Positions 1 to 64,000 of a stretch of 64,000 nucleotides of DNA are shown in pieces. The notes beneath the pieces are model-generated. The model was not told where the DNA came from. It saw only the letters and a program-made list of their open reading frames with translations, and did not search any database. The DNA comes from Owenia fusiformis (taxonomy: Eukaryota > Annelida > Polychaeta > Sabellida > Oweniidae), in the NCBI GenBank assembly GCA_903813345.2, contig CAIIXF020000002.1:4132001-4196000 (forward strand), given 5' to 3'. A program made the position numbers and the translations under genes. Positions within the stretch are counted from its first letter, which is position 1; each line of letters starts with the position of its first letter.

Positions 1-1235
1 AGTAAAAGAATGACCCATCGTTGGTGTTGTTTGAATTTAGAAATATGGAAATATACATTGCATATCTATAGGCCCCATGTTTTCCTTCCAATAGCACAAC
101 AGAGTAGTTTACTTCAATGATAGGGGATATTGGGGATCATTGAGCAACCTACCATTAGAAGAGATATACAATATTCCAAATGGTGTAAGATGATGTTATC
201 CAAACTGGCCTCCCTTTCCTACCTATTGTTGTAAAAGTACATTGTTATCTCCAATTAGCCCATTGTATCCCTAATAGTCTGATATATAATCAATTAAACT
301 TGTGCATTATTTCATGTATAACTAAATGAAAAAGCTCCTGTTATTGAATTTTTATTGATCAATCACATGGTTTACAAGACATTCATTAATTATGCCTAAC
401 CCAAATAATGTTTTACTGTAATCATTTTGCTTATATATTTTGAGATGATATTAATCATGTAATTAATACATATCACAATTTGTGTCTCATATTGCACATT
501 CATGTTTTACAATCCACATGTATATGTATGTTCAGTTAGATCTGATTTTTAGTCCCAACCCCGACAAATGTTTTTCACAGAATGGGATAGTATGCATCGG
601 GGTCGGGACTAAAAATCAGATCTTGTTCAGTTTACACTTTCAATTTGCACTTCACAATTAATTTACTTTAAGAATATATGTATATTTTACTAACAGTTTT
701 ATTTTATTGCACATTTTTTAGTTGATTCTTACCATACTGTACCTGAATCAGTTTTAATCAAATACTGATTTCAATAAACAAAACAACAAATTGAAACACT
801 TTTGGGAACTATTGGATGTAGTCACCGAGCCTGCTTTTACATGATATGAGGGCTAACATGTGATATATTGTTCCTGTGTATATTTGTTATTCACTCGTAG
901 TTATTAATTCAACAAAAAGCTAATAAATATTTTTATTGAAATATTTATTTTGTTTTTAACATTTTTGATATGTACATGTAGCTTGATGACATTAAGCTGG
1001 AGATTGAAAGATTGCATTATTGTTTGCATGAGTGTTTTTAGCATCATATACACATCACTTTTCATGAATGGCACATGAATAAAATACAAAACATTGGTTT
1101 TGAATGAAATATGTATTTAATTTGATTTTTTTCTTTTGCACAGAACCATATTTTCACATATTCAGCACAGTCTATTTTTTGTCTTTGTAAGTATTGAATA
1201 TATTGTGTTCTCTGAACCTTTTTTTTATTTTCCAG
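1..1235 (+). other. TTC6-like gene, intron at left edge
   Basis: No exon was recognised here. The stretch lies 5' of the first TTC6-like exon seen in the window, which starts with a split-gene acceptor (pyrimidine tract then TTTCCAG) and not with a start codon, so I infer that this is intron and that the gene begins further left. It is AT-rich and holds one clear hairpin at 538-623. Short reading frames at 904-1298 on the other strand have no family resemblance and are treated as chance. Confidence 0.6.
538..623. repeat. Short fold-back element (27-bp arms)
   Basis: The arms at 538-564 and 597-623 are inverted copies of each other: AGATCTGATTTTTAGTCCC on the left returns as GGGACTAAAAATCAGATCT on the right. 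The loop is about 32 bp. It resembles a small MITE or foldback repeat in an intron. No coding capacity. Confidence 0.75.
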
Positions 1236-4200
1236 ATCAAAGACAACGAAGAACAGTTCAACCAGTTTGCCATGGTGTCCCAAAAGAAAGGTAAGCACAA
1301 TAGTCTCTGCTATTCTAATTACTTCAACAATTCAATTATGATGATATAATCACAACATCATTGTCACTTTTATTCTAGCATTTTTATTAACCAAATAATT
1401 TCGAAAGTTTCTAAAAACAACTAAAAAGATTATTAAAATTTTGAAAAAATCAGACTTTGCCCTGGCCCTGTATCTTAAGAAAATCGAGGATCTTAGAAAA
1501 GCTAAAAAATTTCCAATTTTGCCTCAGGCCTTCACTGTTTGGTTTGGTTTACCTTTAGATGAGAAAACTCCTGCAGAGCTGGCTCTGGAGGCTGGAAGAA
1601 ATTATGTGTTATTACCAAAGAACAAAAAGTAAGTACATTGCAGCAATAAAGTGTCTTTAACATTTTTTCTAGTACTTTCAATATTGTTTATGATTTCAGA
1701 TCAAACTTTGATCAATTGATATGTATTAAATTCACTTTTGGACTTTAGATATTTATTATTAGTATATAGGTACCCTTTTAAATTGTCATAAGTTATGCAT
1801 CATTGAGTAATCTTAATTAACCTTTAATCTAAACTTTGCTTTCTATAATTTCTGTAGATCAAAAGTTGATAAAAAGAAAAAGAGGAAGGTAACTGATATG
1901 GCAAGACTGGAGCAGATTGAGAGGTTTCTAAAGATACCAGCAAGACCCTTACAGCGTTCTATGTCTCTGCCTAGAGTTAGAGGTCCAATAGAATATGAGC
2001 TCAGGGTACCACCGTAAGTATTTGATAATGTATGATATAAATAATAACCTTTTCCCTAAAGGAAAAACAACCAAATTATTTATGTATTTTCCAATGAACA
2101 AAATTGTATTCCAGTACAATGTATATTGTAATTTATTGTATTTCATTGTATTGTATTTTAGCATATTTTATTATATATGAACGATGCAGGAGAGGAAGAG
2201 TTGTCTTTAAATGACTACAAATTTCTCTATTTAAAAAAGTAAGTTGTATTTCAGGGTATATATTTTCATTGTATTTTGTGTTTGCAGACAAGTCAGAAGA
2301 AGGGAGAGAGGTAGTGTCCCTGACATCTTCAATTTCTCAAAGTATGCCATGGAAAAGGGAGCAAAGTAAGTCATTCTTTTTTAAATAATTTGGATCACCC
2401 TTTGTACACATAATTAGTCTTGTTCAATAATTTCATGTCATACAACCTCAAGATCCTTAATTCTTTCTCAAAATCTATATGATGTCATATATGACATGAA
2501 TAATCACTGTTTCAAATTGGAATGATTACTATATCAAGTATAGTACATACATACAATCTTGTATTAACAGTCTCTCGTGTTCATCAACAGCCAAAGTAAA
2601 GAGTATTCCACTTCCACAGATTTAACTACATGTACGAGGGATGATCCAAAAGTTGATCTTTATTATTGGAAAGTCTCATGTAATTTTATCAAAAAATAGC
2701 AAAGTTTTTGATCACACCTCATATATAAATATGAATGTTGTCTCTTTTTGTGTACTTCCAGGGAAGGTGTCGACATGAGAGAATGGACACGTGATATATG
2801 GAATGAATGGTTTGATCTAGTTTTCCCAGAAAACCCACTGGAGGCCATTAAGAAACAAGAAGAGGAAGACAAACTGGCCAAATTTCTCAAATTATCTGGT
2901 CAAACTAAGAAAGTGGAAAAAGTGTAAGTTCGAAATTCAACATCTATTAATGATGAGCAATTTAAAGGTATTTATTGAAACAAATTCAAACACAATTTGG
3001 ATTTGTTTTTCTCATGTAAATGTACATGTATTAACATTTTTTCAGGCTTTCAATCTTAATACAGAAAATAAGTGATGTGCAAATATCCAACACACAAATT
3101 TTAGAGTTGAGGCTTTGCTTATATGTGAGCTTTTTAAAAGAGGCAAATATTAATTCAATGAAATTATATATTTTCAAATATGTTTTTGGGGTACTATATT
3201 CAATACTCAGACCATACAATAATATATCAATAAACATTCATGTATTAAATGATTAATTTCAGGCCTGAGACACCTGCATCTACTATTGTATCACTTAAAG
3301 ACTTTAATCTTGAGGACCAAACTGAACTTGATGACACACCAGAAGGTCGTCAGATAATGGAGGTAATCCTATACACCCATCAGTCATTCATATTATGTTT
3401 GCCTGACTCAGATATGAATAAATATTAAGATTTTCTTCCCCAATAACCAATATGCCCTTCTCAAAGTGTGGTTTTATAAATGACTTCTTTAAAACAGAGA
3501 TTCATCAAACTATTGATATTGATCTAGGCTGCATACTATCCCAGTAGGTATATGAACACTTGAAAGCCTTGACAGCATCTTTTGGCTTTATTTACTCATA
3601 AATCAGCATTAAAACTGTATGAATTTGACTTATTCAGAGGGTAGTATTTACTTCTAGCCTCAGGGTACATAAGCCAATGAACTTTATTGACCATCATTAT
3701 ATTTTCACATTTCTTGTATTTCACATATTTATGTTTAGTATTCTTGTTCTAGATTCTGCTTGAGGAGATACAGAGGCTTTCTGCATTGATAGAATCATCT
3801 GACAATCCACGACCTTTTGACCTCAGCAGACGGGGTGCCATCTATAGAAAGGTAAATATAGATTTTTAACTTTTATTTTTTAAGGATGCAACCTATTACA
3901 TATGCTGTGGGTGAAGATAAAAAGAACATTCATCATTTAACATGGAAAAAGGATTATGTTAAGCCATGGGCTTCCTAGAGTCCAATGGAGAATCTGAAGA
4001 AACTAATCATTCATCCCGTGAATTTTCTGTATTTTTTACTGTCATGTTGAAATATTTCATTTTTGATATTAGATTAAAGTAAAATTGTTGTATGTTAACA
4101 CTGTTTTATGATAACGCTTCATATTGAATTAAGGTATAACGTGTGATTTATATTTCAGCTTGGTTTACTGAAAAAGTCACAGATTGACCTTGACCTTGCT

Positions 4201-7200
4201 ATAGACATGGAACCCTTACTTATAGATGCATATTGGCACAGACACATGCTGTATATATTACAAAACAATGATGACAAAGCATTGGAAGACCTCCAGATGA
4301 TACTAAAACATCATAAAACACACTCAGGAGCATATAGATCAAGGTATTCACAAAAACGATCATATTGGACACCCACCAGGAGTCATATTTTGAAGTGAAG
4401 TTAACTACAGCTATTTTGATGTAATGGAATCACACAGAAAATATCATGGTTTTCATCCAAATTTATCCATGACATTCTTTAAGTGCTTTCAGAAATGTTT
4501 CTGTTAGCTGTTTAAGTGGTGTAAAATATGTCAAGATAAGAATCGACCATCGATTAAAGATTTTCCCATCCTGTATTTACAGAGCTGAGATCTACAAAAG
4601 AAGGGGTGATATTATGATGGCAATTATCAATTACTCTCAAGCTTTGAAGTTCAACCCAGAGGATTATGAATCTTACTATTGTAGAGCAGAAATGTATGAA
4701 GAGGTATGTATACTATACATGTATAAACCACTATGTGCATTAAATGTGAAATACCATATGTCCTCTTACATTCATGAATTTATGAGCCTATTGATGCCAT
4801 TATATACAGTATATACACAGTTACAATAATGAATTTATGAAGGTCATAATAAGAGTACCTTAATTAATTAACTTGAATGAGACATCTGAATATCAGAAGT
4901 AATTTATAGTAAAGCTTCAAAGTAAATTTAAAGATTTTTCACCTGAGGCTAAACCCCTTATGCTTTGTTTTTGCAGAATGGAGATATGCTACTAGCACTA
5001 GAAGACTATGCTGAGGCCACAAAACTGATGCCAAGTAAAACTGATGCTATTTTGAAACATGGACTTCATTATTTCAACAATAAGTATGTTCAACTTACTG
5101 ACATTTTTGCCCCTTTAATAAAGGAATATAAGCAAAGTTTTGCTTTAATGTTCAAATGACGTTTGATAAAAAATTCAAATATTACTTTAAATAAGCAATA
5201 CTCTTTCATCATTGGCTTTCATCAATACTTGGCTCAAACATAACTTGGGCTCTTTGTTCATATTTCTTATATGGTTTCTAATGATGAAATGAAATGATCC
5301 ATTTAAATTGCATCCAAGTTGTATCTAAGTTGAATTTCACGAGAAAAAAATGCATAAAAAGATATGTATCCTGACATTTAATCCCTCATATCTGACACCA
5401 TCTTACCTTACAGGAGCTGGCAAATGGCCATCAATGACTTCACTCAGTTGTTGAAGCAGGAACCTAACAATAGTGAGGGTAGGACATATAGAGGGCGTGC
5501 TTATGCAAAGATTGGAGAATGGAATGCAGCCATTGAGGACCTGTCTGCTGCCATACATCTGGACCCCAACAACTGGCTGGCTTTCTACCATAGAGGATGT
5601 CTGTTGAGAAAGTGAGTACATATGTAAGGCTTGTATTTAGAGATGATTTTGAATAAAAAAATCATTGTTTTCTGGTCTCATATGAAAATGGGCAAACCAG
5701 ATATAAAATGTCTTTATAAGATACTGCAGGGAAGTTTTATTAGATGATATGTTTATTGGAATCATTTTTGTAAATAATTTCTTGTTTTCAGATTGAATCA
5801 AAAGAAAGCCTTGCAAGATTTAAGTCAGTCTATTCTAGCCAATGAAAGTGAAGAAAATCAGATGGCGTTTCTGCATCGTGGGATATTGTACGTTGAAATG
5901 AATCGTTATGATGAAGCTATACCTGATTTTGAGGCTGTGTTGAGGTTGAACAACCAAGTGTCTCTGGCACATCTCAACCTAGGGCTGATTTACCTGCAGT
6001 ATAAAGATGATTACCAAAGGTATACATATTATCTAAATGATTTTTTATTTCTAAAGTCCTTGCTCTTTGAGAGGTTTATTGAGATCTTTCAAAATTCTAG
6101 GCACAATTGCATCCTCAGGAGACAATATTTTATTTTTTTACAATCACGATCTCTACAATTACAATCTTTTTTATATACCCATATTTGATTGCCATTACAT
6201 TTGATTTAACTTGCATTACATATATATGTACATATGCATGTATTACACTGCATTGTCTCCAATGTCCTCTCTACTTTTAGGGCCATACGTAAGTTCACGT
6301 CTGCTATCAAGGTCACTCCCACATTTGTCAGGGCGTATATATGTAGGGCAGAGGCATATCACAAAATACATGACGTAAGTTGCTTTAATCCTTAACCTGT
6401 GATTTAATCATTTGAATATCACATCATTGTGTTATGAATTATAATGCTTTCTTAAAACATTATATATCAAAATAATCACATCTTACCTTCATAAAATGAA
6501 AATGCTATTCAATGTTGATAATTTGATTACAACATTGTAATTTTCAAATTTGAAAATTCATTATAAATTGATGTTTCAGATTCCTAATGCTCTGCTGGAT
6601 TACACCAGGGCAATACATCTGCGTCCTGATGTTCACCATTACTACATGATGCGGGTAGGTTCTATAATAGGGTGTTACTATTATACACAAATTACTCTGC
6701 TTCATTTGAAAAAAAATCACTCCCTCAAAAAGTTTAACAACCAACAATCCATTTTTAAGCCTATATGTTAATGTATTGTGATGTAAAAAAAATTTATGAC
6801 TTTCATCACAATTAAAATTGTGGAACGCACTTTGGTATACAATGCTATACATTGCTTGACAGTGTTGTACTTTTTTTTATAGGGTCAAATGGTGTTGAAG
6901 TTGGGCAATCTTGAATTAGCAGCATTCTGTATAAGACATGCATCAGAATTAGGAGAAGGTTTGGGTCAAAGTCCAACACAGCAAGCTATTGTACAATCTT
7001 TCCTGAAAAACTATGGCAAGGTGTGTAAATGAAGAACATAGGTCATTTTAACATTTTAAATGTATTTTACAGTTTTAATTACATATTTACCTCAAACGAT
7101 CATATCAGTTTGGTTGATCTTCATCATAGATAATTGTGACAATACAGAGTATATCACTACAGGGTGGGCCAGTTTCTAGTATAGTCTCCTAATACTGTAA

Positions 7201-10200
7201 CATTGTATTTCAGGCAATAGAAATCCTGTCCAAGGCCACCAGAGTGAAACCAATCCCGCCATTGTTTACACTCCTTGGCAAAATGCAGATGAAAAACAAG
7301 GAGTTTGAAGGTGCAGTGGAAAGCTTTAATAAAGCTCTTGATTTGCTGGTAAGAAAGTATTCATACTTTTAAAAAGCACAAATCTTCTCATTACCAACCA
7401 CCATTTTATATAAAATTTGTGTTCAATATAAAACATAATATAAAAAATTCATAACCACTTTTCTTAATCAAAAATGTAATAAATTCTTGTGTGTGTTTTG
7501 CAATAATGATGACTAAATTAATATATTATTCTAATTTGAGGTAACATTGCATTGGGAATTTTTTCAGAAGCCTGTGATTGATAAATCAAAGGTCAAAGAT
7601 GTAAGATTTCTTTGCATGCACGAACTCCTAGAAAAAAAGAAATACATTTTTTTGTTTTAACATCATTGAAGCATTGCTACAATTTCAAAAGGTCTCAAAA
7701 GGAAATCAATGTTCTCCTTGGTTTTTTTCAGTCAAGTGAGATCAAAATTCTTATTTTTACAGTTTTGACCAAATAGTCAAATATGCCTCGTCAAGATTCT
7801 TCTAATTTTCAAGTGGGTGCAAATGAACTTATAAACGGGTGCAAACCCCTCTTTAAAATCTCAAGCAGGTGCAATACCCACTTTCTACTGAGGGGAAATC
7901 ACTTGGGATATGTTGAAATGGTGTTAGCATAACATAGATCTAAAAGAAGTCTCATTGTGTTATCACAGCATATTTAAATCAATTAATTTCACTCAAACGC
8001 ATTATCTGAATGGGCAATTTATTGCTCAATATTAACAACCACTTGCTAATAGACACCACTTACATATGTATATTTGAGAGATCACTTAAGGATGTTCCCT
8101 GGACGAAGTTGAAAACGATGAACACCAACCCCTAATTTTTCTTTTCAAAATGTGAAGTACATAGCATAACTAAGTGTTTCTGTGAGTTTAAGAAAAAGTT
8201 AAATATTCAAAAGTGTGTTTTGGGGTGAAAACCTGATTTTTAACATGGGTTTCAATGAGAAAGTGCCACGCCCACTTTTGTCAAATATTGACACTTTAGA
8301 GGCCTCTTGCTCAGAAAAAAGCACACTAACATATGGTTTTTAAAGTTTTAATATTCTTTGTTGCCCGTGAGAATCCCAGAAAACCATTTTTGAGAAAAAG
8401 TTAAATACTATTGAATATTTTCCTATCTGACCAGGGAACATCCTTAAGGGATACGTTGAAATGATGTTAACATCATCAAAAGGGAGTCCCTTGTTGTGTT
8501 ATCACCATGTATATTAGAATTATTTCACCAAAACACGTTATCTGAATGGGCCACTGATAGCTGAATATTAATAATCACTCGCTAAGACATCGCTTATGTT
8601 TCAACTTGTTCCAGAAGCACCATAATCTTGATTCTACCACAGCACCAACTGCTTTTTTTATCGACATATATGTTTATTTTACTGCATAATTACATTGCAC
8701 AATATCGCAAGATTAATTTATGGAATTGCTGTCTAACTGAGTTGACGCAAGTCCTATCTTCAAGTTGAAAATCTTCAACTTGTATGGAGCCAAAGTGGTG
8801 TGAAGCTATGAGAAACTTCAAACCCAAGTCAGGCCCATAGTCAGGATTTGCCAAGGGTGGTTCACTTTTTAAAATTCCCAGAGGGTTAACTTTTGAGAAC
8901 TCTGGCCAAAAAATGGCCAAAATAACTTCAAAGGTACTCAGAATGGTGAAAAACTGCATGATTTTGAAAGACTTTTTTATGGGCCTGCAAGTCATAGCTA
9001 TTCCTTATGTATTACAATTTGTTTTGCGAATTTTTATTTGCAATGAAATGAAAATGAAAATATGAACCTTGCATGCATGCATGATGTATAGTTAATTAAA
9101 AGTTCAGGGCTGACACGTGTTGGTTGCTTTGTATTTTAGTCTTACAGTCAGTATAAAAAGGTACATGAAGTATGTAGTTTAAGAGGTACTTGTTACAAAA
9201 ATTAGTTTATTAAATTATGATGTTCCAATATTCTTTGTTTAAATGTTATCTTTACTAATGTTGCCATGTTTCATCAATGTACTTTTCAATATGATTGGAT
9301 TTAAATAAATTTTTGATCAAATAACGTCCTCTAGTATATTATTTGTCATCTTTTAACAATTTCTTACTCTCATTCTTTATCACATTACTTTGTGAGTCAC
9401 ATAAAAATTGAGATCTTTGATTTTATTTTAGTAAAAAGGCATTCCTTTCAAATGTTATCTGAAAGATGTATCTAATGATTAATTAAGCCAAATATAGAAA
9501 TAGACATTGAATTACCAGGTAGAATACAGTTTGACACAGTGTGACATTACCGTTAAAAGATCCATTTACTGTTTACATTCACGGCATAATAGACTTCTTC
9601 TCATTTTACGGCTACTTATAGGAACCTGTGGAGGTATAGTGCATGCGTTGTAATATCATCTTTCATGTATTTGATATAGTACATGAATTGCAATGACATT
9701 TATTTGTGTGTTTTGTACAGTACATGTGTTGTTACACAAAAATATTTGTATTGTGATTGCATTATTTAGTTTTTGGCTCACATCATGGAATCATCAACAT
9801 CATCCGTTCATCCATCCATCAGTTCATTTGTCCATCCATCCCTTTGTTCAACTGTCCATCCGTTTTTCCATCCACCGATCAATCCATCCATCCATTCATT
9901 CTTTCATAAACAATTTGGTGACAAACAAAAACTAGTTTATGTATGCGTAAAAAATCTTTTGCTTGATTTTTTAATTTATTTAGTTTGTTACTGTATGCTT
10001 ATTGTATTCTATTATTTATGTATTATATAAAAGAGACAACGCAGACCAAGTTGGGAGGTAAATTATTTGATGCCTGGGTTTGGATAACCTTGCTTGACTA
10101 GAATAGTTGCTATATGTATCAATAATTAGAATGATACCCATTCATAGAAATGTATTTATCATTCTTATATATAATGTAGACTCCATAGGTCATTGGTTGA

Positions 10201-13200
10201 AGGTTTACTATACTATTAGTGTTAATGAAGGTAGAATTGACCATATTGCTTGTATCTTGGAAGACAAAGTTGGAAATACTTCCTGAGATTCAGTGTGTCT
10301 TCCAAATTGTTTCACCTATTTGCTCTTGGTATCGCAATATGTTTTTTATTAAAATAGTTGCTATATGTATCGATTAAGAAATGTATTTATCATTCTTATA
10401 TATAATGTAGACTCCATAGGTCATTGGTTGAAGGTTTACTATACTATTAGTGTTTATGGAGGTAGAATAGACCATATTGCTTGTATCTTGGAAGACGAAG
10501 TTGGAAATATTTCCTGAGATTCAGTGTGTCTTCCAAATTGATTCATCTATTTTTCTCGATGATGTTGCTATTTGGGTTTTATATTATGACTAAAGTAGTT
10601 GCAGGCCATATAGGCATATTTATTATATTTATATTTGGCATCTCCTAAAATTTAATTTGTAATTTACAAAGTCGACAGACATAAGAGAAGATCATGCTGT
10701 TAACTTGTAAATTGCTATATTTGAAATTGCTCATCTTTATTCTTGTGCCCCTCTCCTGATACTATTTTCTAGTACCACAATCTTTACTTACAATTAGGGC
10801 CTGTGGTACCTATAGAGCTTGCAATATAATGCTTTTTTATTTTTCATTTGATTGTTTTCATATTATTAGATTGTGTTAATGTTTGTTTAATGTCAAGGAA
10901 TGTTTGAACAAAAACTTCTTATCCTCGCTAATGGTAGCTACTTCTTGCAAATGATCTTATAATTTATGTTTATCAGTTAGCACATAGAAAAAGAATAAAA
11001 AGAATCTTAAAATCATATTACAGATATCATATTATTGAAATTTAAGTCAGAATTCTATATTAATGTGATATTTCCTTGATAATCACCATTGTGTATGAAA
11101 TATCCCAGAAGCTGTGACAAGACTCAGATTTGTAGCTATAGACATGAATTGTGCAATCTTTTAGTTAAAGAATTCAAAATATTTCAGAAACCATGGCAAG
11201 ATCGAGACTCCTGGCCATTTGAGGCTGCTGAGGTGAATTACTTGAAGGGGGTGTCTCAAATGGAGATGAGGCAATACAATGAGGCACACGATGCTTTCAA
11301 CATGGCATTGAAAATTGATGACAAATATGCAGAGGTAAGACATAAGCTCCATCATAATTACTTGAAGGGGGTGTCTCAAATGGAGATGAGACAATACAAT
11401 GAAGCACATGATGCTTTCAATATGGCATTGAAAATTGATGACAAATATGCAGAGGTAAGACATAAGCTCCATCTAAATTACTTGAAGGGGGTGTCTCAAA
11501 TGGAGATGAGGCAATACAATGAGGCACACGATGCTTTCAACATGGCATTGAAAATTGATGACAAATATGCAGAGGTAAGACATAAGCTCCTTCTAAATTA
11601 CTTGAAGGGGGTGTCTCAAATGGAGATGAGGCAATACAATGAGGCACACGATGCTTTCAATATGGCATTGAAAATTGATGACAAATATGCAGAGGTAAGA
11701 CATAAGCTCCTTCTAAATTACTTGAAGGGGGTCTCTCAAATGGAGATGAGGCAATACAATGAGGCACACGATGCTTTCAATATGGCATTGAAAATTGATG
11801 ACAAATATGCAGAGGTAAGACATGAGCTCCATCTAAATTACTTGAAGGGGGTGTCTCAAATGGAGATGAGGCAATACAATGAGGCACACGATGCTTTCAA
11901 CATGGCATTGAAAATTGATGACAAATATGCAGAGGTAAGACATAAGCTCCTTCTAAATTACTTGAAGGGGGTGTCTCAAATGGAGATGAGGCAATACAAT
12001 GAGGCACACGATGCTTTCAATATGGCATTGAAAATTGATGACAAATATGCAGAGGTAAGACATGAGCTCCATCTAAATTACTTGAAGGGGGTCTCTCAAA
12101 TGGAGATGAGGCAATATAATGAAGCACATGATGCTTTCAATATGGCATTGAAAATTGATGACAAATATGCAGAGGTAAGACATAAGCTCCATCTAAATTA
12201 CTTGAAGGGGGTGTCTCAAATGGAGATGAGGCAATACAATGAGGCACACGATGCTTTCAACATGGCATTGAAAATTGATGACAAATATGCAGAGGTAAGA
12301 CATAAGCTCCTTCTAAATTACTTGAAGGGGGTGTCTCAAATGGAGATGAGGCAATACAATGAAGCACATGATGCTTTCAATATGGCATTGAAAATTGATG
12401 ACAAATATGCAGAGGTAAGACATAAGCTCCTTCTAAATTACTTGAAGGGGGTGTCTCAAATGGAGATGAGGCAATACAATGAAGCACATGATGCTTTCAA
12501 TATGGCATTGAAAATTGATGACAAATATGCAGAGGTAAGACATAAGCTCCTTCTAAATTACTTGAAGGGGGTGTCTCAAATGGAGATGAGGCAATACAAT
12601 GAGGCACACGATGCTTTCAACATGGCATTGAAAATTGATGACAAATATGCAGAGGTAAGACAAATAGAACACTATGATTTCCTCATTGATTTGTGAAAAT
12701 TATGGTTTGTTAATCAATAGATTACATAAAATACACTTACCCTGAACTAAGAGACAAATAGATTCATATTTCTGAATATTTATTTTCTTACTTCAACATG
12801 TCCACTGTGATAATTTCAGATTTTGTGTATATCACAAATGCGAGTACATTAAATAAGTCATGAAACACTTTTTGCGTAGCAGCAATTATAAACTTCCATA
12901 ATTCTTATTTTCTCTTTGCCCATTGTGCTTACATATTTTATATATGATCATATCTGGCATATGTTATAACATATTTAATGCATTAATATTTTTAGGCATA
13001 CTACCAGAGAGGGTTGTCCAGAATGAGGCTTAAGCAGGCCAAAGGAATCCAAGATTTCAACCGTGCCCTTGCACTTGACCCCAAGATATTCCAGGCTTAC
13101 CTCAGCAGGGCAGCTTATTATGGTCTCAGAGGGCAATACAGCAAGGCTATCCTCAATTGTAACGAGGCCATTAAGTTACAACCGAAAAGTGTTAGGGCTT

Positions 13201-16200
13201 ATTTGTATAGGTGGGTATAGTATGTACACCTGTTTGAGAAATTGAAAATTATCTTGGCTCAATAGAAAACTCTCAGATGAGAAATAGCCAGGTCAAATAT
13301 GGTGAAAAACTTGATATGCAAATTATTGGTCATCATTAATCCTGTTTCCAACTTGGTTTATTTCATCATATATGATATAAACATACAGTTTTGCATTATT
13401 GTAGAGGTGCTCTGAAGTTCCACATCAAGGCATACATGCTTTGCTATAAGAGATCTACTCTGTACACATATGTTCTGTATTATTGTAGAGGTGCTCTGAA
13501 GTTCCACATCAAGGCATACATGTTTGCTATGAGAGATCTGTTCTGTACACATATGTTCTGTATTATTGTAGAGGTGCTCTGAAGTTCCACATCAAGGCAT
13601 ATATGCTTTGCTATAAGAGATCTGTTCTGTACACATATGTTCTGTATTATTGTAGAGGTGCTCTGAAGTTCCACATCAAGGCATACACGTTTGCTATAAG
13701 AGATCTGCTCTGTACACATATGTTCTGTATTATTGTAGAGGTGCTCTGAAGTTCCACATCAAGGCATATATGCTTGCTTTAAGAGATCTGTTCTGTACAC
13801 ATATTTTCTGTATTATTGTAGAGGTGCTCTGAAGTTCCACATCAAGACATACATGCTTTGCTATAAGAGATCTGTTCTGTACACATATGTTCTGTATTAT
13901 TGTAGAGGTGCTCTGAAGTTCCACATCAAGACATACATGCTTTGCTATAAGAGATCTGTTCTGTACACATATGTTCTGTATTATTGTAGAGGTGCTCTGA
14001 AGTTCCACATCAAGACATACATGCTTTGCTATAAGAGATCTGTTCTGTACACATATGTTCTGTATTATTGTAGAGGTGCTCTGAAGTTCCACATCAAGGC
14101 ATATATGCTTGCTATAAGAGATCTGTTCTGTACACATATGTTCTGTATTATTGTAGAGGTGGTCTGAAGTTCCACATCAAGGCATATATGCTTGCTATAA
14201 GAGATCTGTTCTGTACACATATGTTCTGTATTATTGTAGAGGTGTAAGAGATCTGTTCTGTACACATATGTTCTGTATTATTGTAGAGGTGCTCTGAAGT
14301 TCCACATCAAGGCATATATGCTTGCTATAAGAGATCTGCTCTGTACACATATGTTCTTTTTTATTATTGTAGAGGTGCTCTGAAGTTCCACATCAAGGCA
14401 TATATGCTTTGCTATAAGAGATCTGTTCTGTACACATATGTTCTGTATTATTGTAGAGGTGCTCTGAAGTTTCACATCAAGACATATATGCTTGCTATAA
14501 GAGATCTGTTCTGTACACATATGTTCTGTATTATTGTAGAGGTGCTCTGAAGTTCCACATCAAGGCATATATGCTGGCTATAAGAGATCTGTTCTGTACA
14601 CATATGTTCTGTATTATTGTAGAGGTGGTCTGAAGTTCCACATCAAGGCATACATGCTTGCTATAAGAGATCTGTTCTGGACACATATATTCTGTATTGT
14701 AGAGGTGCTCTGAAGTTCCACATCAAGGCATATATGCTTTGCTATAAGAGATCTGTTCTGTACACATATGTTCTGTATTATTGTAGAGGTGCTCTGAAGT
14801 TCCACATCAAGGCATACATGCTTGCTATAAGAGATCTGTTCTGTACACATATGTTCTTTTTTATTATTGTAGAGGTGCTCTGAAGTTCCACATCAAGGCA
14901 TACATGCTTGCTATAAGAGATCTGTTCTGTACACATATATTCTGTATTGTAGAGGTGCTCTGAAGTTCCACATCAAGGCATATATGCTTTGCTATAAGAG
15001 ATCTGTTCTGTACACATATGTTCTGTATTATTGTAGAGGTGCTCTGAAGTTTCACATCAAAAAATATATGCTTGCTATAAGAGATCTGTTCTGTACACAT
15101 ATGTTATTTATTATTGTAGAGGTGCTCTGAAGTTCCACATCAAGGCATACATGCTTGCTATAAGAGATCTGTTCTGTACACATATGTTCTTTTTTATTAT
15201 TGTAGAGGTGCTCTGAAGTTCCACATCAAGGCATACATTCTTGCTATAAGAGATCTGTTCTGTACACATATGTTCTTTATTATTGTAGAGGTGCTCTGAA
15301 GTTCCACATCAAGACATACATGCTTTGCTATAAGAGATCTGTTCTGTACACATATGTTCTGTATTATTGTAGAGGTGCTCTGAAGTTCCACATCAAGACA
15401 TACATGCTTTGCTATAAGTGATCTGTTCTGTACACATATGTTCTGTATTATTGTAGAGGTGCTCTGAAGTTCCACATCAAGGCATATATGCTTGCTATAA
15501 GAGATCTGTTCTGTACACATATGTTCTGTATTATTGTAGAGGTGGTCTGAAGTTCCACATCAAGGCATATATGCTTGCTATAAGAGATCTGTTCTGTACA
15601 CATATGTTCTGTATTATTGTAGAGGTGCTCTGAAGTTCCACATCAAGGCATATATGCTTGCTATAAGAGATCTGTTCTGTACACATATGTTCTGTATTAT
15701 TGTAGAGGTGGTCTGAAGTCCCACATCAAGGCATATATGCTTGCTATAAGAGATCTGTTCTGTACACATATGTTCTGTATTATTGTAGAGGTGCTCTGAA
15801 GTTCCACATCAAGGCATATATGCTTTGCTATAAGAGATCTGTTCTGTACACATATGTTCTGTATTATTGTAGAGGTGCTCTGAAGTTCCACATCAAGGCA
15901 TATATGCTTGCTATAAGAGATCTGTTCTGTACACATATGTTCTGTATTATTGTAGAGGTGGTCTGAAGTTCCACATCAATTCATATATATTTGCTATAAG
16001 AGATCTGTTCTGTACACATATGTTCTGTATTATTGTAGAGGTGCTCTGAAGTTCCACATCAAGGCATTCATGTTTGCTGTAAGAGATCTGTTCTGTACAC
16101 ATATGTTCTGTATTATTGTAGAGGTGCTCTGAAGTTCCACATCAAGGCATATATGCTTGCTATAAGAGATCTGTTCTGTACACATATGTTCTTTTTTATT

Positions 16201-19200
16201 ATTGTAGAGGTGCTCTGAAGTTCCACATCAAGGCATATATGCTTTGCTATAAGAGATCTGTTCTGTACACATATGTTCTGTATTATTGTAGAGGTGCTCT
16301 GAAGTTCCACATCAAGGCATATATGCTTGCTATAAGAGATCTGTTCTGTACACATATGTTCTTTTTTATTATAGTAGAGGTGCTCTGAAGTTCCACATCA
16401 AGGCATACATGCTTGCTATAAGAGATCTGTTCTGTACACATATGTTCTTTATTATTGTAGAGGTGCTCTGAAGTTCCACATCAAGGCATTCATGTTTGCT
16501 GTAAGAGATCTGTTCTGTACACATATGTTCTGTATTATTGTAGAGGTGCTCTGAAGTTCCACATCAAGGCATATATGCTTGCTATAAGAGATCTGTTCTG
16601 TACACATATGTTCTTTTTTATTATTGTAGAGGTGCTCTGAAGTTCCACATCAAGGCATATATGCTTTGCTATAAGAGATCTGTTCTGTACACATATGTTC
16701 TGTATTATTGTAGAGGTGCTCTGAAGTTCCACATCAAGGCATATATGCTTGCTATAAGAGATCTGTTCTGTACACATATGTTCTTTTTTATTATAGTAGA
16801 GGTGCTCTGAAGTTCCACATCAAGGCATACATGCTTGCTATAAGAGATCTGTTCTGTACACATATGTTCTTTATTATTGTAGAGGTGCTCTGAAGTTCCA
16901 CATCAAGGCATATATGCTGGCTATTAGAGATATGTTCTGTACACATATGTTCTTTTTTATTATTGTAGAGGTGCTCTGAAGTTTCACATCAAGACATATA
17001 TGCTTGCTATAAGAGATCTGTTCTGTACACATATGTTCTGTATTATTGTAGAGGTGCTCTGAAGTTCCACATCAAGGCATATATGCTGGCTATAAGAGAT
17101 CTGTTCTGTACACATATGTTCTGTATTATTGTAGAGGTGGTCTGAAGTTCCACATCAAGGCATACATGCTTGCTATAAGAGATCTGTTCTGTACACATAT
17201 ATTCTGTATTGTAGAGGTGCTCTGAAGTTCCACATCAAGGCATATATGCTTTGCTATAAGAGATCTGTTCTGTACACATATGTTCTGTATTATTGTAGAG
17301 GTGCTCTGAAGTTTCACATCAAAAAATATATGCTTGCTATAAGAGATCTGTTCTGTACACATATGTTATTTATTATTGTAGAGGTGCTCTGAAGTTCCAC
17401 ATCAAGGCATACATGCTTGCTATAAGAGATCTGTTCTGTACACATATGTTCTTTTTTATTATTGTAGAGGTGCTCTGAAGTTCCACATCAAGGCATACAT
17501 GCTTGCTATAAGAGATCTGTTCTGTACACATATGTTCTTTATTATTGTAGAGGTGCTCTGAAGTTCCACATCAAGTCATATATGCTGGCTATTAGAGATA
17601 TGTTCTGTACACATATGTTCTGTATTATTGTAGAGGTGCTCTGAAGTTTCACATCAAGACATATATGCTTGCTATAAGAGATCTGTTCTGTACACATATG
17701 TTATTTATTATTGTAGAGGTGCTCTGAAGTTCCACATCAAGGCATACATGCTTGCTATAAGAGATCTGTTCTGTACACATATGTTCTTTTTTATTATTGT
17801 AGAGGTGCTCTGAAGTTCCACATCAAGGCATACATGCTTGCTATAAGAGATCTGTTCTGTACACATATGTTCTGTATTATTGTAGAGGTGCTCTGAAGTT
17901 TCACATCAAGACATATATGCTTGCTATAAGAGATCTGTTCTGTACACATATGTTCTTTATTATTGTAGAGGTGCTCTGAAGCTCCACATCAAGGCATACA
18001 TGTTTGCTATAAGAGATATGTTCTGTACACATATGTTCTGTATTGTAGAGGTGCTCTGAAGTTCCACATCAAGGCATATATGCTTTGCTATAAGAGATCT
18101 GTTCTGTACACATATGTTCTGTATTATTGTAGAGGTGCTCTGAAGTTCCACATCAAGGCATATATGCTTGCTATAAGAGATCTGTTCTGTACACATATGT
18201 TCTTTTTGGCTCACACAGTGAGCCTATGGGATTGACCAGGCGTCCGTCCGTCCGTTGGTCCGTCCGTCCGTCCGTTGGTCCGTCCGTCCGTCCGTCCGTT
18301 GGTCCGTCCGTCAACATTGGCCGCACAAATTAAAACTGCTATTCGGATTGAGTCCTATCCACATTCATTTTATGCATATCCATAATGCCTATTTGACCTA
18401 TCATCGCCATTTCCCAAGTTCGCCCAGTTTCCGAGAAATTGCGGATTTTGACGTCAAAAAGTCAAATTTTCTGTAAATACTAGACACTTTGTTGAAGTAG
18501 AACTTTCAAATACCTTTTAGTAGTTGGTGTATATGCAACTTATGTCCTTTGAAGATTTCAAAGCTCTTGGAATTACGGTTTTTGGTGTTTACTCTATAAA
18601 ATTTGAAAAAAAGTAGGACTTAGTTATTTTCAGGAAACTTTCTCATGTATAAAGTCAATGGCAGGTTTTGTGATTGACAAGATTCTTAAAGTTTGCCTTA
18701 TACTTGATCATTTCCTGCAATAAATTACATCATTAATAGATTTAAGCATTCCCTACATATTTCTCAATATATGTCAGCATTATTTTTCAACTTGCTTCAA
18801 TTTGACCAAATTCTTTTTTGAAAATCATCTACAAGTTACCAGGAGTTCAAATCTGACATTAGTTTTAGGATTTGACCTTTACTTGACCTTCAGTGACCTT
18901 CGAAAGGTCAAAAAAGTTGATTATTCAAATTGATTTTTGGATGTAAATTTTGGTCAGCTTAATCACAAAAGACCTTACTGAGCTCTGAATAAGTAAAATT
19001 TTCAAGGTCAAAGGTCATCAAACTAGGTCACACAACTATGCTATCTAAGTTTCTCAAAGTTCGAGACTACAAATCCAAATTAATATTTTTGTTTGAAAGT
19101 CAGGATATAAATTCCTCTGAAGTTTCCAAACTGTGTGAGCATAGGACCGTGGGACCTTCATTTATTATAGTAGAGGTGCTCTGAAGTTCCACATCAAGGC

Positions 19201-22200
19201 ATACATGCTTGCTATAAGAGATCTGTTCTGTACACATATGTTCTTTATTATTGTAGAGGTGCTCTGAAGTTCCACATCAAGGCATATATGCTGGCTATTA
19301 GAGATATGTTCTGTACACATATGTTCTGTATTATTGTAGAGGTGGTCTGAAGTTCCACATCAATTCATATATATTTGCTATAAGAGATCTGTTCTGTACA
19401 CATATGTTCTGTATTATTGTAGAGGTGCTCTGAAGTTCCACATCAAGGCATTCATGTTTGCTGTAAGAGATCTGTTCTGTACACATATGTTCTGTATTAT
19501 TGTAGAGGTGCTCTGAAGTTCCACATCAAGGCATATATGCTTGCTATAAGAGATCTGTTCTGTACACATATGTTATTTATTATTGTAGAGGTGCTCTGAA
19601 GTTCCACATCAAGGCATATATGCTTTGCTATAAGAGATCTGTTCTGTACACATATGTTCTGTATTATTGTAGAGGTGCTCTGAAGTTCCACATCAAAGCA
19701 TATATGCTTGCTATAAGAGATCTGTTCTGTACACATATGTTCTTTTTTATTATAGTAGAGGTGCTCTGAAGTTCCACATCAAGGCATACATGCTTGCTAT
19801 AAGAGATCTGTTCTGTACACATATGTTCTTTATTATTGTAGAGGTGCTCTGAAGTTCCACATCAAGGCATATATGCTGGCTATTAGAGATATGTTCTGTA
19901 CACATATGTTCTGTATTATTGTAGAGGTGCTCTGAAGTTTCACATCAAGACATATATGCTTGCTATAAGAGATCTGTTCTGTACACATATGTTCTGTATT
20001 ATTGTAGAGGTGCTCTGAAGTTCCACATCAAGGCATATATGCTGGCTATAAGAGATCTGTTCTGTACACATATGTTCTGTATTATTGTAGAGGTGCTCTG
20101 AAGTTCCACATCAAGGCATACATGCTTGCTATAAGAGATCTGTTCTGTACACATATATTCTGTATTGTAGAGGTGCTCTGAAGTTCCACATCAAGGCATA
20201 TATGCTTTGCTATAAGAGATCTGTTCTGTACACATATGTTCTGTATTATTGTAGAGGTGCTCTGAAGTTTCACATCAAAACATATATGCTTGCTATAAGA
20301 GATCTGTTCTGTACACATATGTTATTTATTATTGTAGAGGTGCTCTGAAGTTCCACATCAAGGCATACATGCTTGCTATAAGAGATCTGTTCTGTACACA
20401 TATGTTCTTTTTTATTATTGTAGAGGTGCTCTGAAGTTCCACATCAAGGCATACATGCTTGCTATAAGAGATCTGTTCTGTACACATATGTTCTTTTTTA
20501 TTATTGTAGAGGTGCTCTGAAGTTCCACATCAAGACATACATGCTTGCTATAAGAGATCTGTTCTGTACACATATGTTCTTTTTTATTATTGTAGAGGTG
20601 CTCTGAAGTTCCACATCAAGGCATACATGCTTGCTATAAGAGATCTGTTCTGTACACATATGTTCTTTTTTATTATTGTAGAGGTGCTCTGAAGTTCCAC
20701 ATCAAGGCATATATGCTGGCTATTAGAGATATGTTCTGTACACATATGTTCTGTATTATTGTAGAGGTGCTCTGAAGTTTCACATCAAGACATATATGCT
20801 TGCTATAAGAGATCTGTTCTGTACACATATGTTATTTATTATTGTAGAGGTGCTCTGAAGTTTCACATCAAAACATATATGCTTGCTATAAGAGATCTGT
20901 TCTGTACACATATGTTATTTATTATTGTAGAGGTGCTCTGAAGTTTCACATCAAAACATATATGCTTGCTATAAGAGATCTGTTCTGTACACATATGTTA
21001 TTTATTATTGTAGAGGTGCTCTGAAGTTCCACATCAAGGCATACATGCTTGCTATAAGAGATCTGTTCTGTACACATATGTTCTTTTTTATTATTGTAGA
21101 GGTGCTCTGAAGTTCCACATCAAGGCATACATGCTTGCTATAAGAGATCTGTTCTGTACACATATGTTCTGTATTATTGTAGAGGTGCTCTGAAGTTTCA
21201 CATCAAGACATATATGCTTGCTATAAGAGATCTGTTCTGTACACATATGTTTTTTATTATTGTAGAGGTGCTCTGAAGTTCCACATCAAGGCATACATGT
21301 TTGCTATAAGAGATATGTTCTGTACACATATGTTCTGTATTATTGTAGAGGTGCTCTGAAGTTCCACATCAAGGCATACATGTTTGCTATAAGAGATATG
21401 TTCTGTACACATATGTTCTGTATTGTAGAGGTGCTCTGAAGTTCCACATCAAGGCATATATGCTTTGCTATAAGAGATCTGTTCTGTACACATATGTTCT
21501 GTATTATTGTAGAGGTGCTCTGAAGTTCCACATCAAGGCATACATGCTTGCTATAAGAGATCTGTTCTGTACACATATGTTCTTTTTTATTATTGTAGAG
21601 GTGCTCTGAAGTTCCACATCAAGGCATATATGCTTGCTATAAGAGATCTGACAGAGGCAACTAAAATAGACAACCAGTGTTCACTCGCCTACTTCAACAG
21701 GGCTGTGTGCTATCATGAAAGCAAGGATTATGCAAAGGTACAACAGAACAACAAAATAAATTACTACAGTCTAAATTAAGAGTTGTGATAATAACATTTA
21801 AATAGTCCATCTTCCTTTATACATTTGACCCAAAAATAACCGTTCGAGGTTGCACTCATGAATTTTCAAAAACATCTAAAATCAGTTAATACTTCAAAAG
21901 CAAATAGATGTTCAAAATAAATAACTACAGTCTCAATTAAGTGTTGTGATTATAACATTTGAATAGTCCATCTTAACTTTATACATTTGACTTAAAGTAC
22001 CCTTAGAGGTTACACTGAGGAATTTTTCAAAAACATTTAAAATCTATTTTTTCATTTATATTTCAACAAATCAAATTGATAGAAATAGACATGCAAATTA
22101 CATTAGAAAGAAACAAGCTGAAAATTAATTTGGTATGATAAGAAATTTACAACAATTAATCTACAACTTTTTACAGGCCTTGAATGATTATGGAATTGTT

Positions 22201-25200
22201 CTCCTGATTGGCGACCAGCTCCTGCTAAAGGTATGTCATTCCTTTAATCATCTCAGATTGCTTTTGTATAACATGCCAATGCTCTTATGTATTTCTGCAT
22301 CAAATCATTTTGCCTCAATTTTGTTGGATTGATGTTTGAGGAGGGGTTGAACAAACGATTTGATACCAGACTACTAAGAGCAATTGATATACAGAGTGAC
22401 CCAAAAAATGCAACCCTCCATTTCTTCATTGTTTTTCTTAAATTGAGCTTAATTGCTCTGAAGTGAAGTTCAGGATGGTCTCATGTTTTCCAAATAAAAA
22501 TGATTCCATTCATTATAAAGTATATTTCATAGTCCTATACTCCCCAGTCTGTACTCAACTTACTGTGTGGTTCATTAAGAGTATGGTACTATACCATACT
22601 ATTCAAGAATGGTACTGCACAGTGTTCTCGGTACTAAACAGTACTATTTGAGTCTATGGTACCATATTTTACTGTACCGAATCGAAATTTAAAAGAAAGC
22701 CATGACCAGGCTGATATTTAACTTCAGGGTTAAGTCTATTTGATCAAAGTTACAGAAATATTTTCATGTGGCTATAGCAAAACAAGCCTATTATTATAGC
22801 AGTACTAACTTAGTGCTTAGTGTTTCAACATAGTGCTTAAATTTTGAAAAAATTAAATTAAATGTGAAAATGTTGTGTATAATAATGTCCTTATGGTATT
22901 GATATAATTAGATTGCGTATGCTTTTATCTAGGACAGAAATGCTTGTGACAAGGTGATGTTTAATATTGAAATGATATTTAACATTGTAATATGTAGGCT
23001 AGTGTATTTAGTGTGCATTCTAATAACAAGTAATTCTATTCTGTCATATGTGATACAAAAACATGATATGTGTGATTACTATATCATTGTTAGAATTCCT
23101 CTGTTTTGATTGGTTAGTGTCATATCATGTGGTCGTGAAAAATGAAGTATATTTCCAAACTCTCCCAGTTTTTGAATTAAAAAAATGTGAATAGAAAATG
23201 CTTCATGATATCCTTAAGGGAATGCCTAGCAATGATATATTAAAACAAATATTTCTTCTAAATGTTAAGGCAATACTATATCACTCTATATTGCAGTACA
23301 GTATTTGGGCAGTGAACCCTGCAAAAATACTGGAGTGATATATTTGTCTATTATTATTTTCTTTGTAGATTTAAGCAAAACACTGTTCTGAAAGAAACAT
23401 GTCATAAAAATATGTCATAGTTTAAGAAACCCTAACTTAGTAAAAATATCTCAACCTACAATTATGGGCTTTCAATTAGAGTTGAAAGCCCATGCTACAA
23501 ATTAAAGCACAACATTCGCTTCTGACTTTAATTGAATCCATTCTTTCTCCATACCCATTACTTCATTGATTTTTTATGTCACCAAAATTGGTAGATTGTG
23601 GTCAACCTCTGTAACAAATGGCAAGTGGTGACATTTTGCATGTTAGTGCCTTTAAATGTCTTCGCTTCTACATGTATCATTGATAGTCATATATCACTTG
23701 TCAATATTTGTTCATATCTGTCATCTCTCATATCATTTTCCTCTCATCTTCCCCTCACCAAAGTCTGTCTTCTCTTGACATGGATCATTTTGAACCCAAT
23801 ATATCTTCCATTATCTCTTTCTTTGTACACCTTCAGAATAGCACTACACACACATTAGTATAAAACACGCTTTTTATGTTATTTCTTAGACACACTATAC
23901 ATAGTCTTTAGATAGAAATGGGTAGAATCATTATTAGATGAATAAAAATAATTAGTCTAATTGTGTTTGTTTTTATTGTTGCACCTAACAACAGGATGTC
24001 TATGGGAAGGTGAGTATGCTATCAGTCTAGTGCTCAGACATCTACAAAGGTCTTACTTTTCGAGGCTGTGCTGTAGATTGTAATTTGATAGTGGTTGTGA
24101 CCACTGGCCATTGAGGATGTTTCAGATATAATGTTCAGTTTGAATTAAGGATTTAAGCCCTGGACTCAGTGCAATGTGGAATGACCATTCCTTGAAGATG
24201 TTGCTCTCCAAAATTTGCAGGAAATGCGGAGCATCGAGTGTTAATTTTAGGAAGCAACGTCTGAAAGGAATGGTCATTCCACAATGCATCGAGTCTTGGG
24301 CTTAAATTCTTTTCACACATTGCAAAATATTTTCTATCATGATAATAACATTAGATAACAATTTTAGTTTATAAGTAAAAGTTTTAAGAATATTACTCTA
24401 TCTTGTCTATCTGTTTTGATTTTAAATGTGCTTTATTTTGCAGGTATTGGTAAATAGAGGTCTGTTGTACTTTGACAGAAAGGATTATAAGAATGCCCTT
24501 CATGACTTCTTACTAGCTGCTAAAGTCTGTCCCTGGGACCAGAAGATACACCATACCCTAGCTCTATGTTACCACAAGTAAGTTTGCCTGATAAACGATT
24601 CTTTACACACAGGTCCCAACTACTACTGTTAATTTGAATTTTACCCCTACCAGGTGTTTGAAAATCAAGGATTGTGAGTCTCATACTGCACCGTTTTTCT
24701 AGCTGTATGTTACCACAAGTATTCAGATATTTGCTTGCACTAGACTCAATCGCTTACAGGGTGCAGTTACATCATTTTCGCAATACACACATATCTAATT
24801 TCAAGAATAAGATTGTTAAAATTAGAGTCTGATGGCAGATAGGCAAGCTTTGGAAATGGGGTGGAAGGTTTTTTCTATGTATTTATCGTTATTATATACC
24901 CTCCTCTTCAGAATCAAACATTGTGATATCTTCTGTATGTCGTAAACCTTTTCTGCTGACTTGGCAAATTTTGATATGACATTTTCTTGTTTCAGGCTTA
25001 ATCGTCTTGAAGATGCAGTGAAGTCATTCACAAAGGCCATTGAGCTGGACATGTTCTTCTTGGATGCCTACATAGGACGTGGAAATGTCTTCATGGACTA
25101 CGGCCACACTTTTGGACACATGTTTGCTAAGTAAGGAGCAAATGTTTATCATGGTCAGCTCCAAGTAGATGTTAATTTTTGTTTGACCTAATATCGAAAA

Positions 25201-28200
25201 AAATTTGGGTATTTGTTATCACAATGTTAATATAGGATATCCTTTACTTTTAAGTGATTAAAACCAGTGGCATATTCTCTGTATTATTATGTCACCATAA
25301 TAACATATTGTTATGGCTTTGAACCTTTTTGAGGATGGTGTTCGGCGGTTGGCATCTGTAACAAATGGCAGGTGGTGACATTTTGCATGTTAATGCCTTG
25401 TAGGGATTTTGCATAATTGCATGCTATCATATACATTTAACCTCAACTCTGGGATGAATTGAAATACAGATATTCAAGTAAGAGTAATCCCAACGAACGA
25501 AGTTCGTTAGGGATATAGTGAAGCCCTCCGTCCGTCCGTCCGTCTGTCCGTCAGTCCGTCAGTCAGTCAGTCAGTCCGTCCGTCTGTCCGGAAGATAACT
25601 CAAATACTAGTTGACAGATTTTCTTCATATTTAGTGGAAAGATGTATATTGGTGAATAGTTTTACGCAAAAAAAAAAATTTTCAAGATGGCCGCCGCTTT
25701 AAAAATGACGGGACTTTTTCGCAAAAATCATAAATTTTTCATTCTAAACCAAAGTAATTAATATTATTGTTTGAAATTTTGGTAGTGTATTCACAAGATT
25801 TATCTATTTCACATATATTCCGTGTTTTTCATCCTGACCCCCAGGGGACATGTATGGGGGGACAGGAAAACAGAAATTTTCGCTAATTTTTAGATCTTTC
25901 TGAAGTATAGCTTTATTATACTCAAATGAAAGGCAATTAAGAGTAGATTGCAAATATTGTATCTTTTTTCTGATTCGAGCCTCGTAAAATTCAAAATGGC
26001 CGTCTAATGTACGATTTCGCAATAATTTTTCGATCCCTTCAAAGTATGGCTATATTATACTCAAATTGAAGGAATTTTGGAGTAGATCACAATTATGGTA
26101 TTATTTTTCAGATTTGTACCTCAGAAAATTCAAAATGGCTGCTTTGCAGGAATTCGCAATTCTAAAATCTAATTTTTTCATTTTCAACCAAAAGTAATGA
26201 GTATAATTGATTGGAATTCGGTAATTGATATTTTATTCGTTGGGATTTGCTACTCTGCGGAGTTGCCGTTATCTAGTTGTAATCCATCTCAATCTGTCCC
26301 TATTTTATAATGTAAACAGTTGTTGCATATTACTTTTATCTGTTTCAGAAATGACTATCAGAGAACCTTAAAATTAGATCCCACATGTCTCCAGGCCAGA
26401 GTTAACCTGGCGTACAATCTACAGGTTACTGGGAAATTCCAGTTGGCATGGCAACAGTTTACATTGGCCATTGAGATTAATCCAAGTAAGGCATATCATA
26501 GTTCATACATGTTCTCTTATATTCTTCAGTCACTTTGTCTAAGCAATAAGTAAGTTAAGCTAATTTTAAAAGAATGACCAATTCAGAACCAAATATGCTT
26601 GTAAATTTAATAGTATAATTAGTGTACGCATTATATGGATACAAAAGCAAAAGGATCAACCACTACAGTGTACAGCAGAAGTGAATCTATACAGTATACC
26701 TAGTTTATTAAAACATACTGAGTCATTGGGAATAATTGACTGCAACAAGAACCAATTGGTCAATCTAATAAAAGGTTATTTCATGAACCTGTATATGCTA
26801 TACCCTTATATAGTGCAATACACTGTAAGTTGTAATATCTTTGTTTCAGAATTCAAACCTGCCCTTGAGGGTAGAGCAATAGTGAACCTTCAAATGTCAG
26901 ATAAGTTTGCAGCATACCAAGACATCAATACCTCTGTGAATATATCTCCAACTGCAGAATTACTGAATAATTAACATGTATTCTCCATACTGTATAATTA
27001 ACATGTATTCTCCATTAGTTGTAATATTTATATATTTGTTTCAGAATTCAAACCTGCCCTTGAGGGTAGAGCAATAGTGAACCTCCAAATGTCAGATACA
27101 TTTGCAGCATACCAAGACATCAATGCCTCTGTGAATATATCCCCAACTGCAGAACTAGTGTATAATTAACATGAATTCTCCATACTGTATAACTAACATG
27201 TATTCTCCATTAGTTGTAATATTTATATATTTGTTTCAGAATTCAAACCTGCTCTTGAGGGTAGAGCAATAGTGAACCTCCAAATGTCAGATACATTTGC
27301 AGCATACCAAGACATCAATACCTCTGTGAATATATCTCCAACTGCAGAATTGCTGACAAACAGGGGAGTCATACACCAGGTACAACACTATACCCATCCA
27401 GTATTTTATGAGCCTCGCCATAGGAAAACCGGTCTTATCACAAATATTGTGCATCAGAACCAAAAATGTGCCCAAGATTTAGAGGAAAATGTGCTCAATT
27501 TAAATCCATCTATTTGGTCTATATCTGCAAGGAAAAAGTGTTAAGACACAAGCCATGGCTCATTTGAAAGGTCTTTTTGTGCTTTTTAATAAAAACAAAA
27601 AAAATCAAAACATTGTATTTACTCCATCATAGAATTATGCTACCACTATTGCTTGGCCACAGGTTTAATTCCCAGTTCAGACAAAATCTCTTTGTGCATG
27701 ATGTAATTCAGGGTGTTTGACTGGTCCACAACTTGTCTATGGTGTGTACTTGTACATGTATGTTTGTGTACCGTTACACATAAAAGAACTCTGGAAACTT
27801 CAAGGAGGGGTTTCTGTCTCTGTTTTCGAGTGTAAAATACATAACATTTGGAATATACCAATGAGGTATTACTTGACTAAAATAAAGCAGTAAACAAAAT
27901 ACAAAAACGAGTAGATTGACCAATGGCGTTCCCACTTCTTACGCTATTGAAAATACTAATAAAGCATGATTTATTTATTTCAGTACATGAATGATAGAGC
28001 CAATGCAATGCGGGATTACCAGTCTGCTATAAAATTAGACGCCACTTATTCTCTAGCTTACTTCAATTCTGCAAATGTCTACTTTGCAATGAGGCAGTTC
28101 AAACAGGTAAAAATTTGTTTGATCTTATTTGATAATTGAATTTGATATTTGATTCAAGATCTGCTTTATACTTATAGTATTATATTATCTTTTACACATG

Positions 28201-29973
28201 TCATTACAATTATCAATTGCAATTTTGCAATTTCTTTTATTTGAAACTATTATTTCACAAGATGAGAAACCTATAAAAAATCTGAAAACAACATTTAGAG
28301 TTTTTTATTCATGATTTTTGTACTTGATGTATTTGTACCATTATTTATTAAATGCATTTCATTCTGTTTTGCTTCATTTGAATTTCTAAATAAAATCATG
28401 TCCACCTTCCAGGCAAAGGTCTATTATGACAAAGCCATACAGTTTGGTGATCGTGACGAGTCTGCATATCTAAATCGTGCAATCACCAATGTAATGCTAC
28501 GTGACTCTAATGCTGCTATAGAAGACTTCCAACAAGCAATCAAACTTAGCCCTCATTCAGCCCATATGTACTTCAACAGAGCAAATCTCTATTCAATGAT
28601 GAAACAGTATGACTTGGCTGAAAAAGATTACACTAAAGGTAATGGAAAAACTTGCATTATGTGACATATATGCATACTTTTGAGAGTTATTTGAAATATT
28701 TGTCTGTAGATGCAGAATGGTCAGTAGTTTATTTTGCTTAACCTTTGAAGGCAATGTTTTCCAATGCTTTTTTAACATAAAATGGAATATTAATTTGTAT
28801 TACTTTCCTCAAATCACTAACCAAAATAACTTACGTTTTCGAGCTTTCGGTAGCAGCTACTACCTTTGTCAAGATGATATATTGGCGGGAAATGGGCTGA
28901 CCCTTGACCTGGTTTGGGTTTTACTCCTGTGTAGTTCCAACAGTCCCGGGAAGACCTTAAATCCAGAGTCCCTGTTAAGTTGTGGCTTGCTTGTATGAAT
29001 ATGAAGTGCTTCCTTTACTTTCCGTTTAAAGTAATGGGGTTCTCTATCTAAACCAAGCACCAGCTGCGCCTAGAGATAGACCTCCTAGTGACAGTGCAGA
29101 TAGGGAAATTAGTGTAGTGTTACCTTATATTAGTACTATTGCTCCCAAACTTCAACGCATCTTTCAAGAAGCAGGAGTTAAGACTAGTTTTAAGTCTGTT
29201 CAAACCTTACGTCAAATGTTAGTATCACCCAAAGATCCCACCCCTACAGGTGAGAGATCAGGATTAATATACCAAATTGAATGTAAGGACTGTAGTGAAC
29301 GCTACATAGGTGAAACCGGTAGAGCGTTTGATACAAGAATTAAGGAACACAAGGACGCTTTTAGACTGAACAATCCCAATAAATCCGCCATCGCTGAACA
29401 TATAGTTTCCAAAGCGCATAGGATTAACTGGGAGTACAAAATTCTAGATAGAGAACCCCATTACTTTAAACGGAAAGTAAAGGAAGCACTTCATATTCAT
29501 ACAAGCAAGCCACAACTTAACAGGGACTCTGGATTTAAGGTCTTCCCGGGACTGTTGGAACTACACAGGAGTAAAACCCAAACCAGGTCAAGGGTCAGCC
29601 CATTTCCCGCTAATATATCATCTTGACAAAGGTAGTAGCTGCTACCGAAAGCTCGAAAACGTAAGTTATTTGGTTAGTGATTTGAGGAAAGTAATACAAA
29701 TTAATCATCTTTACCTAACCGATGAATACATTTGGACAAATGGAATATTACTCCTCCCTTATAACAAAGTTAGTTTCCTGAAAAACTTAACATTGAATTC
29801 ATGAAATGTTTTTAGAAATGACCCTCTGATTATTATTTCCAGCTCTTGAGCTCCAGCCTGATGATGCGCTTGTCTATAAGAGACGTGCTGATGTTCGGGG
29901 AAAACAAGGAATAAAAGATGGCGCCATAAGTGACTATAAAAGAGCAATTGAGATACAAAGTATGAACAGATAG
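1236..29973 (+). CDS. TTC6: TTC6-like tetratricopeptide repeat protein (5' partial, spliced)
   Basis: Spliced gene for a long TPR protein, most like tetratricopeptide repeat protein 6; TPR arrays form helical scaffolds for protein binding, and the family's exact role is poorly known. Exons with phase-consistent GT-AG junctions: 1236-1290, 1454-1628, 1858-2013, 2288-2365, 2762-2923, 3263-3362, 3753-3851, 4159-4343, 4583-4703, 4977-5083, 5414-5611, 5792-6019, 6281-6374, 6580-6654, 6883-7020, 7214-7348, (7568-7600), (9140-9160), 11188-11334 or up to 12654, 12996-13210, 21599-21737, 22177-22230, (23995-24009), 24444-24577, 24996-25130, 26349-26485, 27240-27379, 27984-28106, 28413-28638, 29843-29973. 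Bracketed exons are tentative. They join to 1252 codons including the TAG at 29971 when only one unit of the 12-unit array is used. The N-terminal quarter is lysine-rich and not TPR; TPR-like units run from about exon 7 to the C terminus (for example AYAKIGEWNAAIEDLSAAIH). The start lies outside the window. Exons 19, 21, 24 and 27 carry tandem edge duplications. Confidence 0.9.
7568..7600 (+). CDS. TTC6: Tentative 33-nt exon of the TTC6-like gene
   Basis: A pyrimidine-rich acceptor (TTTTTTCAG) is followed by 33 nt without a stop and a GTAAGA donor. It would add KPVIDKSKVKD between residues ending ALDLL and the next exon. Both ends are phase 0, matching the neighbours, so it may be constitutive, alternative or absent. 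The evidence is splice-site quality and phase only. Confidence 0.45.
7790..8600. repeat. Intronic repeat cluster: GTGGGTGCAAA repeat, 18-bp TIR MITE, diverged flanking duplication
   Basis: Positions 7790-7910 contain the CAAGTGGGTGCAAA / AGTGGGTGCAATACCCACTT pattern also seen near 39.9, 41.6 and 48.8 kb. Positions 8085-8448 form a MITE-like element with perfect 18-bp terminal inverted repeats, CTTAAGGATGTTCCCTGG and its reverse complement. About 170 bp on each side of that element (about 7900-8080 and 8450-8600) are diverged direct copies of one another, so the element sits between members of an older duplication. All of this lies in the TTC6 intron. Confidence 0.65.
8829..8992. mobile_element. 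CAGGCCCGTAGCCAGG-family MITE copy
   Basis: Begins CAGGCCCATAGTCAGGATTT and ends with GGGCCTG. The interior has the family phrases AAATTCCCAGAGGG and GAATGGTGAAAAACTGCATG, shared with copies near 34.3, 55.8, 56.5, 58.0 and 58.5 kb. It is noncoding; the small antisense frame across it is a by-product. The superfamily is not assigned. Confidence 0.7.
9140..9160 (+). CDS. TTC6: Tentative 21-nt microexon of the TTC6-like gene
   Basis: TATTTTAG is followed by 21 nt encoding SYSQYKK and then a GTACAT donor. Phase is 0 at both ends, so inclusion would keep the frame between the 7568-7600 candidate and exon 11188. The donor is only moderate and the polypyrimidine tract is short, so this could be chance. 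Confidence 0.25.
9773..9905. repeat. Simple TCCATCCATC-type repeat after a GGCTCACA motif
   Basis: A GGCTCACATCATGGAATC phrase is followed by about 110 bp of degenerate (CATC)n. It recalls the left end of the 18208-19160 element (GGCTCACACAGTGAGCC followed by a TCCG repeat), so it may be a degenerate relative. Histidine/serine-rich small frames across it are repeat artefacts. Confidence 0.5.
10095..10560. repeat. Intronic tandem duplication, about 248-bp spacing
   Basis: The phrases GTTGCTATATGTATC, GTAGACTCCATAGGTCATTG and GATTCAGTGTGTCTTCC occur in order at about 10107-10310 and again at about 10355-10540 with a few differences. No exon was recognised in it. It lies in the intron before the 12-unit TPR array. 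Confidence 0.75.
11188..12654 (+). CDS. TTC6: TTC6-like exon with 12 in-frame TPR units, each ending in a splice donor
   Basis: The exon starts after ATTTCAG at 11187 with KPWQDRDSWPFEAAEV, then encodes a 33-residue TPR core (NYLKGVSQMEMRQY to IDDKYAE). With any one copy, KYAE joins the next exon (AYYQRGLSRM) in phase 0. The 120-bp unit occurs 12 times from 11236. Every copy ends GCAGAG|GTAAGA, a near-consensus 5' splice site (GT at 11335, 11455 and so on every 120 bp to 12655). Read through, each further copy adds exactly 40 codons: the 33-residue core plus a 7-residue linker such as VRHKLHL. No stop occurs in the array, so splicing at any of the 12 donors gives an in-frame protein with 1 to 12 units. 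Which donor is used cannot be read from DNA. Confidence 0.85.
11236..12660 (+). repeat. 12 x 120-bp tandem array (exon 3' end plus 5' splice site)
   Basis: Units begin AATTACTTGAAGGGG at 11236 and recur every 120 bp without indels. Copies differ at six positions in the coding core (gtg/gtc, agg/aga, tac/tat, gag/gaa, cac/cat, aac/aat), all synonymous. The 21 nt after each donor vary at other sites (aag/gag, cat/ctt, cat/cta), all changing the amino acid. Shuffled combinations of the variants suggest unequal exchange or gene conversion. Copy number is likely to vary between individuals. Confidence 0.97.
12996..13210 (+). CDS. TTC6: TTC6-like exon between the donor array and the acceptor array
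   Basis: The acceptor is TTTTTAG and the donor GTGGGT. It encodes AYYQRGLSRMRLKQAKGIQD through KSVRAYLYR, about two TPR helical pairs. The exon is 215 nt, entering in phase 0 and leaving with two bases of an arginine codon, so skipping it would break the frame. It lies between the repeated-donor array on its 5' side and the repeated-acceptor array on its 3' side, so it is the one exon that must be flanked by correct choices from both. Confidence 0.92.
13391..21655 (+). repeat. 8-kb minisatellite of about 85 units of 83-87 bp, each a 3' splice site plus exon start
   Basis: Each unit reads ...TATTATTGTAG|AGGTGCTCTGAAGTTCC... and carries about 50 nt matching the start of the exon at 21599 (codons for RGALKFHIKAYML), then about 30 nt ending in the next acceptor. 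First acceptor boundaries are at 13404/13405 and 13488/13489; the last is 21598/21599. The estimate of about 85 is block length divided by unit length, leaving out the 18208-19160 insertion. Units with CTTTGC are 84 bp and keep a frame into the next copy; 83-bp units with CTTGC run into a TGA in the next unit. Variants include TTCTTTTTTATTATTG, TTATTTATTATTG and GATATG forms. Antisense frames of 60-135 residues (MCTEQISYSK...) are shadows of this array. Confidence 0.97.
18208..19160. mobile_element. Noncoding GGCTCACA...GTCCGTCCG element inserted in the acceptor array
   Basis: The array is interrupted after ...TATGTTCTTTTT by GGCTCACACAGTGAGCC, a (TCCG)n tract at about 18241-18312, and about 850 bp with no long reading frame; the array resumes at TTTATTATAGTAGAGG. 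The right end carries CTGTGTGAGCATAGG, roughly an inverted match to the left end (GCTCACACAG...CCTATGG), so the ends are loosely inverted. The interior has GACCTT/AAGGTC motifs. It is probably a nonautonomous transposon; no transposase was seen. Confidence 0.7.
21599..21737 (+). CDS. TTC6: TTC6-like exon, source of the acceptor array
   Basis: This is the final copy and the only one that continues past GATCTG into a full TPR exon: GALKFHIKAYMLAIRDL then TEATKIDNQCSLAYFNRAV, ending DYAK before GTACAA. Entry phase fits exon 12996-13210 (AG plus A gives Arg). Every upstream array copy offers the same acceptor and phase but lacks the rest of the exon. Splicing to a proximal acceptor would therefore truncate or alter the protein, and correct mRNA needs the most distal acceptor, about 8.4 kb from the donor. 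Confidence 0.92.
21741..22050. repeat. Intronic tandem duplication of about 160 bp
   Basis: AAATTACTACAGTCTAAATTAAG, the TAGTCCATCTT...TATACATTTGAC phrases and TTTTCAAAAACAT recur in order at about 21755-21880 and 21915-22040 with moderate divergence. It lies just after the donor of exon 21599-21737. No coding sequence was recognised. Confidence 0.7.
23995..24009 (+). CDS. TTC6: Tentative 15-nt microexon of the TTC6-like gene
   Basis: CAACAG is followed by GATGTCTATGGGAAG and then GTGAGT, a good donor. It would encode DVYGK between ...QLLLK and VLVNRG..., phase 0 at both ends. The upstream tract is pyrimidine-poor near the site but has GTTTGTTTTTATTGTTG before it. Skipping also keeps the frame. 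Confidence 0.35.
24154..24304. mobile_element. MITE-like hairpin, about 40-bp arms
   Basis: Left arm TAAGCCCTGGACTCAGTGCA continues to GGAATGACCATTCCTT; the right arm is its imperfect inverse and ends GAGTCTTGGGCTTA. The loop is about 70 bp. It is an intronic noncoding element. Confidence 0.75.
24699..24721 (+). repeat. Partial copy of exon 24444-24577 3' end with its donor
   Basis: CTAGCTGTATGTTACCACAA followed by GTA repeats, with one mismatch, the exon end at 24558-24580 (CTAGCTCTATGTTACCACAA|GTA), 141 bp downstream in the intron. The short length leaves room for chance, but it fits the exon-edge duplication seen elsewhere in the gene. Confidence 0.5.
25290..25400. repeat. Dispersed repeat with TCTGTAACAAATGGCA and GTGGTGACATTTTGCATG
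   Basis: The same phrases occur at about 23575-23660 (direct) and about 30995-31095 (inverted, CATGCAAAGTCACCACCTGCC). Nearby sequence includes TATGTCACC and AACATATTGTTATGG. It is a dispersed noncoding repeat of unknown class. Confidence 0.6.
25481..26256. mobile_element. Nonautonomous element with AATCCCAACGAACGAA / TTCGTTGGGATT ends
   Basis: The left end AGAGTAATCCCAACGAA and the right end ATTCGTTGGGATTTGCTACTCT are inverted relatives. After the left end comes a (TCCG/TCAG)n tract (about 25528-25590), then about 650 bp with CAAGATGGCCGCC-like and CAAAATGGC phrases repeated at about 25680, 25992 and 26130. No transposase. It lies in the intron before exon 26349. Confidence 0.7.
26841..27379 (+). 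repeat. Triplicated TTC6-like exon region, 195-bp spacing
   Basis: TTTGTTTCAG|AATTCAAACCTGCCC-type acceptor plus exon starts lie at 26850, 27045 and 27240, exactly 195 bp apart. The third copy is the functional exon (27240-27379; KPALEGRAIVNLQMSD through TNRGVIHQ, donor GTACAA). Copies 1 and 2 match it as far as TAEL and then run into AATTAA, an in-frame stop, without a donor. Use of an early acceptor would end the protein there. Copies differ by a few residues (DKFAAY/DTFAAY, INTSVN/INASVN). Confidence 0.93.
27410..27610. mobile_element. Truncated copy of the GAGCCTGGCCATAGG MITE
   Basis: GAGCCTCGCCATAGGAAAAC through GCAAGGAAAAAGTGTTAAG and CATGGCTCATTTGAAAGG matches the full element at 50474-50724. 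The right terminal repeat is missing here. It lies in the TTC6 intron; the small reading frame across it is chance. Confidence 0.7.
28780..29750 (+). mobile_element. Truncated Penelope-like retroelement with fold-back end and 13-bp target duplication
   Basis: The 13-bp direct repeat AAATGGAATATTA at 28780-28792 and 29738-29750 flanks the insertion. Inside, about 28787-29047 is an inverted copy of about 29445-29705, so the element has a long inverted repeat around a 400-bp middle. The only coding part is a GIY-YIG endonuclease domain frame (29117-29626); reverse transcriptase sequence is absent, so this is a dead 5'-truncated copy. Inverted partial copies at one end are known for Penelope-like elements. 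It sits in the last TTC6 intron on the sense strand. Confidence 0.85.
29117..29626 (+). pseudogene. GIY-YIG endonuclease domain fragment of a Penelope-like element
   Basis: A 169-residue frame. Residues about 50-75 read LIYQIECKDCSERYIGETGR, which matches the GIY-YIG core (here IYQ...YIG), with the conserved arginine in GRAFDTRIKEHK and a downstream HI(V) helix (AIAEHIVSKAH). In Penelope-like elements this domain follows the reverse transcriptase and nicks target DNA. The upstream RT is missing, so the Met at 29117 is probably internal to the original polyprotein. The frame is intact to its TGA. Confidence 0.85.
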
Positions 29974-30193
29974 CAAAACTCAAAATTACTGTTGAAAACC
30001 AAAGAAACTACAGATCAGTGAATGTATTACATGAATAGTATTATGAACATTTTTAAGGCAGCAAATTGAATATTCCGTCCATATGAAGAAACAGTGTGAT
30101 ATTGACATAAAATGAACATAAACATTGCACGATGATTATTAAAAAACACTAGAATCTAGAGATATGAAAGAGGTTTGGAGCTATGATAAACAA

Positions 30194-30394
30194 TTAGGTA
30201 GCGATCTGAGGCACTTCGATCAGGGTGTTGTCGGGAATTTCTCTTGTGACTTAAAATTGCATTTTTGACCCTAAAATTCAGATTTCTTGGGGGTACATTA
30301 TTATTTAGCTATAAAACAAAAACTAAACAACCAATGCTTCTTTCTTTTGGTCAAGGACAACACCCTGATCGAAGTGCCTCAGATCGCTACCTAA
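30194..30394. mobile_element. MITE with perfect 39-bp inverted arms
   Basis: The arms 30194-30232 and 30356-30394 are perfect inverse copies (left begins TTAGGTAGCGATCTGAGGCA). The middle is about 120 bp, AT-rich and noncoding. The perfect arms suggest a young insertion in the TTC6 3' region. Confidence 0.85.
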
Positions 30395-31566
30395 ATATGC
30401 ATGGTAAACTTCTTCGGAAAGCCCAGTGTAATACATGACAAGTGACATGACAATTAAAATAGTCGTATGAAATTAAAATATTTTGGTCAAACAGTACATT
30501 GTTCTAAAATCAAATGAAATTCTATGAATCATAAGTACATGTGAATCGCATTCTCTAAAACTGTGGAATGTAATTAAGTGTATAAAATAATACTGTAAAT
30601 GTATGTACATGTATATCTGTATAATATGTATATAATGCTGTATACAGTTAAAAGGAGTTCATTACTTTTTATTGTGTATAACTGAGAAACTTATTGTTTT
30701 GCTGTTTTACAATAGTCCATCCATTAATGAGCTAGATGCAAAAAACTTTCAAACTCAAAGTGCATCACTGTACACATGGTACATAGTAATGTAAATATTT
30801 TATGTGTGTAACATATTGAATGTATAAAGAACATGTACATGTACTGTTAATATAAAGTATTAAGTGAATTGAATAATGTATGTATGCTTGTATATTTATA
30901 TAAAATGTAAATAAAAGAAATCATGTTTTTATGGAATTGCTCGAAAGGGAATGAAAATAAGAAAAAAATAAGGAGATAGATATTATTGAACGAGGTATTA
31001 ACATGCAAAGTCACCACCTGCCATTTGTTACAGATGCTGAACTCTGCCATCCACAAAAAAGTTGGAAACTATAACAATATGCCACAACTTCTGTTGGTGA
31101 CAAAATAAAATAACTAGCAGCTTAAACATGAATATAATAGAAATTATAACTTGTTGTTTAAGTCAATGTACAAAACACAATGTATAGGAATGATTGAACA
31201 ATAATTTTATTATTTTAAACATTATTACATATATTATACATACTATTTGACTGACTAGAAAAATGCATTTGTATGATTTGTCCTAATATATACCTAGTAC
31301 AATGTGGTCCTACATCTATCCAATCCACAAAGGTGGACCATGCTTCCAAAACATTGAACAAAATACAATTATTGGAATAAACGAAATGCTCTACAGTTTT
31401 GGTGAAAATCTATTTCAAAATCTTGTTTGAGTAGTAAGTATAAAGTTTGAAAAAGCTACAACTGTTGACACTTAAACCCCATGTACCAACAATTCTTAGT
31501 TACTTCTATTGAAAATATGTGTAAAGACTCATGAATTTAAATGTGAATCCTCTATGCTAATACTAT

Positions 31567-31880
31567 AAGTTATTGAATGATTTGAAGTGCAATACAGGAT
31601 GTATTCTGCTCGAGAAATTCCGTATTGGAACGAGACGAAGTCGAGTGCCAAAACAGAATATCGAGAGCAGAATATATCCTCTATTGCACTTCAAATTATT
31701 CTATAACGTTTTTATCGTGTGATCCTCTTATTGCTACTGAGAATGTCCCCTCCGTACCAATATTTTCTGTATTGCAACGGAGATGATCAATGGGGACAAT
31801 ATCAGTAGCAATACAGATTGGTACAGCACAAGAACTGACCAATCAGAAGGCTTCATTTTACAGATCATACAATAAATCTA
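31567..31880. repeat. Dispersed 300-bp element, copy 1
   Basis: AAGTTATTGAATGATTTGAAG, GGAACGAGACGAAGTCGAG and GACCAATCAGAAGGCTTCAT recur in the same order and orientation at about 38600-38922. The inner part is itself partly inverted (TTGAAGTGCAATACAGGAT versus ATCCTCTATTGCACTTCAA). It is noncoding, probably a MITE. Confidence 0.8.
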
Positions 31881-33033
31881 GATATACAAACAACACAGAT
31901 GATTTACTTAAGGCTGCCAATTAACGAGCACTTGAAGAACATTTTATGCAAATCTGTGAGTATACTTACTTAAACAAACTGCAACTATTCTGACTTAGGT
32001 TAGCGTTACAAACAAAAGTATATACATTCGACTGAGTCAACATACATCTAAAATCCATTGGCCTATATATACCTAGATGCTACGGTCCATTGGCTTAATT
32101 TCAACTATCTAAATTCTACAGTATATCTAGATGCATATCTTCCCCTAACTATGAAATGAGAAATTTTTACTTTACTTGTAAAGCTAAAGTTATTTGCTGT
32201 TTGAGTGGGTATTTTGAATGAAAGTAGGTACATTTTATTGATTCATTTTAACTATCACATACCCAAATACTTCATTAAAATGAGGCCAAACATTAGCAAA
32301 TATTGTGCATGCATTAAGTGCAGCAGCGTAAAAATATTTGGGTATAGCTTTCCATTGATATATAATATATAAACTTACTAATTCTACATTGCACAATTGC
32401 AGAGTATTCAATTTGGGAAAATGAATTCAATTAATTTTTTCCTCACATTGCAACATTCTGACAAAACCAAAGCCTCCACAGAATCACATTTCCATTTAGT
32501 TTCACTGTATTTGCACCATTGATAATAATGGCCCTGACTGTCAATAGATGGCAGAACTTCAATGGGTTAAAACTTGTTCTCAAAAGTGTAAAATAAGTTA
32601 TTTTACTTAATTACCTTATGGTGACAGACAATAACATTAACAAATCAGCAAGATAGGTGCTACAGTATCAATGGAAATACTAGTTTCGAATAAATCAGGT
32701 AAACCTGAAACTGAAGCATAATATTTGTTGGTTCAAAAATTGTATTGCATTGTTAATCATTTGGAGTAAAAGTTTACAATATATTCAGGTACTTGGCAAC
32801 TCGGAGAATTCATCATCAAATAAACAAATAAAGTTTTAAACAACCCAGTGGTGACCCCGCCATCTATGTACATATATAGGAGTCTTGACAGCCATTATCT
32901 TTCTATATGAAAGCTCTGGTAATTTCACCATATTGACTTTTTCCGTATAATTGCAACATAATGTTTTTTGCAAAATAATTTGCTGTTTAAATATTCAGAT
33001 GTGACTTAAAGAGGCAACAAAGTATACCAGCAA

Positions 33034-33237
33034 TGTCCAGAAATGGCACTGTTTTCAGTTTTTAAAAATCTGAAAATTCTGTCTTACAGATTCTTCAGTT
33101 TTTACAGAATCTGATATTACTGGTTATCCCAGGATCAGAATTCTCAGATCTACATTTTTAAAGAAAATAAAATTCTGTACATCCCAAAATTGGTTTTCTC
33201 AGATTCAACTGATTCTACAGTTTTTTTTCTGGACATG
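33034..33237. mobile_element. MITE-like element with ATGTCCAGAAA / TTTCTGGACAT ends
   Basis: Short inverted ends enclose about 180 bp rich in TCTGAAAATTCTG and CAGATTCT motifs that are internally repeated and inverted. Noncoding spacer element. Confidence 0.6.
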
Positions 33238-33590
33238 AATGAAGTATACAGAGGTTAAAATATCCTCAGTCATCACACATGTAACCGTATTAAGGATTTC
33301 TGATAAAAACGAAGTTATTCAAAGGAGAGGAGAGAATGTCCATTTTTCCTAATTATTGCCAGCTGACAGTAATAAAAATCGATTCATTTTTTTAAAGTAA
33401 GATTTCTTGGACAACATGATGAATTGTCGGATAAAAAATTTAAAAAAAATCTTTCAAAAAGTTACCTAAGCTCATCTATATTTTATTGCCCCTTTAAGTT
33501 ACAATAATACATGAGATCAAGATTTCTGGTCCCAACACTTAATACATGTACACAAAGCTCTACTGCAGGTACATTTAGCAATTTACAGTA

Positions 33591-33666
33591 TCACGGTGTT
33601 ATAGCATTATGGTTACGTCAAGGCGATTTGCAGAGGTGGCGTAACCGTCATGCTATAACACTGTGA
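33591..33666. repeat. Hairpin, 27-bp imperfect arms
   Basis: TCACGGTGTTATAGCATTAT with GGTTACG and the inverse CGTAACC with GTCATGCTATAACACTGTGA form an imperfect stem around a 22-base loop. It is likely a small fold-back element. Confidence 0.7.
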
Positions 33667-34300
33667 GTATGCTATATTAAACATTTGATCCACTTTTCAA
33701 AATGTTATTAGAATTATTTTTTTCATGTTCTTACTTAGAACATTCTAAATTTTGACTGCTCTTTATTCGAACAAGTCTATGATTTTTGTGTTCAACTTTT
33801 TAGAACATTCTTAATTTTCACTGTTCTCTTTTCGAACTTTCAAATCCAGATTTTAGTGTTATAACAACATTAAATTTTGCAATTTCTTTTGTTATTTTGT
33901 CTTTATTATGTACCTGCTCTCACCAAGGACTGTCTCAATTTTTCTACGCTACAACAGTCTCAATTTTATAATCTTTAGGTTATTAAGATTAAATTTGACA
34001 AAATTGTACACTCTCGATATTTACAACTCAGTTGTCATGGAAATGTATATTAACATTGAGAAGTCAAAAAAAATTTCACACATCTCATTGTTATTCTTCT
34101 TGAAAGGTATATTTATACTACAAGGTAAAATACATCAAAAATATACTTTTACAAACCAAATATTTCAAAAATATAAATCTGAATCTGAAATGCTGCAACT
34201 GAAATGTGTAAAATGTGGTAGTTATGTTTTAAATGCTCTATAGTTTATATTATAGTGAAGAAATAGAGGAATTAACAAGGACAAGTTGCCAGAGAATAAC

Positions 34301-34493
34301 AGGCCTGTAGCTGGGGGGGATGGGGGGGGGGGGCTCGATGGGCCAAAAATTCTTTCAAAATCATGCAGTTTTTCACCATTCTGAGCACTTTTTAAGTGAT
34401 TTTGGGCATTTCTGGACCAAAATTGTCAAAAGTGAACCCCCTGGAATTTTCCAAAAAGTGAACCCCCTAGGCAAATCCTGGCTACGTGCCTGC
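34301..34493. mobile_element. CAGGCCCGTAGCCAGG-family MITE copy with G-tract
   Basis: Begins CAGGCCTGTAGCTGGGGG and ends CCTGGCTACGTGCCTG. The interior contains a poly-G run and the family phrase CATGCAGTTTTTCACCATTC, in the opposite orientation to the 8.8-kb copy. The 79-codon frame across it is not a gene. Confidence 0.75.
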
Positions 34494-34651
34494 ATAATGT
34501 ACAATAAAACCTGTCCAATCCAACTTAACCCAATTTATGGTATTTTTGAGAAAATGTAAACATGCTTGATAACTGGATAAGGAAGACATCTAATCAACAA
34601 GGAAAATTGCACCTCATTATTTGAAAAGCCTCTAATAACTCAAAACCCAAC

Positions 34652-34975
34652 ACTCTTAAAAATTATTACTTGGATTTCCTTATATTGAGAAATTGTACTA
34701 CTCATTTTAAGTCAAAAATTACTTAAATAATCTTGAACCACTGAATAATTTTTAAGTAATTTTTAAGTAATTCATTTATGGTGAATTTACTAATGCAAGG
34801 AGAGAAATTGAAATACTTACTGTAGTAATTGTAATACTCATTTACATAATTAAGCCATTAAAAAACTCAAAATGACAATATAAGTTAAACCTAAGTAAAA
34901 TTAAGTAAAACTAAGTATTTAACTTTAAGTAATTTTTATACTTGGGAAATACTCAAGTAATTCATTTTTAAGAGT
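34652..34975. mobile_element. MITE with ACTCTTAAAAATTA ends and many TAAGTAA motifs
   Basis: The left ACTCTTAAAAATTATTACTT and right CAAGTAATTCATTTTTAAGAGT ends are inverse. The interior has repeated TAAGTAATTTTTAAGTAA. It is noncoding. Confidence 0.7.
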
Positions 34976-35189
34976 AAATTTATATATTACATGTACATGT
35001 CATAGCAAAATATATAATAATTTTTTTCTCTTAGAAGATTGCCTCTTTGGACTACAATACTGCGTCTTTAATTTCAGACTATAGATTGTGAGAATTTTTG
35101 GAGTATTTAGAGTTATAAGCACAAGCTTCCATTCACCAAGCAACAACACTAATCCCCTTTTTAAGTATACCAAGTCAGATCTTGGTCTC

Positions 35190-35345
35190 CTTATGCCTGG
35201 GTCACATTTGTTCTGATTCATCTGCCGGCGCTAGGCCGATTGAGTATTCTGTTCAAAACTGAATACAATTGTGAACAGGATACTCAATCAGCCGGGTGCT
35301 GGCTGATGAATCGGAGTAAATGTGACCCAGGCATTAATGAGTACA
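35190..35345. mobile_element. Hairpin MITE (CTGGGTCACATTTG family), copy 1
   Basis: CCTGGGTCACATTTGTTCTG with GATTCATCTGCCGGCGC on the left and an imperfect inverse on the right (GATGAATCGGAGTAAATGTG then ACCCAGG). A relative lies at 57477-57612. Noncoding. Confidence 0.8.
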
Positions 35346-35694
35346 CTGAAAGTAAGTATACTGAATGCTTCACCACTCTTTCAAAGTACATCGAAGGCAC
35401 ATTTTACCATTTTCAAAGAACATCAAAGGTATAAGTTCACTGAATATATATCATCTTTATCCCTTTTTCAAAGTACACTGACGACATATAATGTCTCTAA
35501 TAAGTACACTTTATCCGTCTTTCAAAGAACAATAAAGTAACATTTTGATCCCTTTCAATATACAACATACAATGTAGGCATATCTTGACATTTTTATAAG
35601 TACACTGAAGGCATATGATGAGACCCTTCAAAACAATGAAAACATAGGTTTACTTTTTTATGACTACATCATGTACACTTAAGGCATATTTGCG

Positions 35695-36262
35695 TAGTGT
35701 TTGCAAACACTGACCCCTGATTACAATGAGTCTATAATGGAGAAGACAAGACATATCCTTAAGATTGCACTTTCCTGGCTATAACACACCTATATGCATG
35801 ATCAAAATAAAGATTCAGCACTTTTGTATGCGTACACTTTGCGTATTGCGTAGACTGTTTGCAAAAACTGACCCCTGACTACGAGTACAATAAGCTATTA
35901 TGGAGAAAGCAAAACTTATCCTTAAGATTGCACTTTCCTAGCTATAACACACCAATATGCATGATCAAAATAAAGATTCAGCACTTTTTATGCGTACACT
36001 TTGCATATTGCGTAGACTGTTTGCAAAAACTGACTTCTGATTACGAGTACAATAAGGCTATTATGGAGAAGACAAGACTTATCCTTAAGATTGCACTTTC
36101 CTAGCTATAACACACCAATATGCATGATCAAAATAAAGATTCAGCACATTTTATGCGTACACTTTGCGTATTGCGTAGACTGTTTGCAAAAACTGACCAT
36201 TGATTACGAGTACAATAAGCTATTATGGAGAATACAAGACATATCCTTAAGATTGCACTTTC
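35695..36262 (-). repeat. Four tandem copies of the TRMT9B C-terminal coding end and 3' UTR
   Basis: On the minus strand the true end of TRMT9B (...[14 protein letters not shown], stop at 36247-36249) is followed by three more copies of the last ~20 codons and stop. They encode [20 protein letters not shown]-like peptides, each followed by the same ~100-bp tail. The stop-codon region (TTAAGATTGCAC on the plus strand) is at 35759, 35922, 36084 and 36247, spaced 163, 162 and 163 bp. The extra copies lie downstream of the first stop, so they would be 3' UTR. Confidence 0.9.
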
Positions 36263-39200
36263 CTAGCTATAACACACCAATTTGCATGATCAAAATAAGA
36301 TTCGAGCACTTCAAGCTCTTTGACGTGTTTCTCGATTAAACGGACTAGCTCGCCTTTCTTAAAGACATGATAATAGCGTTGATACTGCCCCGGCAGTTCC
36401 TCAGTTGTTTCAACATTCTTTGTCCCTGAGATTGATTTATTTTTGTCCATGTTTCGTTTCTCGAAGCTTTGTTTCCTAGTGCTATGTTTCGGAATATTGC
36501 GCTTGATTTCTGGCTGATTTCCATCCTGTGCATTTTGCGATATAATTGCGTCTTTGATCGATTCTGGCATATTAGTGATATACTCGGAGGAATGCATTGT
36601 TGCGTCACTCAATGATTGAGTAGTAAGCATCTTTTCACGATTTGGTACGTCACGTAAAGTGCCGTTTCTCTGTATGCGTGATGTAGAGAGTTCGACTGAG
36701 CAATTTTCTGCTTGTACTTTGAGATCAGATTTATTGTGACGCTTATCTGAGCAATTATCTGTCCCAGCCTCACTTTCAATTTTCTCAGAACGAGGCTGTG
36801 GTCTACTGCTTTGGGGAAATTCCCTCACTTGGAATACTTCATCACCAATATCAGAGAAAATATCATTTTCCGTTCCGAAATGGTGGCCCTCGTGTTCCAC
36901 GATATGATGTATGAGTTTCTGGTAAACCTTATCTCTGTTTGGAGTGTCATCTTCAGCAGATGTCTCTGATTTGGAACGTTTCTTGGTGATCTTCGACACG
37001 ACAAAATCAAGTAAATTGAACGATCGCTTTTCCTCCGAAGCTGATTTTTTCTCCTTGTACATCTGTCTCATTTGAGAGTGGCATTCACATTTAGGTGTTT
37101 CAGGGGAAATGGTCTTAGGTATAAAAGTGTCAGTGAAAGTAGTCCCAAGTTTGTGGGAATTTGATTTTACATTACCGGCACCAGTGATTTTACTCTCGCA
37201 TTTATGAGCAGGAGTCCCAGGTAAGGAAGTCCCACGTGTAGATGAATTTTTCCCAGAAACAAATGTCCTAGGGGAGAAAGTCTCTGTTGCAGGTACAGAG
37301 TAGCTTCTTTTAACTTTCTCCTTATTTGGTGACAAAAATGGACGGAAATCGGAGGTAAAGCGCGTAACAGTCGGAGTTTCATACACAGCTTCACAAGTAG
37401 CTGAATCCCTGAGTGTAACGTGACTAGTGTCCTTGACCTTTCCTACAGCGTTGCTTATCTCGGGATCCACTCCCGATTTAAACCCCTGTGTTAAAGTCTG
37501 TATGCTGGAAAGGATTCTCAATGCTTCCTGTCGCAAGGATGACTTCCTGTTGTGAACCTGAATTTCATCCCCCGGATCACGCGAACTATCGGTACCACTC
37601 GATGCGCTTTCTCGAGTTGTGGAACTTTCAGATTCGCTTCCAGTTTCAAGGCTTTGATCGGAAACACTGCTGTCAAAACTTCCTTGTTTAGGGAAATCAT
37701 CGTCACTGATGGAGCTTGTACTGGAGATCTTGTATTCACCACGTTGTTTGCTGCTGTTACCTGCAAAATAGCACGAGGTTTGTTTTAAAGAGAGATCTTG
37801 TATTCACCACATTGTTTGGTGCTGTTACCTGCAAAATAGCATGAGGTTTGTTTTAAAGAGAGATCTTGTATTCACCACGTTGTTTGCTGCTGTTACCTGC
37901 AAAATAGCATGAGGTTTGTTTTAAAGAGAGATCTTGTATTCACCACATTGTTTGGTGCTGTTACCTGCAAAATAGCATGAGGTTTGTTTTAAAGAGAGAT
38001 CTTGTATTCACCACGTTGTTTGGTGCTGTTACCTGCAAAATAGCACGAGGTTTGTTTTAAAGAGAGATCTTGTATTCACCACGTTGTTTGGTGCTGTTAC
38101 CTGCAAAATACAATGATTTATGTTTTAAAGTCATCGTCACTGATGGAGCTTGTACTGGAGATCTTAAACCTGTCTAATCCAAACTATACTGAGAACCATC
38201 CAAATTAGTATTAGTATTGGCACTAATATGGGACTGGTCAAAAGTGTTCAGATTAGCAGGTGTTCACATTTCAAGGTTTTATAAACATGTAAGTCAATGG
38301 GAGATAACAAATTTGATATCGAGAAAAAGTGTTCACATTGAGAGGTGTTCAGATAGTTTCACTATACTATGAACTTCAACTCATGTCAGAGTATCAAAAA
38401 CTACATAAACTTTTTTTTATTCATTACTTTATTTACTACATAAACTCATATAATGGGGAGGATTTGACAGGACTCGAGTGTGACATCTTTATATTTACTA
38501 CACACTTTAATTTAACATTTTAACCAGGTTCAGCAATTAAATGTTTACTATGGAAAGAATTCTATGATATGCTATTTTTGTGCTGAAATAAAATAATATT
38601 ATAAGTTATTGAATGATTTGAAGTGCAATACAGGATATATTCTCCTCGTGAAATTTCGTATTGGAACGAGACGAAGTCGAGTGCCAATACAGAATATCAA
38701 GAGCAGAATATATCCTGTATTGCACTTCAAATCATTCTATAACGTTTTTATCGTCTGATCCTCTGTATTGCTAGTTGCTAATGAGAATGTCCCCTCCATA
38801 CCAATATTTTCTGCATTGCGACAGAGATGATTAATGGGGACAATCTCAATAGCAATACAGATTGGTACAGCACAAGAAATGACCAATCAGAAGGCTTCAT
38901 GTTACAGATCATACAATAAAAATGTATAAGACTACTCACTTCTTCTTCGTCTATGTCTCGGATGTAACTGCCACGGAACTAGGATATCCTGAGCTTCAAA
39001 CTAAAATATAAAACAAGTATTATTGTAACAATATTTCATCACATGCAAATGATAACAAAATTGTAACAATATGTCACAAATGATGCTGAACACTTGTTAC
39101 ACAAATAGAGAGCTGAACAATAAGTTTGAATTCACTTATCAAGTATGTGGAGTCATCCACAGTGTTGTGACTTGGATAAATAGTACAATAACGTCATTTC

Positions 39201-42200
39201 CAAGGGCAATATAGTGAAATATTGGACCTTGGGCCAGATAGTATGATTACCACCGTTAATGATCAGGGCTGAAATAGCAAGAAAATCTTACGCACTGAAC
39301 GATATCTAGTTTCCCGGGGAAATTGCAGGTCATTAATTGCATTATTGACCGCCATTATGGACTGCCACTATGACGTCACATATTGCTCAGGTCAATATAG
39401 TAAAATGAATGACTTCTAAACCCCTAGAACTGGCAAGGTGGTAATAATAGAATTAAATGACTGACTATAAGAAACATATACTGGGCCTGGATATTAAACA
39501 ATTTTTGGTATGGATAGATAAATATCCATGTCTAACAGTTCCTTCATACTGGAACAAGGCTGGTTCAAAATCATCTAGATTTTGACATATGGCACATGTT
39601 CAATAAAAGACCAACCACATATGTAACTGCATTTACTAATGTGCATAGAAAAAGGAATTCCCACGTTTTGAAAAAAAATCTGGATGGGGTTAAAAGGTCT
39701 GAGGTCCCTTAAGATCCAATGGCTGATCCCTGAAAGATACAGTAAGTAATGAAATGGTATTGAATCTTTAAAATTTGAATGAGAATTTATAGCCAAATCA
39801 TCAAAACACAAATGTATAAAAAGCTTTTTTCTCCAGGATTTTTTTGAAGTACATGTAGACGCAAAATTCTTAATTTAACAATTTAGACCAAATTTTGTCA
39901 AAACGTGTCTCATTTTCGTTATTTTTCTCAAGTGGGTGCAAACTAATCTCAGGTGGGTGAAAAATATTCTCAGGTGGGTGCAGTGCCCACTTGATTCAAT
40001 GCTGGGGATATCACTAATATATGTATATCCATTAACACCTTTTCTTTGACTCAAATTGATATCTCCCTTGAACTCACATATAAGAAATGGATAATACATA
40101 TGCATGCCTATGAAAGAGTATGTCATAGGCAGATGTTCCTACGAGTGTGATTACGCGATAACATAATACTAGAAATATTGATTTGTGTTTAGTGCTAAGA
40201 AATAATTATATCCCAATGAACAACTGTTGAATATACATGCACAATACACAGATAGTACATGATGCATTTAATATGTCTTTATTATCTTAGACTGCGGTAT
40301 GTATCATATTTCAATTACCATAGAAGCACTGGCTGTGTATGATGATATATTGGTGTGAATCTATACTGCACTGGTGTGCCCTTTGTTCTTTGTAATTTAT
40401 ATTCGGTAGAGTTTACGAATTTAGAATATAAATAATTTCTATAGTTATTGTGGGGTGTAGTACATGTATTTGTCGTGAAAATCGAACACGACTTTGATCC
40501 AGCTGCGAGCTGCATTGTTATTAGCTGTTTAGTGAGCTGTGTTGTTAGGTTTGTACACATCATTCTGGCTCTTGGCTCCGCAAGGTAAATTCCTTTCATT
40601 ACTAGACTTTATATCACACAGTCGATAGGTCCAAGAGTTGTTGCATACCTTTTAGGCCTTGCAATTAAGAGCTCCTCAAAATTTTGAGGTTTTAATGGTG
40701 TAAACAACTCCGAAAATCAATCGACTTAATTAGAACTAATTTTGCAGAGGGAGTCCATTTTAATGGAATATTCATAAGTGTCTAATGTCTTGCGTGCAAC
40801 TCGTTCTTTTAAAACAGCGTGTCTCGCCTACGTATTGTGTTACTGTCCATGTTTGCATGTACCTGAATTACATCACATTGCAATAAACTGTACTGCGGCC
40901 ACAAGCCATTGCTTTTCTTGAATTACTGTTATGTTCTTTGTAGCGTAGCCTGATAATTGGTATAGAATGTATGTTATATTGTGAAACCATCCCTTATATT
41001 AAATGAAATGTCTAAGACGTATGTGTATTGTACACAAATGAGGCACATATTTTATCTTTAAAATGTACCAGTAGAATGTATCTGTATAATAAACTATATA
41101 CAGTAAAACCTGTCTAAATGGAACACCTTTGGTACCTAACAGAGTTGTTCTACTTCTGGAGGTGTTTCGCTTACAGGTTTCACTGTATGTTGAGGGATAA
41201 TCCGAATATCCTGACCCTCATATAGGATAACCTCTACAAATGAATGAATACCTTTCTTTTCTCCTGCTCCATTGCCCATACGTAGACCATCAACACTCCA
41301 CCAGGACGTAGAATCCTCGCCAATTCTCTTAAGGCCATATTACGACGTTCTGCGGTAGAAAAATGGTGGATTACTGCTATGGATATCACCGCATCAAAAA
41401 TACCATCCCTATAAGGAAGTTGTAGGTTGTCGCAAAGCATCGCATTGTGGCCTTTAGATGCAGATATTTCCACGAGTTTATGGCAGTGGTCTGAGCCTAA
41501 GATATAGATGTCCTTGTTGATGCCGAGGTATTTTCCGTTACCACATCCTGAAATGACAATGTTGATTGATTAAGCAGTGATCTCAACAGGATTTTTCTCA
41601 AGTGGGTGAAAAATTCTCATTTTCACAATTCAGACCAAAATTGGTCAAATTATGCCCATATTATATTCATGATTTTTCTCATTTTCAAGTGGGTGTAAAT
41701 GAATTTTCAGGTGGGTGCAAACCTATTTTTAAAATCTCAGGTGGGTGCTGCACCCACTTGCTTTAATACTCATTGTTAAGGCATCATATTGCGCATATAT
41801 ACATTAGAGAAGTTTAGAGTGTACAGTATACTACTATTGACCTAACTAGAGGTTGACTGTTTAAATTATATACTGTATATAGAGAAAGTGGGTCATGGGT
41901 CTTAGTGGAGGGATACAATTTTAATAGTTAACCTAATATTCGAAACTTGGCAATGAAATACTGAATCTGACTAACATCCCTTTAACACTAAAAACTGTCA
42001 TTGATTTGAAATAAAAAATACATTTTTCTGAAATACAATTTCCAACCAATTTCCAGATCTACCAGAATGAAATTCAATCAATCAAAAAAAAATTTACAAC
42101 TTTATTGTGAACTCTACTATTTGCAGCCATGACAAAATGAACAATTGTATATATTGTACACCAATACAATAACCTTTTATGATCTTTAATGATTAATCAA

Positions 42201-45200
42201 TCTAATATACTGAATACATATATCACCCTATATATTTTATAATTTACTCACAAAAGGTGTATTGATGTACAGTAAAACATGTAAAGTGGAACACCTCTGA
42301 AAGTTGAACACCTCTGTAAGTTGAACACTTCAGAGTCTCATGATCAACTGACTTAATGATAAATGAAACCTCTATAAGTCGAACACCTCACAAGTAGAAC
42401 ACTTATTAAAAGTGCCACAGGTGTTCTACTTATACAGGTTTTACTTTACTTGCAAAAAGTCTGATTTCGCATTCACCAGAAAATATTTTACATGAGATTG
42501 GTTTCTTAGAAAGGAAAAAATACAAAAATATTTTGTCATTTATACTGAACAGTATTGTGACTTATTCAACCTAATAGCAAATATTTGAAGTACAGTAAAT
42601 AGGTCATAACTTTAATTTCAAAAACTGAAAACATATTGGTTAAATTTTTATTGGTTGTTTCATGACCATGTAAATAAGGTTAACAATGAATATAAATTAA
42701 TCATAAAATATACAATATTTATTGTCTCATTGTTAGGCATGACACTATATTTCAACAATGTTTACTCAATGTTTTTGATTTACCATTATTTCGATGAGTA
42801 CAATAAATGTATGAACATTTGTAACTACAGCGTTTTAATATACATGGCTTAAGCAACAACTTTCGAATTTCCTGAAAATTTAATGGCGAAAGATGCGGGC
42901 CAAGCGAGCGGTGATTTGGGTGGGTCCTCCCTCCTAAGAAATTTTGGGGAAAGAGATTTGATTGAGTGCTTTTTACGAGTTATATAGACTCATTACAAAT
43001 ACTTTTAAATTTAGAAGAAAAATCAAATATGACCTTATTTAATAACTCTTGTTTGACCACCTATCCCCCTTCCCCTATAAAACCCAGATTTGTATTGAAC
43101 TCAATAGGGTCAGATTTTGGTCCATTTTTTCCTGAAATTTCCTGAAATTCCTAAAGACTTTAAGCCATGTACAGTATATCCACAGGGGCTGGGGGAACCC
43201 AATATATAATCCTGACGTGGGGGTGACCTCTTTATATGATGATCAATCTGATTTTCAGAATTAAATATTTTATATTTTTACTTGTAATAAATAAAATGGT
43301 ACATCACAGATTCAATTATTAATTTATTTATTAAAGTTCTATCTATTTTTCAATTATAATTTCCCATGAAATGTTAATATTGCAAGGCAGTTTGATCTGT
43401 AGATGAATGAAAAAACTGAGAGCCACGATAAATTAAGATGTTATCCATTCTTTAGACAACTTATATGCATGCCGTGGATCTCACAATGCAGTTTAAGTGA
43501 ACATGAGTGTAATTCGAAAGGAACTAGATGAAGATTCATGAAATTAAAATTGCATATAATAAGAGTCAGAAAACTAAAAAGTAAATCTTTATTAGTTAAT
43601 GAAAACACAGAATTAAATCATAGGCTATAAGGACTGATCTGAAAAAGTCAGTCCACTCCAGTGCGGATCAAACCCATGACCCCTCGCTTACAATACAAGG
43701 TGATTGAAAGTGTCATAAACAGATGCTATTTTAAAGGGTTCCGATTAGCATCCCGTATAAAAACAATATGGCGGCTCCAGGCAAATCAACTGGATCAGTC
43801 CATTTTTAAGAAATAAGGGGAGTTCTGTAAAATCCAGTTTATTGAAATTGTCTTTGAGATAAAGTAATCCGTTTATAATGATTTTGAAAACGTTATCCAA
43901 AGAGTGATTGCGTTCAAAGAATACATGTACAACAGCCAATATAAATCCTTGTATTAGAAACCGGTTTGTCTTGCTTTGTTTCATTTGTAGGATATTTCAT
44001 ATGCCAAGCTGTGTGCTATTACGTTATGGGGAAATTTAGATGCCAATTTATCCTTATTGTACACAAATAGAAGATCCTAAAACTTCACCCATAAATGTGG
44101 AATTGATTTGTCAAAATAAAAATCACCCTTTTATAAATGTGTGACGATCTATAATATTCTTATGCTATATAACAGTTAGAGGTGTTGACACAACGACCTC
44201 GAACCTGTGAACCCTTGAGTATTATTCCGGGATCGGGCCTTTTATACTAAACGGTGAGCAACACCAGAAACGAGCGTTCGATTTGCTAAACGATATGCGT
44301 CACCCTTTAAACAAGGGATTCAAAACAATGCATTCTTCATAAATACTTCAGAAGCATAAAATCAAATTTCATATTTACACAGTATGTTAAGAGTATTTTC
44401 AAAAGCTTTGTTTTTGCTTTGTAGGGAAAACATGTGTTAATTGTTAGCTTTAGAAATTGTTTTGATTTTAGCTCTCAGCTTTTAAAATCAATACAAAGCA
44501 ATGATAGACACTGAATCCTGATCTGAGAAATCAAATTTTCTTAAAATAAATCTGTAGTTATACTGGTACATAAAAGGTAAAAATTCATGTACAGTAAAAT
44601 ATGTGTATCTAAACACCTCTCTTATCTGAAGATCTCTTCATGTGAACACATTTTCTTGGTTTTCCCATTGATTCGCATATAAAGTAACCTTGAAATGTGA
44701 ACACTTGATTCACATATAAAGGAACCTTGAAATGTGAACACCTTTCTTGGTTTTCCCATTGATTCGCATATTAAGTAACCTTGAAATGTGAACACTTGAT
44801 TCACATATTAAGGAACCTTGAAATGTGAACACTTGATTCACATATTAAGGAACCTTGAAATGTGAACACTTGATTCGCATATTAAGTAACCTTGAAACGT
44901 GAACACTTGATTCACATATTAAGGAACCTTGAAATGTGAACACTTTTCTTGGTTTTCCGATTGATTCGCATATTAAGTAACCTTGAAATGTGAACACTTG
45001 ATTCACATATTAAGGAACCTTGAAATGTGAACACTTGCTAACCTGAACACTTCGCAATGAACACCTTTTGTTGGACTCAAATTGATATCTCCCTTTAACT
45101 CACATAAAAGAAACCTTAAAATGTGAACATGTAGGGGATGGAGGGGAAGCCAATAAAAATATGGGTACTCTCTGTTCAAACAAAGAGTATACATAAACTA

Positions 45201-47481
45201 TACAGACTCTAATCAGTGTTATTTCCCAAAGGGTTTTTTACAACCTTTTCACAATGAAATTTTCTGATATAACCACTCAAAAATATTAATTTCCTGAACT
45301 GATTTGCTCCCATGGCATCCAAATATTTTTATCATTTGAATCTCTGACATTTTCGGATGATGGGAAAAAAAGTTTCCCTGATATTTCCAGATGCTTGTTG
45401 TGATTACCGGTTCTCATGCAAGAATTAAGATTAAGCATTGCATGAATGAGGACTATGCAAGAATTAAGATTAAGCATTGCATGAATGAGGACTATGCAAG
45501 AATTAAGAATAATGCATGAATATTACTCTTTATGCATGAGGAATACACATGAATGAGGAATACACATAAATGAGGAATACACATGAATGAGTAATATACA
45601 TGAATGAGGAATACACATGAATGAGGAATACACATGAATGAGGAATACACATGAATGAGGAATACACATGCATGAGGAATACACATGAATGAGGAATACA
45701 TATGAATGAGGAATACACATGAATGAGGAATACACATGAATGAGGAATACACATGAATGAGGAATAGACATGCATGAGGAATACACATGAATGAGGAATA
45801 CACATGAATGAGGAATACACATGAATGAGGAATACACATGAATGAGGAATACACATGAATGAGGAATACTCATGAATGAGGAATACTCATGAATGAGGAA
45901 TACTCATGAATGAGGAATACACATGAATGAGGAATACACATGAATGAGGAATACACATGCATGAGGAATACACATGAATGAGGAATACACATGAATGAGG
46001 AATACACATGAATGAGGAATACACATGAATGAGGAATAGACATGCATGAGGAATACACATGAATGAGGAATATACATGAATGAGGAATACTCATGAATGA
46101 GGAATACTCATGAATGAGGAATACTCATGAATGAGGAATACACATGAATGAGGAATACACATGAATGAGGAATACACATGAATGAGGAATACTCATGAAT
46201 GAGGAATATACATAAATGAGGAATATACATGAATGAAGACTATACAGGAGTTAGGACCAAGGGGGAATTTGGACAATGGCAGAATTAGGAGCATTTCTTT
46301 TAAGTACGATACTTACCTACATCTGCCACAAGGGAACCCGGCTCTAACTGCTCCAGAAACTCCTGTACCTTGGGCCACGCCTTATACCTCGTGTCACTAA
46401 AATGTGGAGCTATGTGATCATACACATCATGGACGTGTCGCTGCTCTAGGGCCAGAAACTCCTTTTCACGCTGTTGCTCCGATTTACATGAATCTGCGGG
46501 GATGCAGGAGAAAGGATTGTTGGGTTTATTGCTATGATCGAGATTTGAGACTTGGCGATGTTTGTATTTATGTTGCCTTGCTGTAGTTGGGTGGCTGTTG
46601 TAATTGGGCCCTGTGGAATGAGAGTGGGTACCAGCGGACTGCAAAGCTGCGATATAAGATTGCGTAGCTGCGGAATGATGCCTTTTAGCTGTAGATGAGT
46701 TATGCCTAACTGCAGATTTAACATGTGGATATTTCCCGCCTGACTCAAGCTCAGCGTTTTGCTCATCAATATCAACTCCTCCATTCTCTTGTGTTCCATT
46801 ATCATGAAATACTTGGTCATCAGCAGGATTGTCTTCTGCATGTGCATCACTAGTTGGATTGGACTTTCCTTCAAACTCATCATTTAGCTTAAGGCCTGTG
46901 TACCTGAAAATAGCACATTCTAATTTTCATATATAATTACATAATTACAGTAAAACCTGTCTAATCTGAATGCTACAAGTGCTGACAAAAGAGTGTTTGG
47001 ATTAGAAGGTATTCACATTTTAAGATTTATTGATATGTGGGTCAATGGGATAAAATTGGGACTCAGAAAAAGTGTTAACATTGAGAGATGTTCAGATTAG
47101 AGAAATGCTTGAATATACAGTTTGTGTATATTATTAAACTTTTTTAAAATGCCAAAGTTCCTATCTAGGCACATTGCTTTTTTCAATGCCCATCAAATAT
47201 CAAACACATTGCATTATATAGTACATGTATTTAGAGGCTATAATATTGATTTTGGACATTTTTTTCAATGCAATATCAAGTATGGACGTCTCATACCTTT
47301 GTGATCTCCTAGGAGACCGCAATGTTTTACTTTGCCCATCAAATTCTCCCCTGGGGACAACTTTGGTGCCATGATGGCCTATGGGTGTACCTTGTGCCCA
47401 ATCAGCATTGGCTGAGGCTCTGTGTGTTGGGGAACTGCAGCCATTTTGTGTGGTCATATCATGGGGCTGTAACACAGGCAT
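36247..47481 (-). CDS. TRMT9B: TRMT9B-like tRNA methyltransferase-family protein (five coding exons)
   Basis: Minus-strand coding exons 47297-47481, 46317-46903, 41252-41547, 38940-39000 and 36247-37760 have matching phases and sum to 2643 nt: 880 codons plus stop. Residues ~200-375 form the Trm9/ALKBH8-type class I methyltransferase domain: [18 protein letters not shown]-binding motif [14 protein letters not shown] (split across exons 2 and 3), GSDHC, then [14 protein letters not shown] and [25 protein letters not shown] follows. A long Ser-rich, basic region (about 380-835) precedes the conserved tail [14 protein letters not shown]...[11 protein letters not shown]. The RRM and AlkB domains of ALKBH8 are absent, and the long middle insert is typical of TRMT9B. 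In other animals TRMT9B binds SAM; its methyl acceptor is uncertain. The ATG at 47481 is preceded by an in-frame TAG. The ~200-residue N-terminal extension is unusual. Confidence 0.93.
37761..38165 (-). repeat. Five extra 68-bp copies of the TRMT9B final-exon acceptor
   Basis: The true acceptor (minus-strand ATTTTGCAG|GTAACAGCAGCAAAC; exon starts at 37760) is followed upstream by copies with acceptors at 37829, 37897, 37965, 38033 and 38101, exactly 68 bp apart. Each unit holds about 38 bp of exon start plus about 30 bp of intron ending TTTTGCAG. Beyond them, about 38130-38163 repeats exon sequence from deeper in (37698-37731, TCATCGTCACTGATGGAGCT). Only the copy at 37761 continues into the whole exon. 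68 bp is not a multiple of three. Confidence 0.93.
38600..38922. repeat. Dispersed 300-bp element, copy 2
   Basis: Direct-orientation relative of 31567-31880: AAGTTATTGAATGATTTGAAG, GGAACGAGACGAAGTCGAG and GACCAATCAGAAGGCTTCAT in order. It ends close to the 38940-39000 exon of TRMT9B. Confidence 0.8.
39900..40015. repeat. CAAGTGGGTGCAAA repeat copy
   Basis: CTCAAGTGGGTGCAAACTAA, CTCAGGTGGGTG and GTGCAGTGCCCACTTG mark a short dispersed noncoding repeat also found at about 7790-7910, 41575-41765 and 48780-48920. It lies in the TRMT9B intron. Confidence 0.65.
41100..41190. mobile_element. CAGTAAAACCTGT-family MITE, short complete copy
   Basis: ACAGTAAAACCTGT at the left and ACAGGTTTCACTGT at the right enclose about 60 bp with GGAACACC and TTGTTCTAC phrases. 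Relatives lie at about 42269-42449, 44589-45135, 46947-47115, 48294-48482, 52689-53560, 53893-53985, 56730-56890 and 58475-58810, mostly with AACACC-rich interiors. Confidence 0.8.
41575..41765. repeat. CAAGTGGGTGCAAA repeat copy
   Basis: CTCAAGTGGGTGAAAAATTC through GGTGGGTGCTGCACCCACTTG. Same family as 39900-40015. It lies just 5' (on the minus strand) of the TRMT9B exon at 41252-41547. Confidence 0.65.
42269..42449. mobile_element. CAGTAAAACCTGT-family MITE copy
   Basis: GTACAGTAAAACATGTAAAG starts the copy and ACAGGTTTTACTTTA ends it. The interior is a degenerate tandem of GTTGAACACCTCT. Noncoding, in a TRMT9B intron. Confidence 0.75.
43655..43705 (-). repeat. tRNA-like 3' half (B-box-like), probable SINE remnant
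   Basis: The minus strand reads GGGTCATGGGTTTGATCCGC, with a B-box-like GGTTTGATCC. No convincing A box precedes it and no cloverleaf can be drawn, so I call it a SINE or tRNA relic and not a tRNA gene. Confidence 0.35.
44589..45135. repeat. CAGTAAAACCTGT-family MITE expanded by an internal minisatellite
   Basis: Starts GTACAGTAAAATATGTG. Inside, units of about 43 bp (CTTGATTCACATATTAAGG then AACCTTGAAATGTGAACA) are repeated about 8 times, some carrying TTTCTTGGTTTTCCCATTG inserts. It lies in the intron between the TRMT9B exons at 46317-46903 and 41252-41547. Confidence 0.75.
45410..46245. repeat. 17-bp minisatellite, over 40 copies
   Basis: The unit ATGAATGAGGAATACAC recurs with variants (ACTCATG, AGACATGCATG, ATACATG). 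17 bp is not a multiple of three and the units lack minus-strand stops, so all three minus-strand frames are open for about 110 codons ([17 protein letters not shown] pattern); these are not genes. It is preceded by a 39-bp relative (ATGCAAGAATTAAGATTAAG) repeated at 45416-45510. It is intronic to TRMT9B. Confidence 0.95.
46947..47115. mobile_element. CAGTAAAACCTGT-family MITE copy
   Basis: ACAGTAAAACCTGTCTAATC at the left; the right side has GATGTTCAGATTAGAG and ends near ATATACAGT. It lies in the short intron between TRMT9B exons 47297-47535 and 46317-46903. Confidence 0.7.
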
Positions 47482-47535
47482 CTAGGAGCCACTAAACTAC
47501 TAATGTCAACTTCCCCTAGCAGTCATCTAGTCTGC
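47482..47535 (-). other. TRMT9B 5' UTR part of the first coding exon, with a short uORF
   Basis: On the minus strand a GTATTTCAG acceptor (AG at 47536-47537) precedes 54 nt of untranslated sequence and then the ATG at 47481. So at least one noncoding exon must lie further upstream. An upstream ATG at 47524-47526 opens a 6-codon frame ending in TGA before the main ATG; it could lower translation. The main ATG has an in-frame TAG directly before it. Confidence 0.6.
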
Positions 47536-47539
47536 CTGA

Positions 47540-47925
47540 AATACATCAAATAACACATGGGATAACACCATGAAATAACATTCTAGGCGGTCATGCCATG
47601 GGGCTGTAACACAGGTATCTACGAGGCACCATTAAATAAACCATTGGATAATGCATTGAACAATACATGGAATAACACGGGATAATACAGTCATTGAATA
47701 ATACATGGAAGAACACCATGGAATAACACATTGAATAATACATGGAATAACACATTGAATAATACATGGAGTAACACCATGGAATAACGCATGGAATAAC
47801 ACCATAGAATAACATATTGAATAATACATGGAATAACACCATGGAATAACATATTGAATAATACATGGAATAACACCATGGAATATCACATTGAATAATA
47901 CATGAAATAACACCATGACACGATG
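47540..47925. repeat. Minisatellite plus copy of the TRMT9B start-codon region
   Basis: GGTCATGCCATGGGGCTGTA through ACACAGGTATCTA at 47589-47621 repeats the start-codon region 47452-47484, 137 bp away, with the initiator changed (plus-strand CAT to TAT, so ATG becomes ATA). From about 47630 it passes into a degenerate array of GAATAATACATGGAATAACAC units. Minus-strand frames across it (MVLFHVLFN...) are repeat artefacts. Confidence 0.8.
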
Positions 47926-48293
47926 CTGTATTAAAAAACGTCCTGTCAGTTAATTGGGGCAGTTTTTCTTAATGATCTCACATACATATTTAAATTTACT
48001 TAATTAAAGTATTATTACAATAAATACCTCATAAATCTAACCATTTTCTGAACAGCTTCAACTAAGAACATTACATTTGTTAATCAATAGGTAATATTGG
48101 AATACTGTATTATTACATCCTCAATTCTGAGCTTATTTAAGTATATATTTTGCTTTATTAAGAACTCATGGGTCTCTCGAGATAAGGTACCATGGGTTCT
48201 GAAAGCATTAAGTATTAGGGGGTCCCCCAAACAGAGCAATGTGACACCAAATCATAACCAGTAAGAGTGGCCCCAAAGTATGATACATAAGTG

Positions 48294-48482
48294 TACAGTA
48301 AAACCTGTGAATATTGGACATTTTTGCCAAGAAAAAAACGTTCAGTGTTGGTAGGTGTTCACTACAGGGAGGGTAATTTATGCAGAAGTGAGTAGATAGT
48401 GTGCGTAGAAAGGGTGTCTACTACAGACAGGTGTTCACGAGAGAGAGAGAGGGGTGTTTACTAAGACAGGTTTTATTGTATA
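48294..48482. mobile_element. CAGTAAAACCTGT-family MITE copy
   Basis: GTACAGTAAAACCTGTG at the left and GACAGGTTTTATTGTATA at the right, with GTTCAGTGTTGGTAGGTGTT in the interior. Noncoding. Confidence 0.75.
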
Positions 48483-49751
48483 TGGCTTATTTTCCTTTAT
48501 GTTTCTAAACACATCATTGATATGGATTTTATATAAAATAGCATCTGCAGCTGTTTATATATTTGTGAACAGGTGTTTGTCAACAATATGCTATATCAAT
48601 AAAGAAGAAATAAATCAATAGGAAAGAGCAAGTCACAATTGATCAAGTTAAACAAACACAACTTACAGTTAAAATAGATAATACCACATTTCTGAGAACT
48701 CAACTTTCTTGATGCATTACATTACATTCGAGTAAATACAATCCAGTGTTCTCTCTAATTTTTTCAGCATAAATTTTTCATATTTCTGTCAAAAGGTTGG
48801 TTGAAATATGTAGCTTAATGACTTTTGTTTTCATTTTCAAATACATGTAGGTGCATAAGACTTTCAAATTGGTGCAAATCTATTTTCAAAATCCCAAGTA
48901 GATGCAGCACACACTACTTACTTAAGAGCGAGACAGATCCAATCTTAAATAAATAAAAAATCAATCATGTAGTTGCTCTGTATTATTTAGTATTATAGCA
49001 GGCCAACATCTGTTACATCCAGGCCATGCAGCATCAAAACATCAAGAATGGCAACAAGAAACAAGAAGCCAAGTACACAATTACTGTAAAACATGTTGAA
49101 TACAAGCATGCAATTTTCACAAATTCAGGATTTCCTTATACTTGGACAAACTATGCAGTTATGAATTTTAGAAATTTGTCTGTTGGTTGATATCAATTAC
49201 AAAAATTGATGACATTATTTTAAAACTCCTGGAAACTGAGCATAATTAGTATATTTTCAAAGTTTAGTGAAATAAACATGATTTATGGTATAATTGATGA
49301 AATACTTCTCTATCCTTGGATTCATTAGAGATTGGTAATAAAAGGCCAATTGTGTAAGAATACTAAGCCTTGGAGAGTAATTCTAGATTACTACCCTTAA
49401 CTTATCCTTTTAAGGATCCAACTACCCTCTGACTAAAATTGATTATTATGCAGTTTACTTGTCAACCAATCAGAGAACTAATTGCACACTGATTCAAAAG
49501 AAATTACCAAATATGGACTTAAATCAGGGGTGAGCAATAATCAGCTCTGATTGGTTCATTAAGTTCAGGTTTTATCTGTTATTTTAAGAGTATAAGATGA
49601 ATTAATTGGTCTTGGCAAGGGTATCAAATTATGCTCTGTGACAATAACAACTATCAAGGATATATTGTTTTCATAATCAGAGACTATATTGGTTTATATA
49701 AGAAATGCAAACAGCCATATTTAGAATGTTTCTTGCTATGAATTTATTAAC

Positions 49752-49970
49752 GTGGCGTATAGCCTTTTTATTTTTTCGTGAAACCACTCAGTCATGAATT
49801 ACATCAATTTCGCGTGCAAACATTGGGTAGATGTTGTCATTACCAGATGCCCAAACGTGTCAGGAACACATAGATACTTGAATGATGTTGATTGGACATC
49901 AGGGTGCAGAGAAATCGTAATTTTACTGACAGATTGACTTCACGAAAAAATAAGCATCATTATAGGCCAC
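49752..49970. mobile_element. MITE with about 31-bp inverted ends
   Basis: Left GTGGCGTATAGCC...TTTTTTCGTGAA and right TTCACGAAAAAATAAG...TATAGGCCAC are imperfect inverse copies. About 155 bp lie between. Noncoding. Confidence 0.65.
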
Positions 49971-50473
49971 CTTAAATGGAGAAAATGTGATAAAGCAAAA
50001 AAGTGAAAAGAAATCAGTGGCTGTAATAGCAACAACAAAGCTTTTGCCAGAGGGGTTAGACTTTTAAAATTATGATCCAGGAGGTTGAAATTTTTTAATA
50101 ATTTTTGCCAAAGAGGTCCACTCTAACACACTGAACCATCCCCCTTGCTTGGGACCTGGAAATATGCACTAAAAATAATATATGTTGAAATATAAGACAA
50201 TTCATCTTAGGTTTGATATTTGATACAAATTAATGTTCATTTGAGCAGAATAATCTAAAAGGACCTTTTTTACATGCCCTATCTTATTTATATCTGTGTT
50301 TAACATCACCTTTCTTCTTCCAGTTCAAGAAACTGTAAGCATTACTTCCTAGGTAATCTTAGATATGAGGTTAGACTCCCATATTCCCATTTTCAAAGAG
50401 GTTAGTTTGTTAATACATGTAATTGTACAGATATAAAATTTGGAACAATTTTTGACATAGATAAAGGATATTC

Positions 50474-50724
50474 GAGCCTGGCCATAGGAAAACCGGTCTT
50501 ATCACAAAAATTAGAATTGTGCTACAGAGTCAAAAATGTGCCCAAGATTATGAGGAAAATGTGCTAAATTCAAATCCGACTTTTTGGTCTATATATGCAA
50601 GGAAAAAGTGTTAAGACATAAGCCATGGCTCATTTGAAAGGTCTCTTTGTGCTTTCTAAGATAAACAAAAAATCAGAATATTGAAAAAATCTGTGATAAG
50701 ACCCCTTTTCCTGTGGCCTGGCTC
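50474..50724. mobile_element. MITE with GAGCCTGGCCATAGGAAAA ends
   Basis: The left end GAGCCTGGCCATAGGAAAAC continues with CGGTCTTATCACA; the right end is TGTGATAAGACCCC then TTTTCCTGTGGCCTGGCTC, an imperfect inverse of about 33 bp. The element is 251 bp. A truncated copy lies at 27410-27610. Confidence 0.85.
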
Positions 50725-52688
50725 ATTTATAGATTCATTTTCAACAATATACAGTACCTTGAGGCACAGAGCATAGAATTGACATGAAACTCTCTTTTAA
50801 GGAAAACCATTGGATACCCCAACTGTAACTTTAATCAGAGGGAAAATATGTTATTTTCCTTGTTCAATTTTCCTCTTACATTGGTGAGTTGGGGAGATAA
50901 CTTATGATTTTTGAGGGACACCAATTTTATCCATGAGTAGCTATCAACCATCTCTACAAGTAGTGAAAAGAAATAGTATCTGTCGGATAGGATATGATTA
51001 GATATGACGTCATACTGATCGGATACAACTTTAGAAGTGCATACTAAGATTACCTTGTGTTGTTATCCTCATACACATATTTAGTATCCATGGGATTAAT
51101 AGGTACATATGGGAAAGAACTTAAGCATGGTACAAAAAACAAATGGGGGTAAATTACTTACCAAAAAGTCCAATGTAATCCAAATTGTGATATCCCAAAG
51201 AAATCCATGATATTTTATCAAATTAATTCTAATGGAAAAGCTACATGTGATTTACAATACAATTATGATTAGGTTAGGTTAAATCAAAAATAAACTAATT
51301 TAATTGCTAAAATGTGCAAAGCTGTCTGCAAATAAGCCAGACATTGATATTTAAGTAACATGTCACATAATCCCATTTAATATGATTGAGTAACATTTTA
51401 ATGTCGAATCTGATCTCTGCCAACTTCAACTGTGATTTTTGATCACCACTGCTAATAATCACACGGCATTATGACCCATACTGGGCTCTCATATTACACT
51501 CCTTATGGTGAAATATATTTGACAACATGATTGCAGTAACTCAGGTAACCAACTGCAGTTAACCCTTTTCTATAGAAAGATTATCATTTATAAGTTTTCT
51601 GATGCTCTGGCATCTTTCTCTCCCACTGTCACATCAGGGATTTTATTAGCAGCAGGCAACAGGCAATTTTCACCGGCTGTTTCCACAAGATCGCCTGTTG
51701 TTTTTAGGGACTTTTCAACTTGTCCATGTTAAATTTATGCTTTCCATTAATTTTGCATGTTGTTTTCATTTATTTAGTCTGTTGTGAGAAATTCTAATGA
51801 AACTCCTGCACATTGCAGATCTTGTCCAGATTGACAGAGATAAAGAAGACATGGGTTACCATGACGATTCTAAGAGTAGGAGTCTGAGATATAATCCTTC
51901 AATTTGAAAGGTTATACCATACCATTATCTTTTGTTTTGTTCATATTTATGAACAAAATAATAAATTTTGTTTACAGTATTATTCATTTCATAGTCATCT
52001 ATATTTAAAAATACATAAAACTTAAAGAAAAGAAATGGTACAGGGGGCACAGGTATTTTATACCATTATCTTAATAAAATTCAGAAAATTTTGCATTGCT
52101 CTTGAACATTAGAAATTGATTACACAGAGTCTCTCATTATAGAAGATGAAATTCAAATTACTGAAAAGCGTATAGACATGAATTTATCAGATAAGAAAAA
52201 TTATGTAAATTATTCAGAGACATGTAGTTAAACACATAATATGCCCAAGTCAGCATTAATTTACAGAGAAATGATATGTAAAACAATGAAATTTCATGAA
52301 AGAGCATGACTGTTTCCCATGTTGAGTTATGGCAGCTGTAAATGTGTAATTACACAATTTCCATGACGATCAATTACAGTATTATTACAACTGAACAAAT
52401 GTACACGTTTCAATAAAGCACAGTATTAAATCATGGATTTAATATCATTTATAGCAAGCTCTCATTGTACTTGCATTGAGAGAAAATATAATTTACTATA
52501 GCACAGTAATTAAGGTAATGGCCTAATAGGTATGGGAACACTATTTTCTGAAAGCCTGAAAGATTTATGTCATACATATGGTATATAGCTGATATAGACT
52601 GATTGACATACATATTTTATAGGCTTATTATAAGCTGTCAATATAAAATGGCTAAATAATGTAGTTCTGTAACTTGTTTGATAGCATA

Positions 52689-53560
52689 CACAGTAAAACA
52701 TGTTTCAGTGAACACCTCTCTCTAATGAACACCTGTGTTGAGCGAACACCACTTCAAGACACATTTTATATTGACTCTTGTATAAAAAAAATCTCTGTAA
52801 TGAACACCTACCAACAGCGAACACCTGTATTGAGTGAACACTTCAAGACACATTTCATATTGACTCTTGTATAAAAAATCTCTGTAATGAACACCCACCA
52901 ACTAGTGGTCGGACTCGCCTGAAAATCTCCACTCGAGTGGGCCATGAAAAACCACGATTATATTCGCGATTTGATTTAGTTGAGTTACTTCCGGTTTCAA
53001 TTTCCCAAGTAGCGGCAGAATTCATCAATTTGATCAAGTCTTTCAAGTGCCTCTATACTTTTTATTGTCTAAATCGGCAGTTGGATATTCCCAGAATGCA
53101 TCAAACCGGAAATGAAACTTTTGCATAAAAAAAAACAAACGCAGAATAAAATCCAAGTATGTTTGTCTTCCGCACATGGAAAATAAGTTGTATTCTATAC
53201 AGATTAAGCAGAACATTACAACTATAAGCATGGAAATTGCGAATAGGAGAGACGAATCGCGAGTCAAGGTAAGGTGAAAACGAGTGAAAAATATTTTTTT
53301 AGTAAAAATTTCAAATCGTGAGTTCAAGTTTTCAACTCGATCAATTGATTTTTAGGACAAATGCGAGTAAAACTTGAGTACACGAGTCAGTCTTCCAACC
53401 ACTACCACCAACAGTAAACACCTATATTGAGTGAACATTTCAAGAAACATTTTAATATATTGACTCTTGTATAAAAAATCTCTCTTTAATGAACACCTAC
53501 CAACAGTGAACACCTTTTTGTGACTCCACTAAGAGTTCAAAGGTTTTACTGGAGTACAAT
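52689..53560. mobile_element. CAGTAAAACCTGT-family MITE with a second element nested inside
   Basis: ACAGTAAAACATGTTTCAGT opens and AAAGGTTTTACTGGAGTA closes the outer element, whose interior repeats GAACACCTACCAACAG and GACTCTTGTATAAAAAATC. At about 52905-53405 it is split by another sequence starting TAGTGGTCGGACTCG and ending CGAGTCAG...CCAACCACTA, roughly inverted, and containing CGAGT motifs. The small frames in it are not genes. Confidence 0.65.
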
Positions 53561-53892
53561 TAAGTGCAAAAATATAATAATTAAAGAACAGAACTATTTT
53601 AATGAGTTTAGTCTGATTTTCTAAATCTTAAATCAATTATAAAAGTATCACTCCGCAAATCCTTCATCTTTTATCTAGCCTGAAATAAATCAGTTATGTT
53701 TTTTCAGGAAAAAATAGCTAATTGATATTCAATCTTATTGTTATATAGGATCATATTCATAATTTTGTTTCATATAATTAATATCTACATTAAAATCACT
53801 CTTACCTTAATAATTCAGTGTACCCTATCTTGAATGACCTTCCTCGAAGATTACGATATTGTCTATTCAATATTTTTATATCCAGTACTCAG

Positions 53893-53985
53893 TTCAGTAA
53901 AACTTGTACATCTGAACACCTTTATAATATGAACACCTCTCAATAAGAACACTTGAAATGTGAACACCTATATTCTGAAGACTTT
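53893..53985. mobile_element. CAGTAAAACCTGT-family MITE, partial copy
   Basis: TCAGTAAAACTTGTACATCTG then AACACC units. The right end is not clear. Confidence 0.5.
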
Positions 53986-54126
53986 GATATTCAGACAAGA
54001 CATGTTTTACCATACTCTGCATTCAGTGCACAATTTTCCCCATTAAGAATGAATCTATATTTGAGTATTAATTTACAGTGTCCTTTATTCAGAGCCCAGT
54101 CCAATCACACTTTGATATTCCATCAT

Positions 54127-54200
54127 AAGTGTGTACAATAAGTGTGTACAATAAGTGTGTACAATAAGTGTGTACAATAAGTGTGTACAATAAGTGTCTG
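54127..54200. repeat. 13-bp tandem repeat GTGTGTACAATAA
   Basis: About five head-to-tail copies of AAGTGTGTACAAT. Simple minisatellite. Confidence 0.85.
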
Positions 54201-55519
54201 CCAATAATAACTGCCTACCAAGTATACTCTACACAGGTGAAATATGGAAAATGATTCTTAAGTAAGTATGCTGTTGTAGGCTTGTGCTCTTGTGGTATGA
54301 AATTAATTATCCATACCTATATTCAAAACACCATCATTTTAAGTGAATTAATGGACATAGTAAAGCGTATGAAGGGATTATCAGTATCACTCACATATGT
54401 AGTTCATGCTCAAATATGTATGATAATGTATATAACTGGATGGTGTTTTAGGATATGGCTTAAGTGGGAAGGGAGAAATTTGTAGAACTGGAGTGATATT
54501 TTCTACCCAGGTTTATATGCACGATGGTGACAATTGATAGAAATGCACAATTGATAGAAATGCGTCACACCTTATGTTGTGTAACTTACACACTTATTAT
54601 CAAATATTTCGACATGATAAGTCTATCAATAATAAACCAATTCCTAGTTTCACGAGCTGGACATGACTTACCAATTTGTTGATTTTATGTTACGTTTTAT
54701 GTTAATCGTGAGAAAGTGGTATATAAAAAAGGGCACGCACGTCATTGTTACTATACTACAGCATAATGCAAATGCCAACCTACGTTTGAGTATCAGGATA
54801 ATTTGCAATTATAAGTATACTCTACGAGGCTTATTTCTACCTACACAGAGATTTTTAAGAGTTTATCACTTAAACTAAACTAGAGACACAATAATAAATA
54901 TTGCACTTTCTAGCAAAAAAATTCAATATGGCCACCAAGTCATTTACCCGACATGCAAAAATCAGATTTTATCAACAGTCTGCTCTTACATCCGTAAAAT
55001 TTTTAAGTTGAAAAGTAAACGATTTTCCTAATTTATGTGGCGCCCATCCATCCCGACAGACACACATACACGCTCACAATCATTAGTATAAGACAACAAC
55101 ATAAAACATTTTAACAAGACGTCACAAATCATTTTTTGTTTTGGGATTACAAAGAACATATCGTTTGATAAACTGTAAATACAGCTGCTTGCTAGTAGTA
55201 GTAAAACATGAGATCTAGATTAGAACTAGAACTAGACCTAGAACTCTGACCTAGGGATCTACATATCTTCTATGACAGATTTAACTTTTAAAAATCAACT
55301 GTATTTAATTCTACATTTTCTTCATTTCCAAAGTGGTAAATTTATTGTATGTATCCTCAAAACATACTTAACATGTTAAAAAGCAATCGAGTTACTTAAG
55401 ATATTAAGATTTGTCTTAATATTGGATCGATCATGGCTCTAATCCAGGATAAAGCAATCTAATCCCCTCATTGAAGAAAATTATATTACGTAATTCAAGA
55501 CAATTCATAGTCCCATTGC

Positions 55520-55668
55520 AATTCTACAATGTCACGATGAACAATGTCACAATTCTACAATGTCACAATGAACAATGTCACAATTCTACAATGTCACAAT
55601 GAACAATGTCACAATTCTACAATGTCACAATGAACAATGTCACAATTCTACAATGTCACAATGAACAA
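55520..55668. repeat. About 30-bp tandem repeat (CAATGTCACAATGAA...)
   Basis: AATTCTACAATGTCACAATG then AACAATGTCAC is repeated about five times with few changes. Noncoding minisatellite. Confidence 0.85.
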
Positions 55669-55771
55669 GAACATCATGAACTGTAGAATTTTTTAAAGAT
55701 TGCAGTAGAGAACTTGGAATCTAGTTGACTGTTAAAGTTTTCTATTGTATAATTTCCTTTACATTGGACAG

Positions 55772-55951
55772 GCCCGTGGCCATAATTTTCCAAGGGGGGT
55801 TCACTTTTCCAAAAAATTCTGGAGGGGCTCACCTTGGCAAATTTGGCCAAAATTCACTGAAAAAATAGTCAGAATGGTGAAAAAATGCATGATTTTGAAA
55901 GAAATTTTGGACAGGGCGGAACGAACCCCCCCCCCTGGCTACGGGCCTGAT
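55772..55951. mobile_element. CAGGCCCGTAGCCAGG-family MITE copy
   Basis: CAGGCCCGTGGCCATAATTT at the left and CTGGCTACGGGCCTG at the right. The interior has GAATGGTGAAAAAATGCATG. Confidence 0.8.
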
Positions 55952-56507
55952 TGAATGATGTTCATCTTTTCAATCTAACAATATGACATAATGCCTAATA
56001 TAACACAAAGGCCTCTAACATTTCTCACCATCTATATTATGGACCTTATCTATTGTATTTCCAGTTTGATATGTTTTGTATATTGCCGACAATGTTGAAA
56101 AATGTAGGCAATGATATTGTATTGTATTATATATATATATGGAATAAATGAGAAATGAAAAAAATATAAAAACTATTGCTATTAGACCTTGAGGTATTTT
56201 AAATGAAATAATGTTGAATAATGTTCAGTTTATAATCTAGTTATCCCTGTATGATGCTTTATCAATTTAATTAGCTACTGACATTTACTATTCACATTAG
56301 CATGTAAATTCAAAACATATATGAACGTTTCTTTTCAAGAGTTATTTCAAATATACTTTGAAGTAAATTAACTTACATGTACCACTGTAGGATCAACGCT
56401 GATCAACCTGCCTTTACTATTCTTTGAAGGAGTCTTTCACAAATTTTAGATAGAATGTTGTAAGGGGGTTTCCCGTTGCACTCCAGGGTCTTACAGGATA
56501 AGTATCA

Positions 56508-56687
56508 TAAGCCAGCTTTTGCCAAGGGAGGGGTTCACTTTTCAAAAAATTCCTTGGGGGTCACATTGACAACTTAAACCCAAAATCACTCGTGAAGTGA
56601 TCAGAATGGTGAAAAACTGCATCATTTTGAAATAATTTTTGGGCAGGTAGGGGTTTACCCACCTAACCCCTGGCTACGAGCCTGTAG
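56508..56687. mobile_element. CAGGCCCGTAGCCAGG-family MITE copy
   Basis: The left end is degraded (AAGCCAGCTTTTGCCAAGG); the right end is CCTGGCTACGAGCCTG. The interior GAATGGTGAAAAACTGCATC matches the family. Confidence 0.7.
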
Positions 56688-56729
56688 GGGAACAACAACA
56701 TTAACAACATTAGAAATCAGAGACTGGCC

Positions 56730-56890
56730 AAAAAACAAAAAGACGAGTATTCACATTCAAGGTTTTTTGCATGGAAGTCTATGGCATGGCAGAAAATGGG
56801 ACTGAAATAAGTGTTAACATTGAGAGGTGTTCAGATTATAGTGTTTAGATTAGAGAGGTGTTCAGATATATAGATTTTACCGTTTAACTG
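56730..56890. mobile_element. CAGTAAAACCTGT-family MITE, degraded copy
   Basis: GAGAGGTGTTCAGATTATAG and AGATTTTACCGTTTA mark the right half. The left end is obscured. Confidence 0.45.
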
Positions 56891-57476
56891 AACACCTATG
56901 TATACCAATCTGAACTTGTCACAAGAACATTTCATTCAATAAAGATTTCCATTTAGCTATGAAGACTATCATTTAATTGTGAATATTTATTTCAATTTAT
57001 GAGCGCTTAGAATGAGCAAATATTACATATTATACCGAACAGTGTACATCTGCTATTGTCATAACAAAAAAACTAGATTTAACATTTTACAATATCAATG
57101 ACAATAATAAAGTAATTAACTCAATTAATCATAGATCCATTCATTCAGATGTAGTTTATCAATCCAAAATGTCAATTTAACCTTATAATGAATAATAAAG
57201 GTCAATTGTTCACTATTAATTTAATAATGTCAGTGAGCATGACTTAACCATATTAATTGAGAATAAAGAATATTAAGTCATTCATATAAACCCTTAAGAA
57301 AAATGTAAAATTCAATGAAGCATGAAAGAATATGAAATTGGTTCGTTTAAATGGAATGGAGGTCTATTCGTAGAAGATGTAAGACAATGAGAGCTTGCAA
57401 AAATAGACTTTTCACCAGTGGTCTAGCCTCGCTCTAAGAACACTGTGATTGGTTTGATTAGTAAAATCTTATGACT

Positions 57477-57612
57477 AGGTCACATTTGCTCCGATTCATC
57501 GGCCGGCGCCCAGGCGTTTGAGTATTTTATTCAAAATCGTATAGAGTTTTGAACAAAATACTCAATCAGCCGTGCGCCAGCCAATGAATTGGAGCAAATG
57601 AGACCTAGTCAT
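57477..57612. mobile_element. Hairpin MITE (GGTCACATTTG family), copy 2
   Basis: TATGACTAGGTCACATTTGC and the inverse GCAAATGAGACCTAGTCATA form the ends, with GCCGGCGCCCAGGC and AGCCGTGCGCCAGCC inside. Relative of 35190-35345. Confidence 0.8.
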
Positions 57613-58018
57613 AACTCTAATCTAAACTGCAAAAACAGGATCTATGTCTACATATTTCTACCATTCTCTAATGTCTTTACATCATTTTCAGTAGTGAACT
57701 ACATCGTCATTAAGAATCATCAGAGGCTAGAATTAAATACTGACCTCTTGGTTTCAGGGTAGAAATTTAATTCAAAGTTCTACTTCTCTCTAATCTCTTA
57801 ATACAATTTCTGTATTAAAACGATAATTTCATTTAGAATCATCAGAGGCTAGAAATTTACTAAAGGTCTCTGAGTTCCAGGGTAGAAATAGAAACTTTGT
57901 AAAGTTAGGAATTTGTAAAGTCCATTTTTCACTAATCTAGTTACAACAATTGATCTTTTCATAATTTACAAAGTTTCTGGTAATGACCCCAATGATCATT
58001 TGAAATATTGAATATTAT

Positions 58019-58209
58019 GCAGGCCCGTAGCCAGGATTTGCCAAGAGGGGGTTCAGTTTTTCAAAAATTCCAGGGGGGGTTAACTTGTGACAAATTTGGT
58101 CCAAAAATGGCCAAAATCACTTAAAAAGTGCTCAGAATGGTGAAAAACTGCATGATTTTGAAATGTTTTTTGGCCAGGGGGGTTCGAACCCCCCTGGCTA
58201 CGGGCCTGG
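58019..58209. mobile_element. CAGGCCCGTAGCCAGG-family MITE, near-complete copy
   Basis: Starts CAGGCCCGTAGCCAGGATTT and ends CCTGGCTACGGGCCTG. This is the best example of the family here. About 30 bp on each side (TGATCATTTGAAAT near 57990 and 58216) are direct copies, longer than a normal target duplication, so a local duplication is also involved. Confidence 0.88.
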
Positions 58210-58474
58210 ACCCCCGTGATCATTTGAAATGAAATATTCTGATAACGCAGTGAAATATATTTTATTGATCCTGTCATTCTATTTCTATGTTTCCCTTAAA
58301 TGATAATGGACTGATAAACATATATATCCGGATCATGATTGACAGATCCTGGTTTTAATATTACCATGGTAATCATTTCTATTGTGGAAATATTGATTGA
58401 TAGAAATCTGTGATCATCAATGTGAGTACATGCTTGGCTTTATTTTTTTCTTGTGGAAATGTTAATAAAATATT

Positions 58475-58810
58475 CTAAAATCTGTCTTATCTGAATACTA
58501 TCCACTGAGACTGGAAAAAGTGTTCAGATTAGTAGGTGTTCATCAGGCCTGCAGTCAGGGGGGTTTGGAGGGTTCAACCCCCCCCCCCTGTCCAAAAATT
58601 CTTTCAAAATCATGCAGTTTTTTACCATTTTGGGCACTTTTTAAGTGATTTTGGTCAAATTTGGGCCAAAGTTGTCTATGGTAAATCTTTAAAGAGTGAA
58701 CCCCCCTTGGCAAATTCTGGCTACAGGCCTGTTCCTATTACAAGAGGGAGTCCATGAAATTACAAAATTTGGACCATGAGAAAGTGTTCATATTGAGAGG
58801 TGTCCTTGCG
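58475..58810. mobile_element. Nested pair: CAGGCC-family MITE inside a CAGTAAAACC-family MITE
   Basis: AAAATCTGTCTTATCTGAAT and GTGTTCAGATTAGTAGGTG belong to the outer element, which resumes at about 58732 and runs to TTGAGAGGTGTCC. The inner element 58543-58731 begins CAGGCCTGCAGTCAGG and ends TGGCTACAGGCCTG. The 73-codon frame here is not a gene. Confidence 0.7.
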
Positions 58811-59756
58811 ATCAAATATACATATCATATAACTTGATGGACTTTGTATTGTTTTTAATTCCCTGCTAAATATTCTTTGATAATTGCTAATTTGTTTGGG
58901 TTTGTTTAATTTATGGGAAAATTATAAATATATCTTTCAGAAAATTTCATTTCATTTATTTTACTAATAATTATATAGATTTGTTCTAATTATCACATCA
59001 AATTACATCATAGTAATTATTACATTTATCTAACTGAAATAATTGAAAAATCAATATCTTGCATTTATTATATCACAAAGACCTATACATTTGCATGACA
59101 ACAGAGTAACAATGCATAATGAAAGACTATACCTGATTAGTTTATACAGTGTAGATATCTGCATAAAATTGCAGTTTTAATAGTAAATTATTAAAACTCA
59201 ACCAAGACTTATATTCAAAATACATTAATTCTCATTTGGTGATGGTAGCTGGTAAAAATTGTACTTGGGCTTATCTTAAATTTCTTCATGTATGCGTGTC
59301 ATTTACTTTTATAACCATATATGCTCATTATCATGAAATTATTTAAGGTTTATGAGTATAGTGCTGCATTGGAAGTTATACAGTGATTTAGACTGTTACA
59401 TGTTGTTTTCTGCAGTGCATCCAGGCCCCAAGCCAGATTTTACCAAGGGGGTACCCTGTCTAAGAGCCTGGCATCAATGGCAGAAATAGAGGGGGTAGCC
59501 GAAAATAAATTGTGGCCCCAAAGATTTTTGGGCCTCCTTTTCTTTATTTTGAGGACCACCCCAGTTCACGACTAATTTAAACTCATACTTTCTTCGTATC
59601 AAGAAAATTATTTAAAAGTTTTAATTGAGAACATTGATTGATCCATCAACACCCCCCCCCCACCATTGCACTGTTTATTTTGATTCACTTTGACTTTCAT
59701 TCAAATGAAAATAAAATCACTCCGTCATAATAACACAATATAAGCCGTAAAGACTA

Positions 59757-60149
59757 ACTTACCTGCAAGAAGAAGATTCAGATATTTTCATCTAATATGT
59801 TTCTTTGTTAATGTGTATCTTACTAGGTATTTATTTTACGTTGCATTACATATATCGAAGAAGACTGCGAACTGTCACTTTTTCTCCGCTTCTACAGCCG
59901 GAAGTAGCCCAACAACTCTTTTTCTGGCACCTTCCGCAAAATGGATAGTGCAATATGATTTTCACTCATTTTCTTTATACGAACGTAAGTTTTAGAATCC
60001 TCGAGTACGATACTTAAACTTGTTTCATTTAATTATGTATTCAATGGACATTTTTACTCAATGTTATATTGTGTAATTGTGTAATTAGTTTTTAAATACG
60101 CGGATTATTTTAGAAGGACTTGTTTCCGGTTGACCTCTGACCTAAAAAC
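59757..60149. promoter_or_regulatory. Putative bidirectional promoter between TRMT9B and LIAS
   Basis: LIAS starts at 60150 (+). On the minus strand CTTCTTGCAG|GTAAGT (GT at 59762-59763) is a strong splice donor that could end a noncoding first exon of TRMT9B, which must exist because the first coding exon begins with an acceptor. ETS-type motifs typical of metazoan housekeeping promoters occur at 59898-59905 (CCGGAAGT) and, inverted, at 60123-60129 (TTTCCGG). Transcription starts are not visible in the sequence. Confidence 0.4.
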
Positions 60150-63100
60150 ATGGCTGTCAACATTTGCAGAAAACTTTCGCAACAGAAGGATTTATCACAA
60201 TTACAAAGGTTTTACAAGGTAATAAAGTATACTAATGTGTGATGTCGGTAGATCAGCTACCTTGTCTAGTACTAATGGGTTTATAAATAGAAATAATAGC
60301 GGGAGTAGACCTATTATAATATTATTATTTTTATGTTTTAATTTTTTGATAATTTTTTATTTTAGAGTCAATACGTCCAAATCCAAACAGGGGGGTAAAC
60401 ACGAACGGGTTCCAAATAATGGCAAGCAGATCATTGAATTGAATAATAGTACCTCTACTACCTCTACATAATATTTATAGCCTGAAAGATACAATATAAT
60501 GATGTATACCAACAATCTTATAATAAAATAATCAATTATGATGATTTAGGTGTTCGGAATTACCCCCATGCTAGTGTTTGGAATTACCCCCACAAACTCT
60601 GTGCGTTTAAATAACGTAAAGGCTAGAGTACCGACAATTGTCGGTACTCTAGACTCTGATGTGGTGGCACGCTAGAGGACCGACAAATGAATTGTCGGTA
60701 CGGGAGATATGCTGTGTTTACACGCTAGAGGACCGACAAATATTGATTTTCGAATTTTCTGGCGCATGCGCAACGCGCGGGGGATATTTCAGATATCATA
60801 CGGATATTTTGGGAACAAGTGCAAAACCCGGGGAGGGCATTAGCCCCGGTTACCCGGGGATTACCAAACCCAGTCAAAAAATGGTAGCCCGGGAAAAGGG
60901 AATGGTAGTCAACGTTGAAAACCTAATAAAAAACATGAACAAGTAAGACTTTAGAGAGCTATTAATGTAGAGTAAACGGCTATATATATTCTAAACAGAC
61001 AGGATATTTCTCCTGAGCCGATCAGGCGTAGAAAGGGGCGTTTGCTACCCATTAGATAGAAGAAAATAGCTAGAATGTTTTTTATTTGAAGCTTATGGTA
61101 TGAGGTTCCATATCCATCCTATATAGTCCATTTAAAAACCTGTGGTATCGTTCTAAATAACCCATAGTTGGCTTCTAGGGTACCTAGTATGCCACTATTT
61201 GGTATCAAAATAAAGAGGAGTTCAACTTTCATATGAATTACGAAAATAGCGATGTAGGTCAAAATAGTTCCGAACGTGAGCATGTTTGTTTACTACGCGT
61301 TTGCCCGTCATATCAGAATTGAGGAAGTGGTAGCAAACGCGAGTTGCAATAAACGGATGCTGATATCTCAAAAAGTAACCTGACTCCCTATAATTCGATG
61401 TAGGTCAATCGAACCCCTATACGGACAGGTGCATTTTGATATATAACACTATGGGGGGTAAGCGTTTCATAGTTGGTCACGAAACGCCATATGTGCAAAG
61501 TATTGTTATGAATTTTCGAATTTGGTGTTGGATTATGGTACTCATACCTTAACACAATTTTTGATGGAAGTTGCATTTGGCTCCCTTAGTTAATGGCCAC
61601 GATTCCATCTCGCATGAGAGAGCTACCAAATGCAAAGTAAACAGTGATATATTCCAAATGAGATATTTCTCCTATGCCATGGCGTAGTAAGGGTAGAGAG
61701 CTACGGGGGCGAAAGCATCCCCTCCCCTAACTGTATATATCGACCCATTAGATAGAACAAGAAAAGAGCTTTAAAATGTTTTTTAATTGAAGCTTGTAGG
61801 ACAATTTTGATGGAAGTTGAATCAATTTTTGTCGAAATAAATTATGGCTCACTACAAGTTAATGCCTGTACGATTCCATACTGCAAAAGAAGCACTATGA
61901 CCCCCCCCCCCTCAAAAGAAAAAAGTAGGTCCTGACGGGATTCGAACTCGGGAACGAGTGTGTCCGAGTCATGCTCGCTAACCACTAGGCTACCAGTGAT
62001 GAGGTTATTTTTGACTAAGAAGTAGTGGATTTATTTATGAAATTGTCGGCTCTCTAGCAAAAACACGTAGCAGCCACTTGCGTACCGACAATTGTCGGTT
62101 CTCTATCTGGCACTACTAGGTGACGATAGAGTGCCGACAATTGTCGGTACCCCAGCAAATACCCCTGGACAGTCTCCAGTACCGACAATTGTCGGTCCTT
62201 GAGCCACTCCGTTTAAATAAATAGATGTCAGTAATAAATGATTTAAATTTGGGTTTCTTGATATGCAGGGGTGACAGGATCCAGTATCATAAGTTAAAGG
62301 TATCATATAATGATATACCATCAATCTAATAATTAAAACAATTAAGTTTAAGTTAAGTGTTTGGAATTACCCCCATGCAAGTGTTCGGATTTACCCCCCA
62401 AAAAAACTCCTGTTCGGAATTACCCCCCTAAAATACCTTGTAGTAAAAATGGAATAACCCAGATATTTTTTACAATTTTTCGTAATTTTTTCTGCAAATG
62501 CATTCTACAGTGGATTATACACATAATATATATAGAATCATAGCATAGATGTGCAGTACAGCCAAGCTAACTACATTTTTTGATGGGGGTGTTTGGAAAT
62601 AGACGTACTGACTCTATTTTTTATCATCATCGGTGATCATTTGGAGGGGGAGGCAGATCATCGTCATCATTTACTGAACACACCTGTCTTTATGTTAAAA
62701 GCTGAGCCATCATTCATTGAATCATCATCATCATTTGGGTACTGTAGCTGTTAGGCTTGCCTGTTGTCGCTACACTCGTTTTGTAGATCTATTTATCAGT
62801 TAAACTGATTCTGATGTACTGTATCTATTTTTAGTCAAACTGAACTCGTGAGCCCATTTATCACTGAAATGCGTGCTTATTTCCTTGAGCAAAGTTTAGA
62901 TTCCGAACTGTCGGAACCGATTCAGGTACAGCCATACTCAGAGTTACACCTGTAGTGCTTATAGCGTAGCGTTACAATTTGTGTTTCAATTAACTTATAT
63001 TGTTGTAATGACCCAAGGGTGCCCCAAGGGAATGACTAACTAATGAGTATAAAGTATAGCCAGATACAGAGAATGAAAGAAAGTGCTCTAAATTGAACGG

Positions 63101-63822
63101 CCATTGTGGGAATCAAACCTAAGACCCTTAGATCCAATGACTATTGCTTTACCAACTAAGCTCATGAAGGCTTTAGACACTACAGCTGGGTAGTAGTAGC
63201 AACTTGCTATCAGGGATCATTACATTATCGATGGTTACCTTATTTTGTTCCTTAGTAGCTTATTTAATTCTATCAAATGTTGTATCACTATATAAAAAAA
63301 GTTAAAGGCAGAATCTGATCTATATGGGGTGATAAGATTACAAGCAACATGTACTATTGACCAACCAATCTATTCCTTACAATATCAAATACAATATCTC
63401 CCAAAAATTCACAATGTGTTATAAATTGGTGAAGTTATTAATGATTCAAAGTGCAAAAATGAGTGAATTAAGTATGCACTTTTGTGATTTTTAGAAAAAA
63501 AACATGACAATGAATGACATGAGCCAAAAAATATTCTAAAATTGAAACAATTTTTTTGTTAAGCCTGCTCACTATATCTGATTCTCTCTTTAAACCCATC
63601 GAACCCCCCCCCCCCCCCCCTAGCTACGGATCTGTACTACCATACTAAAAGTATCCTAATTACATTGTAGGCCTCAACAAGTATTACAAGAGGATATGCG
63701 AACCTAACTGATGACCAAAAACAAATGTTGGAGAATGGTCCTAACCTTGGAGACTTCATAGAGAATGATGGCAAAGACTGGAAAGAATATAAAGGCAATC
63801 TTCTGAAGAAAAAAGGAGAAAA
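60150..63822 (+). CDS. LIAS: Lipoyl synthase, mitochondrial (N-terminal part, two exons in window)
   Basis: Exons 60150-60218 and 63671-63822 encode MAVNICRKLSQQKDLSQLQR through the family-typical N-terminal segment LTDDQKQMLENGPNLGDFI and DWKEYKGNLLKKKGEK, which precedes the radical-SAM core in LIAS proteins. The enzyme inserts sulfur into octanoyl groups to make lipoyl cofactors of mitochondrial 2-oxoacid dehydrogenases and the glycine cleavage system. The basic, Ser/Gln-containing N terminus fits a mitochondrial transit peptide. The ATG has A at -3 and G at +4 and an in-frame TGA four codons before it. Exon 2 ends with two bases of the next codon (donor GTAAGT at 63823). The cysteine motifs and catalytic domain lie beyond the window. 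The exon 2 donor edge is duplicated downstream. Confidence 0.93.
60485..62425. mobile_element. Repeat block with ACCGACAATTGTCGGT palindromes at both ends
   Basis: Outer direct repeats (about 60495-60595 and 62306-62400, sharing AATGAT...ATACCA and GTGTTTGGAATTACCCCC) enclose about 1.7 kb. Near each inner edge are palindromes: 60623-60652 is a perfect 30-bp palindrome (CTAGAGTACCGACAA and its inverse), with diverged copies at 60672-60701, 60724-60740, 62042-62056, 62082-62106, 62127-62150 and 62179-62198. Internally GATATTTCTCCT...CCCATTAGATAGAA...TGAAGCTT is repeated at about 61003-61095 and 61664-61795. No transposase was recognised. It lies in LIAS intron 1. Confidence 0.65.
61925..62005 (-). 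repeat. tRNA-like sequence (SINE head or tRNA relic)
   Basis: The minus strand reads GGTAGCCTAGTGGTTAGCG (A-box-like) and, about 35 nt on, GAGTTCGAATCCCGTCAGG (B-box-like). Acceptor-stem halves do not pair, so it is probably not a functional tRNA gene. It lies within the palindrome-bounded block. Confidence 0.5.
63090..63170 (-). repeat. tRNA-like sequence (probable SINE head)
   Basis: The minus strand has GAGCTTAGTTGGTAAAGC (A-box-like) and GGTTTGATTCCCAC (B-box-like) at tRNA-like spacing, with ATTGGATCTAAGG between them. No convincing cloverleaf. It lies in LIAS intron 1. Confidence 0.5.
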
Positions 63823-63945
63823 GTAAGTGCATTAAGATTTTAAAGGGGTTATTTAGTACAAAGATTGGAAAGAATACAAAGGCAATCTCCTGCAGAAAAA
63901 GGGAGAAAAGTATGTGTATATAGATTTTAAAGGGGTTATAGTATT
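63772..63945 (+). repeat. 87-bp tandem duplication of the LIAS exon 2 end and donor
   Basis: CAAAGACTGGAAAGAATATA through GGAGAAAAGTAAGTG and AGATTTTAAAGGGGTTA is repeated 87 bp downstream as CAAAGATTGGAAAGAATACA, GGAGAAAAGTATGTG and AGATTTTAAAGGGGTTA. The second copy has its own GTATGT donor. Extending the exon to it would meet an in-frame TAA in the intron part, so it is probably not used in the full-length product. Several mismatches suggest it is older than the TTC6 arrays. Confidence 0.9.
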
Positions 63946-64000
63946 ACAGTATAAATAATATAAACATTTTAACATTTTATTTACTTCAATGATTGTATCA

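Follow-up and report, generated by a model that had tools for sequence, protein, structure and literature searches.

Several gene families of the Owenia fusiformis genome contain short tandem arrays, known as mirages, that repeat the edge of an exon along with its splice site. These arrays are very probably minisatellites that were born in place at the exon edge and whose extra copies are tolerated. Mirages have been reported from the amphioxus globin, Adh3, troponin C and PGBD5 genes, where regular splicing is reported to be undisturbed (PMC3087553, PMC3902484), and our literature search found them described from amphioxus genes only. Should they prove common in an annelid, mirages may belong to the general make-up of some animal genomes, and would in that case offer a steady supply of spare splice sites and material for new introns and exons.

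Exon-edge arrays in TTC6, TRMT9B and LIAS

The window, the whole 64-kb stretch of DNA that was analysed, contains six arrays that the first-pass annotation had placed at exon edges of TTC6 (three), TRMT9B (two) and LIAS, and TRF and self-BLAST recovered all six at the claimed places. As described there, the unit spans an exon edge in each case, an exon-intron boundary in five arrays and the stop codon in the sixth. Intron-only tandem duplications, which had also been noted, do occur (the 231-bp and 161-bp entries below, and others; self-BLAST). The features, with the evidence for each in brackets, are as follows:

10146-10552, no strand: intron-only tandem duplication, 231 bp offset (self-BLAST)
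11188-11334, + strand: TTC6 exon KPWQ...KYAE, with its 3' end and donor duplicated (splice-site/frame scan, sequence)
11236-12662, + strand: TTC6 donor-edge mirage, 120 bp x 11.9 (~12 copies), 97% match (TRF, self-BLAST)
13388-21650, + strand: TTC6 acceptor-edge mirage, unit 83-87 bp (TRF, self-BLAST)
~18204-19160, no strand: unrelated ~950-bp stretch, part CCGT-rich, interrupting the preceding array (TRF, BLAST)
21599-21737, + strand: TTC6 exon GALKFHIKAYMLAIRDL..., the one array copy that runs on into the full exon (sequence, splice-site/frame scan)
21752-22044, no strand: intron-only tandem duplication, 161 bp (TRF, self-BLAST)
25884-26160, no strand: intron-only duplication, 139 bp, 76% identity (TRF, repeat scan)
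26835-27356, + strand: TTC6 acceptor-edge mirage, 195 bp x 2.7, the unit holding the acceptor and the greater part of the exon (TRF)
27240-27379, + strand: TTC6 exon EFKPALEG...GVIHQ, putative functional copy of the 195-bp array (sequence, splice-site/frame scan)
35673-36311, - strand: TRMT9B stop-codon-edge array, 163 bp x 3.9 (~4 copies), repeat span 35690-36311 (TRF, self-BLAST)
37694-38165, - strand: TRMT9B last exon, acceptor-edge mirage, 68 bp x 6.0, repeat span 37724-38130 (TRF, self-BLAST)
63671-63822, + strand: LIAS exon, LIAS_N domain (sequence)
63772-63939, + strand: LIAS donor-edge mirage, 87 bp x 1.9, copies 89% identical (TRF, self-BLAST)

The 120-bp TTC6 unit consists of 99 bp of exon and 21 bp from the donor onwards. 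Copy 1 should be the functional copy of this exon, as predicted from the sequence; the frame is open across all 12 copies, all six variable sites in the exon part are synonymous, and the non-adjacent copies 3, 6 and 9 are identical, as is copy 12 over its shorter length. The exon start was found in 87 copies of the 83-bp array (88 BLAST matches), every one of which retains the AG, while a stop is met in copies 1 and 2 of the 195-bp array. For TRMT9B, the extra copies of the 163-bp array sit past the stop codon, and the 68-bp array is accompanied by one additional exon piece at ~38125-38160.

Two weaker cases were not upheld. The nearest candidate for a claimed 141-bp duplication at a TTC6 donor is the 139-bp duplication at 25884-26160, perhaps the one that was meant, which is intronic. 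A claimed 137-bp duplication of the TRMT9B start codon was absent from a repeat scan that excluded hits overlapping eight known arrays (44640-45037, 45441-46256 and 47549-47917 among them) and that partly covered the region beside TRMT9B exon 1.

Three units were searched genome-wide and gave 88, 12 and 3 matches, all inside their own arrays (3/3). A transposon origin is ruled out for these three, none of which occurs elsewhere in the genome, which supports the mutual independence of the arrays and the earlier statement that they do not form one transposon family. In the window, six of 13 arrays share sequence with an exon, where chance would give 2.5 (p = 0.025), in a test with rough exon limits on a window that was itself picked because of the finding. 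The 13 arrays were chosen by hand from TRF and self-BLAST, with units taken as 65-231 bp; we omitted dispersed repeats and arrays whose basic unit is 12-31 bp, and kept 44640-45037 (37/92 bp).

In the sample, arrays cross exon edges at roughly twice the rate of randomly placed units

An independent sample was built from 276 kb surrounding 247 exons of the kinesin, myosin and SNF2 families, in which arrays were called by TRF blind to exons and exon limits were the ends of profile matches, not annotated junctions. For myosin, 82 of 93 matches were kept, the other 11 being additional copies from the exon array on C9. For kinesin, 118 of 147 were kept after 17 additional C2 mirage copies and 12 apparently intron-traversing matches (most with several stops) had been set aside. 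For SNF2, 65 of 80 were kept after removal of six apparently intron-traversing matches, four further copies of one mirage and five matches on the small contig C124; 20 of the 28 SNF2 stretches, holding 47 of the 65 exons, were then drawn at random. Locus L098 was left out as the far end of the array of L107. The edge-crossing statistic was defined after the first sample had been seen, and the SNF2 part came later.

Among arrays with units of at least 45 bp, 16 of 34 crossed the edge of a matched exon, versus 7.0 expected from random placement of a single unit (p = 0.0003). Four others crossed unmatched exons, as judged by eye, bringing the edge-crossing arrays to 20 of 34, and the other 14 crossed no visible exon edge. 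The excess was also found without two loci that exon searches had matched repeatedly (14 versus 6.25 expected, p = 0.001) and in the kinesin and myosin part (13/26 versus 5.3 expected, p = 0.0004); the SNF2 part alone gave no significant excess (3/8 versus 1.7 expected, p = 0.22). Units of 20-44 bp crossed edges seven times against 2.4 expected (p = 0.01), and units of 7-19 bp had no edge excess (2 versus 1.0 expected, p = 0.26). No array lay wholly within an exon, against 3.1 expected for units of at least 45 bp and 6.9 for units of 20-44 bp.

With units close to exon length, a duplication that reaches into an exon will in most cases have to cross one of its edges, and detection bias together with this geometry could be proposed as the entire cause. 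Such an account would agree with the weakly raised plain exon overlap (16 versus 10.1 expected, p = 0.022; p = 0.053 without L041 and L136), with the SNF2 and 7-19 bp results, and with the lack of excess when whole arrays of the first sample were placed at random (13 observed versus 15.3 expected, p = 0.9), although we judged this last null unsuitable because arrays grow in place. However, TRF was blind to exons and the single-unit null already holds unit and exon length, so we regard bias and geometry alone as quite unlikely. The detection bias suspected in the first-pass annotation is thus partly geometric: much is explained by unit length, yet a roughly two-fold (2.3-fold) edge excess remains. 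The comparison with random placement that the annotation had proposed for the whole genome gave, in the sample, an excess under the single-unit null but none under the whole-array null.

Acceptor edges outnumbered donor edges 19 to 6 across sample and window, with acceptor shares of 16/20 in the sample (p = 0.012) and 19/25 with the window added (p = 0.015), all from labels assigned by eye and post hoc. Tolerance alone does not explain this acceptor excess.

Spare copies keep splice signals and lean synonymous

A scan of 17 of the 19 acceptor arrays (all but L023 and L131) found 178 copy starts, of which 176 carry an AG; the scan misses starts with more than two mismatches, and one of the two starts lacking AG was a false hit located beyond the TRMT9B array. 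We do not take this near-complete retention as a sign of decoy function. The extra copies lie on the non-coding side, and those of TTC6 and kinesin are truncated on one side. In the kinesin array, copy 18 of 18 alone extends into the full exon, and an in-frame stop is met in each of the 17 decoys. If widespread, mirages could mislead gene predictors and would serve as a natural assay of spliceosomal choice among up to 87 near-identical sites.

Variants among spare copies were counted in 22 of 26 mirages (6 in the window and 20 in the sample; SNF2 loci L131, L133, L136 and L143 were left out), and 43 of 97 were synonymous against 26% expected (p = 0.0001). The excess was present without the TTC6 83-bp array (38/76, p = 0.00001) and when the TTC6 120-bp and kinesin arrays were also removed (26/62, p = 0.006); the 87-copy TTC6 array itself had none (5/21). 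As the synonymous lean extends to an array in which every decoy runs into an in-frame stop, spare copies probably arise repeatedly from the functional exon. Edge arrays were also more homogeneous than other arrays (median match 95% versus 88%, p = 0.0036).

The TTC6 120-bp array might instead be translated, as 40-residue TPR-like repeats in an exon ending at the last donor. The open frame of its 12 copies and its six synonymous sites would suit this reading, but the kinesin array, with stops in all 17 decoys, also leans synonymous (6/8 variants), so translation is unnecessary for the signal and is weakened as its cause in TTC6. Moreover, ordinary splicing after copy 1 is predicted to give a canonical TPR junction, KYAE/AYYQRG. 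We therefore treat translation as possible but doubtful.

Origin and maintenance of the arrays

We propose that a mirage would start as a small tandem duplication straddling an exon edge and then grow by unequal exchange or slippage. One intact exon would be kept, namely the copy nearest the exon body in the acceptor case and the first copy in the donor or stop-codon case, and the extra copies would end up in the intron or 3' UTR, where arrays would be tolerated like intronic ones. The probable reason that this genome tolerates mirages is that an array never leaves the exon without an intact copy of its edge. Decoy sites would be ignored in splicing, spare copies would be repeatedly re-derived from, or exchange with, the functional exon, and arrays wholly within exons would be purged by selection. 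The edge excess could result if selection removes exon-internal arrays and if arrays exchanging with a conserved exon turn over faster. This proposal is based on the DNA of one assembly with profile-match exons, and testable predictions follow from the excess at edges, the bias towards acceptors and the surplus of synonymous variants in spare copies.

Alternatively, breakage or template switching may be more frequent at exon edges and particularly at 3' splice sites, owing for instance to a pyrimidine tract, an R-loop or co-transcriptional events, which would make these edges hot spots and not merely tolerated locations. The 2.3-fold excess, the acceptor bias and the lower divergence of edge arrays, as if these were younger, are consistent with such a process, but the acceptor and donor labels were post hoc, 14 sampled arrays cross no visible edge, and selection with homogenisation can also give the excess. 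We consider the process unlikely, and the boundary-linked replication or repair mechanism suggested in the first-pass annotation would not follow from the placement of the arrays alone, as selection and faster array turnover could yield the same excess. An extended form, in which edges and above all 3' splice sites are duplication and turnover hot spots fed by copying of the functional exon, arrays are a partly shuffled record of that exon's recent history, and at least one (TTC6, with 12 in-frame copies) has been or could be taken up as coding repeats, likewise seems to us improbable.

That the tandem copies are false products of assembly is very hard to sustain. One amphioxus mirage is reported to have been misassembled in a draft (PMC3087553), but here many variants separate the copies, in shuffled and higher-order patterns, and the same structure recurs in unrelated genes. 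Re-sequencing of the amphioxus PGBD5 repeats is also reported to have argued against assembly error (PMC3902484).

Comparison with known systems

Mirages as reported from amphioxus resemble ours in layout: in both animals an intron/exon boundary, at either edge, is copied in tandem in the manner of a minisatellite, with splice signals kept in many copies. The reported amphioxus units are ~10-160 bp, whereas ours are 53-260 bp with up to 87 copies; our arrays, known from DNA alone, differ further in coming from an annelid, in one stop-codon case, and in having a sampled frequency and placement tests.

Mutually exclusive exons, such as those of a muscle myosin gene on C9 in the same genome, also consist of tandem copies of an exon region, but the C9 copies look complete and diverged. 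We rejected this class for the TTC6 and kinesin arrays, whose copies are truncated on one side. The Rogers model of intron gain (PMC4974935) likewise begins with a small tandem duplication bearing splice signals; in contrast, our units hold an existing junction, spare copies are apparently non-coding and no new intron is proposed. Human variable internal tandem repeats at exon-intron boundaries (PMC2812944) are also boundary minisatellites able to alter introns, but they lie in recent segmental duplications with 30-bp units on average, whereas the Owenia arrays have longer units and occur in ordinary genes.

Exon-edge arrays of the window

All six of the tandem duplications that the first-pass annotation had reported with confidence, each crossing an exon edge or coding-sequence boundary of TTC6, TRMT9B or LIAS, were borne out by TRF and self-BLAST. 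Two weaker cases named there, a donor edge in TTC6 and the start-codon region of TRMT9B, were not found in a duplication scan that excluded hits overlapping eight known arrays, some of them close to TRMT9B exon 1. The genes themselves matched TPR, methyltransferase and LIAS_N domains, with a tRNA methyltransferase as the best solved relative; beyond these domain matches, we take the names TTC6 and TRMT9B to be as given in that annotation.

Exon-edge tandem arrays of the window
11236-12662, TTC6 donor-edge array: 120 bp x 12; unit made of the last 99 bp of the exon and 21 bp beginning at the donor
13388-21650, TTC6 acceptor-edge array: 83-87 bp, 87 copies; acceptor plus about 50 bp of exon start
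26835-27356, TTC6 acceptor plus most of the exon: 195 bp x 2.7 (TRF)
Minus strand, TRMT9B acceptor-edge array: 68 bp x 6 (TRF)
Minus strand, TRMT9B stop-codon array: 163 bp x about 4 (TRF); unit includes the stop codon
LIAS donor-edge array: 87 bp x about 2 (TRF)

The 83-87-bp array is broken by approximately 950 bp of other sequence (18204-19160), which has GTGAGC/GCTCAC-like ends, includes a CCGT-rich part and is probably a mobile element. An open frame of 537 codons (11083-12693) spans the entire 120-bp array and would, if translated, yield a 40-residue TPR-like repeat.

These arrays belong to a kind that is already known, termed mirages in papers on amphioxus: minisatellite-like tandem arrays with a unit that spans an exon edge. 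RT-PCR of amphioxus mirages suggested normal splicing, length instability was observed and the authors proposed that new introns could come from mirages (PMC3087553), and repeats of 60 and 108 bp were located at splice sites of amphioxus PGBD5 (PMC3902484). Intron gain through tandem duplication (PMC4974935) and repeats at the exon-intron boundaries of human genes (PMC2812944) are related to mirages, yet different, and duplicated fourth exons of earthworm metallothionein genes are described as missing from the transcript (PMC12783039). No mirage in an annelid was found among the titles and abstract openings listed, which covered part of the literature.

Exon-edge arrays elsewhere in the genome

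The assembly containing the window comprises 498 Mb in 525 contigs, twelve of which (C1-C12) measure 31.9-62.2 Mb each and 477 Mb together. A muscle myosin encoded in it scores highest against scallop and squid myosins (598 and 584 bits), ahead of those of vertebrates (up to 554) and arthropods (up to 526), which suggests a spiralian, and the erythrocruorin-linker domain of annelids is present above its cut-off (38.1 versus 27 bits). An annelid is thus likely, and amphioxus, with 19 chromosomes and a higher GC content, is not. The species is probably Owenia fusiformis, for which an assembly of 505.8 Mb with 12 chromosome-scale scaffolds is described (PMC9977687). Exons were sampled by profile searches for kinesin, myosin head and SNF2, which are blind to repeats. 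For kinesin and myosin, 200 exons were kept of 240 matches and, with 650-bp flanks, gave 115 stretches (226,584 bp), to which SNF2 added 20 of 28 stretches (49,890 bp). Of the 80 SNF2 matches, 65 were kept as exons, and 47 of these lie in the 20 stretches.

TRF, run with a minimum unit of 45 bp, returned 34 arrays once a single duplicate had been removed. Sixteen overlapped a matched exon, none of them lying wholly within it, and four others (L001, L028, L030 and L131) were judged by eye to cross the edge of an exon unmatched by the profile, the exonic part of L131 being just 8 bp. By this reading, 20 of the 34 sampled arrays with units of at least 45 bp are mirages, four of them read by eye. 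One kinesin exon start is present in 18 copies with a unit of 159 bp, the last copy alone running on into the exon, and an SNF2 exon start present five times was already visible in the profile-search table. The observation is sound and extends beyond the window. The copied edge was more often an acceptor than a donor (16 of 20 sampled arrays, p = 0.012; 19 of 25 with the window included, p = 0.015), with labels assigned by eye and post hoc.

The sample also covered a region of contig C9 (37986009-37994334) with twelve diverged, irregularly spaced copies of a muscle-myosin exon (profile positions about 27-81), several with splice-like flanks, suggestive of a large mutually exclusive exon set.

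Placement relative to chance

In the sample, an excess of arrays at exon edges was seen under one null and not under another. When one unit per array was placed at random within its own stretch, edge-crossings among the 34 arrays numbered 16 versus 7.0 expected (p = 0.0003), the edges being approximate because exon limits are profile-match ends; when whole arrays were placed at random in the first sample, the excess was absent (13 versus 15.3, p = 0.9). The edge statistic was chosen post hoc, with the first sample already seen. By part, kinesin and myosin alone gave 13 of 26 edge-crossings versus 5.3 expected (p = 0.0004), and SNF2 alone showed no significant excess (3 of 8 versus 1.7, p = 0.22). 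Removal of L041 and L136, two arrays matched repeatedly by the exon searches, left 14 versus 6.25 (p = 0.001). Plain exon overlap was 16 versus 10.1 expected (p = 0.022; p = 0.053 without these two arrays) and, in the window, which was picked for the finding and has rough exon limits, 6 of 13 arrays versus 2.5 (p = 0.025).

Wholly internal arrays numbered 0 versus 3.1 expected among units of at least 45 bp. The 49 arrays with units of 20-44 bp gave 7 edge-crossings versus 2.4 (p = 0.01) and 0 internal arrays versus 6.9; the 40 arrays with units of 7-19 bp gave 2 versus 1.0 (p = 0.26) and 1 versus 5.0, respectively.

Origin, tolerance and spare copies

Three of three units searched genome-wide had no occurrence outside their own array, indicating that those arrays arose in place. 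The molecular event may have been a microhomology-type duplication followed by unequal exchange or slippage, and a boundary-linked mechanism, suggested in the first-pass annotation, may have contributed. A tandem duplication across one exon edge would keep one exon and its splice site intact. The additional copies would end up non-coding, lying upstream where an acceptor is copied and downstream where a donor or stop codon is; the layout of the arrays read in the window and sample agrees with this. Edge-crossing arrays should then do no more harm than intronic ones, and exon-internal arrays would alter the protein, a view that fits with the lack of exon-internal arrays.

Variants among the spare, non-functional copies, available for 22 of 26 arrays, were synonymous in 43 of 97 cases versus about 26% expected (p = 0.0001), the p-values of this test being rough because variants were taken as independent and a fixed transition excess was assumed. 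The 83-87-bp TTC6 array showed no such excess (5 of 21); without it the fraction was 38 of 76 (p = 0.00001), and without the 120-bp TTC6 and kinesin arrays as well, 26 of 62 (p = 0.006). Functional copies differed from all their spare copies at 12 synonymous and 8 non-synonymous positions. The 120-bp array could be translated, as its frame is open through every copy and its variants are all synonymous (6 of 6), but the kinesin spare copies, each of which meets an in-frame stop, are still synonymous at 6 of 8. A simpler explanation would be that the functional exon repeatedly gives rise to the spare copies, or exchanges with them, and that they carry its history for this reason. Copies match one another more closely in edge arrays than in other arrays (median match 95% versus 88%, p = 0.0036), and copy number within stretches is slightly higher (4.0 versus 2.7, p = 0.05).

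Other repeats of the window

Two minisatellites lie between TRMT9B exons 1 and 2, one of 17 bp x 41 (45532-46236) and one with 37/92-bp units (44640-45037). A 198-codon open reading frame (29030-29623), with a similar reading adjoining on the opposite strand (28820-29069), presumably resembles the GIY-YIG nuclease of a Penelope-like element. The sequence of about 220 bp at 62000-62230, which contains a short internal palindrome, is a dispersed repeat, matched on the large contigs at 40 scored places out of 387 candidates.
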